From the NCBI GenBank assembly GCA_002118135.1, contig BDIU01000109.1, positions 1-64,000 on the forward strand: a stretch of DNA of 64,000 nt, in the 5' to 3' direction. The notes under the pieces are model-generated. The model had not been told where the DNA came from. It saw nothing but the letters and a program-made list of their open reading frames with translations, and made no database searches. Shown here piece by piece: positions 1 to 64,000 of the stretch. The first letter of the stretch is position 1; every line of letters starts with the position of its first letter. This DNA comes from Trebouxia sp. TZW2008 (lineage: Eukaryota > Chlorophyta > Trebouxiophyceae > Trebouxiales > Trebouxiaceae). Made by a program: the position numbers and the translations under genes.

Positions 1-3000
1 ACAAAGCAAGCCGGCTGGCATATCAGCACAGCTCTGCTCATTTGCCTGTGTCCAAGGCTGTGGAAACAGATGGAGTACTGCAGAGCATGCTGAAGCATAA
101 TGAAGTGCAACAATTCTGATGCACACTGGCTCGTTCCACTAGCAGCCTGCTACTGCCAGGAAACGATTGCTGCAAGCAGTGCTTTTTCAATAACAGTATG
201 ACAGAGCAATCAAGACCATTCCATGATTATATACAGAGCTTCTGGAGTTTGGCTCTTTGAGAGATCTAGAAGAGCACTCAGAGGATGCCTTAGCGGAGTT
301 GGAAACCAGGCGAAAGCGGTGAGTACAAGCTGTATACCCGCAAACTATGCAAGCTGCTCACGCTTGCATAAAGGACATGCTTACTTGCATCAAAGTGTCA
401 GCAAAGGTAGTCATTGTTGTGCTGAGCAAGATCATTCATTTTGAGCGCTTGCTATTAGTCACAATGAAGCTAACGATCTTCCATGTATCAAGATTGACAC
501 AAGTTGATGCATGACATGTGTACACAGATCATATGGCTGCATTGCTACCTGCTTGTGCTTGCAATACCTGATCCTTGCTCATGTCAATTGCAGAGCTCAA
601 CAAGCTTGCATGCGACTGCGAGAAAAGGGTCCAGATGGCGAGATGATCTCCATGCAAGTCTCGAGCTTTGCCATGCCCAATTTTTTCTTGATGGGCATGT
701 GGGTGGAAACAACCAGACAGCTTGGCGGCCCAAACATCACCTCAACAGGGTATGGCGAGCGCTCACATGGCAAGTTGAAGGAAGGCTTTCGCTACACCAA
801 TAAACGCAGCTCTCAAGAGATAGACAAACAGGTACGTACCAACAACGAGCTGTGAAAATGCATATCGCATGCAGCCTTGTAAACATGCAAGTTTGCACTT
901 TTCTGTTGCAAGAATTGCCAAAACAATGTTGCCATCATGAACTTTTGGCATGATTTCTTGATCTATCACTTGTGCACGTCACTGTGCGTTGAATGTGCTG
1001 CTGGCTAGCTGATCAGATGAGCTTCATCTTGCGTCAGCAAGTTTAGTTCCATCAGTTTAGATTGCAGCTGTTGATCTTGGCAAAGATACAACTTAGAAGA
1101 TTTCAGAGTGGCAATGCGATTGTGCATGATTTGTTGATGTCGTCAGCTTGTGACACACTTCCCAAGAAGACCAAGTAACAAAACTGTATTGTTGTCCTCA
1201 ACAAGCTGTTTGTTGCACAACATACTGTGATATCAGATCTACATAGTTTATGCAATGTTAGCAAGCATAGCATGTTGGTGGGACTGCAAGTCACTTATGC
1301 ATAGCTCATATATATGTAGCTGTCATCTGCCGTATTGCTTTGAGTGCTGCTGCTTTGCAATGCGTAGTTCATGCTATGGAATGCTAGCGAGCTGAATGTT
1401 AGTAATCATAACAGTGATGGTGGAGTTACTGTAGCAAGATGCTTCAACATCATCAAGCAAGTGTTGCCATTTGCATTGCACCAAGCACTGCTGCTTGGCA
1501 GCTGGCATGGCTGCTGGCACAACATATCAAAGGGCTGGGCATCAACAACCATAGTGTGCCATTCGGCTAGCAAGGCAGTTGTGAATGGCTGATCAGCAAT
1601 TGCATCGAATGGAACGGTGTTACATGATAGTATTGTTGTCTCATTGCACAACACGCAAAGGACTTGAGTGTAAGCAAGCGTGATATATTGGCAGCAAGAA
1701 ACTTATACACAGGTCAACTCTCAGCAATTGCTTTATATCAGGAGCCGCAATTTTTTTTGGTTTGGTTAATATGTCTTGTGCTTGCAGACTTTGCGGAATG
1801 TGGCACGCAAGGCCACAGCAGATGGCATAGCATATCTTGCAGAGTCAAGTTCTGTGCCAGAGGCCAGTAGGTCACAAAGCGCGGTAAATCCTGTTTCAAC
1901 TTTGTGCATGTCACTGCCATGCCACACTACTATAGTGACAATGAAAACCCTTTTCCTCAGGGCCTTGCCAAGTTGTAGTGCATGTATACACATTATTATG
2001 CCTCACAATGCATATGCAATTCAGGACTTTAAGTGTCAAGTGACTGATTACACTGCAGCGTGACCTCACGTGCTGAGTTGATCATTCACGTTGTGACAGA
2101 AAGCAATACATATGTTGCTGCATTCAGGCACAGAGAGCAGTCGAGACAGGTAAAGCTTGTTTGGACAAAAACAAGACCAAGATGAGCTACATCGCACCTG
2201 GTGATACTGCAATTATCAAAAAGCAGATGATGCAGCATCCTCATATGTTAGCGCTGTTTCAGAAAGCCTTGGGCATGCACTTGGTCAAGCCTAGCGAGGA
2301 TTTGCCTGCATTGGCTGCTGGCTATCCTCGCACATCAGATGGCACAGTAAGTGCTGTGGAATTCTGGTCGTGGTGTTTCAGACCAGCGTTGCATTGCCAT
2401 ATATCACAACTCACTTTTGTCGCACCTCGCTGACTCAGTGAGTCAGGGCCTATAACATTGTGCATAGAATCTATGCTGAACAAGAAGGCTCCAAAGAAAC
2501 TCATCAGCAACTGCGCTACATACTATGATATGCGCCTGTACTCATTTATGCTACACAAGCATTTGTGTTCTTGCAATCTAGTTTTACAAAACCCTCATTG
2601 TGTCACAATCAAAATGCTGATTGGTGCTACGTTGTGACAGGTGAAGATTGCTCAGCACCTTGGTATTGTTCACCAGGTGCATCGCGGTTCTTCCAGGGAA
2701 GGAGTGCTATTGCATGCCAATGCAGACCGCCACGACTTTGTGCGCATCGGGTACAGCTCAAAGTGCTCTTGACTGTTGTAAAAACACCATCTTTGTGGAA
2801 TGTGCTGCCATTCACAAGCACAGATGCCAATGCAGCCAGCACATTGTGACAGTCACTCATGCAATGTTACTGTTTCCCAGCGAGCGCCATGCAAAAGCCC
2901 AGCCCAGGCTAGCAAGCAATACACTAGTACTATGACATGCATGCACTGCTTGCAGGGCTGAAAAGGAGACATGAAATGCCCAGCTGCAGCTGCTCTTTTG

Positions 3001-3263
3001 TCTGAAGGGCAAACGCGCTCCGGAGTTTGCCTTTGTAAGATGGTTTACAGCATCCTCAAGGCCGGCACATGCTAGAAATCTCAAGCTGCAAGCATTGAAA
3101 TGGGAGACATGCAGAGTTGGTGGCATCAGGAGTTGTGCCAAAAACAGACATTATCTCTTTGGACAGCATCATTGGCCCATGCTATATTCAGCCTGACCCT
3201 GTCAACGAGAGCATTTTCTGGTACAACCATTGGATTGGCAATGTCATGAAGACTTCCAGCTGA
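1..3263 (+). mobile_element. Decayed DNA-transposase-like gene, 5' end outside window
   Basis: A multi-exon coding trace: an acidic exon ending at 318, then 594-831, 1788-1883, about 2144-2346, 2641-about 2750, and a last exon near 2987-3263 ending in TGA. Exon 594-831 carries ERSHGKLKEGFRYTNKR, and the last exon carries FAFVRWF, LKWET, then SIIGPCYIQPDP and FWYNHWIGN. From memory these blocks match the C-terminal half of Plavaka/KDZ-type (CACTA-related) transposases found in algae and fungi. Between LKWET and the IIGPCY block the reading frame shifts by one base with no splice site, and the junction before the last exon does not keep frame, so the copy is probably dead. No terminal inverted repeats or target duplication were found. 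Family assignment is inference; a host gene domesticated from such an element is possible. Confidence 0.5.
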
Positions 3264-3362
3264 CTTAGTACTATCAGTACTACATTATGGTGAGCTCAGT
3301 GACTGCAGTTGTACTGCAGTCAGGGTTTAGTCAACGGTGACTTACTAAGTTAATTAAGTTAG

Positions 3363-3384
3363 CATACCGTAGTACTACGGTATG
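3363..3384. repeat. Perfect 22-base palindrome
   Basis: The 22 bases starting CATACCGTAGT equal their own reverse complement exactly, so they could form an 11-bp cruciform stem with no loop. It lies 100 bases after the stop of the transposase-like gene, so it could be a terminus or subterminal element of that transposon. No second copy was found in the window. Confidence 0.7.
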
Positions 3385-3530
3385 AAAATTTCAGGTCTTC
3401 TAGTCTCAGAGTCTAGGCTAGCCGCTAACCGCTGAGCTATACATCATGGCTTCAAGGCTTGGCCGCTGGGCCAGTCACTGAGTGACTGCTCATCAACCGT
3501 TGATGGCAACGATCCCAAGCGTTGGAGATC

Positions 3531-4108
3531 ATCCTAGGTAGTCCTAAAGGGGCCCAATCTTCAATACTGATGGGTCATGTTGGACACTATGATAGGTCAA
3601 TCAGTGATTGACTATGACTTGCAGTGAAATATTGCAATACTAGAGAATCAGCACATGTGTTTGTCACAGATCTGTAATGCCACATCCCACTCTGCCTGTA
3701 CCCCTCTTGTCATGTCTTACTGTTGCACCTTCTGCACCAAGGTCAGTCTTTGTATGCTTGCAGATACAAAGAACTATGCAGAAGTTGAGCATGCAGGTCT
3801 CCAGTTGAGCAAAATCCTGTGGATATGCAGCCACCAAAACTGTGCAAGACCACAAAGTTGCAGAGTGGCAGAGATCTACAGCGCATCTGCTTGCACAGAT
3901 CCACAAAGCCATAGACAGGTGTGGATCTGCAGTCTTGCAACTTGATGATATTGCAGAGCCATGCAAATCTTGTACTGTACAATTCTATGCAGATGCTCCC
4001 TACATGAATCAGCATGGTACCGCACTATCATAGATACTTGCAGATTTGATACTGCAGATCTGTACATTACCATAAAATTGCAATCCTAGGTAGTCCTAAA
4101 GGGGTCCA
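3531..4108. repeat. Pair of 25-base direct repeats bounding about 550 bp
   Basis: The sequence ATCCTAGGTAGTCCTAAAGG followed by GG(C/T)CCAA occurs at 3531-3556 and again at 4083-4108 in the same orientation with one base difference. The enclosed segment shows no gene. This is either two members of a dispersed repeat or a local duplication; nothing distinguishes the two. Confidence 0.6.
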
Positions 4109-4219
4109 ACTCTCGGGACGTCATGTCAACCTTGCTGCTGTGGGTGTGTAGGCTGCTGGTACGAACCCCACAAATGCTACGCCTCTGCTTATGGGGTGGA
4201 ATGTCATTTGCTAGAATGT

Positions 4220-4270
4220 CAGTACTGAGTTGGAGTACTGCGTTGGAGTACTGAGTTGGAGTACTGAGTT
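4220..4270. repeat. Tandem repeat, 13-14 base unit
   Basis: About four units of AGTACTGAGTTGG with small variations. No gene overlaps it. Confidence 0.7.
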
Positions 4271-5132
4271 GAAAACTTGCTGTATGTCTTGATTAATGTT
4301 TTGACTTATGGCATCACGTTGCACTCAAGAACCAGAAACTGCCGTCAATCAGGTGCTGTGCTATGGCATCTAAATCTCTAAAACAGTCCTGCTCTATAGT
4401 TGTGTCGAGTGCCACAGCCTGATTAGATGCTTTGCAGATTTCTTTTGTCTTCAACAGATGTAGCTTGTGACATACTCTTTGCTGAATGTCACCAGATAGG
4501 GTTTTTGCACGAAGCGTCACAGTTTCTAGTTTAGATCCGGTGGCCGCTGTATAAGCCCAGCCACGCAGGTTTGTTCCGGCCTAGTATGGTCACAAATCGT
4601 ATTCAGAGACCCTCCAGAGACGGAATTTTTAGGGTTTAGCCAGCCAACAAGGCTGATCGCATGTGCCACACAGTGGCAGTAACTACATGTCCATGAAACC
4701 AAGGCAGTCTAGGACGTAGTGAAAAATCTGAGATGGTCACGCTAGCGCTGTGCAAAGAAAGAGCGCACGAAAAGGTCAGCATACTTGGCCCGAACCCCAG
4801 CCAATGACGCACAATCAACGAAGCTCATCAAGATCAAATATGTCACTGCGTTGCCTAAATCCTGTACGTAATAGCTCGACAACCCACGTCTACGTGGCCT
4901 CAAGTTACCGTCACAACCAACCGTAACAAACGTCTGACCGTACACCTAGACCTTTAGAAATAGAGACCTCGCCTAGACCGGCCTCTTTCTCTCTCTCTCT
5001 AGCCTGAGTGGATGGCAACCTCAAGCGCATAGACAGTCTTAGCCACCGCAGACCTCACAGGACACTCTAGCTAGAGTCAATCATTCTTTGGCGGAGTGTC
5101 GCTCAAGCCAGCAGCTGGGACTCCCGTAGTAC

Positions 5133-7199
5133 ATGCACGCCAACAGTATTTCGCACAGCTTCCAGCCAGCATTGCCCTCGCGACATTCAAGCCGTCAGGG
5201 ATATTTGAGAGCCTGTGCCCCACACCCTCGCAGCTCACGACGCCCGAACAAGGCGCGTCAGCACAGGTTCAGCTGCTCTGCACAGACAATTGTCTCAGTC
5301 TCAGAGACAACCAAAGATCAATCCAAGGACAAGCTACGAAGCCGTGTCTCCGCGCAAGGCTTATATATACCAGGACCGGCCGAAGATGCACCTTCATATG
5401 CGAAAATAGACAGTGCGCCGTGGAACAAGGCCATCATGGCTTTGTTCAGGCGCAAAATGGTAGCTGCTTTGAAGGAGGACTCCAGTGAACAGGGGTACGC
5501 CTTGTCTATCACCAGTTTGCCTCAAGCCAGAGGCTGTATTTCATGCAACAAGAAAGAGAAAGAAAAGAAAAGTCTATGCTGTTAGGCGTCATGACGGGAG
5601 CCTGTAATCAAAGAGGCAGCCCGGGATCATTTTATGCATCTACAAGCAATTTTTCACACAGTTTCGCAACCCCCTGTCCTCACACGCAGCAAACAGCTCA
5701 GATGCATTTGGATAACGCCATGCATGTAGCTGTGACATGTGACATCAGCCTTCCTTGCTTGCCGCTTGCAAACCATTGCTTGTCAAAGAGCTTGACAGAT
5801 CATGATTTACGCAGGTATGGTGCCATCATTGACCTCACACGCAAGCTAAACTCAAAGTACAAGCACCCAAAGCAAACTCAAGCAGAGACCAAGCGAATTT
5901 TGATGTCTTTGTTTCCAGGCTGGCTGCCTGGTGCATTCATTGTAAGCTGCTGCGCTGTCTGCTATTCTCCATCTTGTTCTGGGACTGCTGCTGCTGATCC
6001 GCTGATGGAGGCTCCATTTGCGACACCTAACATTGTACACATTGCTCTGTTGTTGTTCTCATTGCTTTTCCATCTGACTCTGCACCGAGCCTGTCATGGC
6101 AGCAACCTGCTGATGCCCAGGCATGGCTGGCACTGTTTGGCACATGCTGACAGCAAATGCAACTGCATGAGTTTCACGATCTTGTGACCAGCTCAAACCT
6201 GACATGCCCGCACCAGGCATTTGATGCCGACGTGCTTACTCACTAGGCCAGTAGCACAACTGTAACACAAGCAGTAACAGGACTGTCCACTTTGCATCTG
6301 TAGGCAATGTTTTCAAGGCCAATGCCTCAAGTAGCGGCACAGCTGAATGCCTGGGTGACAGCTCTCACTTGTCAGTGGCTCATGGGCCCTACAAAGATCA
6401 ATGATGTGGAGTTGCCGAATGGAGAAGTTCGCAGAAGACAAGGCGTTCATGTTGAAAGGTAGATGATTGACCAGTTGTGAGATAAACCTGTTGTGTTTAC
6501 GCACACCCCTCTTTGTAAGGAAGCTGGATACAAGGACATCCACGATGTGGGCACAATGCAGTTGGGAACAAACCACTGCATTCTGACCAAACCAAAGCAC
6601 CTGAATGCTTTGGTTTTTTTTGCGATTGCAATTGCGAGCACGCAACTGCAGGTGCCGATATCTTGAGGAAGCTGGATGTGCGTCCATTTGCATCAACAGT
6701 TGCAAGGTGCCAACACAGGTGCGTCACTGGCATCGCGCTCTCAGCAAGCTGAAGCAGTAGTCATTTTCTTGTTCTGGAACACAGCATGCTGGTGGGCTAG
6801 CAGGGCACTTGTGCAGCTTTGTTGATGACAGCGCTGATGGCTGGCACTGTCATGAAGTCTGTCTTGCAGTAGCTTGCGCTTGTCAGTGCAGCATGTGTTG
6901 AAACAGATGGGTTCGTGTGTCGGTTCTTGTCTCTTGTCCTGCACGGCCTTGTGGTGACCAAAAAAAAAGCTTGCATGCAGGAGTTTTTTCATGAAAACAT
7001 GGGCCTTGATCTTACAATGACTCCAAATTATGAGGACTATAGTTGCCAGTTCAGTTTTGGACAGATGCCGCTACCACAAGAGCTTGATGATGTGTTTGCA
7101 ATACCATGCTTCAAACAGTGTCCTTCAAAGAAGAGGCACTCTAGTCAGCAGCAATGTCATGGTGTGGAAGTTGAACGGCAACAAGATATTGCCAGATGA
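5133..7199 (+). CDS. D27: Beta-carotene isomerase D27-like protein, plastid
   Basis: Exons 5133-5494, 5815-5941, 6304-6458, 6652-6718 and 6981-7199 join in phase to 309 residues with GT-AG introns. The first 60 or so residues are rich in Ser, Arg and Ala and poor in acids, as in a plastid transit peptide. The C-terminal half is the DUF4033 (D27) domain: exon 4 encodes CRYLEEAGCASICINSCK, followed in exon 5 by FFHENMGLDLTMTPNYEDY, a CQFSFG block and a final PCFKQCP. D27 proteins isomerise carotenoids at C9 inside plastids; in land plants this feeds strigolactone synthesis, while the algal role is less clear. The tail beyond PCFKQCP is low-complexity. The start is the first ATG that yields the transit peptide in frame. 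The gene lies tail-to-tail with gene E. Confidence 0.9.
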
Positions 7200-7560
7200 T
7201 ATGTCAATTGCCAGCTGCCACATATCCTCAGTGCAGTGTCAATGAGAAAGTTGAAGTGATCATCAGGTTGTGTATAGATCATTGCAAGTCTTTGATGGGT
7301 AATACAGCGTTGATGCAGCTCAGATTTTGTGCCACATCCAGATGCAAGATCGTCCACAGTGATGCTGATTTAAGGGCAAACCACACTTAGGTGACTGCAT
7401 GTTTGTGCGAAGGGTGCAGCTTGTCTATGCAGATGTGCATGTGCACTGTGACAAAGTAATGCACCCAGCTCCATCGTTGCAGCTGCATAGGAGTGGATGT
7501 GTTGTCACAATGCATCCGCAGTTTGTCCAAGCTGCAGCCTTTGCCTCAACATTCCCCTGC

Positions 7561-7874
7561 CAAACTTAATTGGCTCTCTGACACGTAGCTATAGCTATGC
7601 TATGCTAACTAGCATACCCTTTTCATGCGCCCCGTTACAGTGGTTTCGGGTTTAGGCCGTTTGATCTCAGATTGGAGGTCGGCGGTTCGATCCAGCGCTT
7701 CCGCACGATTGATTCCTGCTGGTCACAGGATTTGGTTGACAATGATTTGGGTCTCCGCTCTCGTTGATTGATTCAAGCCCGGAGTCTTGATTTGACGGGG
7801 GGGGGATGTTGCAGGGCAAAATTAATTGGCTCTCTGACACGTAGCTAGCATACCCTTTTCATGCGCCCCGTTGC
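7561..7874 (+). repeat. About 60-base direct repeats flanking the SINE-like unit
   Basis: AATTGGCTCTCTGACACG and a following TAGCATACCCTTTTCATG-CGCCCCGTT block occur at 7561-7637 and 7817-7874. The left copy has a 17-base insertion made of GCTAT repeats. These could be the shared tail of two tandem element copies, or a duplicated insertion site. Confidence 0.6.
7636..7815 (+). mobile_element. tRNA-derived SINE-like element
   Basis: A tRNA-like head with a perfect pol III B box (GGTTCGATCC, 7684-7693) sits about 40 bases after an A-box-like TGGTTTCGGG (7641). It is followed by an unrelated body ending near a run of nine G. It is too degenerate in the acceptor and anticodon stems to be a working tRNA. 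Assigning it as a SINE is inference from this head-plus-body layout. Confidence 0.5.
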
Positions 7875-8606
7875 ACTGCCCCCACCACAGCGTATGATTT
7901 GTAGTCTGATGATCTTCACTGAGTCTGTTCGCCTGCTGTTTGTACGATGGCTCCAGCTGCAAGCATATGATTGTTCAATGCAACACTGTGACTGCTGTTT
8001 GTAAGGACGCCCGATGTGAGGACATTCTTGACGTAAGGAGAGTGCAACTCGAAAGAAATCATGCTGACCGCAATGGCAATGGCATCTCGCAGTACAGTCA
8101 ACTACATGTAGCCTAATGGACAATTCCTGTGATTACCGAAGCAGTCATGATGAAGACAAGTCACTACACATTCCCAGTCCAGGTGAATGGTGACTTTATC
8201 AAGAGCCTCAGAGGCTATGCTTACAAGGTCAGATTGGAATGTTGTTGCAGACCACCACTGCTTTGGAGAAAGAGCATCTGAAGGCAGCATCTGATCTGAA
8301 AGGCTGCCTTGAATTTGTGACAATTGAATGGCCAGATGGCAGTCATGATAGGGATAGATGTCACAACGTTTGCCAGATTGGCCTGTACAAGCAATGCTGG
8401 TCACTGAACAATCACAAAGAGTGCCCCATGTGTTGTCTGAGCTGCATCCATTAGCAATAATGAAAACATATGAATGGGAACTTTGACACATACTTCAGGT
8501 TGCCTAACTGACTGCCATGCTCGGCGAGCATCTTGCAAGAGATATCAACCTAGTATCATGACTCTCGCAGACAGTCTGTCATGATGACGGCATTGGGTGC
8601 AGTTGC

Positions 8607-9864
8607 CTATGTGTCTGACGGCACGTCAGGTAACTGTTTGAACAAAAGGGTGGTCTTGTTGCCCCTACTGCTCAGCGTCTTCTTTGGTGTGCGATCTGAC
8701 GCCAAATTGTTCTGTGAGTCTGTTTTCTGCAAGCACAACCATCACGATTGTAATGACTACACTCTGTGCAAGATTGTGCAGCATATGCCTCAGGTCAGGT
8801 GAGAGTGCTGCGACAGATACTCTCATGCACAAGCGACCTTTGAGTCCCAAGCGCATCCATCAAACGCTTCAATGTGGGCCCGACTGACAGTCTGATGGTT
8901 TTGGGGAAACATGAGGCACAAGGACATGATCACAAAGTAGCAAGCAGAAGAGCATTGAAGAAGGGTGACAATGCAGCGCTCAACAGCAACCATCAAATGG
9001 ATGCATCCGAAAACGCATCCTACCGTAGGGTAGCATATACACCGTCAGCCTGATGCAAAAGGACAAAGGGTTGCAACAATCGCTGCAGCCCTTGCCAATT
9101 TGGCCAGACCGACTTCAAGTTGCACATGCCACTTACCCGTATCATGCGCTGAGCAGGATGTATGAAGTCACTTGAGCTTGCGTTGGACCCTGAGCTGTCC
9201 TCCTGGACCTTTCCATAAGTATACGTGGGGTTCAAGGAGGCTGTGGCGACACAGAAGCGTAAATACACAGTACGATACAACATAAGACAACAGTACATAA
9301 CACCATGCAACACAAGACAACAGCGCGGCACAAGGCAGTACAACAGAACACAACACGACACAAGACAAGACAAGACAAGACAAGACAAGACAAGACAAGA
9401 CAAGACAAGACAAGACAAGACAACACGACGAGTAAGGCTCTGTCTTAGGCACCCAGCAGGGGGTCCATACAGACAGTCTCAGTGTATGATATGGCCAGAC
9501 TTGGTGGTACACGCAGGCAGCATGCATACTACAACTGCATGCAGACCTTGGAAGCGCTTCATGGCCATCACAAAGTGTCCTATGACCTTGAAGCTTGGCT
9601 TTTCTGTGGCTCCAACCTGTTTCTGAGGTTGCACAGAAATAGTCTGCTGATATTCAGGTTCAGAAGTGACCAGCTTCTTCTTGCTAGAGCCAGCTTCCAA
9701 ATCAATGTCGTGCTCCTGTAGCCTTTTGAGCTTTCCCTGAAGTGCGTGAGCTGTTTGAGTCCTCAACATCCTCCAAAGCTAGCAGCACTCACCACTTCCT
9801 GACTGCAGATGCAATGCAGTCGTGCCTGAGGAGATTGCGAGCTCCTGATGGCGTCTTTGCTCAT
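8607..9864 (-). CDS. Unidentified gene E, minus strand
   Basis: Two exons fit well: 9793-9864 (ATG, 24 codons) and 9617-9736 (40 codons), separated by a 56-base GT-AG intron and in phase. They encode a hydrophilic protein with LQEHDIDLEAGSSKKKLV. A third plausible exon, 9137-9240, encodes a Ser-rich stretch with NPTYTYGKVQEDSSG and ends in a good GTAAGT donor. Its phase does not join directly to exon 2, so an exon is missing from this model or wrong. The 3' end near 8607 (a Lys/Thr-rich tail ending PDVPSDT) is a guess. The AAGAC repeat at 9359-9422 lies in its second intron. The start codon is 198 bases from the kanadaptin start, in divergent orientation. I do not recognise the protein. Confidence 0.42.
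9359..9422. repeat. AAGAC pentanucleotide microsatellite
   Basis: About thirteen near-perfect CAAGA units in a row (TCTTG on the minus strand), preceded by a degenerate ACAAGAC/ACAACAC zone from about 9280. It lies in a putative intron of gene E. Confidence 0.9.
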
Positions 9865-10062
9865 GGTGTTGGTGCAGGTGTTGTGCAGAACAGACAGAGT
9901 CGTGTTGAGTGTTGAGATGCTGGTATTCGAGCTTCGAAGCTGACCTGCTGTGCACGGAATTTGCCAAGCTTCGCAGATTCAATCAGACACCTTCAGCTCC
10001 TCTTTGGTCAAAGCAAGTGCAGCGTTTGATCAGACGTCATTTTCACAGCAATCGCGCTCAAC
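9865..10062. promoter_or_regulatory. Candidate bidirectional promoter, gene E / kanadaptin
   Basis: A 198-base interval between two divergent start codons. It is richer in CpG than the introns on either side. No TATA box stands out. The call rests on geometry and composition only. Confidence 0.4.
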
Positions 10063-13000
10063 ATGGAGCCACCTGCAGACAGAAATGCTGCCAAGACAAT
10101 TCCGGCAAATGGCAACGCAGAAAGTGCATCTGCAGATGACGGCATGCCCGCACCATCTACCACACGCATGAGTCCTCCTGCAGCACTTCCGTCTCGTAGA
10201 GCTTCTGCTAGCAAGCAGGCATCAGACACAGCTTCAGAAGGTACGTAAGCTGGCTTGAGTATGAGCCGGAGCAGTCAGTTGCGTTGCATTGTTCACTGAT
10301 CTGGTATGTATGCAGATGCATTGCGGCAAGCTGCCATGCAGGCTGCAGCAGATGCAGCATGGGCAGCTGCGCACCTCACTCCAGCTCAAAGAGAGCGAGC
10401 CATCAACGAGGCTGCATCACAGGTATCTGGCACCTACTACTGTCTGCTTTCAAAAATCGTTGTCGTTTTGCAAATCGTCTTTGAACTGCAGGCCATTGCA
10501 GATCAGCAATCAGCCAAAGCAAATGCGCATGCTGTGCCAGGGAGCTCTCAGCAAGCAGGGCCTCCCCGCCCAGCAGGCACATATGCACAGCCAGAATGGG
10601 GTGCAGCACCAAAAGGGTAAGCACAGCTTGATGACATAGCATGAGCCTCGTCATGTTGCTTGTTGGTCACATGACGCAAGCACACACTTGTCATGTGATT
10701 GGTGCATTGATATGCATGCAAACCATGTTGATGGGCCAATGCAGTGCTGGCATATCTGAGAACATGCATGCTTGGAGCAGAAAGCTGCGATGCAATATGC
10801 GTAACACGGCTCCTTACCTTTGTCTAGCCCACAGATGCAGCATGAGCAATAACAGGACCATGGCAAGCTTTGTGTAGTGAAGCTATGCCTGGCTTGGCTG
10901 ATGCAGACAGTAAGATGCTGCATCTCACTAAGCTGTTCCAGCATGTTGCTGCCACTCACTGACCTGTTCTTGCATTGCTGAAGGATTGCATACACCTTGG
11001 AGACAATGAAGAACGGTGCTGTTGTGGAGCAGCGCAATGTCAACAGCAAGGGACAATACACCTTTGGGCGCAATGAAACTAACGACTTCCAGCTGGAGCA
11101 CCCATCCATATCCCGCCTGCATGCAGTGATCCAATTTTCTGCCGCTGGAGAGTCTTTCCTGTATGATGCTGGCAGCGCTCACGGCACATTCCTGAACAAG
11201 CAACGCCTGAAAGCTCAGGTGCATGTGCCTATCAGGTGTGCCGTCAGCAGCAGCACATATGTGACATTTTTGTTTGCCACAGAGTAGGTGACATGATCAA
11301 GCTCGTGCTGAGCACTCAGCTGCATGTGTTTGAAGGGCCAGCGAAGCTTCTGTGACATGTGGCTTTGCATGGCGGCCTGAATCGCTGCAGTGACACGTGT
11401 GTGCAAGAGAGCAGGCAGCAATATCAAGTTTGGCAAGACAAACTAGATTGCTTGTGTGACATGTGTGTCTCTCTCACAGTTTGGGCTGAGCACTCAGCTG
11501 TGTGTTTCTCAAGGCTCAGCAAAGCCTCTGTAACAAGTTCATTTGGCATGATGGCCTGCAGCGCTTGTGTGACATATGTGTTTGCCACAGAGTAGGCAAT
11601 ATGATCAAATCTGGGCTGAGCACCAGACTGCACATCTATTCGAGGGTCACAGGAGCTTCTGCCACGTGTGTGATTGGCCTGGCAGTCTGCAGCACTTGTG
11701 TGACATGTGTGTCTGGAATGCCTTGCCTTTTATTTGAACAGATGGACATTCTTGATTCACACAACAATTGTATGACATGTGTGTTTGCCACAGAGTAGGC
11801 GATATGATCAAGTTTGGGCTGAGCACCCGGCTGTACGTGTTTGGAGGGCCAGAGGAGCTACGGCCAGAAGAGGGACTCAGCAAGCTACAGCGCAAACAGC
11901 TGGCAGCCCTTGAGGTATGCTTCTGCGCAAATTTCAGAAGGCTTGGGCGTGTGAATTTTGGTCACATCTTTTGTGCAATCATGTTGAGCTACATACACAG
12001 TGAGTTTGTCCCTGAACAGAGCGTTGTGGCAGTCAAGGTCACCAACTCAGTGATGTGGCCAGAAGTGGGATTTAACAAACTGCAGTGCAAATAGCTGGCA
12101 GCCCTTGAGGTAAGCAGTGGTCATCTGCGTCTCAGCAAGCTGCAGCGCCAACAGCTGTCAGCGCTTGACATCAGCTGTAACTTCACCCATGGGTGGCCTC
12201 CTCTCTGCTTTCTAGCCTTCTTAGAGTCACCTGTTGCCTGAGTCAAGCATCCCCTGCTACTCTGAACAGCTGAAGCCATGATCCTGCCTGATCATGTACA
12301 TAGTGTCAGGGCATTTGCTGCTGAACTTGTGTACTGCCACCAATGTGACCACCAGTGTGTAGTGACAAGCCTGTTCCCTGCATGGCAAGTTTTGAGTCTC
12401 CCTGTTGCAGGCAAAGCAGAAGAGGCAGGCTAAGGAAGCACACACGGCCAAGGCCCAGATGGACGCTGCTCAGAGGGGCGGTGTGTTGTCGGGCGTGGCT
12501 GATGACCTCGTTTTGTCTATTCTTTTGCATTTCCTATTGAACAGCTGCAGCACTTGTTCTAGCTGATGCATCCCACAGAAAACAACTTGAAAAGATGATT
12601 TGGAATGATACAGGCAAAGGAGAAGAGGCAGGCTAAGGAAGCACAAGTGGCTAAGGCCCAGATGGATGCTGCACGACGGGGCGGGGTGTCCTGGGGCATG
12701 GCTGATGATGCTGCTTTAGAAGAAGACCTTGAAAATGTCACTGAAGGTACAGCGGAACTGTTACAGTTGAACTGCTGTTGTCCAGCAGGTTTTACTACTA
12801 TCTAGTGCTTGTTAGCACTGTGCTTATTGCCTTGAGCGCTTATGCCCATTTGGGGGGGGGGGCATTGTCCTGGGCTGATGATGCTGCCCTGGAAGAAGAC
12901 CTTGAGAATGTTAGGGAAGGTGCAATGAACTGTGCTTTAGCATCTTTCAGCAGTTTTCAGCATTGTCTGGTACTCTGCTGCATACATTACCTTGAACACC

Positions 13001-16000
13001 CATGTACATCAAAGACACAGTTTTGACAGGAAGAGTATTGAAGACCAACATTCATGGACACTATACAAAGCTGTCCACAGAAGCGTGTTGACTTACCCAG
13101 CTGCATACAAGCTTGCGTACTTGCTAAGCATACCGACCTGACTGCAACTTCACCACCTGTGGGCTCAGTTGTATGCATCAACCTACAAGTGATGCATTCC
13201 AATTTTGTCATTTTACACGCTCTACATTGCGCAATGACCTGGCTGATGCAGTGGTCAACAAACATCACATGCGCCTATTGTGGTATACACAATCAGCTGT
13301 CCTAGAAGAACAAGATAGGCGCCACACACACCCAGCACTCCTGCCAGCATGTGTAACAATTACCTACATGATGATGCATGGGTAGTTGCTGTTGACCAGC
13401 GACAGCATGTACCTAACTGGGCCTCCTGAGCCTGCCTAGCATGCTTTTCTGACGCAAAAACAAAAATGAATTGAAGACATGTGATTGCAGTTGACTGACG
13501 GCTGTACAGTCATGTTTATCAGCTGACAGACTGTTACACCCTGACATATACTCTACATGCCTTGACAGCCTGGCTCATATGCTGGTGCTTGCAGTTGACT
13601 GGCGGCTATACAGTCAGAGCCATCAGCTGACAGATAAGCAACAGAAGCTGGCAGATAAGATCAGGCGCCAAGAGCAGAAGATCCACAACCTGCAGACAGA
13701 GACTGATCGCATCAAGGTATGCAACCCATGACTGCAAATTGTGCACCGACAAGCCTGTATGCTCTTGATGTTGGTGCTTCTCACGGTTGTGTGGTGCTGG
13801 GCTGTGGTGCCTGACAGCTTGGCATGTTCACCTGTTGTGTGCCATTCTGGGGCCCGCGCATGCTAGTGTGGCAGATGTGAAACCCAGTCAAACCATTTTG
13901 AGCCTAAATGTAGTCAGCATTGTGCGCATGCTGTGCATGAACAGAAACCTAGGTAGGTGTCTGCCACAGCCATTAGCTGTACACAAACAGCTTGTAGCAC
14001 AAGCTGCAGCACTGCCCTGTAGCATGCCAGCAGCTCTGCAGTCAGTGTGACACTTGTTATCCACCCTTGACTATCCACGTTTGTCTGGCTCAGTGCACAA
14101 CTCCTCGCAGGCAGCAATTTGCTCCTGTCCTTTTCAGCTGAATGTTTGATCTTTTTGCAGGGCGCGTGGGCATGCATGAGTACTGTCACTGTCTTAGTCA
14201 TCATTGGCATGCTCTGCAAGAAGTTGCTGTGTGAATATGCCTGCACTCTGCTGACGCTGTGCCATGCTGCTGTTGATGCAGGCCAAGCAGAGTGATGCTC
14301 AAGAGTTGACATCTGGTCAGGCCAGTACCATGGCACGCAATGAACAGGTCATTGATACTCTCACAGGTAAAACCAAAGCGCTCGAGCACAGCTACACTTA
14401 TCTGCATGCATACACATTCACATGTCAAGTAGGACAACTGACCAGGCCAGCACCGTGACACGCAATGAACAAGCTAATGATACCCTCACAGGTAAAGCGA
14501 ATGCGCTCAAGCACAGCTACACTCCTGTGCATGAAGACATTTGCATTCATGCACAACACTACGCAGAGCAAGAGCAGAGCATGACAATTGCAAGTTCTGA
14601 CATCTGGTCAGGCCAGCATCATGGCTCGCAATGAACAGGTGATTGACACCCTCACAGGTAAACACAACCTTTTCAGAACACATGCGCACATTTGCATTCA
14701 CACACAACACTATGCACAGCACAGCCTGCTAGTGAAGGTTGTCTGCTGTATTTCCTAGATCAAGGCAACACGACAACATGCAGGACGGAGCATTGACCAA
14801 TTCAAGCGCGTTTCAGCAGGCTGACGCGTTGCTGCATGTACCTCGTTTGCATTCATGCTATTATGTCCTCAGAATGATCTCAGCTGCAGGTTGTCTCAGA
14901 TGCATTTGACTCACCAGCTGAGGCATGTGACCCCATACCGTTTGCGTCACAGGACGCAAACACTTTTTAGTCATGACCTGCCGAATGTTAAGCTCACTCA
15001 CCTGTGCTTTCAACTCAGGAAGTTTGCTGAGTCATGTCTGGCTCCCTATCGCAGACTATTGGTTTTGCTGATTGGGCATTGATTGAAGATGTGTGTATGT
15101 ATGCAGAGGAAGTGGATGACTTAGATGAGGTTCTGAATGAGTCCATATTGGACTCCATAATAGGCAAGAGAAAAGCAGCAGAGGCTGTGAAGAAGAAGAC
15201 TCGCAAAAGACGGCGAGGGGACGATGATGATGAAGACGAAGAAGACTTGGGGTGAGCAGTCTATTGCCATTTGGCTTGTTGACCTTCATTGGCCCTTTAT
15301 TTCTGCACACCACAACTCATGATGCATAAGTCTGCGATGAGTCATTGAACAGCTTGTTGCATGACAATGCATCACCATTACTGCTTGCTGCGGAGGTGTA
15401 AATAACCAATTTCTACAATCGCTTTCAAGCAAGGCAGCGTAAGATCTATGTTTTGTTTCTCCTCTGATGTGTTTCCTGTCAACAATTGGTCGGTTCCTGC
15501 AGAGATGCGGATGACAGTCTCTATGACCCCACCAAGGCAGTGCAGCGCAAGAGCTCAGTTCAATTTCTCCTGATGTGTTTTCTTTCAAGACTTAGTTGCT
15601 GCTCCTTGCGGGGATGCGGACGGCACTGAAGCAGTGTGGCACACAATCTGCATTTGGTTTCTCGTGATTTGTTTCTCTTTCGACAATTGACTGCTGCCCA
15701 TTGCAGGGATGCAGGTGACAGTTCCTATGGTTGCACTGAAGCAGTGCAGCACAAGAAGCGAGCTGCAGTGCCAGAGCCTTTAGTTGCTGCTACACTTGCT
15801 AACGGCCTGCTGCAAGGATGCTAAGCACAACTTTCACTGCTTGTCGTTTTGCTTTTTTCAGCAATTCCTTGCTGCCCATTTTTAGGGATCTGGATGACAT
15901 TGTCTCTGGGTTTACTGCTGCGTCTTCCTTATACTAGTCATTGCTGCGTCTGCACAAGTGCAGACATTGTCTGCCCCTACTTTCGATGCATTGTGCTTTC

Positions 16001-19000
16001 ACCATGTATTGCTACTTGCTGCAGGGATGTAGATGACAATTTCTATGACCGCACTGAAGCAGTGCAGCACAAGAAGCGCGCCGTGGTGCCAGAGTCCCTA
16101 GATGCTGCTACTCTTCTAGGCCAGAAGGCAAGCCTAAACCAAAAAGCTCCTGCCATTCATGAGGCGTTGCTGGATGGCTTGATGCGCTGAGACAACTCCC
16201 TTGAGCTGTGCCAATGCTGTTGACACAACAAACCTTTTCCATGTTGCTCTTCACGCAAGCAGTCAATGATGAGACAGCACAGCAGTGACTAGAACTGCAA
16301 TGCATGCATTGCTTTTGTAAGCACTGCACCACATTTTCTGATCTGCTGCATTTCCAGGTCATTGTGTCCTGATCAACTGTGTGTTACACCTGCGTTAGAG
16401 TTCTAGTCGCATTTAGATGCACCATGTCAACATGATGGGTCTTGATGCAGATCTTTGTAGTGATGCAGGAGGCGCTTCAGGCTGAGAAGTCACGCATGCA
16501 AGGTTTGCTTGTTCAAGAGGAGCGGGCAGCTGCTGCAGCAGTAGGGCAGCATCCTGCTCAACTAGAGTCCAGCAGTGAAACAGAAGATGCTCAGAGACAG
16601 TCCAGTGCTAAGGAAGAAGATGAGTTGGATGCCTTCATGGGACAAGTGGCAGTACAACTGGAGCAAGATAAGGTTTGTCATGGCAGCTATGCACGGCTTT
16701 GAGTGGCTTATAAATCGCAACTGCTTTCTTCACTCATACACAGGTCTTGTGAAATTTTTGCCACAAAACTGCTCAGATGTATTGCAGCAGTGACATAGAG
16801 GATGAATTGGGTACCTTCATGGGAAAAGTGGCAGTGCCACCGGAGTAAGATAAGGTCGGTCAGGGGATTCCAAGGCTTGTGACAAATTATCGCTTGCAAA
16901 GCTCATGCACAAGTTTTATGTACCCTGCACCACAAATTGCTCAGAGACAGTCTATTGCTAAGGAAGAAGATGAGTTGGATGCCTTCATGGGGCAAATTGC
17001 AGTGCAACTGGAGCAAGATAATGTCAGCTTCAGAATGATCGCCAATGCTCTGGAATACAGATTGCATGGCTCGCAGAAAAAGAACGTGAAAGTGAATGCC
17101 TTCACGGGGCAAGTTGCAGTCCAACCAGAGCCATACAAGGTGAGATAAGCAATCCTTTGCATGACTTCTGTACAGACTTTGCTTGCAAGGCTCATGCACA
17201 GGTTTTTTGTATGCTGCACCACAAACTGCTCAGAGACAGTCTGGCGCTAAGGAAGAAGATGAGTTGGATGCCTTCATGGGGCAAGTGGCAGTGCAACTGG
17301 AGCAAAATAAGAGGTCTCTCAGCTTACCAATGCTTTGTAATACAGGATGCATGGCTCAGTGAAAAGAACATGAAGCTGAATGCCTTTCATGAGGCAAGTT
17401 GCCGTGCAGTTGGAGCAAAATAAGGTCAGATAAGCAAGGCTTTGAGTGGCTTGTGTGATGTCCTTGGCCACACGCCTCATGCACAGGTCTGGAGCAGATG
17501 CTGTTGGTTGGATGTTGTTGCCCGACAGCTATCTACTCTCTTCCAGGTTGTGAGCTTGTCAGGTCAGGTCTTGCATCCAGTTGTTCTCAATAAACCACAA
17601 ATGAACTCCTGCGCTGCCACAAACCTATAGCCCAGGTCAAATCACCGTATTGTATAGCAGACAAACTGCACAGATGTGGTGCCATCCACCGTGCACAGAT
17701 TGGGGCAATCTCTCTGAAATTGTGCTGCTGCAAGCTTGCAAACTATCGCTTGCAGTGAAAAATCAGACCTATAGTCTTGCATGGTGCCAATGGGAGTTGA
17801 TGTTGATGCTGCTGCAGGTTGAAGCTTGCAAAAGATAATTTTTAGTATGCAAAAACACCTGTAGTCCTGCATAATGCCAATGATAGTGTTCCTACAGATT
17901 GGATTTTGCACAGTTGAGTTCAATACTGATGATGTCTGTGATCCTGCACACTGTCAATGGATGTAAGTGTTGGTGATGCAGGTTGGAGCTGTGAAGAAGG
18001 ACATTGCTGAGCTTGATGCCAAGACGCACAGAAAGTGCGCTGTTGCTAGCTATTGAAATACAGTCCCCACAGCAGACCCTTGTCTGTGATCATGCACTTC
18101 AGTCAACGAGCAGCTGCTGCTGAACCAGGTTGGAGCTGTGCAGAAGGAGATAGCTGAGCTTGATGCCAAGATGCAAGAGGCAGAGCGACTCCTCAAGGTG
18201 ATGGCAACAGATCTCAAACATGCTTCTGCTTAAACCTTGGTTCCCAGTCAAATCAACAGTGTTGAAAGCCCTCTACAACACATGACAGATCACCTTGTTG
18301 GGTCAATCTGTCGCAAGGCCACCAGCCTTGAGCTGGTCGTGTCTCACATTCACTCTTTAGTAAATGTCCAACCGTGTACTCAGATACAGTGCTGTGAATC
18401 TCTTGACACCAATTTTGCCTTTCTGTGGGCGTTGCGCAGATCTGAACGGCTGATGCAGCTGACAGTGATGTTGGCACTTCGCACTCAACATCAAATTCAG
18501 AGCGTGGCAGTGTCCACTGAAAAATTTGAAGCAGGTGCACTGATGTGTTCATGATCCTGTGCACGTCATCCTGCTTCAACAATTCAGAGGTTGGCAGTGT
18601 GCACTCAACATCGAATTCAGAGGGTGGCAGTGTCCACTCAACATCACGCTCCTGCTTTGATAATTCCAAGGTTGATAGTGTGCACTCAACATCAGTTTCA
18701 GAGGGTGGCAGTGTCCACTCAACATCTTGAAGAAAGTGCACTGATGTGTTCATGATGCTGTGCACGTCATCTGCAGCCATTGCCAACAGGATCTTCCATT
18801 GCCAAACTGTGCATGCAACCTACTCAACACCTTACCATATGTCTGGAGTGTGGTCTACGTTTTGCTTCAATGTGCAGTCAAGCTGTTTGCTGAGTGCTGT
18901 TTCCCCTATCCAAAGCTGAACAGTAAGGCTTTGCCTCTCAAGTCACTGTGGAGCATGGTTCATGAGTCTGCTGTGTTGCGTCTGCATGATGCTTGGCGTC

Positions 19001-21852
19001 TGCTAAGTGACATGCTCATGTTCAGATTCATGTCTGCGCCCAATTACTCTTGCTTTTGTTGGCACCTGTAGTCTGCCGCCAAAACTGGCAAGATGCCCTG
19101 TGTCTGGCAAGGCCTGCATAAGCAAGCCCTGCAAATTTTGTGTTTCATATTTGTACGTGTCTACCAGGTGGCGGACCCAGATGGCTACTTCAAGAGTGGA
19201 AGCAGGGCGGCCGAAGCTGCCAAGGCAAAAGCTCAGAAGGCTATGCAGCTGGAGAAGCAGCAGAGGGAACTCAAGGAGCAAAGAAGAAAGGAGAAACTGG
19301 TAAGTCCCCCTGCTCAGGCAGGCTCAGGTCGGGTCCGTTGCTTACTCTGTTGGTCTGTCTGTTGTGCACGGAGCAAAGAAGAAAGGAAAAGCTGGTAAGC
19401 ATGCTTGATGATTGTGCTCGAGTGTTTGTTGAGGACATTCACTGCCAAGTTAGTGAGGCATGCATTCGCATCTGACTTGCCCCTCGGCCTGTCTGCTGAT
19501 TGTCTGCTGGCAAGCAAAGAATAAAGGAGAAGCTGGTAAGCTCCCTGCTTGACCACACCCTGGTTCTGTCTTGTTGATGTTGACTTGCTTGTTTTGACAA
19601 TACAGCTGACCTGCTGTGCAGCCCTGCCAGGTGTTACAAGTCAGCACATTCAAGCTTCTCATGTCAAAGCTTGCAACTTTAGTGGACAACTGGTCAGCTG
19701 CTCAGGATGCAGTTGCTTCTGAGATAGCACGTTGCAAGGTTTGCACGCTGACAGACGCTTGGATGCCTCATGTACAAGCCACCTTCACTGCACACATCAG
19801 TACAGTTTGTCGTGCTGTGCATTGCAAAGCTCTGTACTGCCTGTGCAAGCAGGTCAGGTAAGTCACACACTTCACAACGCAGAACACAATTCTGTGTATA
19901 GCAACGCCTTGCACTTTGTGTGCAGGCGGCTCAGAAGCTGGAGCAGGAGGCTTTTGTACCTGAAGAGGAAGCTGATGATGAGGTCAGTAGACCTGTCATA
20001 CAGCCATCTTATGCATATCCATCGTGACGAGACTTGTAGCATAATGAGTGCAAATTTGACATGTCCAGTTTGCTGCCTCATTTCTCAAAGCCTTGACCAA
20101 GTCGCAAATACATTCACAGGGCAAGTGGGTCCGTGAGTCGTGTTGTGCGCACACCTAGCCCTTGTGCTGGAACATTCATGCTGACATCATGCATACTGCA
20201 AGGTCCGAAATTGAAAGAACTAGGTCTCAAACACACTCTTGGCTGCCTGTTATGGTATCATGTCATGACAGCTTGCAGCACCCAGGGCAGAAGAGCTACA
20301 TGCAACAGTCATTGCACAAGCTTGTTTCTGAGTGTCGTTCTCAACATAAGAGATCTTGGGCCACTCACATGCAGCACCTGGTATAGACCTGGCGCTATCA
20401 AGTCTAACCCCTAAGTCTAACCCCTAAACCCTAAATAAGTCCTTTTACCCCTCCTTTACCACGCATGATACATGTGCAGGTCCCTGTGCAAGCAGCAGAA
20501 GTTCCAACAGTCAGTTTTGCACCCAGCCAGGCCAGAAGCAAACCTTCCCTTGAGCGCACATCAGCCGCAGGCAATCCAGAAATAGCCCCGCTAGCTGCTG
20601 CAGAAGCGACTGGTTCTGGTGTGGGCAAGGGCAACCAGGCAGAGCCCCAAGGGCTGCAGGTATGTTTGTCTTGCACCCAGTATCAGCACTGCCAGCAAGC
20701 CTTTTTTGCCCTGCCCATCTGCTTTTTGTGCCTCTTACCCCTCTCCTGCTGCTGTTGCTGCAGATTTTGAAGCCTTTTACAGATGCACAGGAGAGCAAGC
20801 CGCCAAACAGGCAGCAGATTGCCGCTCTGCTTCTTCTGCTGTTCCTTCTCCTGCTGCTCCCTCTGTGATAGCTTGTTCTGCTGCAGATCATGCAGTGCAC
20901 TGGAGGGCAAGCCACCTAGCAGTTTGTTCCTTCTTCCTCTTCAATTTTTGCTTCTTACCCTGCTTGTTTTGCAGATGGCAGATGATGAGCTTTGTGCAGA
21001 TGCACGGGAGAGCAAGCCACCAAGCAGGCAGCCTCTTGTTCTGCTTACGCATCATTACCTCCTTCTTCTTATATATCTTCTCAGGTATCTTCTTTTTGTG
21101 CAGATCATGCAAATGCACAGGAGGGCAAGCCACTCAGCAAGCAGCATATTGCAGCTCCTTCCTTCAAAACCTTGTTTTACACTCCATGTTGATGCAGCTG
21201 AATTCACTTCTTCCTTCTTCCTCTTCTGCAGATCATGCAGCCTCCCGCAGAAGCACAGGAGGGCAAGCTGACAAGCAGACAGCAGCTTGCAGCCCCTTTC
21301 TTCTAATCATTCTGCTGCAGTCAATGGTGACACACGTGAATTCACTTCATCCATCTTCCTCTTCTGCAGATCATGAAGCCCCCAGCAAATGCACAGGAGA
21401 GCAAGCCGCCAAGCAGGCAGCAGATTGCAGCTCGCCTGGCTGCTGGAAAGGCCAAACCGCCCAAAGTCCGCTCAAGCCAGCAGGATATTGAAGCCAAGGT
21501 AAAAGCTGGCTGTGCCTGTATACGTTGTGATGTTGGTCTTTCAATGCTGCAAACGGGTGGTAGAAGCAACACACTTCTGCAGAAATGAATCACAGTGTCA
21601 CCATCATTGCGCAGATGCTTGACGAAGAGTATGATGTTACAGAGGCTCCTGTTCTGACGCTTGATGGTGTAGACTGTTTTTGGAAATGTGCAGGTGGCAG
21701 CAGACCTTGCAGCCCTGACAGGCAGGGCTAGTCATCATGAGTATGAAGATCAGCATGACGTCTCTGCAAACATTCAGCAAGAGCCATGGAAGCCACCACA
21801 AGGGCAACGGGGGGATGGCAAGACCAGCTTGAATGATAAACTTGGATACTGA
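10063..21852 (+). CDS. Kanadaptin-like FHA-domain protein
   Basis: Seventeen exons join in phase to 766 residues: 10063-10240, 10316-10422, 10492-10616, 10984-11235, 11794-11914, 12614-12746, 13595-13716, 14282-14366, 15107-15251, 16025-16127, 16469-16672, 18129-18197, 19168-19299, 19926-19982, 20480-20659, 21370-21498 and 21694-21852. Residues about 137-245 form an FHA domain with YTFGRNETNDF, HPSISRLHAVI and GSAHGTFLNKQR. Next come a coiled-coil/acidic centre with GVSWGMADDAALEEDL, a KKKTRKRRRGDDDD nuclear-type basic/acidic patch and NFYDRTEAVQHKKR, and finally the conserved kanadaptin tail (EPWKPPQGQRGDGKTSL, ending NDKLGY). The animal homologue is SLC4A1AP; in plants it is a nuclear FHA protein of uncertain role. 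The intron after 16127 appears to use a GC donor. Nearly every intron holds decayed copies of a neighbouring exon. Confidence 0.92.
11286..12172 (+). repeat. Decayed copies of kanadaptin exon 5
   Basis: Copies of the exon encoding VGDMIKFGLSTRLYVF occur at about 11286-11350, 11480-11530 and 11591-11660, upstream of the intact exon (11794-11914). Copies of its 3' half follow at about 12062-12110 and 12130-12170. Two upstream copies keep the CACAG acceptor, and the 12062 copy keeps a GTAAGC donor, but frames are broken by substitutions and stops. Confidence 0.8.
12415..12922 (+). repeat. Decayed copies of kanadaptin exon 6
   Basis: The exon encoding AKEAQVAKAQMDAARRGG (12614-12746) is preceded by a close copy at about 12415-12505, still with a TTGCAG acceptor. 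It is followed by a copy of its 3' half at about 12866-12920 with DDAALEEDLENV readable. All three are in the same orientation. Confidence 0.8.
14430..14658 (+). repeat. Two copies of kanadaptin exon 8
   Basis: The exon encoding QASTMARNEQVIDTLT (14282-14366) recurs at about 14444-14491 and 14609-14658. Both keep the reading frame and a GTAAA donor, so they could be read as alternative 3' exon ends; each lacks a clear acceptor at the equivalent place. Confidence 0.75.
15503..15930 (+). repeat. Decayed copies of kanadaptin exon 10
   Basis: Copies of the exon encoding DDNFYDRTEAVQHKKRA (16025-16127) begin at about 15503, 15620, 15707 and 15886. The 15707 copy is nearly full length and reads TEAVQHKKRAAVPEPL, with a TTGCAG acceptor. 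The others are shorter and more diverged. Confidence 0.78.
16780..17426 (+). repeat. Five copies of kanadaptin exon 11 3' half
   Basis: The block KEEDELDAFMGQVAVQLEQ (3' half of 16469-16672) recurs at about 16795-16853, 16938-17022, 17082-17140, 17228-17311 and 17366-17425, spaced roughly 110-180 bases. Copies at 16938 and 17228 stay open with one or two changes. Several end in a GT donor at the homologous base. This is the clearest exon-copy trail in the gene. Confidence 0.88.
17975..18035 (+). repeat. Copy of kanadaptin exon 12
   Basis: A copy of the exon at 18129-18197 (VGAVQKEIAELDAK), reading VGAVKKDIAELDAK behind an intact GATGCAG acceptor, then diverging before any donor. Confidence 0.75.
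18473..18727. repeat. Minisatellite in kanadaptin intron 12
   Basis: Four to five diverged units of about 60 bases, each made of two related halves carrying GGCAGTGTCCACTCAACATC. No reading frame is conserved, so it is treated as a plain minisatellite. Confidence 0.7.
20403..20436. repeat. Interstitial telomere-like CCCTAAA repeats
   Basis: CTAACCCCTAAGTCTAACCC followed by CTAAACCCTAAA: imperfect units of the plant-type TTTAGGG telomere repeat, in an intron of kanadaptin. Related short stretches occur at 4626-4638, 41227-41240, 44893-44906 and about 59860-59870. Confidence 0.7.
20763..21302 (+). repeat. Five copies of kanadaptin exon 16
   Basis: The exon start encoding IMKPPANAQESKPPSRQQIA (21370) is repeated at about 20764, 20886, 20975, 21103 and 21232, at 89-138 base spacing. 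Each sits behind a TGCAG-type acceptor and a pyrimidine-rich tract. Copies at 20764 and 21232 remain open for about 20 codons. The pyrimidine tracts have few stops, which creates a 290-codon open frame across the array that is not a gene. Confidence 0.88.
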
Positions 21853-22175
21853 GTTTTGTTGGCCCTTGATTGCCATCAACAAACTGCAGTGACATTTGTC
21901 AAGATCGAGTCTGCACGGCGTTTGTAATTCAACTGATCTGATGTTGAGCAAGCAATTAGCAATACAGTCTAAATGTATATTGGGCGAGGGCTTGTGCATG
22001 GCAGTAACGACCAGCATGTCTGCCACAACAGCCACATGAGTATTGCATGGCAGGCACAATTCTCTGTGTGAAATGACAGGTCATTCATCTTGGCACGTTG
22101 CATGCTGGTCGGACCTGGTGATGTTTTTCAGGTGGCGATAAGCGGTCTGTCAACTTTTCTAATGCTTCTGACAAG
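21853..22175. other. Convergent 3' intergenic interval
   Basis: 323 bases between the stop codons of kanadaptin (+) and RAF2/PCD (-). It must hold both 3' UTRs; no poly(A) signal or gene stands out. Confidence 0.6.
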
Positions 22176-23012
22176 TCAGTATGTGTCATTCATCTTCTTT
22201 TTAGGCTTCTTTATCAAGTCTTCTTTGGGGACCTTGTTCAGCTTAGCAGCAAGGATAAAGTCATTTTCTGTGAGCCCATCCCTGGCATGTGTCCAAACAT
22301 CCACAGACACCTGATTCCAGCCCTGTTGCACCAACAATGTTGGTGCAAACATGTGCTTATGATGCCCAAAGGCAGGGGCTTCTCTTTTCTTTTCAATGCA
22401 GACATGTGCATGCAGATACTGCTGTACTGGCGTCATGAGACACTTTCGGGACAGGCTGACCGTGATATGGAGATCTGGATGATGCTTCTCTTGTTCAGCA
22501 ACTGCTCCTAGCCTCTTGCACAAATCTAGTGCCTGCAACGCAAATGCGCTTGAAGGCTTGAATGCATCATAGATGTTGGTCACTCAGGCAGCACAGCTGT
22601 AATCACCCTAACAAAGTTCTTCGTCTTCCAACTGCGTTTGATGTGTAGTCTGGTCTTTTCATCTTCGTACAGTTCCCAGTTCTCGACCTCGCTCTGCAGG
22701 GCGCTGTGATTTGAGCAAGTCCTAACACGTCACCCCGCTCGACAGTGATTTCGTGATCTTTGCCTTCGATAGGAAGCTCTCGGCTTCTTGCTTACTCAAT
22801 GCCATGCATAGGCCCATGTAGTCAAGTGATCCTGTTGTAGACTCGCATGGCTCGCACCGCTTCTCCGTCAAAGCGCCAGAGGAGCCATTAGCAACAGCAA
22901 AGCGCTTTACAGTCGGTCTGTTGCCGAAGCGACGGCTAGACCTACACAAAGCCTGCGCGGGTCCAGCAGCGCGCCGAAGTATGCAGCTCTGAGAAAGATT
23001 TATGGCTTGCAT
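22176..23012 (-). CDS. Pterin carbinolamine dehydratase-like / RAF2, plastid
   Basis: Four minus-strand exons (22734-23012, 22607-22693, 22461-22532, 22176-22322), all joining in phase 0, give 194 residues. The N-terminal 45 residues are Arg/Ser/Ala-rich with no acids, as in a plastid transit peptide. A CEPCE motif follows, then the DCoH/PCD fold: RSWKTKNFVR, EKHHPDLH, GWNQVSVDVWTH and GLTENDFILAAKLN. HHPDLH with the later WTH is the dehydratase active-site signature. The CxPCE motif and overall layout match the plant plastid branch, including Rubisco accumulation factor 2 (RAF2), rather than the cytosolic recycling enzyme. That it aids Rubisco assembly is inferred from homology. The usual LVGWN reads ITGWN here. 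The start lies 267 bases from the divergent MSAP start. Confidence 0.88.
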
Positions 23013-23279
23013 CGTTGCTGAAGAGTCTATGGCATGAAGCCACTTCACTGTGACCTTGTCGCTGGTTTCAGAGCAAAGCATGCCTTGTGCTTGCTTGCTG
23101 ATGTCGAGGTAAGTGAAGGCCGGTATCACACTGTTCAGGTCTCGGCATGTTATTTTAAAGCTTCTTAGTATATACAAGCAAAGTGCTGCAGTGATCCAGC
23201 TGCGTGCTTGCCTTCTCGTCCCACCAAAAGCCTGATCACACCGTGTATAGCCTGCAGAGTGTCCGGCGTTCAGCGCAAT
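23013..23279. promoter_or_regulatory. Candidate bidirectional promoter, RAF2/PCD and MSAP genes
   Basis: 267 bases between divergent start codons. The 22700-23250 stretch contains many CpG dinucleotides, unlike the surrounding introns. No individual factor site is claimed. Confidence 0.45.
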
Positions 23280-26200
23280 ATGAAAAAGCTATTTGTTGCG
23301 AGGGTGATCTGCGTGCTTTTGACGACGTGCTGCGCTCTGGCGCAAATCAACACGTCCAAACCTGCTGCAAAGCCTGTGAAGACCGACATCAAATACATCA
23401 AGTGTCAGGTCTGTGAGGTACTGGCTAAGAATGCTTACAGACAGGTTCACGAGCTCAAGAAGTCTCTCAAGCCTAACAAAAAGGTACTTCACTGGCAGCA
23501 ATGTTTGCACGCCTGAGCTTCAGCTTGACCAAAATCTGCCATTCTTTCCAAGCTGATGGCGCTGTTAGACTGCAGTTAGATGAAATGGCTGTCATTGAGG
23601 TTATGGAGCACATCACAGACCCAACAAAAGATCAGGGAGAGTGGATTGCCAAGATCGACCTCGTAGAATCCGGTGACAAGCTGCTAGTCCAAGAGCAGGA
23701 CAAGCTTGGAGAGTGCGGGGTAGAATGCAAAACTGTTCAGAGAGCAGCAGAGGAGATTGTTGGAGATCGAGACACCGACTTGGCTGAAGAGTTATGGAAG
23801 GTACAAACCATTCCAGGCTCTTTCATTCACTCATTTCAGAACAGCATGCTAGACAGGCTCAGCAGGCCCAGCTGTGTACATAGTGAAGCACTCAATTATC
23901 CTTCGTTGTTTCTCACATGTAACACAAGAGTAGCATTCCTGTGCAAGCCTAGCTTGTTGCCTATTGCCACCTTTCCTAGTGTACATGAGATTGTATGCAT
24001 GAGGTTCTATGCAAGACTCAATGATGCACAGCAGTCAACAGCATCCATTCACACACAGAGGAGATTGTCGGTAACAGAGACCCAGACTTGGCTGAGGTGT
24101 ACTGAAAGGTACAATACATTCAGGGCTATCCTTCATGCATTGCAGACTTATCACCAGGCGACATTCCTGCACAAGCCCAGCTTGTTGCCTATTGCTACCT
24201 GTGCTTCTGCACATGGCATGAGGTTCTATGCAAGTCCCCATGATACACAGCAGTCAACCATGCACCCATAGATGCACCCATAGAGGAGATTGCTGGCGAC
24301 AGACACAGACTTGGCTGAGTCGTCCTGAAAGCCCAAAATATTGTACGCTATACTTCACAGTGTTACATGTAAACAGAAGAGCAGCATTCTTGCGCAAGCC
24401 TAGCTTGTTGCGTATTGCCACCTTTCCTACTGCACATAAGGTCATATGCATGGGGCTTTTTGCAAGCGTACATGATGCACAGCAGTCAATAGCATTCATT
24501 CCTACAAAGAGGATATTGTTGGCTACTGAGACACAGACTTCTTCAGGCAAAGTGCTGTGTCCAAATCTCGGACTGCCTCTGAAGACAGAGGCTCCCATTA
24601 TGACGCCTAACAGCACAGCCCTTGTCTCCCCCCCTGCTGAGCCCGACGATGATGTTTTCTGCACCTCAAGATGAACAGGTCACAGATCACAAACTGGCAG
24701 TGCCAGCAGCTGACCAGAAGCTGTCAAACCCAGAGTCTACTTCCTTAAATGACTTAAGTTCACTGCTCATTCATAGGAGCCAAATACTTCTCATTGCAAA
24801 GTGCTGTGTCCAACATCGCTGTTTTCTGCAGCTCAAGATGAACAGGTCACAGTTCACAAACTGGCTGTGCCGGCAACTGACCAAAAGCTGTCGAGGCAAA
24901 ACACCCAAGGTACCGTCTGATCGAAAGCCTGGGCCTGCTTTTGTTGAGCTGGATGAGCAGCAGGCACAGCTTCAAAAGATGATGGCCAGTATGAAGGTAT
25001 GCACATCAGCTTTGTTTTGAGAAAATCCACCATATTGGTTTGCTAAAAGTAATTAGGAAGTAAGTATTCCGGTATTCATCAGAGAAAACTCTGTGAGACC
25101 GGTATACGAATGACTGATGTCTACTGATGACAGCCCATTGGAATTGCCAGGCAGAAAGTAGCTACTCTTGGCGTGGAGTAAGGTTATGGGCACCAAATTA
25201 ATTATACTTTGTTGTTCATCCTGTCGCTGTTCTTGTTTTGGAGATAATTTTGATGGAGATTCTCCCGCTGATTGTGCTTGGATTTTTTTGCATTCATTTT
25301 GCATTGTCAAAATTCCTATCTTTGAGGAGATGGATGAGCAGCAGGCACAGCTCCAGAAGTTGATGGCCAGCATGAAGTTAAGCTCACTACATCAACAATT
25401 TTGCAAAGACATGTACAACATGCAAGGGTGCATCTGCTCTTGCTGTAGTGACTGTGTTTGTTGTCAATAACATAAGATTGAGGAATTGTCAGTAAACTCA
25501 ATCAGCCTTGCTCGGAAGTTTCCCTACATTTAAGTCTTGAAGGCGTACGTGTGGTACACGTACGTATATAAATGTATAACACGAGCCCAGAAGCTGTGGA
25601 TGTTTCCTGTTTCTTATCATCCTGCTCGCTACTTGCAAACTTGCAACACCCTTGGATTCCAGCATCAAAACAGCTGCCACATCTGTCAGCACAAAATGCT
25701 ATCACTTTCTCAGTTGATTGAATTGCCCTCTTGGTTTCTTCAGCCTGGTAGTCTCACCAGCCTAGGCTTTGCTTGCTTTCTTGGTGCAAACTGACTTGCA
25801 TAGCTGGACCTATGCAGGAGCAAGGACTAGGAGGCACAATGTATGACAGAGACACCATCATGAAGAAGTATATGAATGGGTACAATGGTGAGAAGCCTGT
25901 AACCCATGCAACTCTGACCTGCATGCAACTGCTGTCCAACAAGAGTTGTGTGCGGGCGCGGTGTTATGCCCAACATGTTGTTGCATTTGCACACCGTTTG
26001 GTATTCAAATTGATGCCAGACAATTGCAGTCAAATAGCATGCCCAATGACAGTGCGTCATCGATCATGATTGCATATGTACAGTTTGACTGATAGCAAGC
26101 TGCATCAGTTGTGTTAGTCATTGACAACTCCTGCAAGTAACCTGATTTACTTTGCAGATGACTATGAGGATGATGATGAAGAAGAAGAGGCAGACTTTCC

Positions 26201-26694
26201 ATCAGCAAGGCCAGGGTCAGCTGATGGCAAAGGTACAGCCAGTAAGCTTGCAGAGCAGGCGTCAAATGCTGCCGGGGTAAGCATTCTCATTATACTTGCA
26301 GTGACAAACGTGGTGATTTGGCAGAGGTCAGCCTTGTCGAGTCTTGCATCCTCTGATTGCAATCTGCATGTGCTGCTGTTGGGAAGGTGTCATGGAGTCA
26401 ACTTGTTGATATTGTTGTTGCAACATCACACTGATGGGCAACACTTTGGCTATCATCACTGAATGGTTTGATCTTGATGTCGAATCAGCTCATGTCAACA
26501 GGGCACTGCAATCTCATACAAGTTGCCTACAGGCAGATCTCAGCATGGTCTGTAGTGTTGAAGCTGACTGACAACATTGTGTGGTGCTGCAGTCTGCACT
26601 GTCTTACACCCAGGACAAGCTGACCAGTGCTTTTTCTGCAACACAAAACCTGTTTGGCGGCAAGAAGACTGCGACGCCAGCAGCCGAGCTATAG
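23280..26694 (+). CDS. Canopy/MSAP-type saposin-like ER protein
   Basis: Six exons (23280-23483, 23576-23800, 24832-24996, 25818-25887, 26158-26276, 26593-26694) join in phase to 294 residues. The start gives a clear signal peptide, MKKLFVARVICVLLTTCCA. The saposin-like fold shows the expected cysteines: KCQVCEVL, GECGVECKT and WLCRQLTKSC. DRKPGPAFVELDEQQ, the Met-rich QKMMASMK and YDRDTIMKKYMNGY lead into an acidic DDYEDDDEEEEAD tail. The order and motifs match plant proteins annotated as TLR4 regulator/MIR-interacting MSAP (Arabidopsis At1g42480 type), related to animal Canopy proteins, which act as ER-lumen folding cofactors. The last exon, after the acidic tail, is a Ser/Thr/Ala-rich extension. 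Introns 2 and 3 contain decayed exon copies. Confidence 0.88.
24058..24720 (+). repeat. Decayed copies of MSAP exons 2 and 3
   Basis: Copies of the exon 2 end (GDRDTDLAEE) appear at about 24058-24108, 24280-24325 and 24508-24545, each within a longer repeated unit that also carries GCCTAGCTTGTTGCCTATTG. A copy of the exon 3 start (LKMNRSQ) is at about 24667-24720, behind a TTCTGCA-type acceptor that has lost its final G. Confidence 0.75.
25327..25379 (+). repeat. Copy of MSAP exon 3 end
   Basis: MDEQQAQLQKLMASMK is readable in a copy of the last 52 bases of exon 3 (24832-24996). The donor GT at the exon edge has become TT. Confidence 0.8.
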
Positions 26695-26984
26695 CAAAAA
26701 GTCTCTGGAGAACAGCATTGCCAGCACAGAATCTAGCTTACAGAATGTGCAATGCTTGTCAACTTTCAGCAGTTCTGTTACAACTTTTGACTTTGAGTAT
26801 CAAGTTCAAGCGTCTTCCAACTTCAGTTTCACTACAAGATCAGATCTCTTTCAACAACGCTGATATCAGAAGGCAGGCAACAACAAGCTTGAACACAAGC
26901 TACACCTCAAGTCTTTGTTACAATTGGAGGTCCATTCCCATAACAAACTGCTGGCTGTTGCAATGTGTTGCTATGACAAAGTTC

Positions 26985-27182
26985 CTAGGCCTTGACTGGG
27001 TGACATGTCTTGCACTTGCAGTTTGAGCTACAGCTGCAGTTCTCTCCGCAGGAGCAGCTGCCGTTCACGCAGTTGGTGCATCCGTCGCTTTGACTCGCCT
27101 TACAGGTTGTGCAAGTGCAGTCAGAGCCGCACTTGCAGCTGTCGCCGCATGTGCACTTGGTGGCGCAGGCTGAGCAAGTCAT
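26985..27182 (-). CDS. Metallothionein-like cysteine-rich protein
   Basis: A single intronless frame of 65 residues with 18 cysteines. They fall into two nine-Cys halves with almost the same spacing (CxxC, then three CxC pairs separated by three residues, then CxxC), joined by KASQSDG. This is the composition and spacing of metal-thiolate clusters, so a metallothionein binding Cu, Zn or Cd in the cytosol is likely; metal preference cannot be read from sequence. Aromatic residues are absent, apart from one His near the C-terminus, as expected for the class. The stop lies 290 bases from the convergent MSAP gene, and the start is divergent from complex I B12. The ATG chosen is the only one in the frame. 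Confidence 0.85.
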   Translation of the reverse strand: MTCSACATKCTCGDSCKCGSDCTCTTCKASQSDGCTNCVNGSCSCGENCSCSSNCKCKTCHPVKA

Positions 27183-27595
27183 CTTGACTTTGTAGGATTG
27201 AGTTTCTGCACGTCGAAGACTTTAAGACCCCTGGAAACGAAAAACAATCAAGCCGGGACACATCAGGAACACTCGTGGACACACAAACAGCAACAGGTGT
27301 GACAATCACCTTGAGCTGAAACGGGAAGCAGGTGTGATCACGCTGGTATGGGAAAGCCGTTGTTGCAATTTGTTGGGCGGGGCTGACGTATATCGCAAAA
27401 AATGACGACTGTTGAATCTGTTATTTTTTCCCGGGATGACGTCATGACGATTATCGTTCGTTTTTCCGGAGGGCATGATTGCGCATTTTAGTCAGATGAT
27501 TCGTCTGAGATGAAACCTGCTGGTGCATGCAGCAGGGTTGGTTGCGACGTTTGACTGCACACCCTCTGCAGCCGGCAGCGGGCTGCTGCAGCAGC
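27183..27595. promoter_or_regulatory. Candidate bidirectional promoter, metallothionein / B12
   Basis: 413 bases between divergent starts, visibly CpG-rich. At 27437-27449 it contains TGACGTCATGACG: a full CRE-type bZIP palindrome (27437-27444) plus a second TGACG half-site. This is the only such site noticed in a promoter interval here, so it is a candidate for stress or metal control of the metallothionein. Function is inferred. Confidence 0.5.
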
Positions 27596-27763
27596 ATGGC
27601 ATTCAACTGGCGATCTTTTGAAGCCTGGAGGAGTCATCCGATGCTAACAAACAACTTCCGACATGGATTGCCTGGCTTAGGAATCGGCTCTGCTACTTTC
27701 GCCGTATATGTATTGTACGACAAGACCATTGGATCTGGCAGCAAAGGCGAAGCGCATCATTGA
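27596..27763 (+). CDS. Complex I subunit B12 (NDUFB3-like)
   Basis: 55 residues in one exon. WRSHPMLTNNFRHGLPGLGIG followed by a single hydrophobic helix (SATFAVYVLYDK) matches the plant and animal B12/NDUFB3 subunit: a small one-helix accessory subunit of the mitochondrial NADH dehydrogenase membrane arm. The in-frame reading extends upstream to 27527, but homology begins at the ATG at 27596, which gives about the usual plant length. An upstream 5' UTR intron ending at a GCAG cannot be excluded. The gene is divergent from the metallothionein. Confidence 0.85.
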   Translation: MAFNWRSFEAWRSHPMLTNNFRHGLPGLGIGSATFAVYVLYDKTIGSGSKGEAHH

Positions 27764-28721
27764 ATCGTGTTTTGTTTGACGATCAGGTGGAGTCATGTTG
27801 TGATCTTGTTGGCCTTATGCTTTGCGCATGCTCAGGTTGAGCGCACTTATCTGCTGTAGGATTGGACTTCACTCTCGGAGGACAGGCAGCGGCTGAGTTC
27901 GAGTATCTGCAACACATTCAAGAGGGGATCTTTGCAACACAGCAAAGATGTCTGTATGCAACTGGCCCACAGTGAGCTTGCTGAAAGGGTCACACGAAAG
28001 GAAGTGCATATGAGGCAACGAGTAGCTTCAACCTTACTTGTCAGGGACCCATCACTACAGGCCTTCAAGTGTCAGGCTTTAACTAGCACCTCAGACATGG
28101 TATCAAGGACGTGACTCAACGGACAAGCTGTGCAATATATATTTGCATTGATGCTCTCATTGTAGTTGCCAAGGCTGCAGGAGCCAGTCCGCATGCAACA
28201 TCACACTGTTTTTGAGCCTCCCATGCAAATAGATAGCATGCAAGCATGAAGGTAACAGAAGACAACAGCCAGGCAACTGTAATTCAGCGCAACGGTCAGG
28301 GCCGCAAAGCACCCACATGAATGCTGCATTGCTTACAGACTCAACAGTGCATCTGCTTTGTGCAGTAACAGCTGAGCTTGGCATTGTATGCCGTTCATCA
28401 AGCAGACGCCACAATTGTGAACAGTTCAGCTCATTAAGCACCTGATCTGTAGCTACTTTTGTAGCCACTGTAACAGTGACAAACAACTGTTGTCTGTCAC
28501 AGTGACACTCAACTGGTCATCATGGCGACTTTGCACTTGCACTCGCGTCCTCTCGTTAGTCACGACTGATGCTAGCAACTTGCACTAAGTCTCTCATTCC
28601 ACACCTTAACTAGCTCTGACCTTGTTAGTGAGAAGCCATTGTCACAGTGTCAAGTGTGTGCAGAACCCAAAACACACCAAAGACAAGCCAATGCAAACGT
28701 GTTTAAAACACAGTAGCAGTA
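27764..28721. other. Intergenic interval between B12 and gene A
   Basis: No supported gene. It holds the 3' ends of two convergent genes. A near-palindrome of about 25 bases (GTGACAAACAAC paired with GTTGTCTGTCAC) lies at about 28472-28497. The rest is unremarkable CpG-poor sequence. Confidence 0.5.
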
Positions 28722-31700
28722 CTATGAGAATCTGGGTATCCAGTTGCTGAAAGAGTCTGCATCTGTTGTGGCAGAACCATCTTTATTCTGTTTCTGACGT
28801 TGTGGCGCCAGGCTCTGCTTGATACCTTTGAAGATGAGCCCCAAAGCACGCCCAATCAGTCTTACAAGAAGCCATGAAATAGCAGCACTGACTCTGGCCA
28901 TGCAGTTTCTGAAAATGGGCAATAAAATGTCACCAGCCTCCAGGCAAACACTGTATGTGTATCTCCACCCCTTCAGCGCTTCAAGTTCCTGCAGATTATG
29001 CTGGATGTCAGATGACCAAGCTTACCTGCGGTGTTACACTGCACCATAGAGCTGCAGTGCTGTACTGAGGACATGCTTGCATTACACAGGATTTGGAGCT
29101 GATCTGTCAGCTACATTTGATCAGCATGAGCTAGGTTGCTGGCAATGGATGGGGCATGCACACATGCATAGGTCAGCACTGCATTGCAAGCACAGTGTAC
29201 AGCCAGCATCAGGCAGAACCTTCATACCAGAGCAGGTCATCCAAAATAGACGTTGCTGAAACACATCATTCTTCAGTTTGGGGTGCCAAGCTAAGCTATG
29301 GCTTCCAGATGACTGTTTTTGACTAGAATGTCAATCACTGGGTGTGCATCACGCATGTACAGCTTGAACTGCTGCTATCCAACTGACATGAAATTTCTGG
29401 GCAGTCCACGGATTAGCTGCAACTATACCTTGATTCGCCTAGCTTTCGTTCTTCGCTGAAGCAGCTCTCCATGCCACTCAAACCCGTAGAGATGATGCCT
29501 GTCCTCATAGATATTTGCAACAGATTGGAAGTTCTGGTGGATCACTTTGTTCAAAAACACCTGCAATGGCGCGCATTGCTCTGAAACCAACATGAGTTTG
29601 TAGTTAGTATGAACAACATCTTTGCCATTCAAGAGATGCTATGCAGTCTGGCTGGCTGATGCTGCACGCTTAGCGCAAGATTGTAAAGATTGTTTGGTGG
29701 AGATGAGCAGCAAAGCATGGGGTATGCAAAGGCGGTGTACCTGATTCCTGAAACGCTCAAGGCCGCGCGTGCTGTGAAGCTGGGGATGCAAGTGCAATGA
29801 CCACAACTCATTCCCTCCCTCAGCAGCACCTGAATGTGCACAAATATGAATTCCAATACGTCACTGTGCCCGAATGTCTGTTGTCATTCATTCCAAACGC
29901 ATGCTAGACAGGCTCAGCAGGCCCAGCTAGGTGCATACTGGAGCAACTGACTCCAACCAGGTCTGTCCTGTGCTACCCTATATCGTTATGTTGAACGGTC
30001 TCTCTACAGAGTTGTCAGCCAAGTGTCTCTGGGTTTATGTCTGCATGTTCGGGTGAGACTGGCACATCTCACTCAGATTTCAGCTGCCTATGCATCCTAG
30101 GACACCGCTTCTTTGATGATGTGCATGATCGCAGCTACTGATTGCATTGTTCACCCCAGCAGTGCACTGACAACATACTGCACAGGTCTCATCAATAGAC
30201 TTTGTCTTACACGTGAAATCTTGCATCAGCACTGCACATGGACACAGACATCAGAGTGTGCTCAAAATGCAACATGCATGCAGCAGTCAAGCATATTTGC
30301 AGACAGAGCGCTCGCCATCGAGCTCACATCTAGCCTCTGCTGAATAGGCAACAGCTGAGCAATCATGCATGACTGCATCATGGGATACTCACATTGAGAC
30401 CAGATCTAGCTTCTGCCAAACAGGCAACAGCAACAGCCTCTGCTGCATATGTCGCCATGTCTTGCACAACGCACAGAGCAGACTGCAGCATCTACCAGAC
30501 AGACAGCAGCCAAGCAACCATGCATGGTGCATAATGGAGCAGTCAGTATTGAGGCCAAATCGAACCTCTGCAAGATAGACAACAGCCAAGCAACCATGCG
30601 TGACTGCATCATGGGGCACTCACCATTGAGATCAGATCTAGCTTCTGCCAAGTAGGCAACAGCAACAGCCTCTGCTGCATGTGTCGCCATGTCTTGCACG
30701 ATGCAAGAAGCTGACTGCAGCAGCTGCCAGACAGACAACAGCCAAGCAATCATGCATGATTGTGTGATGGGGGCTCACCGTTGAGCCCAGATCTAGCTTC
30801 TGCCAAATAGGCAACAGCAACAGCCTCTGCTGCATGTGCCGCCATGTCTTGCACGATGCAAGGTGCAGACTGCAGCATCTGTTGCATTGCAGCCGCCTTG
30901 CGCTGTTGTCTGACTGCAGCTTGCTTTTTTTTGCTGCTGTGCTGTGCTTGTTTGTTAGAGAGCCGCTGGTGGGCTGTGCTGCGTAAATTCTGTACTGATG
31001 GTGGCTGCAAGTCACGATTGTGTTGGGCCTGCACATTGCAGAGCAGACGATCAGTGATGGTGCCATTACACTCATTGCACTGGTTTTGTCACCGCTTTCT
31101 CCCACATGAATGAGACAATTTGTGCATCACGACAACTGACAGCAGTACATACTCGGTGAATTTTGCTAGCACTGGTCATGCTTGGTAAGCGTGAAAACAG
31201 CACAAAACTTCTGCTGCATATCAAAGCAGCTTTGATGTGACTTGCAAACTTGCTGAAATGACAGAGTTCAGCAAATAGCAAAGCAGCCAGCAGAAGCCCC
31301 AGAACATGCACTTATGCATGGCTGGTGCTGGTGCTGAGGGACTGTATGTCTCCCCAAGCAAAAGAATCAGTGAGGCAAATGTCGGCATGCATTGCAAATC
31401 TAATATCAGACGTCTCTACAAAGATGCTCAGAACAAGCCTGCCCGGCAAGACAGGATTTGGGCCACCCACCTAGCACATGTGCTGGAATGTGTAACTAAA
31501 TATCATGATTGCAAACCTCGCCATTACCTGAGACAATGCTGCGCCATCAGCTGCCCTTGCAGGCAGAATTGGCTCAGAAGCATTCTCCTGGACTATCAGA
31601 CTTGACACCAAGCTGTCTTTTGGCTGACACAAAATTTGTAACACAGCAGAATGCAATGCTAGATTCTCTCTAGCAGACTGCCATGCATCAGCAACACCGC

Positions 31701-31737
31701 TGTTGCTGCTGTCAGCACTGCTGTCTCTGCTGCTGCC

Positions 31738-31769
<32 letters not shown>

Positions 31770-33492
31770 TGTCCTTGCTGTTGCTGCTGGACAGATCAGC
31801 AGATAGACTCTCTTGCTGCTCATCAGCTTGCATTGCAATGACTGTCTCAGGACTGCTTTGGTCTGTTGCATCATTGAATCTGCTCATCAGCTGAGTTCCA
31901 AGCATGCGTAGGTCTGAGGGTGTTGAATCACCACTGCCATCTGAAAAGCAGCAAGAGATCTGTCGATTGCCTTCCTCAGCATAGATTCCTGCGCTTTGCA
32001 AGCAAATACATTGCTGAACAACATGGTCTTACCCTCTGCAAATAAGACACATGCCAATATTGCTGCGCCAACTTGAACAACATCAAGCATGTAATGACTT
32101 TGATCATGGTGACAAGCACAAGCAGCAACAGCACAGGCTGCTGCAAACAAGGCTTGTGCCAACAACGCCTAGAGTTAGCACACGTGAGAAAGCCCTGAAA
32201 CGATCATACCCAATCTAGTTGCATGAAAGCTCTGAATCACCAGGCTGATGATCTTTCAAACCTCATACGTATCATTGCAGTCAATTGCTTGCAGAAAGCA
32301 GCCTGTGCTTTGCACAGTAGCATGTAAGATATCAGGCTGTTTGATACATGCCCAGGCTGACACATACCAGGAGAAACAGCAGGCGTATACACATGGAACG
32401 CTGACGCGTCGCTCAGTCGTAATCTGTCCACTCACCAATACTGACTACGATGAACGAAGACAAACAAGACAAGTGTGTCAGACATGGTTCTGTGTCAGCA
32501 GCCTGTGCTTAACAAACTTATGTGTGAGGCAGTTTGTGCACAGGCAAGTTGGGCAACATGACATACCCCCAGCAAGTTGGCAAACAACCTGCCTGGCTTG
32601 AGATTGCAGCTCGCTGGGACAGTAACCCAACCAGCTTACTGCTGCTTGAGTGCTGCAGACTGCCAAAATGGCTGGACAAAGCTGCAACCACTCCTTGCTG
32701 CTCAGCCTGCAACAGGAAGAATCCACTGTCACAGCACCATAGACAATAAGGTTGCACAGCATTGAGCACAGCTTACTGCTGCTTGAGTGCTGGAGACTGT
32801 CAGGATGGCTGGACAAGCCTGCAACAGGGTGGATTCACTGATACAACATCATGCACACATGCCGTCGATGACTTTGTACAGCCCTAACAGGGCAAGTCAT
32901 CAATGCAACTCGCTGAGACACTGACCAGCCGGCTGATTGTTGCTTGTGCACTGCAGACTGCCAAGATTGCTGGACACAGCTGTGATTGCTCCTTGCTGCA
33001 GGCTAAGCAGCAAGTTGCAATGCAGTGCTCAACAGCATGAGGCATGTTTAGACGTCAATTTTTCGAGAGGTCCTTGATGATTACAGTTTGCTGAAAGTTG
33101 TGAAGCAGCAAGCGTTTTGTGCTCAAATAGGTAGGGATCAGACAAGGATAAGGACAGCTGAAAGCTGTAGCAAGTGCAGCGCAACAGGAGAGCCTGTCTT
33201 CAGTCATAAATAGAGCACGAGCGCATGATTTGGGCAGCACAAACAGAGCATTTGGGCTGGCACATGTAACAAGCAGTAGTCTTATCACTACAATACCTGG
33301 CATTTTGTGAGGCCAGTGCAGCAGTAAGCTGCTCCAAAGATGCCAAGCACAGGGCAAGCAGCTGCTTTCGAGGAGCAGGCGCTATTCCCTGCAGATGCAT
33401 CTGAGCTCGCCTGATTGGCATCGCTGGGTCAAGCTTTGTTTGCCGCTGACCAGGTCTCTGCTGCTGCTGCTGCTTTTGCTGCTGCGGCTGCG

Positions 33493-33541
<49 letters not shown>

Positions 33542-34251
33542 ATGCTGTTGCTGGTTATGCTGCTGCTGGTGATGCTGGCCATGTCCAGAGCTCTGCTGCA
33601 GTTGCTGCTGTTGGCGCCAAAACAGCAGCGATGGCAATGGCTTGGGTGAGGTGTGTGGGGGCTTTGTGGGTTGATGCCTTTGGGTTGGATTGGGTGACTC
33701 AAGAGACTGCCAAGCTGCAGCCCAGATGTCTGCTGCTGATTGCAGGCCTGGTGACTGCAGCAGCGAGGCGGACGGTTTTGCTGGATGCTGTCGGCTGCCC
33801 TCCCATGATGCATGTTGTGTGGATGTTGCATCAGGTGCAACAACTTCAGAGTCAGCTGTGGCCTGCTGCAAGGGTGGCTGAGCAAGCAGGAGATCCAACA
33901 AAGCCAGGGTGCTGATGGTAGCAGCAGCTGGTGCAGTGCTTGCATCGGCATCAGCAGCTTCGTCAGCATCAGCGCCAGCAGCAGCATCAGCAGCTGCAGA
34001 TGTGTCGAGCGAAGCACGTGCCATAACAGCTTCAAGCCTCGCTAGCAGGAAAGCTGTCTTCCTGAATGATGCATTGCAGCAAGGCTGTCAGGAAGGGATT
34101 ATGAGCGAGAGGCAGCAAGTTCATGGCAAGACTGACCGCCTGCAGCATATTCGCCGCTTCACATGAAAGGACCCGCCTGCAGAATTCGCCAGTGAGCGTC
34201 CTGCAAAGAACAAAGTCCAATTGAGGCAGCTGACGGCACCCGTTCAAACTG
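28722..34251 (-). CDS. Gene A: poly-Q/poly-S protein, possible DUF3685 family
   Basis: Minus-strand exons that join in phase: 32033-32168, 31528-31940, 30779-31004, 29741-29829, 29429-29560 and 28722-28988 (stop). Upstream, 33297 to about 34058 encodes an Ala/Gln-rich segment with a 16-residue Gln run, and pieces near 32590-32690 and 34060-34205 look coding, but those junctions are unresolved. The C-terminus reads HPQLHSTRGLERFRNQ, YEDRHHLYGFEWHGELLQRR, ALKGWRYTYSVCLEAGD and ISWLLVRLIGRALGLIFKG. From memory this recalls the end of DUF3685 proteins of cyanobacteria and plastids; that is a recollection, not a search result. The Ser run (about 31735-31790) is encoded by AGC-type repeats. Three intron regions carry exon copies. 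The start codon was not found; the CpG-rich zone at 34190-34600 is the likely 5' end. Confidence 0.65.
30402..30700 (-). repeat. Two copies of gene A exon 30779-31004 3' end
   Basis: The exon end encoding HAAEAVAVAYLAEARSGLNG is repeated at about 30402-30490 and 30630-30710, in the same orientation and about 90% alike by eye. The 30630 copy still ends in a GGTGAG donor. Confidence 0.85.
31395..31515 (+). mobile_element. LINE 3'-end fragment
   Basis: [18 protein letters not shown] and the following ATGTGCTGGAATGTGTAAC match the fragments at 58592-58830, 43310-43376 and 63262-63385 (reverse). This is the type of C-terminal end found in non-LTR retrotransposon polyproteins (amphipathic block with DAQ-K, then a short 3' UTR). 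It lies antisense in an intron of gene A. Confidence 0.7.
32560..33010 (-). repeat. Three copies of a gene A exon-like block
   Basis: A block encoding SLQHSSSSKLVGLLSQ with a preceding CTGCAG acceptor occurs at about 32595-32710 (open frame), 32760-32830 and 32885-33010 (both broken). One of them is probably a real exon of gene A. Confidence 0.7.
33497..33543 (-). repeat. CAG/CTG triplet run, polyglutamine coding
   Basis: About 16 uninterrupted CTG on the plus strand, which is CAG (Gln) in gene A. It is surrounded by further CAG/CAA codons to give a Gln-rich segment of about 60 residues. The antisense frame is an artefactual poly-Ala/Leu reading frame. Confidence 0.9.
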
Positions 34252-35048
34252 ACACAAGTCGATGCTCACTTCCATTGACTGTGTGTCCGCCCATCGCTCT
34301 GCTGGATGAACGCGCAAGGACTGGCAAACGGTTCGCCACCTGATGGCTTCGGGGCAAGCTGAAGCGCTGCATCGAGGAGCGCTTACAGCTCTATCACAGG
34401 CGAGATCAAAACCCCGAAGGTCATTCCGTCAGTTGAGACGTTCACTAGCGGCGTCTACATTGCGCAACCGTCGCGGCTTGGGGATCAAGCCAAATTGTAG
34501 AACGGGCGGTCTGTCATGTCGATCCAGAGGCGTGCGAGTCTCGACGTCAACCTTTGTACTTGCCGGTTAAGCGATGTTGCGCCAGATGACAGCGACAGGC
34601 TCACATCAAACGGCAACTCAATATGCACACAGCGCTATTGTTTCAAGATTGCAGTTGCAAGTTGCTCGTATGTAGTTTTTGCTGGCAGGTTGCCAATTCT
34701 GCCTGCGAGCTCAGTTCAGACAGTTGAACTGCGAAGGGCGGTCAGACTTCAAAACGCCCTGTCAACGCCCTGTTTGGTCTGATCAATTGACCGACTTGCA
34801 TATTCTGATGCAATTCTCGGCTATGCAATCACATTTTGCAATAGCTAAAGTGTAGCAAAGCGCAGTGTTGCTCGAGCAAGATCGCTGGACAAGCCCTATT
34901 GCTTTGTGACTTGGTCGCATAGATTGTGCTGCATCTGCGCTTGTTGCAAGAAATTGACGTGCACGCCCTCTTGAGCTCGTTTTTGAGCCTCGTGTGACTC
35001 CCAGCGCCGTCAGAACAGTTGTCATATCGTGCGCACTTTGAGTGCACG
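34252..35048. promoter_or_regulatory. CpG-rich divergent interval, gene A / B14.7
   Basis: The interval contains many CpG dinucleotides, most densely at 34260-34600. It separates the unresolved 5' end of gene A from the B14.7 start. It probably also holds the first exon(s) of gene A. Confidence 0.4.
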
Positions 35049-35946
35049 ATGTCGACTGCATTCTCAGACAAGCTTCCCATCGACAAGCCTGACGACTGTG
35101 TGTCTCGAGTGGTTAGCGGCACCACATCAAGCTTTGTGGCGGGGGGCATCATTGGCGCTCTGACCGCCAACTGGGGTGACATTCCTCAGGTGTTGCAAGA
35201 CAAGCCTCTGCCAGCACTAAAAAGAACAGGTATCACAGCCCTGACGATAGCTCAACATAATTGGGCATCACATGTCATCACCAACACACCATGAACCGTT
35301 GCTGCTTGCAGGTGCAATCATGGGGACATACGGCATCACTTTTGCAGTCGTTGGTTTGGCATTCTCAGGCATAGATTGCCTTGCAGAGACCTTCCGAGGT
35401 ACACCTTTGCATCACATGCGTCACTTCGGCTCCCCCAGCCTGGGCTGCAATGCAGTGTTCTACAATGTTTGCTTCTTGTGGTGACACTCAACACAGTGAC
35501 ATTCTCAATGTAACATCAAAGAAAGTGGAACCCAAGCACTGCATGCTGACTGCAGTGGTATCTCTGCATGATTGATATTTCAATGTAATCACAAAATTCT
35601 TGGTAACAAACGCTGCTTTTACCTCAAAAAAGTCATAGTATCATGATCATCTGTTGAATTTAGTGGCGTGTCTGAGCCTCAAAGCTGTATGGTGCTGTTG
35701 CCAGGCAAAAAGGACGTATGGAATGGTGTCCTTGGTGGTGGTGCTGCTGGTGCTGTGCTAGGCCTTCGCCTTGGAAAGCTACCTGTGGGTGTCGGAGCTG
35801 CTGCTGCCCTAGCTGTCACATCTGCCATTGTAGACACCAACGGCGGCAAACTCAAGGCTGGTGAATTGTTCAATGATCATCAAACCCCAGTGCGAGCAAT
35901 TTACCCCTACCCTATGAGGCCATATCAAGCTGAGGAAGAGGACTAG
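35049..35946 (+). CDS. Complex I subunit B14.7 / NDUFA11-like, Tim17 family
   Basis: Three exons (35049-35229, 35312-35398, 35705-35946) with phase-1 junctions give 169 residues. It has the Tim17/Tim22/Tim23-type four-helix layout: SSFVAGGIIGALTANWGD, IMGTYGITFAVVGLAFSGID, DVWNGVLGGGAAGAVLGLR and AAAALAVTSAIVD, with small-residue packing motifs. The order and spacing match the plant complex I subunit B14.7 (Arabidopsis At2g42210, also called OEP16-3), an accessory subunit of the mitochondrial membrane arm. A plastid OEP16-type role is the alternative. The acidic tail (YQAEEED) is also typical. This is the second complex I gene in 8 kb. Confidence 0.9.
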
Positions 35947-37135
35947 CGCAGCTTTGAGCAGCCAGCATGCATCATGCCAATGCATGTCAGCATCTGCAAC
36001 TATATTGTGTAGCAGATGCTGATGACAACATTGGCTTTTTGAGGCTTGAGGACAGCTTTGTCTCCGATGTTTGCAGCACATGCTGAATACATTCATGTCA
36101 TCACCTGACATGGTGAATTAGCTTGTTGCATTCTATGTTGTACGGTGACAGATACCATGTCAGTGAGTGCTGCTTAGTGTCAGACTGGCAGAAAAGGCTT
36201 CATCAGGACATTGCACTGTGTAGTCCTTGAGCGCAGGCTATTTCATTGATTACAAACTCCAGGGCTTGTGAATGGCAAGTTGTGCTACTACATGCTGTCA
36301 CAAAGGGTTTCCAATTTCAACAGCCGCAGATAACATTCTGATACACAGACTGAACAGTGAGTTTCCGATTTGCTGCTTCTGCTGTCATAACAAGCATTTT
36401 TGCAGCACAAAGCAAATGTCAAAATCACGTTTGCCTATCCAATCAAAATGCATGGTAGGCCGTCAAGTTGCACTGCCAGCATGTGCAACTGGCAGCTCTG
36501 GTTGGATTTCAAAACGTAAGAAGAGCTGTCCGCTATGATATTCATGCATGGCTTGACCAAATACAGTCTAAGGCGACACACCATCATTCAACAGCTGTCC
36601 GCTTGCACATGCTCCTAAACACAGGGCCATGTTTTGTCATGTCACGTCTACAATGGCATCTTATGCTGTGCGCAGAGAGCCCAATGCTTAGCAGCAAGCA
36701 AGCCAAAATCATGATCAAATGTCAGGGCAAACAGTATAGTACATACAGACATGTACTGAACAGGCAGGTAGTGTAAAAGAGTCAGGTGCAAATTGAGTTT
36801 TGGTAGACACCCCCCCAGGTCAAGTCTTTGCCAATTGAAGGCCTGATGCAGCATTTGTGCAGCATTTTTGGGGCCTGCTTGTGTTCACACAGGCTCAGAA
36901 TGCCAAACGGTATAGCCACTTTGTTGTCAAAACCTTTGAGGGCCACACTGATCCAGTCAATGCCATTTGGCCAATCTGTGATGGCAAGTCAGATACAATT
37001 TTCACATGTGAGTGTTCAGCATGACAGTGCGTTGCGTGTACTCACAAAGGCTCCAGTCATGACATGTGATGCTATTGTTCCCCCCTGACCCTTTACAGTC
37101 TTTGCTTTCCTTCTGCACACTCATATGTCAAGAGG
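35947..37135. other. Convergent intergenic interval, no gene seen
   Basis: Between the stops of B14.7 (+) and gene B (-). The short frames on both strands lack splice signals or protein-like composition. Nothing else recognised. Confidence 0.5.
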
Positions 37136-40100
37136 TCAGAGGTCAGGATATGGCCCTGCCTCAGGTCCGTCCGGTCCTTCAGAAGCTTTCGATTGTATTT
37201 CCCATTCTGGCACAAAAGCCTCCCCTTCAGAATATTCTTCTTCAGAATCATCTTCTTGAGAGTCATCTTCTTGAAAATAATCTTGTTCAGAATCTGACCA
37301 TGGCCCTGCCACAGGTCCGTCTGGTCCTTCAGAAGCTTTCGGTTGCATTTCCCATTCTGGTATAAAAGCCTCCCCTTCAGAATACTCTTCTTCGTCTTCT
37401 TTGGGATCATCTTCTGCAAAATCATCCTCTTGAGAATACTCTTCTTCAGAATCTGCTGCTTCAGACTCTTCTTCTTCGATGAAATATGTATCTTCAGAGT
37501 CTTGATCTTGTAAATCCATGTGGGCAGCAGCCAAGGACCTTGATTTGGCTGACAATGAAAACCCACCAACAGCATCTTCTGTGAAAGCTTTGTTTTTATC
37601 AGAAACATTGTACTGAACAGCTTGGTAGAAATATCTTTCTGGAATGTTTTCTTCTGCGTTGCCTTCAAGAGCAGCAAGGGATTTTGCCCTAGCCTGCAAC
37701 AGGCACAAATAATGACTTTTTTGAAGCACCGCACAGCACAGCATCGCACGGCACGGCACGGCGCAGCGCAGCGCAGCGCAGCGCAGCACAGCACAGCACG
37801 GCACGGCACAGCACAGCAGGGACAGTACAGTGCAGCACACATTGTTGTCATATTCTTTAGTCCCAGATGGCTTCAAGGGAGAAAATAGACAGTTTTTGCA
37901 GACAGGCTCTTTGCTTCTGTACACAAGCACATGAATACTTGCTGCTCAGTCTACTAATCCGTATGAATCCATCAATCTTTGCTTAATCACGCTTGCCGAT
38001 GAGTGCAGATGTGCGACAGCACTGTTGACATAACACTATTGATCCTATGTACTGTGGCAGCAATATAATGATCAGGATCAATCATGATAGGTACATATAT
38101 TTGGGTCATCATCATCACCATCATTGCTATCATTGTTTACATGCTTAGTAGTGAAGTATGATGACCCTGCAGGATGCATGCAGAAATAGTGACATCCTCC
38201 AGACATCAATGTCCAAGGCAGTTTGGTCTGTTTGCTTGACAGGCAGACATGGGGCCAGGTGATGGAGGACCTCAAATCAGTGCAGGGCAAATCAGATGTG
38301 TCAAGGTCGGATCAGACCAGACCAGACCAGGTCACATCAGATCGCATCACATGAGAAGAAGAGTCTCACCTCGCCGGCAGCAAGCTTCTGATTGAACATA
38401 TGTATCACCAACTCCAACTTGTTACCCCTGAACCCATCAGGAAAGATGTCCATGTACTCAGTGAGTCCAGGATCTACAGCAGGATTAGGTGGCAGCTTCC
38501 CTTGCTCCTGCTGCTCCGCAATATATCCAAGATCCGCAGCCAGATCATTGTTTGCTTTGGTTGTCAAGTCGTCAATGTATGGCTGAACTGTTGTATCTAG
38601 ATCATTTGCTTCGTTGATCCTTCCCATGAACCCTCTCAGCTCCTCAACTGGATCAACTCTTAGTGATGCTTGTTCCTGCATTCAGGAGTTCTATACAGGT
38701 CAGATTTCAGTCACGCATGTTGCTGCATTCACAATCCTGATGAAAATTCAGACGCAGTGGCCCTTGTTGCTGCATTCAGCTCCCCCACTGGATCTACTGT
38801 TATTGGTGCTTGTTCCTGCGTTCACAATCTGATAAGGGTCAATCCTCAGTTTCCGGGCTGCCTCTTTAGAGAAAGGCTCCCGTTATGAAGGCTGACGGCG
38901 TAGACTTTTCTTTTGTCGCAACTCTCAGTGATGCTTGTTGCTGCATGCACTATCTAAGTCAGGGTCAATGTTTGTTTATGCTTGTCCCTGCATACAGCAT
39001 AAACCCTGCAAGCTTCAACTCTCATTGACGCTTGTTCCTGCATTCAGCATCAGGGGTCATGTCTCATTAAAGCTTGCTCCAGAAATCACATATGCTTCAC
39101 TCGCACTGACGCCTGTGACTGCATGCAAACAACTCCTACCAATCATTTGTCAGTGACCTTTGGTGATGCATGCACCGTCTAAACCATCATCCCCCCTCCC
39201 ACCCCTCCAACTACCCCTCCTTCTGCCCCGTCCAGCCCTCAAGATCAATATACACAACCACACGTGAGCATCAGAAGCACATGCTCTGTACAAAACACCA
39301 AGGTCTCAAAGCAAAAGCGAGCATTTACAAATGTCAACCCCTGAACACACTGGGTATGCAAACATTGGCACTGGAGCTTTTGTTATATCATCCATGCCAT
39401 GTTGCAACGTTCCATCAGATGGAAAGATGGCAAGCCGACTACTGATGACCCACAGGACAGCATAAGCAATGGGACCATATTCTGAGCCTTTGTGGTAATT
39501 CAATTCAAGCGATCAATCAATCACACTGTCTGTCCTTGGGACCCACCAGGGGGCTCAAATGACAATGTCCCAAACGAGAAAAATAGTGCAGCCATAGAGG
39601 GCTGACATAAAATTGCTTCCATGCAGTCATATGCAGTCATATCACCAGGCACATACTACATTTAGTATACTTGTTGGTTTTGTGACCATATTTGCAAGAA
39701 AGCCATCAAGTTTGACGTCACGTCAAGCAGCAAAGTAGTTGCATTTGTAGAAATTCAGCATTTGTACAGACCAGTTGACTCAAAGACAGTTGCTCGGTGA
39801 CTATTCATGCCTAGCAAGACCTTTCAGCCTAATGAGCATGCGACTTGATAGTTAGACAGATGAATGGCTTGAGCAAAATCATGGCGGGTGCCATTTCGAA
39901 AAACTGCTCACCGATCTTTCAAAGTACAATCTCTGTGCCGTTTTGGCAGGAGCTCTCATGTCAGCGTAAGGAAATGCATCACAATTTGAGCGAAACAAAG
40001 TGGGTGTCATTTTGAAAATAAGTGCTCGCTGCTTTTTTCAGGATACGATCTCTGTGGCGTTTTGGCAGCCAATCTATCATTAATGCCTGAGGAAACGCAT

Positions 40101-43100
40101 CATAACTTGAGCAAAACAAAGTGGGTGTCATTTTGAAAATAATGCTCACCGCTTTTTTAAGAATACGTTCTCTGTGGCTTTTTGGCAGCCGATCTATCAT
40201 CTCATCAACCTGTTTATCAGCCTGAATCGTTGCCTGTCGCGCTGTCTCTATCTCCTCAAGCTGCAACCAAGCAAAATCTGAATGAATTCATATTGTATTA
40301 CTGTGTGGTTGCGATTACATTCTTGATAATGATTATGATTATAGTTAGGATTATGCTTAGAATGATGACTATGATTATGATGTTAAAATATGGCGCTTGT
40401 GGTTGTTGAGTCAGCTGGTCAGTGTGGATGACTTTCATGCATCCATGTGTCAATAAAAAACATGCACCCAGATAGTGCAATTAGGTTGAACAAAATCATT
40501 CCACCGCCCATTCAAGCAAAGTCTGGGGTTTGTTTCAGCTAGTTGATGTTTTGACCCTTTCTGGTGCAGAAACAATAGGATAGTGCATAGCTTGCTAGAT
40601 CAAGTTCTTGTGTCATGCTATCACTGGGTGATTCACTTTGTTCTCGTGTCAATCAGCCATCAGTTGCTTTGAGAATCTGATTTGGACTTAGAGAAAGTTT
40701 GCAGACACCACCTTGCAAAAATCATATACATATTTAAAATTGCGCCGCATAGTCAAACAATGATACTTGTTCTGGTTAGGAAAGCAACAGAGCGAATAAG
40801 CCCACTTGACTTGCCTATATTTGACCACTCAATATATGTGTATGTTATCATATGGACTCAGCAGGGGGTCATACAGGCATTGTCAGTACCAAAGCAGAAT
40901 TCTATGTAGGGTCAGCCAAGTAGGACTCACCAGTCTAGGGTCTGGCATAACCTGGGGCCTAATTCTGTCAAGCCCTTCATGAATGCTTGCCCTTAATGCC
41001 GCCTGATCTGGATCATCTTCATCCGGCAGCTGCATACCACAGTAATCCATTTACTCAGTCCCCATTCATTACTGATTCTCTACTCACTACTCATTCTGCG
41101 TTCATACGTTTGTAGACAACTGTTCACAAGGATCCCACTTCCCTTTGTGCACATTTGAAATGGTTTAGGATAGCACAGGACCAAACTGGTCAGAGACAGT
41201 CGATTGCTCCAGTACGTCTGCAGTTTATTTAGGGTTTAGGCTAAACCTAGCTAGGCCTGCTGAGCCTGTCTAGCATGCGTTTTGATTGAATAAATGAATG
41301 AATGCATGAATACATTTGCATGCTTGCTGGTCCAGCACAGACATGTGCCTTGCACCAAACAAAGTGCATGTTCTGGCGTAGATCCTCTTTGTTTTCTTTA
41401 TGACAGCTGGTGTCATGGTTCATGGTGTCATGAATCTGAGATCAATGTGCAAGTCATAAATCAATCTCTTTTGGCAGTAAGCTGCTCTGTAGCACCACTT
41501 GACAGGTCAATAAAAAACCAAATGAAAAACCATGAGATGTCATGACAGTGGGCTCTATGAGTGCATGCATTCTAAAATCACAATTTATTGTGCAGATTCA
41601 ACAAACATGGGTTCATAAGCATCAATGCATCTTGAAAACTGAGGTTCAGACCTGCGAGCTCAGCTGATCCAGTGTAATCGGAGGCTCAAATTCTCTCTCC
41701 TCGATATAGTGTCTGAACTTCTTCTCCCAGTCTGTCCAGTTCCTTTCCATCCTGCATGAACAAAACAGCAAGAGTTGGGTGGGNNNNNNNNNNNNNNNNN
41801 NNNNNNNNNNNNNNNNGGGGTGCAAAGGTGGGTGAGTGAGTGAGTTAGTGAGCGAAGAGTGAGTCAGTTGGTGGGTGAGCGAGCACTTTCTGCACGAGCA
41901 GCAGCTGACTGAATAGGTCATGCAATAAGAGGGTGGGTAGTGAAAGGCGGGGGGGTCCCAAGCGAGTGAATACACAAGCAGATCGGGGAGCAAGCAGCAA
42001 GACAATGACTCAATGAGCGAGTGAGTGAGCGAGCCAGCGAGTTAGTGAGTGACCTCGTGGGCAGTGGGAGGGAAGGGGCGGGGAGGAGGGGTTGGGAGGG
42101 AGGCAAGGGAATGAAGGCTCTGGAGACAGAAGTGGCGAATGGGGTCGGGGGGGGAGGGGTGGGGGGCAGGGCCTGGAAGAGGTGAGTGCACAACCAGGCA
42201 GAGAAAAGGCATCAAAGCAATTTCTCTGATAAGTCGACAAGACAAACACAGAGACCGACAAAATGGGAAGAATGCCACCATTCTTGTGCCCTGATCCACA
42301 AAAGCATTAAATCTACTTCAGGTGAATCCAAAATAGTTCAGTACGGAAATGGGCCAAATAAATCACAAGAACAGCCTTTCTAGAAAACAAAAAGAGACAG
42401 ATATATAAGAAAAACATGGCACTGAAAGATACCATTCTTGAGCCCTGATCCACGAAGGCATTGGGTCCACTTCGGGTGGCTCCCCCTCTGCGTCCTCTTT
42501 CTCCATGAAGGCAGCAAGCGTAGCCTGTGCATTGACTTGCGCATAGTCATTGCCAGCAAGACCTCTTGTAGCCTGCAATACAATCACTGTCAGTGCATGG
42601 ACAGCCTATTACAGTACGCTTTCTATGTCATTGCGTTTCCTCCAGGAACGCAGCAAGCATAGCCTGTGCATTGACTTGGGCGTAGTCATTGCCTGCAAGA
42701 CTTCAAGTTGCCTTCACACAACCAGCACCACTAACACAGGAGGTTTTCTTAGCATGCGTTTGACAGTAGGCACTGCCAGCAAAATCTCAGTAGGGCCTGC
42801 AACATAACCACCACTATCATGTTCCCAGCTCTCAATCTGGACAGCAATCACAGCCTGAGCGTTGACTTGAGCCATTGTCGTCAGTCGTCATTGCCTGCAA
42901 CACAACCACTGTCATTGCATTGCCAACTTTCACAGGACGTGTTCTTTCTTCGTGAAAGCAGCAAGCATAGCCTGTGCATTGACTTGAGCGTAGTCATTGC
43001 CAGCAAGACCTTAAGTTGCCTGCAACCCCAACACGGTCATGGCATGGGCAGCCTATTACAGTACGCTTTCTATGTCATTGCTTTTCCTCCAGGAACGCAG

Positions 43101-43391
43101 CAAGCATAGCCTGTGCATTGACTCGGGCGTAGTCATTGCCTGCAAGACCTCAAGTTGCCTTCACGCAACCAACACCGCTACACTGCAAGCTCTAATACAA
43201 GCAAGCATAGCAAAAGCTTTTGATTTTAGGACAGCTAAGTCACAGTGACTGCAAGCATAAGACATAGAATGAGCAAGCATAGCAGATGGCGTTTAGAACA
43301 AGGCATACACATCGATACTGACCAGATAGGACTTGTGCCACACATACCTAGCAGTATATGCTGGAATATGTAGTTGTTGTTACTACTACTA

Positions 43392-43438
<47 letters not shown>

Positions 43439-46400
43439 ATTATTATTATGATGATTATTATTATGATTGCTAGGAATACCATCATTATTTTTATTACTAT
43501 CATTATCATTATCATTATTACTATTACTATTATCATTATGTGTGGGAATCTAAGAGTTGGCGTGAGATTACATAAATTGCTGAAATGGTGGGGTATCTTG
43601 ATGTCGAGCAGAAATACTGAAATCACATGGTGAGGTTCAATAGAGAAGAGGGACAGGAATGAATTACGCTAGGCTGACGACTTAAGTCAAACCTTTGAGT
43701 TATGATGAGAGAGCCTGCTTGATGAAATTGCGCTGCATGCGCTGACGACTGATATTGGCAAAGCACTGTGATCTCAGTCTTGAACACAGCATGCAAGACG
43801 CCATCATGATCATGCATACGCCAGAAAGCATGCATGATCACTCATGCATCTGAGTCAGCAGACTTGTGCTGCTTACATCCAAGATCACTCTCAGTGTCGA
43901 CACTACATTGCAGGCCTGTATGATAAAGTTATACTACAGAAGCAACTGAAGCAAAAGCACACCATACATCACTGTGTCTTGAGGCTGCGTATGAAGCAGC
44001 AGACAAGACATGGTGTCTACAAAGACAAAGCAGGGCTGGTCTCTATTTTACATTTTTTCAGGCCAACGCAAGCTGTATGCTGAGCTGTTGCTGGATGCAT
44101 GACAGGCACCACAGGCTGACACTGCTGAGTGGTCACCAATGACCCTCAAGGACAGCATTTTGGCTTCCTTGCGCTTCCCCCTATTATAGTGCATTATGAG
44201 TGCAAAAAGCCTCAGCAACCCGTTCAATCCAGCTTTGGTGGCCTTGGGTTCATATCATTATACACATTGACGCATCTGTTGCTCCATGTGTTGTGGATGC
44301 TTTGTGAAAACACAGCAAGCACAACAAACGACTGCTGGGTGAGAGAATGAGCCGTGATTCATCTGTCGGCCACAGCACTTGGTATGCCATCCAGACAGGA
44401 AGGCAAGCATAGCAAATGCGTTTTGCGAAGGGGGGGCGAGCTGCTCACCTGCTCCATCATTCTGAGAATCGCAGCCCTCTCCCTGGCATTAAGCTCATTC
44501 TCGTGTTGCCTCTCCATGCGAGGCCTGGTCTCCGCTACGTCTGCACAGCAACAGGGCCTTCATCAGTGACTGGGCTTTCAATGCAGCAGCAGCGTATTCA
44601 AGGGGAAAGTTACTGATACAGAAGAGACGTCATGTGGAGTTCTGACTCTTCCAATGCAGCAGCAGATCAAATCAGAGCATACTGTTGAGGCTCAGGTGCA
44701 ATCAGTCTTTGGCTCTCTGTGCGAGACTTGAATGCGGGTGCGTGTGCACAGCAACAGACGCATCAACGGTAGTGCAGCAGCAGATCAAGCTTGAATCCTT
44801 TACAATGCAAATGCAATCTGCCTTTGCCTCTCCATGTGAGACCTTGTCGCGGTTACGTCTGCACAGCAGCAGCATCATTCAGAGTTGAGAATCTTTAGGG
44901 TTTAGGACCAACCTAGCCTGGGACTTCACAGTAAGGATGCCGTGTAAAGTCACGCAAGCAGTGAACAGCAACAACAGGAGACTCAAGAGCCTTGCAAGGA
45001 ATATAAGCTGCCGGGCTCCATGCACTGCGTCCTTGTAGAGGCCTGGTTGCCTGGATAAAGGGGTCTTTCGGGCTGGAGATCTGTAGAGATGACTGTGATC
45101 ATGACAATCACTACGCTTTCTAGCATACATTGCTGGCTGTATGTGGCACACCTACTGAACATAGTGATTGAGTGCAACAGTACACTGAGTCAAGGCAAGG
45201 ACGAAAGCTCACCATCTATCTCTTGGCCAGCTTCATTATATAAACTATAAAGCTTCTCAGGAGACCAGGCGTTTATTTCTGCTTGGAACTTTCTTAGCTC
45301 CTCTGCATCTGCAGTCATATCCCACTCTGTCTGCTGAGCCTGCCTTCTTCCCCTTCTCATTCCCCCTCTTGACGCCAGATCCCTCTCCATATCCCAGTCA
45401 AATTGATCACTCCCACCTATTGGCAGTCAGTGTTGTTTTAATATTAACAAAGTCGATGGTGATGCAAGAAGACCAGCATCGTTGCCAATTTCCCTCAAGC
45501 CTCTGTGGACGTGGACGCAACCAACTCTGGTTTTCAGCATGCTTTCTTCCCCTTTTCAATTCCCTTGAGGCCAAATCCCTTTCCATATCCCAGTCAACCT
45601 GATCACTGCCGCTTGGTAGCAACAACAAATATGTTGAACTGAATGATCTGTCAACAACAATTTGTAAGCATAATTCTGGTCCTCCGGGGACAAAGAGGTG
45701 TCCTAGTCTGTTATTCTGTGCTCTGAATGTGCGCCTCATCAATTGCTTGATGCGGGCTTTGTGGGTAAAAATAGCCCAGGAATCAGACGTGTAAAGCAGA
45801 AGAGGGCAAAAATCAATGCGGCAATGGCTGGCTAGACTGTCTCAATATCTTGGCCCTCTTCTATATACAGCTGAACCCCAGTACAGGATGTCCAAGGTTG
45901 AAGCAATCTGATGGCATCAGTCACAGATAGCATCAGAACTAAAAACATCAGCAATTGACTTTGGCAATCTTGTGGTGACATGTGTCAATCCACCTAAACA
46001 TGCTTGCAGCAGCAGAGCACACTCATGTTGCGGAATGTCTACAATCGTCCAGACATGCTTGCAACGTGCTTGAGCAGGAATGCATGTTTATGTCAACGAA
46101 ATGTCTGTCAACTCGCCCAAGCATGCTGGCATTGTGCTTGTGCAGCAAAAGCATGTTCATGCTGACGGAACGTCTGTCAACTCGCCCATGCATGCTGGCA
46201 TTGTGCTTATGCATAAGCATGTTCTGGGCATGTCTTCAAATACACCAGAGCATGCTTGCATTGTGCATATGCATCAAAAGCCGTTACATGTCATGGGCAT
46301 GTCTGTGAATTCACCAGCGCATGCTTGCATTGTGCATATGCAGCAAAAGCCTGTTCATGTCATGGGCATGTCTGTGAATTCACCAGCGCATGCTTGCATT

Positions 46401-47609
46401 TATGCTTATGCAGCAAAAGCATGTTCATGTCAATGGGAGTGTCTGTCGATTTGCCAGAGCATGCTTGCATTGTGCTTGTGAAGCAGAGCATGTTCAGCGG
46501 CTTGTCGACAGCTCTTGCACAGCCTTACTCACTTTGCAGCTGAAACAGCCACAAACCAAGAAGACTTTGCAGGTGATATGCCAGGGCTGTAACAGTGACG
46601 CATGCACCATGCCATGCACACTTGACTAGGCCCTGACTTGACAGAGAATCAATGCTCGTCTTGGCAATGGCAGTGATGGCAATGATCGCATCAGTGCTAG
46701 TTATGAATGTGATGAACAGAAAACACAGTGCCAGGATTCAATAACAATGCACAAAACAGCAACTGGTGAGAGTTTGTTGAATCTGGCTATTGAAGAGGGT
46801 AGTTTGCAAGTCACAGAGATGATACTTGTCTGCATACGCAGGCCTGAACTGTACTGTAATTTGTTGTGACATTCAGTATGACCACCAAAAAGTGATTGCA
46901 TACCATCAGAATTTCTTATGGCATGTCAAAGCTGGGGTGATACACAGATTGATTGTCTCTGTGCATGCTTACATTAGGCCAGGCACCTTTCTTGTTGAAA
47001 ACAGACTGCTGAGTAAAGTAGCTCTGTGAGCTGCAGAGTCATGCATGCTGCCATGGTGTGCTTGATGAATGCATTAGCAGCGATACATTGTCTCATCCTA
47101 CAGAGGATCTGCATGCTGGCAAGGTACGAAGAAGGAGTGCCAAGAGAACAATACCTTGGTCAAAAAGTTCATCCTTTAGAGGATCAGGCATCATACGCGC
47201 GATGTCATTCATGTAATCTGACTCACTGCTGCTGGAACGGCTGCCAGAACCAACATTCAGAGTCTCACCAAAGTCATCATCATCCTATAAGCAGGCAGAT
47301 GTACAACCTTCGTGATGCCCAGGTGTTTGTTGGGTTCAATGCAGAAGCCATAAGACAGAAGACAGCAGCATACGTCTATGGTGGAGCTCCTCCGCTTTGC
47401 GCGAGGGATGAAGGAAGACGCCCGTTGTGTGGATCTGTGAGAAATGCAAGACCTGCAAATAAGCAATCGTGTTGCTTCTGGCGCACCCCAAGTGGCGGTG
47501 AACAAGCCAAGTACCTGCTAGTGGATGCCACCAGCTTCTGCTGCCGCTCTCGCCGGGCGGCAAAGCTGCAACTTGCACTGCAAGTAGCGTTGATGCATGC
47601 AGACAGCAT
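37136..47609 (-). CDS. Gene B: acidic, probably plastid-targeted protein, unidentified
   Basis: Eleven exons join in phase to 637 residues: 47515-47609, 47374-47452, 47155-47284, 45213-45416, 44449-44540, 42433-42572, 41652-41751, 40931-41029, 40150-40260, 38370-38675 and 37136-37693. Residues 1-58 (start MLSACINATCSASCSFAARR) have no acids and many Ser/Arg, a strong plastid transit signature. The rest is hydrophilic and helical, with WTDWEKKFRHYIEEREFEPP, ETARQATIQADKQVDEMIDR and FPDGFRGNKLELVIHMF. The last exon encodes a very acidic tail with an in-frame duplication of EEEYSEGEAF-PEWE-KASEGPDGP. No catalytic motif is seen and I do not recognise the family; a plastid structural, nucleoid or ribosome-associated role is only a guess. 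Nearly every long intron carries copies of a neighbouring exon. The intron between exons 6 and 7 contains the assembly gap. Confidence 0.78.
37727..37820. repeat. GCACA/GCACG/GCGCA pentanucleotide array
   Basis: About 18 tandem five-base units of the form GC(A/G)C(A/G), beginning 34 bases upstream of the last exon of gene B (minus strand), within the intron. It is locally very GC- and CpG-rich in an otherwise CpG-poor intron. Confidence 0.88.
38690..39170 (-). repeat. Copies of gene B exon 10 start
   Basis: The exon start encoding EQASLRVDPVEEL (at 38675, after a GAATGCAG acceptor) recurs in part at about 38700-38740, 38765-38830, 38930-38955, 38975-39000 and 39025-39050. Most copies keep only the acceptor region and the first five or six codons. 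Confidence 0.7.
39885..40090 (-). repeat. Two copies of gene B exon 9
   Basis: The exon end encoding DRLPKSHRERILKKA (40150-40260) recurs at about 40020-40085 (DWLPKRHRDRILKKA, still open) and 39905-39960. Spacing is about 110-125 bases. The 39905 copy retains a GGTGAGC donor. Confidence 0.85.
41784..41816. other. Assembly gap of 33 Ns
   Basis: Thirty-three unknown bases inside a gene B intron, flanked by G-rich and GAGT-type simple sequence (to about 42060), which probably broke the assembly. Confidence 1.
41820..42060. repeat. GAGT/GAGC-rich low-complexity tract
   Basis: Loose tandem GTGAG/GAGC/GTTG units and G-rich runs next to the assembly gap, continuing as purine-rich sequence to about 42185. 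No coding potential is seen beyond the low-stop effect of the composition. Confidence 0.7.
42640..43150 (-). repeat. Four copies of gene B exon 6 5' half
   Basis: The exon segment encoding AGNDYAQVNAQATLAAF (42433-42572) recurs at about 42643-42710, 42843-42900, 42950-43020 and 43085-43155. The 42643 and 43085 units are near-identical over more than 100 bases (CAGCCTATTACAGTACGC is shared), suggesting a recent duplication. A copy of the exon's 3' end is at about 42270-42335. Confidence 0.85.
43310..43545 (+). mobile_element. LINE 3' end with CTG and ATT microsatellite tail
   Basis: GACTTGTGCCACACATACCT and ATATGCTGGAATATGTAG match the 3' end of the LINE fragment at 58592-58830. Here it runs into (CTG)n and then (ATT/ATG)n repeats, so the microsatellite probably grew from the element's simple-sequence tail. 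Confidence 0.7.
44560..44880 (-). repeat. Copies of gene B exon 5
   Basis: Diverged copies of the exon 44449-44540 and its TGTGCAG acceptor occur at about 44695-44760 and 44810-44875, alternating with a repeated GCAGCAGCAGATCAA segment. Confidence 0.72.
45545..45625 (-). repeat. Copy of gene B exon 4 start
   Basis: GSDQVDWDMERDLASRELKR is readable, a close copy of GSDQFDWDMERDLASRGGMR at the start of exon 45213-45416, about 195 bases upstream of it. Confidence 0.85.
46026..46500. repeat. Minisatellite, about 66-69 base unit
   Basis: Seven or so tandem units, the central three nearly identical, each with GCATGCTTGCATTGTGC and ATGTCTGTGAATTCACCAGC. The units of 69 bases keep a frame open on the plus strand, but codon changes are not biased to third positions, and it lies in an intron of gene B, so it is not called coding. 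Confidence 0.8.
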
Positions 47610-47709
47610 CGCGATAAAGTTTCCTTCTCACAAACGTCAGCAACTGATCAACATGCTCGACAGCGCACCTGTAACGCCTGCAACTCGCAGTTGGTCTCGG
47701 AGCGAAAGG
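47610..47709. promoter_or_regulatory. Candidate short bidirectional promoter, genes B / C
   Basis: 100 bases separate the gene B start (minus) from the best candidate gene C start at 47710 (plus), inside a CpG-rich stretch (47380-48190). If the gene C start is wrong, the interval is longer. Confidence 0.35.
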
Positions 47710-50700
47710 ATGAGTTGTGTGCTACTGCCTCGCGCCAGATCCCACCAACCGCTGTTTCCTCGTGTCGACGTGCGCAGTACCTGCGTGGTAAGACGAAGTG
47801 CTCGTGCTTGCGGCGCAGTGGCTCGGCACCACCTCCTCGACAGTGTAAAGTGCAGTCCTTCTTGGAAAACAAAGCAAGTATGGACCGTCTTCTACGATTT
47901 GCGTGCACACTTGCCATAATGTTACAGTCAACACAGTTCGCTAGATCGACGCGATCAGACGACATGCCGCGCTTGGTACTTGCGTCAGACGCTGATCACG
48001 AGGTGACCACCCTCGTCAACACTCCGACCCACGAAGCAGTTGGCGCAGCCGATGGCCAGATGATCAGATGGGGCCTCGGATCACAATTCCAGTTCGCTGA
48101 ACTCGCAGGTTCGGGTTTTTGCTCGGTTTTTTCCGTGAAGGCCAGTTCTGCAAGACGAACCCTCGACGTCAGCTCACACATGCCCAGAACCACTTGCTTC
48201 TGACAGTCTCCTCATTGCGCAGATACAGCAACAGACCTGCAAGAAGCACTGGACTCACTGCATGACTACTCAGCTGTTGTGGTGGTTCTACCAGGCCTCA
48301 GCCCACCCAACAGGTGTCTCCTTGCGGCAGCTTTGCACTCAGCAGTGCACTCACGGCATGCTGCAGCATCTTGCCCGCATCTGTGCCGAGTGATCAGCTG
48401 CTCTGAAGTCTTTGTCACGCTCAAATTGATCTGAAAATGAGGCCATGGAGCAGCAGCATCTTGCCCACACCTGTGCTGAGTGGGCAGCTGCTCTAAAGTC
48501 TTTGCCACGCTCAAATTGATCTGAAAGTGAGGCCATGGAGCAGCCATTGCTGGACAGATTGACACACATTTTCATCACCAGTGTCAAAGCACTGTAGCCC
48601 ACTGCACAATATCTATGGTCGAGATCTATGCTGTGACTGTCCGACCCTATCTAGCCTCAATGCTGTCACTTCTCAAGACAGTGGTAGAGTTTGAATGGTT
48701 TTGAAAATGTGAGCTTGGTTAGCGGAGACATTTTTGAACGTTGAGCATTCAATACAGGAAGAACGCCACAGAAAGTGCTTTGATCTTATGCGTACTGGCA
48801 TGAGCATGTCTGGGAAGCGACGGCATAATCACAACCTTACTGTGATGCAGACCTTCAAATGAGACCAGGCCTCAGTTTCTGACGCTGCTGAATGGCAATC
48901 ACACAGAGCAGTTGGCCACACTGCTGCCAATCGGAGCAATCAACACAGCTGCAGCATCAGCGTCAAGACTTTTTGGCAGATCTCTGTACCCTTTCAGGTA
49001 CAGTGACTTCCCTTTGAAAAAGACTGCAGTGATTAGGAATTTGTCTTGATCATGGATTGCTCTAGTTGAGAGATGCCCATTGCAGTCAGAATACAGGGAC
49101 TGTTTCTTGATTGCATTGTCCTTACAATAAGTGTCCTTACAGTGAGAACTTGCTGTACTTTGAGGGAACCAATTAGTCTTGCAAACTTTGCCTCTGCCTG
49201 AATCCCTTGTCATGATAGCATTACCTCTTGCACTGTCCATGATACAAGCTAGGTCTAAGTGCCGCCTGCTTTTGTGCATGCAGCCTGCAATGTGCGCATC
49301 ACAGCATGGCTTTCTTTTTGTGCATTGGCACAACATGGCATTCATGACAGCAAGACAGCATAAAGAATGCCATGCTGTGTGAATGCATGATGATGACACC
49401 ATGCTGTGATGCGCATGTGTCAGGCTGCATTCACACAAGGTCCCAACTGTCAGACACATATGCAGTAAACTCTCCTTGTAAGGACATTTGATATAAGGAC
49501 AATCTTGATGCAAGGACAACGCCATTGGTAACCAATCACCGCTTTCCGACTGCAGTGATCCCTCTGAGTAAGGACTATTAGATGTAAGGACACATTTCTT
49601 GGTAAACAAAGCAGTCGTTACAAAGAGAGTCTCCTGTAACAGGTATGCTGTACCCTCATGCATTCACATAGCAGTTCAAGCCTCAGACATACATTGGTAG
49701 CAGTGCTAGGTCATCATACATCCATGAAACATGACAAGCCCCCGACACATACAACAGCGATGGTACATCCTTGTGCGGTCACACGCTGTGACAGGTTCCA
49801 GAGATACACAGCAAAGCAAGGCTTTCTTGGTGTGCATGCATACAACTTCTGAAGTGTGCACAGCAGGGCACTAACACTTTGCTAGAACAATGCTTAGTTT
49901 TCCTCTTTTCTTTTCTTTTCTTTTCTTTTTCTTTCTTTTCTTTTCAAGGCTTAGGGCTTGTGCTGCAGAGGGATGTGTAGTGGCATACCTGCTACAGAGA
50001 GCGCCACCTTTCAGAAGGTTTTGAACTTGATACCATTACTGCGTGTATTACTACCGTACTCCCCAGCATACAATGGCACAGGATAACAGCCCTGCATTGC
50101 TTGTGATCATACAGTTGAATCCTGTTGCTGTGGCACATCTGCAGAGCCGTGACAATCTTCATGCACATGTCATGCCAAAGACTGACAATAGTGGCTTTGT
50201 CAAGCGTTCAACTAACAGCTCTGAACTATACAGGTTGCTGTGCTGTAACGCGCTGGCAGCGTGTGGCAGGCACATGCAATGCTCAGCTTAGAGTCGTACT
50301 GTCGTTCCAAATTCTACCTTAGGCCATTGATGCAGGCCTGATGTTATGCTTGCAGGCTGCAAGTGGTGAAAATTGACAAAGCCCCTCACCATGGTCCCTG
50401 GGTGGTGTACCATGTCTCATCTGGTTGTCTACTGCTTCACAATTTTGCAGGCTGCAGATTGTGAGATCTGACAATGCCCCTGACCATGGTCCTTGGGTTG
50501 TGTGCAATTGTGCATCTGGCACTGTATACTGCTTCACCGTCATGATATGGCCGCATGCAATGATCTATGCGCAGGCTGTTTGTGATCCCAGCTTGTACCT
50601 TGGTCAATCAACGCAGGCCTGACGCAATGCTTGCAGGCTACAAGTGATGAAATTTGACAGAGCCCCTGACCATGGTGCTTGGGTTATGTGCAATTGTCCA

Positions 50701-53659
50701 TCTGGCACCGTGGACTGCTTCACCGTCATATGATGGCTGCATGCAATGACCCAAGTGCAGGCTGTTTGTGATCCCAGCTTGTACCTTGGTCAATCAACGC
50801 AGGCCTGACGCAATGCTTGCAGGCTACAAGTGATGAAATTTGACAGAGCCCCTGACCACGGTGCTTGGGTTATGTGCAATTGTCCATCTGGCACCGTAGA
50901 CTGCTTCATCGTCATGATATGGCCGCATGCAATGATCCATGCGCAGGCTGTTTGTGATCCCAGCTTGTAACTTGGTCAATCAACGCAGGCCTGACGCAAT
51001 GCTTGCAGGCTGCAAGTGGTGAACTTTGACAAGACCTCTGGTCATGGTCCATGGGTGGCATATAATGTTTTCTCTGGCACTGTATACTGTTTCCACATCA
51101 TAATATGGCTGCGTGCATGAAGCACATGCAGGCTCTTTGGTTTTGCACCTTGTTCAACTAGTGCAGGCCTGATGCAGTTCCTGCAGGCTGCAAGTGATGG
51201 CATTTGACAAGGCCTCTGACCATGGTCCCTGGGTTGCGTATCATGTCCCAGCTTGCACGGTACACTGCTTCGGCATCAGGTCATGACTGCATTTGCAATG
51301 ACCCACATACAGGCTGTCTGGCTAATGCAGGTCTGATGCAATGCTTGCAGGCTGCAAGTGGTGACCTTTGACAAAACCCCTGACCATGGTCCTTGGGTGG
51401 TGTATCATGTTCCATCTGGCACTGTATGCCTGGACAAAAGGTCAGTTGGCTCACAATAGGACACGCATATCATGAATACATAGATGTCTCCTTTCCTAGT
51501 TTGGAGCAAAGGGATAGATCATGCCTCTGTACGTTACATGTATTGCTTGGAACCTTACAGTCCTTGTATCACTGAATGTCTGGACAAAGGGTCAGTCCAC
51601 TCACGGTATTACATCTCCATCAATGCTTTTACAGCTGTTTGCAAGAGCATTACGAAGATGTAGTACCGTGCCACCTCACACTGAGTCGCTGCTCCACTGT
51701 TGCCCTGCATCAATGCTGTTTCTTTGAAGAGAAACATGTTTGACATGCAGTATCTTGGACAAGATGCAAGAACTGCCATCCAGCTTGGCTACCAACATAG
51801 AAGCCTTTGCTAGCCAGCTTTTCAAACATCTTCCAACAGTGCCATTGGCTAACGACCAACAGGTGCATCTCCATGGCTTGTTAGAACACTGACAACAACA
51901 ATGATGATACTAATCTTCAATTCCTCGCACATCTTCTTAAAGCACTGTTTGCCTTTGGTCAAAGTGTATGAACCATACACTCTGCTGATAATACAGGTCA
52001 TCGCATTTGCATTGCACACTCTGCTGTGGAACAGATGATGAAAGGCTGGTTGCGTTGCATGCTTGGCAGAAGCAGCCGTGAGTTTCTGCTTGACTCCTGC
52101 CAAGGTTTACATGACTTTGCTGTTGGGTGCTTGAGGCAGTAAAAAATCCACTATTTGTATAAGTGTCTTGTGTGCAGCAGGCTGAACATGTTGCTTACAT
52201 GGCAGAAACATTCAGCATAGCTGCTGCTGCAGCTGCAAGCCTTGCACTGGCCAGTCAGACCCCCCTTTGGTACTGCATAGGCTGCCCCATAGTACTGGGA
52301 ACGCTATTTCAGTTTTGCTTTGGGAGCTAGTGTATCAATGTCTTGTATGCTGCAGGCTGGAGAGATTGCACACTTAGCAGAAGATTTCAACACAGTCGCT
52401 GCTGCAGCTGCAAGCCTTGCGCTTGCCAGTCAGATCCCCCTTACGTCCTGTATAGGCTGCCCATCAGTACTAGGAATGCTGATTCCCTTGCCTTAAATTT
52501 TGATTTGTGAGCTATTGTATAGTTGTTTTGAATGCTGCAGGCTGGGAATATTGGTTGCTTGGCAGAAGCATTCAGCACAATTGCTGCTGCAGCCACATGC
52601 ACTTGCACTTGCCAATCAGGGTCCAATTCGGTTCTACATAGGCTGCCCATTGTCATTGGTGAAGCTCGTGATAGAAGCAATCTCTTTTGTGCTGCAGGCT
52701 GGTAACGTTGCTTACTTGGCAGAAGCTTTCAGCACAGCTGCTGCTGCAGCTGCAAGTCTTGCGCTTGCCAGTCAGATTCCCCTTTGGTTCTGCATCGGCT
52801 GCCCAATAGTACTGGGAATGCTGCTCCCATTTGCCTTCAATTTTGGTTTGGGAGCCATTGCTGATGAACTATGCACATACTACAGTCTTCCTGCTGATGA
52901 ATGCACACAACTCTGGTAAGCTCTGCGCCTTCTGCATTTTAACCTTGGCCGGAAATGCTGTCAGACTACCTAACCTTTTTCTGAAGCCTTTCTCTGAAGT
53001 TTAGGCAAACATGAGCAAAAGAAAATTTTCTAGATGCAATATGCCTCTTTTGCATCTGAATGGCCAGTTGTGTTGCATCTAATAAGTACAGATGTAACAA
53101 CTGTGCAGCATCTTGTGGTTTGGCTTTGCAGCAATCAGCAATGCAATGTTGAGTGGTAACTGCCACATTCATGCGTGAGAATGCTGGTACGTTGTTGACA
53201 GAGGCATATTCTGTTGATGCAGGTACAGCGTTTTTGCTTCGGCAATGATTCTGTCGTTTGCATCAGTTATCCCAATCGTCAGCATCTGCAAATTAGCGCA
53301 ATGCGCAAAGCTTGCCAGTGAGCATGCCTCTTATCTTGCCCCCTAGAGTTTTTGTGACATATTTTTTGCCTGTTGATGCAGGTTCAGCGCCTTAGCTTTG
53401 GCGAAAATTCTATCGTTTGCGTCAGTCATTCCAGTCATCAGCATCTGTAGACTAGCATAATTTGCAAAGCATTTGCAGTATGCATGCCTTGCTTTCTAGC
53501 CACTGCACTTTTTGTGACATAGTCATCCTCTGGTGATGCAGGTACAGCGCCTTTGCTCTGGCAATGATCCTGTCCTTTGCATCAGTCATCCCCATCGTCA
53601 GCATCTGCAAACTGGCGCAATGCGCAAAGCATTCCAGCCCCAGTCCAAGCTTGTCATAA
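47710..53659 (+). CDS. Gene C: unidentified membrane protein with repeated exons
   Basis: Well-supported exons are 48223-48313 (LQEALDSLHDYSAVVVVLPG), a seven-copy exon set at 50356-51440 (HGPWVVYHVPSGTV), 51751-51862 (MQELPSSLATNIEAFASQLF), 52698-52915 and 53542-53659 (stop). The last two join in phase and encode three to four hydrophobic helices: IPLWFCIGCPIVLGMLLPFAF, FNFGLGAIADELC and YSAFALAMILSFASVIPIVS. A candidate first exon from ATG 47710 encodes a basic, Ser/Arg-rich leader starting MSCVLLPRARSHQ, like a plastid transit peptide, but its junction to 48223 is unresolved. Which of the seven copies is spliced, and how it joins 51751, is also unknown. I do not recognise the family. It may be an organelle or endomembrane integral protein. 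It is tail-to-tail with gene F. Confidence 0.62.
48360..48560. repeat. Two tandem units of about 90 bases
   Basis: TTTG(T/C)CACGCTCAAATTGATC and TGAGGCCATGGAGCAGC recur in two adjacent units with only a few differences, in an intron of gene C. Coding status is unclear. Confidence 0.8.
49463..49636. mobile_element. Small inverted-repeat element, pogo/Tigger-like MITE
   Basis: The ends CAG(T)A(A)ACTCTC(C)TTGTAA(G)GAC at 49463-49485 and the reverse complement of 49614-49636 agree at 18 of 23 positions. The interior has repeated TAAGGACA motifs. It is 174 bases long and non-coding. The CAG start and TAAGGACA runs are like pogo/Tigger ends, by memory. A solo end of the same family is at about 49108-49155 and a weaker one at about 7996-8045. 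Confidence 0.6.
49902..49945. repeat. CTTTT microsatellite
   Basis: About nine CTTTT units with minor breaks, in an intron of gene C. Confidence 0.9.
50340..51440 (+). repeat. Seven tandem copies of a gene C exon plus intron
   Basis: Units of about 185 bases each carry a TTGCAG acceptor, then an exon reading LQV(V/M)xFDKAPDHGPWVVY. Exons begin at about 50356, 50456, 50637, 50823, 51008, 51190 and 51351. The 50637 and 50823 units differ at roughly 5% of sites, while the others are more diverged. Most copies keep the frame through HGPWV. Confidence 0.92.
52181..52640 (+). repeat. Three copies of gene C membrane exon 52698-52915
   Basis: Copies begin at 52181, 52356 and 52541, each after a TGCAG acceptor. 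All show the AEAFSTAAAAAASLALASQ block and the following IGCP region, in varying states of decay, at 157-185 base spacing. Confidence 0.9.
53223..53465 (+). repeat. Two copies of gene C last exon
   Basis: Copies of the exon start (YSAFALAMILSFASVIPIVS) begin at 53223 and 53382, both with a GATGCAG acceptor and about 160-base spacing. Both stay open for over 25 codons; only the copy at 53542 reaches the CAKHSSPSPSLS end. Confidence 0.88.
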
Positions 53660-54012
53660 CATCAAAGACTGATTTCTTCCAACACTGTCTCCCAAGCAGT
53701 CTGAGCCTGTCATGACACTAGAGGCAGGCACTTCCAACAGCAAGCTACAACTGTATGTCCATGCAAGCAGTTCAAGGTTTTACTCACTCCTGTCAAGAGC
53801 CCTGTTGCCATTGCAAGCCTGTCAATTCACCTCAGACAGGGTTTTCACAGCAGTCCTGGAGCATTGCCACTCAAGCAGTTGTCACGTTTGAGGCAGGCAT
53901 TCTAGGAACAGAAAATCAAAACGTTTCAGCTGTTAGGCATATTGGCATGTTCTCATGGCATGAACAGGCAGCCTGAATTTGCATCAGGGAGCAATTTGGG
54001 CAGACATTGCCT

Positions 54013-55480
54013 TCAGAGCTGCACTTTCGAGCCGCACAGCAGGCGTCCAAAAGGGGCCAGACCGAGTACATCAGAAAAGCTGTCAGGCGTCGTACTACGT
54101 AGCAGAAACTCCTGTGAGAAAAGCAACATGGGAACAGACTGTACATGTGTATCATAGTGGCGGTCTCAGCAGTTGATACGAGTTGGCGCCAGCAGGCGCA
54201 AGCAAGCGGCTGCTTGTGTTGCGCAGTCATTTACTGTCATAGTGACCAGATATGTGGATGATGCATTGCTTGGGATTTCTGCAGAGCGGGGCCTCTTGAG
54301 CCCATCAAAGAATTTGCTGCAACGTATCTGTACCAATATTATCCGTGTTGTACGTTTTTGGTGTAGCATGTGTGTACATTGTTTTCACCAAGTTCTTCTC
54401 CCTGAAAAACAGTAGGAGCACTGCACCTTGATGCGGTATGGCTTGCATGCTTTTCTAGCCTGAACTGCAACAACTTTTGACATCATTGTTGACAAGAGTG
54501 GTCGAAGGGAGAAGCAAGATACAGAACTCTGTCCAATTAGTACTGCACCAACTCTCCATATGCAAATGCACCAATGAGTCAAAGAGCTTTGAAATTTCAC
54601 AGCATTTGCAGCAAGCGCTTTCATTTCTTGAAGCAGGCAGTCTGCTGTCATGCTACACCGTGCTAGTTTTGTTGATTGTGCTGTGGCCGACGCTGCAAAG
54701 CCTAAGGCAGATTGCCAGGTCAACACCCACAGCATGTCCAAGACAAGTAAATGGAGATGCAACTGCAGTCAGTAATTTGATGGGGCTTGCAAAGCCCTTT
54801 ATTCTCCTCAGATGTCTACGCTGGCTCTCTACTTCAACTTGCTGCTCAGTTCCCTGCAGAACAAGCTGCCAAGCTGCAGACCTGCTCCTGTACATCGAAA
54901 TCACTGACAAGAGTTCTGCTGCTGAGAATGCCCACAGCTGTTGGTGCCAGGAGAGCTATGTTGCCGCTGCTGCCTAGCCAATCAGCAGCAATCTAGACCA
55001 TTATCAACAGCAGCTGAGCCAATCCTGACAGGTTGTGCATCCTGTTTTGCTCATATTTGCAGGACTGCTCTCAGCAGCTGAGGCAGGCAGTGCTGTTCAG
55101 AGATGACAGCTGTGACATCCACTGCTTCCGCTACCGTGTGACAGCTTGAATTGCAGGTGTGCTTGTGCAAAAGGGATGTGCAGAGAACATGGCTTTGCTG
55201 CAGGTCTGTGGGGACTGGTTGTGTAATGGGCTCTGCAATCAGCTTGCTTAAAGCGGCCACCCCTTTTGTTGCACAAGGTCAATGCGCTTCTGCAGTAATT
55301 CACGACCTGCAGCAGCAGTTTTGTCAGTCTGCATTGGAGTACCTGCTGTTACAGCTTGTGTGGCTGCTTAGACGTGGTGCATTGGCCACGATGTAGAGCG
55401 CACAAAAGAGGGGTTGACCTGCTACTGATCACTTCGATCAGAGTCAGACCTCGCCGGCAGGCGTCGCAGCGACCGCATAG
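54013..55480 (-). CDS. Gene F: unidentified, minus strand, partly resolved
   Basis: Two terminal exons are well supported: 54247-54316 (KFFDGLKRPRSAEIPSNASS) and 54013-54111 (EFLLRSTTPDSFSDVLGLAP, then a stop). They join in phase 0 with CTG|GTCACT and CACAG|GAG boundaries. Upstream blocks with coding character on the same strand include one at about 54795-54870 (EVESQRRHLRRIKGF) and one at about 55070-55150. The GC- and CpG-rich stretch at 55400-55600 is a likely 5' end, with a short ATG exon near 55470 (MRSLRRLPAR) as one candidate start. The middle exons are unresolved, and plus-strand readings of the same region compete. I do not recognise the product. Neighbours: tail-to-tail with gene C, and downstream of the HECT gene in the same direction. 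Confidence 0.5.
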
Positions 55481-55792
55481 AGCGGCTCTTGCACGACAGG
55501 GCTGCGCATCAGGCCTCAGCGCATGCTGCAGCACGGCTGCTGTCACTGTGCGGACGGTGCAGTGTCGTTTACGCTTCGCCAGCCCGCAACCTAGGGGTTT
55601 CTGCCACCCATAGCTGCTGCTTGTATTGTTCTGTTGGCAGCGTATTTATAGAATCAACATTCCAAGTATTCATTGCCCATCAGCAGCTCAGTCTGATGGC
55701 CAAACAGCAGTATCTGCCTAACATGTTGCTCAGCATGGCCCCCCCTTGCCTACAAAAGCCCCTCCTCGCCCAGCCGCCCACACCAGCCCACC

Positions 55793-55856
55793 TGCCGACA
55801 CGAGCCCACCATGAAAGCCCACCATGAAAGCCCACTATGAAAGCCCACCATGGCCC
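55793..55856. repeat. Short GCCCACCATGAAA tandem repeat
   Basis: Four units of AGCCCACCATGAA with small changes, in the interval between gene F and the HECT gene. No gene is seen in 55600-56106. Confidence 0.8.
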
Positions 55857-56106
55857 ACAAGAGCCAATGGACCACCAGCCTACCAGCGCTCAAAATCACC
55901 AAACCCCTGAGACAAGTTGCAGTGCTGGCACAATAGGGCAAGCAAAGGCATAGCTCAGGGGCATACATATAAACAAAGTATATTACTTATTATAAGAGGT
56001 GTCGACAGGAGGAGCAATACACAGGAAGCTTTCCAGTTTGTACTGCTTTCAGCACTGTTTGCAACAAGACAAGACATGCCTGTACTCTGGTCATGGTGTC
56101 AAGTAG

Positions 56107-59100
56107 CTATGACAGCTCAAAACCAGCATTTGCAGTAATAGCATACAGCAGCTTTTCTTTCAATGTGGCAGCTCTCCTGTAGTTGGGCAGCTTCAGCATG
56201 TTGTAACAGGTACTTGCTGATGGAAGTCTGTCCACATCTTTGCCTCCTACTGCTGCCAGCAATGACGCCTCACAAGGCACCTATGCAGCAAACATGATTA
56301 GTGAACTTGATATCCTTAACTGTCAGCCGAGAGCTGTCAATCACAGAGCCAACAGACGAGGGTCTCAAGAGTTGCCAGCAAGTGCGCCTCACAAGACACC
56401 TACACAGCATAACTTCATCACTTGACTTGCCTCAGAAAGAGTGCTGCCTGATGGTAATCTTTCCACATCTTTGCCTCCTACTGCTGCCAGCAAAGGTACC
56501 TCACAGGGCACCTGCACAGCATAGTTTCATCACTTTACTTGCCTCAAAAAGAGTGCTGCCTGGTGGTAGTCGGTGGACAGCTGTGCCTCCTGCTGCTGCT
56601 AGCAAAGACGCCTCACAAGGCACCTGCAGAGCGTATAACAACATATGTAAACAGTCACTTGTCTGCAAAAGCTGTGGGCAGGACTTTGTGCATAAGACCA
56701 TGAGACACATGCTGCTTTGACAGCTGGCAAGGGACCTGCAAACCGTATAACATTGGTCTGCATTCAAAGCAGGCGGAGATTTTAGCTTGGCAATCAGGAT
56801 CTGTGCATCCCGCACTAAAGCATCACTTGAAGCCTGTAAGTACAATTACTTGAATGCCTTTGCAGAAAAGGTGTGCATGGCTGTGGTTTTGTGCATATAA
56901 GCTGGTTTATGTCAGAGATTGTGTCAGAACACTAGCTCAACTCTCAGCGAAGGTTGCATTGCATGCCCCAAAACAAAAGCTTGGCAGTCAGAGTGTGATC
57001 ACATGCACCTTGTGGAGCGTGAGAAACAAGACTAGGCACTGCTCAAAGGCGCTCAGAACATGCTTGGTCACAAAAGCTTACCAGACTTGAAACAATCTAG
57101 ATGTTTTGACAGGTACCTTGTGAATTGTGAGGGGCGGGTTGAGGTACTTGAAACCCCCAAGTGGTGCGCGGCTGCAAGAGGTTGCAAACCTCATGAAAGC
57201 TTGCTGCTCCTTGTCTGTCAGGCTGTTCATCACCTGCCACACAGAAGGCGGAATGTGTCTAAAAAATTTTGGTGCACACGCAGCTGATTGAGATGCTTGA
57301 ACCCTCCTAGGGGCAGTCCTCTACAAGGTCATGACCCAGACTCTCATGCTCCCATAGTCCACAGTGCTGACAGAGAGAGAGACTACACGCTTTGCCCAGC
57401 CGATATTTCTAAACTTGGGCTGGGGGCTGCCGCTCTTTGGGGTTGCCGCTCTCTGGGGCCGCTCTCGGGCGCTCTCTGGGGGTTCGCTCTCTAGGGCCGC
57501 TCTCTGCTTGAGAACGAGGGCGGTTGATGGCGACGGGCTTTGCTGGATGGTGGCCAGCTGCGGCAAGCTGTTGTAAGCTGATCGCGTGTGTCAAAAGCTG
57601 ATCAAATATTGAGACAATCAAGGCAATCAAGAATAAATTTGAACACCTGCGTATGATCCCTTTCACCAAAAACTGATCTCATGGTGTCAGTCTGAGATGT
57701 CAAAAGAGAAGCATACTGTTGCCTAAGCGGCTGTAAAAGATAGCACTCAAACACAAGATTAATCTCATCAGCAATTGACCCACAGCCACAATGAGCACAA
57801 ATCCTGTCTGTCCTATTGACCCGTGGCCCACCCACAAGGCAATGAATGGCAACAGGCAACTGTGATGTTACGTGTGTGCATGCTGCATGCAAACTGACTT
57901 GATGAGCGACACATTTTGTCCAGAGCAGCTTGATGGTGCAGTTGTCTATGGAGTAGCCTCCCTATTGGTCTGATGTGCAGTCATTATTGACTACAGCAAC
58001 ACCATGATACGGCACATGTGCATGCAAGATGACTGGCAAGCAACGTACCTTCCAGAACAGCTTAATGGTGGCATTGTCTTTGGAGTAGCCGCCGCTATAC
58101 TGTGCATGGGCTGCCATATCTGTCACATGTAAAGCTCCCATCTCCCCGCCGCCCAGCAGCTGATTCACCTCTTGGGCATTGAAAAGCTTCAGCCATGCTG
58201 GTGATATCACCTGGCAAGCAGAAGAGATCAATGATGTGATTCAGTGCCAGTCTTGTCACTAATGAATGTGATGAATAAGATGAATGATGGACATGAGCTG
58301 CCATGTCTGTCACATCTGCAGCTCACATCTCTCCTCCACCAAGCAGCTGATTGACCTCTTGGGCGTGGAGCAGCCTTAGGCAACTGGCGGAATCACCTGA
58401 TTAGTCATAAACATGAGTGATACAGTACACAAATGACATAGATAGCATAAGTACAGTGGAAATTACATTCTTTACGGCAACTGGGGTCATACTTGAGCCA
58501 TGCCATGAGCAAAAGCTGCTGAAGATGAGGCCAGAGGTTTAGGCAAATGCCACTCTGCCGCCAGGTGAATGTACTGTAGCTTGTTCAGAGGATGCTAGAC
58601 ACTAGGTTGCCTAAGGTCATGTTGTTTGGTCAAGTCAAGGGATCAAATCCTCCAGGTTGCCCAAGGAAGATCTGGAATGACATTCTTTTGTCTGAATTCC
58701 AACAGTTGAACATCAGGCGTCCATATCGCGATGCTCAAGACAAGCCTGCCTGGCGAGATAGGACTTGTGCCACACATACCTAGCAGTATATGCTGGAACA
58801 TGCAATCATTATGAACATTATTATGATTGTTCAGAGGGAGGGTGGGGGCTTGTTCAGGGCTGGGGTGGGACTGGGAGAAGCGGGCAGGGAGGGGAGGGGT
58901 GGGAGGGTGGGGGTTTGGGGGGAGTTGCGTACTTGAGCCATGCCATGAGCAAGCTGAAATGCGGCGTTTGTGCAAGTGCCAGTCTTGGCCATGTGAATGT
59001 ACTGTAGCTTATTGCATTGCAAGAGGGGGCAGATGTTGTTTGCAATAAGCAAGCATTCCACAGCTGAGCCAATCCACGAGCAAAAGCTGAAGATGCGGCC

Positions 59101-62100
59101 AGGCGTCTGTGCAAATGTCAATCTGCCGGCAGGTGAGTACACTGTAGCTTATTGCAAGAGGGCAGGTGGTGCCCAGGGGTGGGGTTGGGGGTGGGAGAGG
59201 GGTGGAGGTATTACATACCTGAGCCAGCCCACGAGCAAAAGCTGCTGAAGAAGCAGCCAAGCGGCCATTCAGATGCCAATCTGCTGCCAGGTGAATGTAC
59301 TGTAGCTTGTTGGCGCTGGTGACCGCTAGTTGGTTCCCTCCAGGCACCAAGTTATGCACAGTTCTGACGCCGAAGGTTTCATCCTCTACTGAGAAATCCA
59401 AGCACAGGTCCGCTGCATCGCCTTCATAGCTACCCACAGCAGCAAGACAGTCACATTTCTACTATGAGCACAGGATTTCACTAGTTCCATATCCACGTGA
59501 AGGCTGCAGTCTATGCACGACTTGAGCACAGGCGTGACAGTGACATGAAATGATGCTGTTTACGCAGCCCAAGTGCACAATTTTTGTGACACTGCTGGAA
59601 GAGCTCTGTCATCAGTCTCTTTTACAGCAGCTTGACTCCGCTGTGCATGACAACATGCTCCCCAACAGCGTATTTGAACTGTAAGACTGAAGATACACTG
59701 ACTGTTAGGGGCGCTGGTAGCTTTAACGGTCTTTGCTTTTGCACACAGTCTGGACAGGCTTTGGGCATGCCATTTGCATTGAGCCAGGATACTGTGCTTT
59801 TCAAAGCCTACAATTTTGAAGAGGTGAAAACAACTCAGAGTTAAGGCAACGTGGAGTTGTTTAGGGTTTGGGGCTTACCCTTTGAGCTGCACCAGGCTGC
59901 GGTACAATTCAGAATCCAGGGCTGCCAAGTCATCAAACATAGGGCGCCTGCCCTGAAGCCGGGCTACAAAAAAGGGCGCCAAAGGCACATCCAGCAAAAT
60001 GCCCTCATACAGGGCCTTTCCTACCACCAGCCCCAGAAACTCTAATAGCCCCAGGCCATTTGGAACTTGACTTGCGGTTGGCTGTGGGTAGGCCAAACCC
60101 TCTAGGGTTGATGTGAACAGGCCATAGTTGGCATCAAAGCCAGTGGCAATGGCCTGCAGACAAACAGAGTCATCATGTTTTAGCTAAATAATCAGCGCTT
60201 GATGGACACATGGGCACTGCCTTACCTGGCACATGCAATCAGCCTCATTGGCTCAACAAAGCATGTAAATATTGCTGCTGCTGCTTGTTTCTGTTGCAAA
60301 CCCTGAGAGCTGACATCCAGCCAAAAGCTGGGACGCTTGGATTCATTTTGTTGCAAACCCTGAAAGCTGACACTCAGTCAAAAGCTGGGGCGCTTTGATT
60401 CATTCTGGTGCAAACCCTGAAAGCTGACATTCAGCCAAAACCTGAGACGCTTTGGTTTGTTCTGGTGCGAACCCTGCAAGCTGACATTCAGCCAAAACCT
60501 GGCTCGTTTTGATAAAAGCCAGCCATTGTGTTTAGCCCATTTACTGCACGCAATCAGTCCCAGCAAGTGTCATTGATTGATGGAACAGAGATCCCTGCAA
60601 CAAACAGACCAGTCAGAGCTGCCGGTCTTGATCAGAAGTGGTTATTGGAGTGTTCATCCTGAAAACTACAAAGCACAGGTGTACTGAAGGACTGCCTTTG
60701 CTGTGGCTTAAAAAGAAAGCTTTCAAGATGCTGTACTGCAAAAAAATTCTACTTTGTATGCCACAGTGAGGACTGTCTGCAAACAGAAAAAAGGAAAGAA
60801 AAGAAGGAGTCTACTCCGTGAGGCATGTTTGAGAGGCCTCGAATAGACCGTGGCGTCCCTGTATTGCTCTTCAAATCTTCACCTGTTTCAGAACTTCTTT
60901 GACCAGGTTATTGTGAAATAGTCGCAACACCCTCTTGTCATGCATGGCAAGACAAAAATCACCCATAATGCACCTATGAAAGACTGAACCAAAACACTGG
61001 GAAAATGCTGGTTCACCTGTTCCAAGAGCTTTTTGACCAGGTCGCCATAGTCTAGAACTGCTTCAAGCATGCTTTCACACAACTTAAGTAACATGCTTCC
61101 ACATCAACTTCTTCAACATCTGTTTCACCATGTATGCCAGGAGTAATTTATATCTGTGAACATCTATTTCACCTGCTCCAAGAATTCTTTGACTAGACCA
61201 CCATAGTCTAGGCCTGCTTCCAACATGCCCTGCTCGTTGATGAAGGACACCACCAAACGGCCCTTCAAGGATTGCCCTGCCTTGTGAAGTGCAGCCCAGC
61301 CATCTTGCAGCAAGCTATTTCTGTGGATGGTGACCTTTAGGAGGGGTGATCCCCCCTCCCTAGGGGGTTTGTCCCACCGGCCCCTGCAAACACAGAGCGC
61401 AAATGCAACACTGCCGACAACAAAGGTAAACTTTGGTTTTTGACAGATATGCCACTGTGGATGGTGACCTTCATGGGGGTGGTCCACCCTCACTAGGGGG
61501 TTCATCCCAGCGGCCCTCTGCAATAATAGATTCACCATGCACTACTGCCAAGCAAAGCTGAAGCCGACAAATGTGGAAAAGCCATGCTACTGCAATAGCA
61601 ATTCACAAGACGAACTGAGCTTGCAACTACCTAGCTGAAACATCACAAAAACTTTTCTGAACACTCCAGAACCTGTCCTTAGCATCACTTGTGTTTTGCA
61701 ATTCAGCACCCCAGACAAGTCTGGGACTTTGCTTGGATCCTACGATGGACATGGACTACACTGTATTTTGGCTGACTCATACCAGAGGCTATACACATCT
61801 GTGAATCATTGCAACGCACTCATCCTGCATGTAACATTACACAATGCTCTTTGTCTCATTCAGTTGAGCTGTCAAGACCAGCAAACGAATCTCTTGAATG
61901 CAAAAGCAATCGTCACATCAAGACATCGCTCCAGTGAAACTTGACGTCACATACCGTTCTTTGTCTGCGTCCACCAGAGCTCTGAAAACCAGCAACCTGT
62001 GCTCAAACGGTATACATTGAGGGGCTGTGCCAAGCAGCCCTGCCAGGGCAGCTGGCCAACCTCCTGCCCCTCTGCCAACAGCCCTGCACATAGAATGCAA

Positions 62101-64000
62101 TATACTCACATGATGTCATCACGTTCACATGCATTCTCACATGCATGCTCACACTCCATGTAACATTCATGCTGCTGATACAGCTGATATAAGTGTTTCC
62201 ACTGGTGCTGTGTAGCAGGTGACCACGGCAATAGAGCGATATACTTTTAGCAGCAGGCATGAATTTTCAAGGTGCTTTGATCTGCACAGTTTGGCAGCCA
62301 GTGCTGTCAGCCTCAGCAAGGGGCTGGAGATTGATGTCAAGGCACAATCATGGCTAGGTCCCTATGAGGTCAAGCAGAAGCAAATGGAAAACAAAGTCAG
62401 CTACCAAGTTCCTACACGCATGGACACTGCCAACTATAGCACATGCACTTGCTTGCAGACACCAAAGTCAAAGCACCATTACAAAGATACCTGCACAATT
62501 TAGAGCAGTTGCACAATTTAGAGCAGATGCAGTACAACATCAAAAAATTCATGACGTGTATCGCAGCTGTCAGCTTAAAAGGGTGAGTCACAGAAGAGCA
62601 TATTTGCTTCCATAACGAGCTCGGAGAGGCCCTGGGTCAGGGCTCTTGCAACTGTCCCTGCTGAGAGCTGCCCTTCCTATGCAAGGAGAACCGCAGCCTA
62701 GAATGTCAGGGATGTGTCACAAAAAGGCATTATTGCTTACATCACAGGGCTGATCTGGGATTGGCCCTGGGTCAGGGCTCTTGCAACTGCCCCTGCTGAG
62801 AAGTGCCCTTCTTGTGCAGGCTCAGTTGCATTGAAGGGCTCCAGCCACAAAGAGGCAGGGCAGTACTGCCGCCGTACGTTACGCTCAAATAACGCCCGTA
62901 ATACCACAGGCGCCCATTCTGACAACATTTTGGTTGCAGGAATGCTTGCTGAAGGGCAGCTGTGGTTCGCTTGCTTAGAAGCTGATGTGCACACTGCAAA
63001 GCCAAGCAATATTGCTTATAAAAAAGGTGGTCCCTATTGGATTGTGACAAGATGCTCTACAGATTGGCAAGCTCAAGGCAAACACATTTGGCCCATAGCA
63101 ATGTGTGTACATCAGCCGCTTGCAACTGCATGCATAGATGACCAAGGTTTGGACCAAAGTTGTTGTATTGCTATTACTTTTATATGTTCAACTCTGAGCT
63201 CCTTGCCTCAAATGCAAGATTCTTTCCCCGGACACAACAACCTGAACATATAATAGTAATAGCAACAGTTACACATTCCAGCATGTGTGGCCTAAGTCCT
63301 GTCTTGCCAGGCAGGCTTGTTCTGAGCATCTTTGTAGGGACGTCTAACATTCAACTTTGTAAAGTCAGACAAAACAAGTTGAACACATACGCGGTACCTG
63401 GGACACCAGATTGAGAATTGAGTGACACCTGGTCAATTCAGGGCAGTTGCAATGCCCCTCTGCTGTGACAGCTTAAACACATCCTGGCACTCTGATGAGT
63501 GGTCATAGGAAAAGGGAGGAACACATAAAATAAAATGAATTCATTGCATTCAAGGCATGGGCCAGAATTGGCACAACATCATGTACCATGCTAAGAGCGT
63601 GGGAATGAGGCATTGGAAAGAATGGTCTGCATACCTGGTGTGCCTGGGAAATGTGTCCTGAACACCAGGGCATTCAGGGCAGTTGCAATGCCCCTCTGCT
63701 GTGACAAGGTGAACCCATCCTGGCGCTCATGAAAGTCTGCATCATCCAGAACCAGCAAAGCATGTGCGTAGATCCTGCAAATCACAGCAAGATCAGAACG
63801 GCCTGTTTACATGATTTCGTCAGGGCCTAGAGGTGTGTGCCTGCAGAAGTGATTCACAGTCTACTCAACCCATGCTACTACACAGACAGTTACAGTATTG
63901 CGAGCCATGCCATTATGTGGAATAAGCATGTTTTGCACTGCCAGGAAGGGCACATCAACAGCTATGGTAACAGAGTGAAGTTGTTAAGCTTTTGTTGATG
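56107..64000 (-). CDS. UPL7: HECT E3 ubiquitin ligase, UPL7/UBE3B type, 5' truncated by window
   Basis: Minus-strand exons 63635-63774, 62741-62918, 61955-62083, 61173-61383, 59879-60153, 59219-59429, 58049-58210, 57117-57233 and 56107-56280 (stop) join in phase to 531 residues; further 5' exons lie beyond 64000. The last 370 or so residues form a full HECT domain: [70 protein letters not shown] and [33 protein letters not shown] holds the catalytic Cys, and the chain ends GFELS. HECT ligases take ubiquitin from E2 on this Cys and pass it to substrates. The tail and the [18 protein letters not shown] linker fit plant UPL7 and animal UBE3B better than UPL6/UBE3C. No IQ motif is visible in the part present. 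Many introns carry exon copies, and two LINE fragments lie in introns. Confidence 0.93.
56370..56630 (-). repeat. Three copies of the HECT last-exon start
   Basis: The exon start encoding [20 protein letters not shown] (at 56280) recurs at about 56370-56400 (short), 56435-56515 ([20 protein letters not shown]) and 56545-56625 ([20 protein letters not shown]). The last two are open and keep CTGCAG-type acceptors, but both lack the catalytic Cys segment. Confidence 0.9.
57430..57506. repeat. GCCGCTCTCTGGGG tandem repeat
   Basis: Five or so units of GC(C)GCTCTCTGGG with variation, GC-rich, next to the LINE fragment. It may belong to that element or be a simple minisatellite. Confidence 0.7.
57602..57892 (-). 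mobile_element. LINE ORF2 C-terminal fragment
   Basis: A 96-codon minus-strand frame with [20 protein letters not shown]: the Cys-His-poor zinc-knuckle-like end (R-C-x2-C, then D-E, then FEC) that closes many non-LTR retrotransposon reverse-transcriptase proteins. It lies in the HECT intron between 57233 and 58049. Only this fragment is visible, so it is a truncated or 3' relic. Confidence 0.65.
57900..57962 (-). repeat. Copy of HECT exon 58049-58210 3' end
   Basis: Reads [14 protein letters not shown] with small changes, matching [15 protein letters not shown] at the end of exon 58049-58210. A copy of the exon's 5' half is at about 58300-58400. Confidence 0.82.
58500..59150 (-). repeat. Three copies of the HECT exon 59219-59429 3' end
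   Basis: The exon end encoding [20 protein letters not shown] and AFARGLAQ recurs at about 59050-59150, 58930-59015 and 58497-58585. Each copy is followed by a TCAG exon edge, but GT donors are mostly lost. G-rich simple sequence and a LINE fragment separate copies two and three. Confidence 0.88.
58592..58830 (+). mobile_element. LINE 3'-end fragment with ATT-type tail
   Basis: [20 protein letters not shown], then RKIWNDIL and [16 protein letters not shown], is the classic C-terminal block of non-LTR retrotransposon polyproteins (LP-LFG, G-PR-W-D, A-DK--W). The frame stops and is followed by a short 3' end finishing in ATTATGAACATTATTATG. It lies antisense in a HECT intron. Confidence 0.75.
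60305..60505. repeat. Four tandem units of about 60 bases
   Basis: CAAACCCTGAAAGCTGACA, then TCAGCCAAAA and CTG(G)GACGCTTTGATTCATT, recurs four times in a HECT intron. On the minus strand two units stay open ([19 protein letters not shown]), but they do not match a known HECT exon. Confidence 0.82.
61020..61100 (-). repeat. Copy of HECT exon 61173-61383 3' end
   Basis: [20 protein letters not shown], matching [19 protein letters not shown], with the CAGGTGAA donor kept. A further, more decayed copy is near 60880-60905. Confidence 0.85.
61440..61512 (-). repeat. Copy of HECT exon 61173-61383 5' end
   Basis: The first 60 bases of the exon ([20 protein letters not shown]) are repeated about 125 bases upstream with several changes, including a frame-breaking indel. 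Confidence 0.85.
62219..62503 (+). other. Orphan plus-strand frame inside a HECT intron
   Basis: 94 open codons, with [20 protein letters not shown] and [19 protein letters not shown], more protein-like than typical non-coding frames here. It begins right after a TAGCAG acceptor-like site and has no donor. It could be an exon relic of an unrelated gene carried in by duplication or a mobile element. A faint likeness to the start of MACPF-type domains was considered, but is too weak to name. Confidence 0.3.
62590..62692 (-). repeat. Copy of HECT exon 62741-62918 3' end
   Basis: TCAGGGCTCTTGCAACTG and CCCTGCTGAGAG-TGCCCTTC match the exon end ([17 protein letters not shown]) with about one change in ten; the frame is damaged. 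Confidence 0.82.
63262..63385 (-). mobile_element. LINE 3'-end fragment
   Basis: Reverse-strand copy of the element end at 31395-31515: CAGACAAAGATGCTC-like sequence, CCTGCCTGGCAAGACAGGAC, then GCTGGAATGTGTAACTGTTG and an ATT-rich tail. It lies sense-parallel in a HECT intron. Confidence 0.65.
63425..63505 (-). repeat. Copy of HECT exon 63635-63774
   Basis: The block encoding [15 protein letters not shown] is repeated about 240 bases downstream on the minus strand. GTCACAGCAGAGGGGCATTG is identical; a stop has arisen after ATALN. Confidence 0.85.

Follow-up and report, generated by a model that had tools for sequence, protein, structure and literature searches.

Introner elements are introns that share sequence and are dispersed. 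Internal gene-segment duplication is reportedly a common process, and the work on it is said to concern duplications within coding structure. A 2014 study by Vaughn and Bennetzen is reportedly cited alongside tandem duplication in rice. Passages of a rice study state that insertions in that genome are most often tandem duplications, with an enrichment at 50 to 200 bp (PMC7971508). According to passages of a second study, tandem duplication in mouse and human cells occurs at breaks with protruding ends through fill-in and end joining (PMC8355091). In a potato gene, one duplication of the 3′ side of an intron together with the 5′ side of the next exon made a new intron, as described in part of the corresponding paper (PMC4974935).

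The window analyzed here, the whole 64-kb stretch of Trebouxia sp. TZW2008 DNA shown above, contains introns that carry decayed copies of parts of the exons beside them. As in the rice passages, the duplications are direct and mostly not of transposon origin, and they are probably adjacent. The proportion in rice falls beyond 125 bp and the copies are segregating, whereas in the alga the median event offset is 197 bp and the copies are old; those rice passages give no relation to splice sites (PMC7971508). The duplications at breaks in mouse and human cells are direct and adjacent, with induced overhangs as small as 43 bp in the passages concerned (PMC8355091), whereas the machinery of the alga is known only from repair-related profile matches in its genome (Ku-domain, 3; DNA polymerase A, 15), which do not distinguish mechanisms. 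The potato duplication, in the part of the paper that describes it, created an additional intron plus further exonic sequence (PMC4974935), whereas the algal copies lie within existing introns, which lengthen. No new intron was found in the three genes modelled here, whose joined exons keep one open frame without the copies. Decayed half-exons in introns also differ from the duplications within coding structure to which the internal-duplication work reportedly refers. Introner-like dispersal was considered and rejected: introners are dispersed, whereas the introns of a gene that do not flank a given exon contained no copy of it. Among the titles and abstract openings listed in the literature searches, none apart from the potato paper described half-exon copies in introns, which does not imply their absence from print, and the passages of an intron-evolution review contained nothing specific to them (PMC3488318). 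The duplication process is known; the half-exon rule set out below and the readable record look unusual, as may the density of the duplications.

Three genes were modelled by hand, with 27 exons called by eye and splice sites placed from the open frame; the models may miss further exons (Table 1). The joined exons of the kanadaptin-like gene form a single open frame of 714 codons with no stops, 15 GT donors, one GC donor, and AG acceptors, and Pfam places an FHA domain in it (E = 2.4e−18). Single open frames free of stops were also obtained for the MSAP-like gene (246 codons) and the HECT gene (325 codons), the latter with a Pfam HECT domain (E = 1.6e−69, profile positions 6 to 273 of 306). 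The MSAP-like gene has no Pfam match, and its name, like that of the kanadaptin-like gene, was assigned by eye and from the earlier note.

Table 1. Modelled genes, their exons and exon copies, and tandem arrays in the window
Feature	Position	Strand	Remarks
Kanadaptin-like gene	10063..21498	+	16 hand-called coding exons; more may follow
Kanadaptin-like exons 1-6	10063-10240, 10316-10422, 10492-10616, 10984-11235, 11794-11914, 12614-12746	+
Kanadaptin-like exons 7-12	13595-13716, 14282-14366, 15107-15251, 16025-16127, 16469-16672, 18129-18197	+
Kanadaptin-like exons 13-16	19168-19299, 19926-19982, 20480-20659, 21370-21498	+
Kanadaptin-like exon 5, three upstream copies	11283..11663	+	at 11283, 11478, 11591; two reach acceptor
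Kanadaptin-like exon 5, two donor-side copies downstream	12057..12168	+
Kanadaptin-like exon 6, acceptor-side copy upstream	12411..12504	+
Kanadaptin-like exon 6, donor-side copy downstream	12854..12920	+
Kanadaptin-like exon 7, acceptor-side copy upstream	13491..13530	+
Kanadaptin-like exon 8, two donor-side copies downstream	14433..14657	+	GT in both
Kanadaptin-like exon 10, three acceptor-side copies upstream	15394..15797	+	at 15394, 15503, 15707
Kanadaptin-like exon 11, five donor-side copies downstream	16797..17422	+	at 16797, 16938, 17093, 17227, 17364
Kanadaptin-like exon 12, acceptor-side copy upstream	17982..18028	+
Kanadaptin-like exon 13, two donor-side copies downstream	19367..19535	+	at 19367, 19513
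Kanadaptin-like exon 16, four upstream copies	20764..21293	+	at 20764, 20996, 21104, 21232; three reach acceptor; repeat family D13
MSAP-like (saposin-like) gene	23280..26232	+	5 hand-called exons
MSAP-like exons	23280-23483, 23576-23800, 24832-24996, 25818-25887, 26158-26232	+
MSAP-like exon 2, two downstream copies	24056..24318	+	at 24056, 24282; one reaches donor
MSAP-like exon 3, acceptor-side copy upstream	24665..24725	+	acceptor now AC
MSAP-like exon 3, donor-side copy downstream	25321..25377	+	donor now TT
Tandem array, units 232, 155, and 77 bp	30306..30913	.
Tandem array, approx. 186-bp unit	50312..51454	.	copies ~60-90% alike; no modelled exon attached
Tandem array, ~175-bp unit	52133..52860	.
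Tandem array, ~160-bp unit	53157..53637	.
HECT ubiquitin-ligase gene	56431..61303	-	6 hand-called exons; more possible on either side
HECT exons a-f	61173-61303, 59879-60153, 59219-59429, 58049-58210, 57117-57233, 56431-56511	-
HECT exon a, donor-side copy downstream	61017..61072	-
HECT exon c, three donor-side copies downstream	58494..59154	-	at 59154, 59014, 58585
HECT exon d, acceptor-side copy upstream	58292..58396	-
HECT exon d, donor-side copy downstream	57918..57965	-
HECT exon f, three copies around	56217..56623	-	at 56623, 56511, 56280; used exon uncertain

Each exon was compared with both of its flanking introns, or with 1 kb of flank at the ends of a model, at a score threshold of 40, which lies above the maximum of 38 reached in 1080 shuffled comparisons. 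The three genes, on both strands, contain 37 such copies, which derive from 15 of the 27 exons and occupy 14 of the 24 introns; the reverse complements of the flanking introns yielded none. The earlier note had reported exon copies in all three genes and had called for the fraction of introns that match an adjacent exon against shuffled controls. The copies are confirmed, and the fraction, 14 of 24, falls short of the "nearly every intron" of which it had spoken. Multiple copies of an exon do occur, as it had described, at 1 to 5 per affected exon side instead of one to six per exon.

The copies are not placed freely. When 60 bp of flank on either side was included in the query, 14 were acceptor-side copies (the 5′ part of the exon) lying upstream of the exon, 19 were donor-side copies (the 3′ part) lying downstream, 1 was an acceptor-side copy lying downstream, and 3 showed no edge. 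Acceptor-side copies were thus upstream in 14 of 15 cases and donor-side copies downstream in 19 of 19 (Fisher P = 1e−8 on copies, although copies that belong to one array cannot be treated as independent; tallied by exon side, the rule holds for 19 of 20). Without flanks, the queries gave 35 copies in the same pattern: 10 acceptor-side copies lay upstream and 17 donor-side copies downstream, a single acceptor-side copy lay downstream, 6 reached neither edge, and 1 was whole. The single exception among the 34 classified copies and the one possible whole copy, whose 3′ edge is uncertain, both involve HECT exon f, the last exon called. The splice site is reached in the expected place by 33 of the 37 copies, and 28 extend past it by 5 bp or more of intron, in keeping with the claim that copies usually include the acceptor and some intron. 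This intron sequence argues against an origin from spliced RNA. The placement is what a tandem unit straddling a splice site produces: the first copy of such a unit holds the intron tail, the acceptor, and half of the exon, while the second leads on into the complete exon. Acceptor-side copies therefore come to lie upstream, with donors as the mirror image. That copies occur both upstream and downstream therefore holds, with the qualification that the exon edge they carry governs the side. The acceptor-side and donor-side breaks coincide in kanadaptin-like exon 5 and HECT exon d; a single event behind both was considered and rejected, the coincidence being absent in two of the four exons with both kinds of copy.

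Eight small light-harvesting (LHC) loci were added to the sample, picked from the list of PF00504 matches before their repeats were looked at. The genome has 47 such matches, which indicates that the organism is photosynthetic. Exon copies were found in three of the eight loci (L025, L026, and L029), and all seven scored copies, spread over five exon sides, lie where the rule places them (upstream for five acceptor-side copies and downstream for two donor-side ones; exons and copies were judged by eye). L028 has repeats between exons and L027 an unclassified repeat beside an acceptor, while L023, L024, and L030 had no repeats at E ≤ 1e−3. There were no inverted matches in any of the eight.

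One complete unit can be read in L029, at positions 1976 to 2280. Its first copy, at positions 1976 to 2119, comprises the end of an intron with a CAG acceptor, followed by 70 bp of exon; the second copy starts at 2125, after 5 bp, and extends through the full exon. Between the two copies, 66 of 70 positions are identical in the exon half and 62 of 74 in the intron half, the latter alignment also having 12 gap columns. A further exon-like fragment, unscored, lies downstream in this locus at about 1145 to 1177. Near-contiguity was found in 11 further pairs of copies, with an overshoot of −4 to 6 bp; the remaining copies are too decayed to show contiguity, and the junctions are too old to be read for microhomology. 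In the three modelled genes, similarity to the intron half predicted for the nearest copy was detected on 11 of the 20 exon sides (P ≤ 0.05, 200 shuffles), and the other nine showed no similarity detectable by this shuffling test, which decay of both introns could explain. On 6 of 18 sides, intron similarity was still detected at distances over 40 bp from the splice site. It ran past the predicted unit on 6 of 20, as expected with several rounds of duplication.

A wider survey covered 254 kb of the genome (68.5 Mb in 527 contigs, G+C near 49%, with the window on contig 106), comprising the window and 19 stretches of 10 kb, of which L007 adjoins the window and 18 lie elsewhere. The contigs were chosen by hand and not at random, and a 1.7-kb piece, L014, was excluded from the counts. 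Self-comparison gave 310 direct matches and 1 inverted match at distances of up to 2 kb. The window accounts for 120 direct and the 1 inverted (99 and 0 under alternative settings) and the 19 stretches for 190 direct and 0 inverted. At least one match was found in 15 of the 19 stretches, and none in L008, L010, L011, and L017. Sequence simulated for each stretch, once with its dinucleotide and once with its 6-mer statistics, gave no matches. Matches over longer distances showed no strand preference (7 direct, 10 inverted) and include short dispersed repeats. These counts bear out the earlier descriptions of the copies as local and in the same orientation, and in the 15 stretches and three LHC loci the duplications are seen beyond the window as well.

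When matches of at least 50 bp were counted greedily, starting with the youngest, the survey reduced to 172 separate duplication events, or 0.68 per kb of the 254 kb. The median offset is 197 bp, and half of the events fall at 100 to 250 bp. No nucleosome-like period in unit length was clear by eye; offsets spread over 100 to 220 bp, with a smaller rise at 300 to 360 bp. Density was 1.71 events per kb in the three modelled genes versus 0.65 in the remainder of the window, where repeats in genes A, B, and C and the transposase-like gene of the earlier note were counted purely as DNA. Offsets divisible by 3 are overrepresented (132:89:89 by remainder among the 310 matches), most strongly where the whole span is open (46:20:26 versus 86:69:63), as expected from in-frame repeats inside exons.

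Further searches added little to this picture. Pfam found only weak matches under curated cut-offs in L020 and L012 (the full plus strands and two of the three minus-strand frames) and no match on the minus strand of the window at 34 to 54 kb. A genome search with DNA of the kanadaptin-like region was weak, with the window itself absent from its results; the 39 of 85 candidates that were scored were all short dispersed repeats, which tells little about copies of exons in other parts of the genome. A CTC1 family search matched nothing in the genome and nothing in any control either, and is uninformative.

Introns with exon copies are longer than those without (median, 794 bp, n = 14, versus 354 bp, n = 10; P = 0.0006), and intron length rises with copy number (Spearman 0.68). 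A long intron offers more room for copies, which still matters, but length is likely the effect and not the cause, because the splice-site-straddling target is independent of intron length. The largest offsets per exon side total 6,535 bp, against an intron total of 15,404 bp. Subtracting 231 bp for the copy of HECT exon f that lies beyond the last exon leaves 6,304 of 15,404 bp, or ~41%, as an upper-end estimate. The proposal that introns grow by local duplication is supported by these lengths.

Few of the duplications are recent. Of the 120 events with K < 0.24, only 2 had K < 0.06, where constant birth predicts 30, and 9 had K < 0.09, where it predicts 45. Loss does not account for this deficit, since the chance that a copy survives declines with age and never rises. 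The causes left are a lower birth rate, collapse in the assembly, or rapid change early on; short-read collapse could explain the lowest K class but hardly that at 0.06 to 0.12, and a real slowing of duplication is possible. The copies, mostly 15 to 25% diverged, include few young ones, which qualifies the spread of ages that had been claimed, and these ages lend no support to a process that is "unusually active". Events that touch exons make up 21 of 33 in the three genes versus about 37% by random placement, and their median K is 0.183 versus 0.195 for intron-only events. Slower decay of exons may explain part of this excess. It is clear in L029 and unclear overall, the exon parts of the copies being 85% identical over 2,206 bp and the aligned flanks, in their alignable part only, 82%.

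We consider it probable that small tandem duplications straddling one splice site, filtered by selection, have lengthened these introns, and the direct local copies and the splice-site geometry make local tandem duplication the likely source, as had been suggested. The copies might instead descend from tandem duplications of whole exons, which supplied extra exons for alternative or mutually exclusive splicing and of which some are now decaying. Retention of the splice dinucleotide by many copies (AG in 13 of 15 acceptor-side and GT in 14 of 19 donor-side copies, 27 of 34 in all) is what such an origin would leave. However, none of the 37 copies is whole (1 of 35 without flanks). Random placement predicts that 26% of exon-touching units contain a whole exon, whereas 0 of 20 exon sides did (P = 0.0025; 1 if HECT exon f is included), which suggests selection against whole-exon copies. 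Reading on from the splice site of a copy ran into a stop or shifted the frame in every one of the 33 tested copies (the 34 classified less the HECT exon f exception), so that a full-length protein requires these splice sites to be ignored. The simplest reason for this would be that a fragment with one splice site goes unrecognised as an exon. Differences between copies and exons number 97, 74, and 161 at the first, second, and third codon positions; gaps occur in 13 of 37 copies and in-register stops in 6 of 37. To judge from these sequences, the copies look unconstrained, the pattern fitting a free copy compared with a constrained exon. We therefore regard whole-exon duplication as very unlikely, and the description of the copies as failed exon duplications gives way to units that straddle one splice site and end within the exon. 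Selection might also have kept the half-exons as splicing decoys or regulators, for which the AG or GT kept in 26 of 33 tested copies could be cited. The overall retention of 0.79 (27 of 34) is close to the 0.77 that drift would give, as estimated from the first two codon positions, where ~12% of sites have changed, and the gaps and stops also speak against a maintained function, which makes this reading very improbable.

Local templated insertion or template switching would paste pieces of a neighboring exon at arbitrary nearby places in the intron, without contiguity. It accommodates the many matches that are shorter than their offset (median ratio, 0.42 to 0.52 for matches 76 to 92% identical) and the nine exon sides on which no intron half was detected. 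In contrast, it does not predict the geometry, which held for 33 of 34 classified copies and for 7 of 7 in the LHC loci, and it leaves the contiguous unit of L029 and the intron half present where predicted on 11 of 20 sides to be explained; we judge it improbable. Merged haplotypes or misjoined repeats would make the copies an artefact of assembly. The 527 contigs, a short run of N in the window, and the near absence of near-identical copies, as a short-read assembly would yield, are compatible with this. Yet collapse hides copies and does not create them, and misassembly is very unlikely because the copies are mostly 15 to 25% diverged, involve different genes and different units, and follow the splice-site geometry.

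Tandem duplication across single splice sites, the reading preferred here, could proceed as follows. Small direct, side-by-side duplications with units mostly of 100 to 250 bp would arise genome-wide over a long time, perhaps by fill-in and joining of staggered breaks or of opposite nicks. A unit straddling one splice site and ending in the exon would place a second acceptor and a half-exon upstream, or a half-exon and a second donor downstream. If splicing kept the outer site, and with it the longest intron, the mRNA would be unchanged; the half-exons would be passed over if exon recognition needs both an acceptor and a donor (exon definition). Each half-exon would then become intronic and drift, and the intron would gain one unit length. 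Duplications of a whole exon or within an exon would alter the mRNA and be mostly removed. The intact exon, being slow to change, may help old copies to stay recognisable. We suggest tentatively, granting it a substantial chance just short of even, that these steps form a ratchet: single-splice-site duplications are tolerated through exon definition and each adds a half-exon and lengthens the intron, whole-exon duplications are purged, and the surviving half-exons date a wave of intron growth that has since slowed.

How introns lengthen in the absence of transposons has left little record, because a duplicated stretch of intron is soon past recognition. With the exon as a reference, old duplications can stay legible, which allows them to be counted, measured, mapped, and dated. 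Through natural exons with a single splice site, which must be ignored, the half-exon rule makes the choice between exon and intron recognition in the splicing of an alga testable with sequence and RNA reads. If the ratchet is real, extrapolation from three genes and eight LHC loci suggests that natural tests of exon definition would number in the thousands in this genome.

Young duplications were scarce across the window and 19 further 10-kb samples of the same genome, with the divergence K below 0.06 in 2 events versus 30 expected under constant birth. Copies of half exons mostly retain either the 5' part with the acceptor (acceptor-side) or the 3' part with the donor (donor-side). The two kinds stop near the same exon position in exon 5 of the kanadaptin-like gene (11794-11914; 66-73 versus 68) and in exon d of the HECT gene (58049-58210; 106 versus 112). 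This shared end position was absent from the two other modelled exons with both kinds of copy.

Called exons 16025-16127 (kanadaptin-like gene) and 56431-56511 (HECT gene) end in GC donors, the latter an uncertain case. A run of 33 Ns inside 41646-42041 has the pattern that a scaffolding gap would leave. On the minus strand, an open frame of acidic composition contains an in-frame 150-bp duplication (37150-37476, 83% identical).

Simple arrays and dispersed repeats in the window
Feature	Positions	Copies or orientation	Basis
Pentanucleotide array ACAAG	9360-9423	12.8 perfect copies	
Pentanucleotide array AGCAC	37725-37818	18.8 copies	
Short dispersed repeats	14995-15087, 13403-13449, 14870-14955	both orientations	DNA search of genome
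Small dispersed repeat family	23822-23890, 29884-29945, 41245-41302		window self-comparison
Small dispersed repeat family	31402-31497, 58683-58802, 63267-63377		window self-comparison
Small dispersed repeat family	43318-43370		window self-comparison
Small dispersed repeat family	5563-5627, 24565-24618, 38853-38914		window self-comparison

The region of the short dispersed repeats gave at least 39 scored matches in the genome DNA search, on many contigs and in either orientation. In contrast to the local direct copies (<2 kb apart), most small dispersed repeat families of the window include inverted members.
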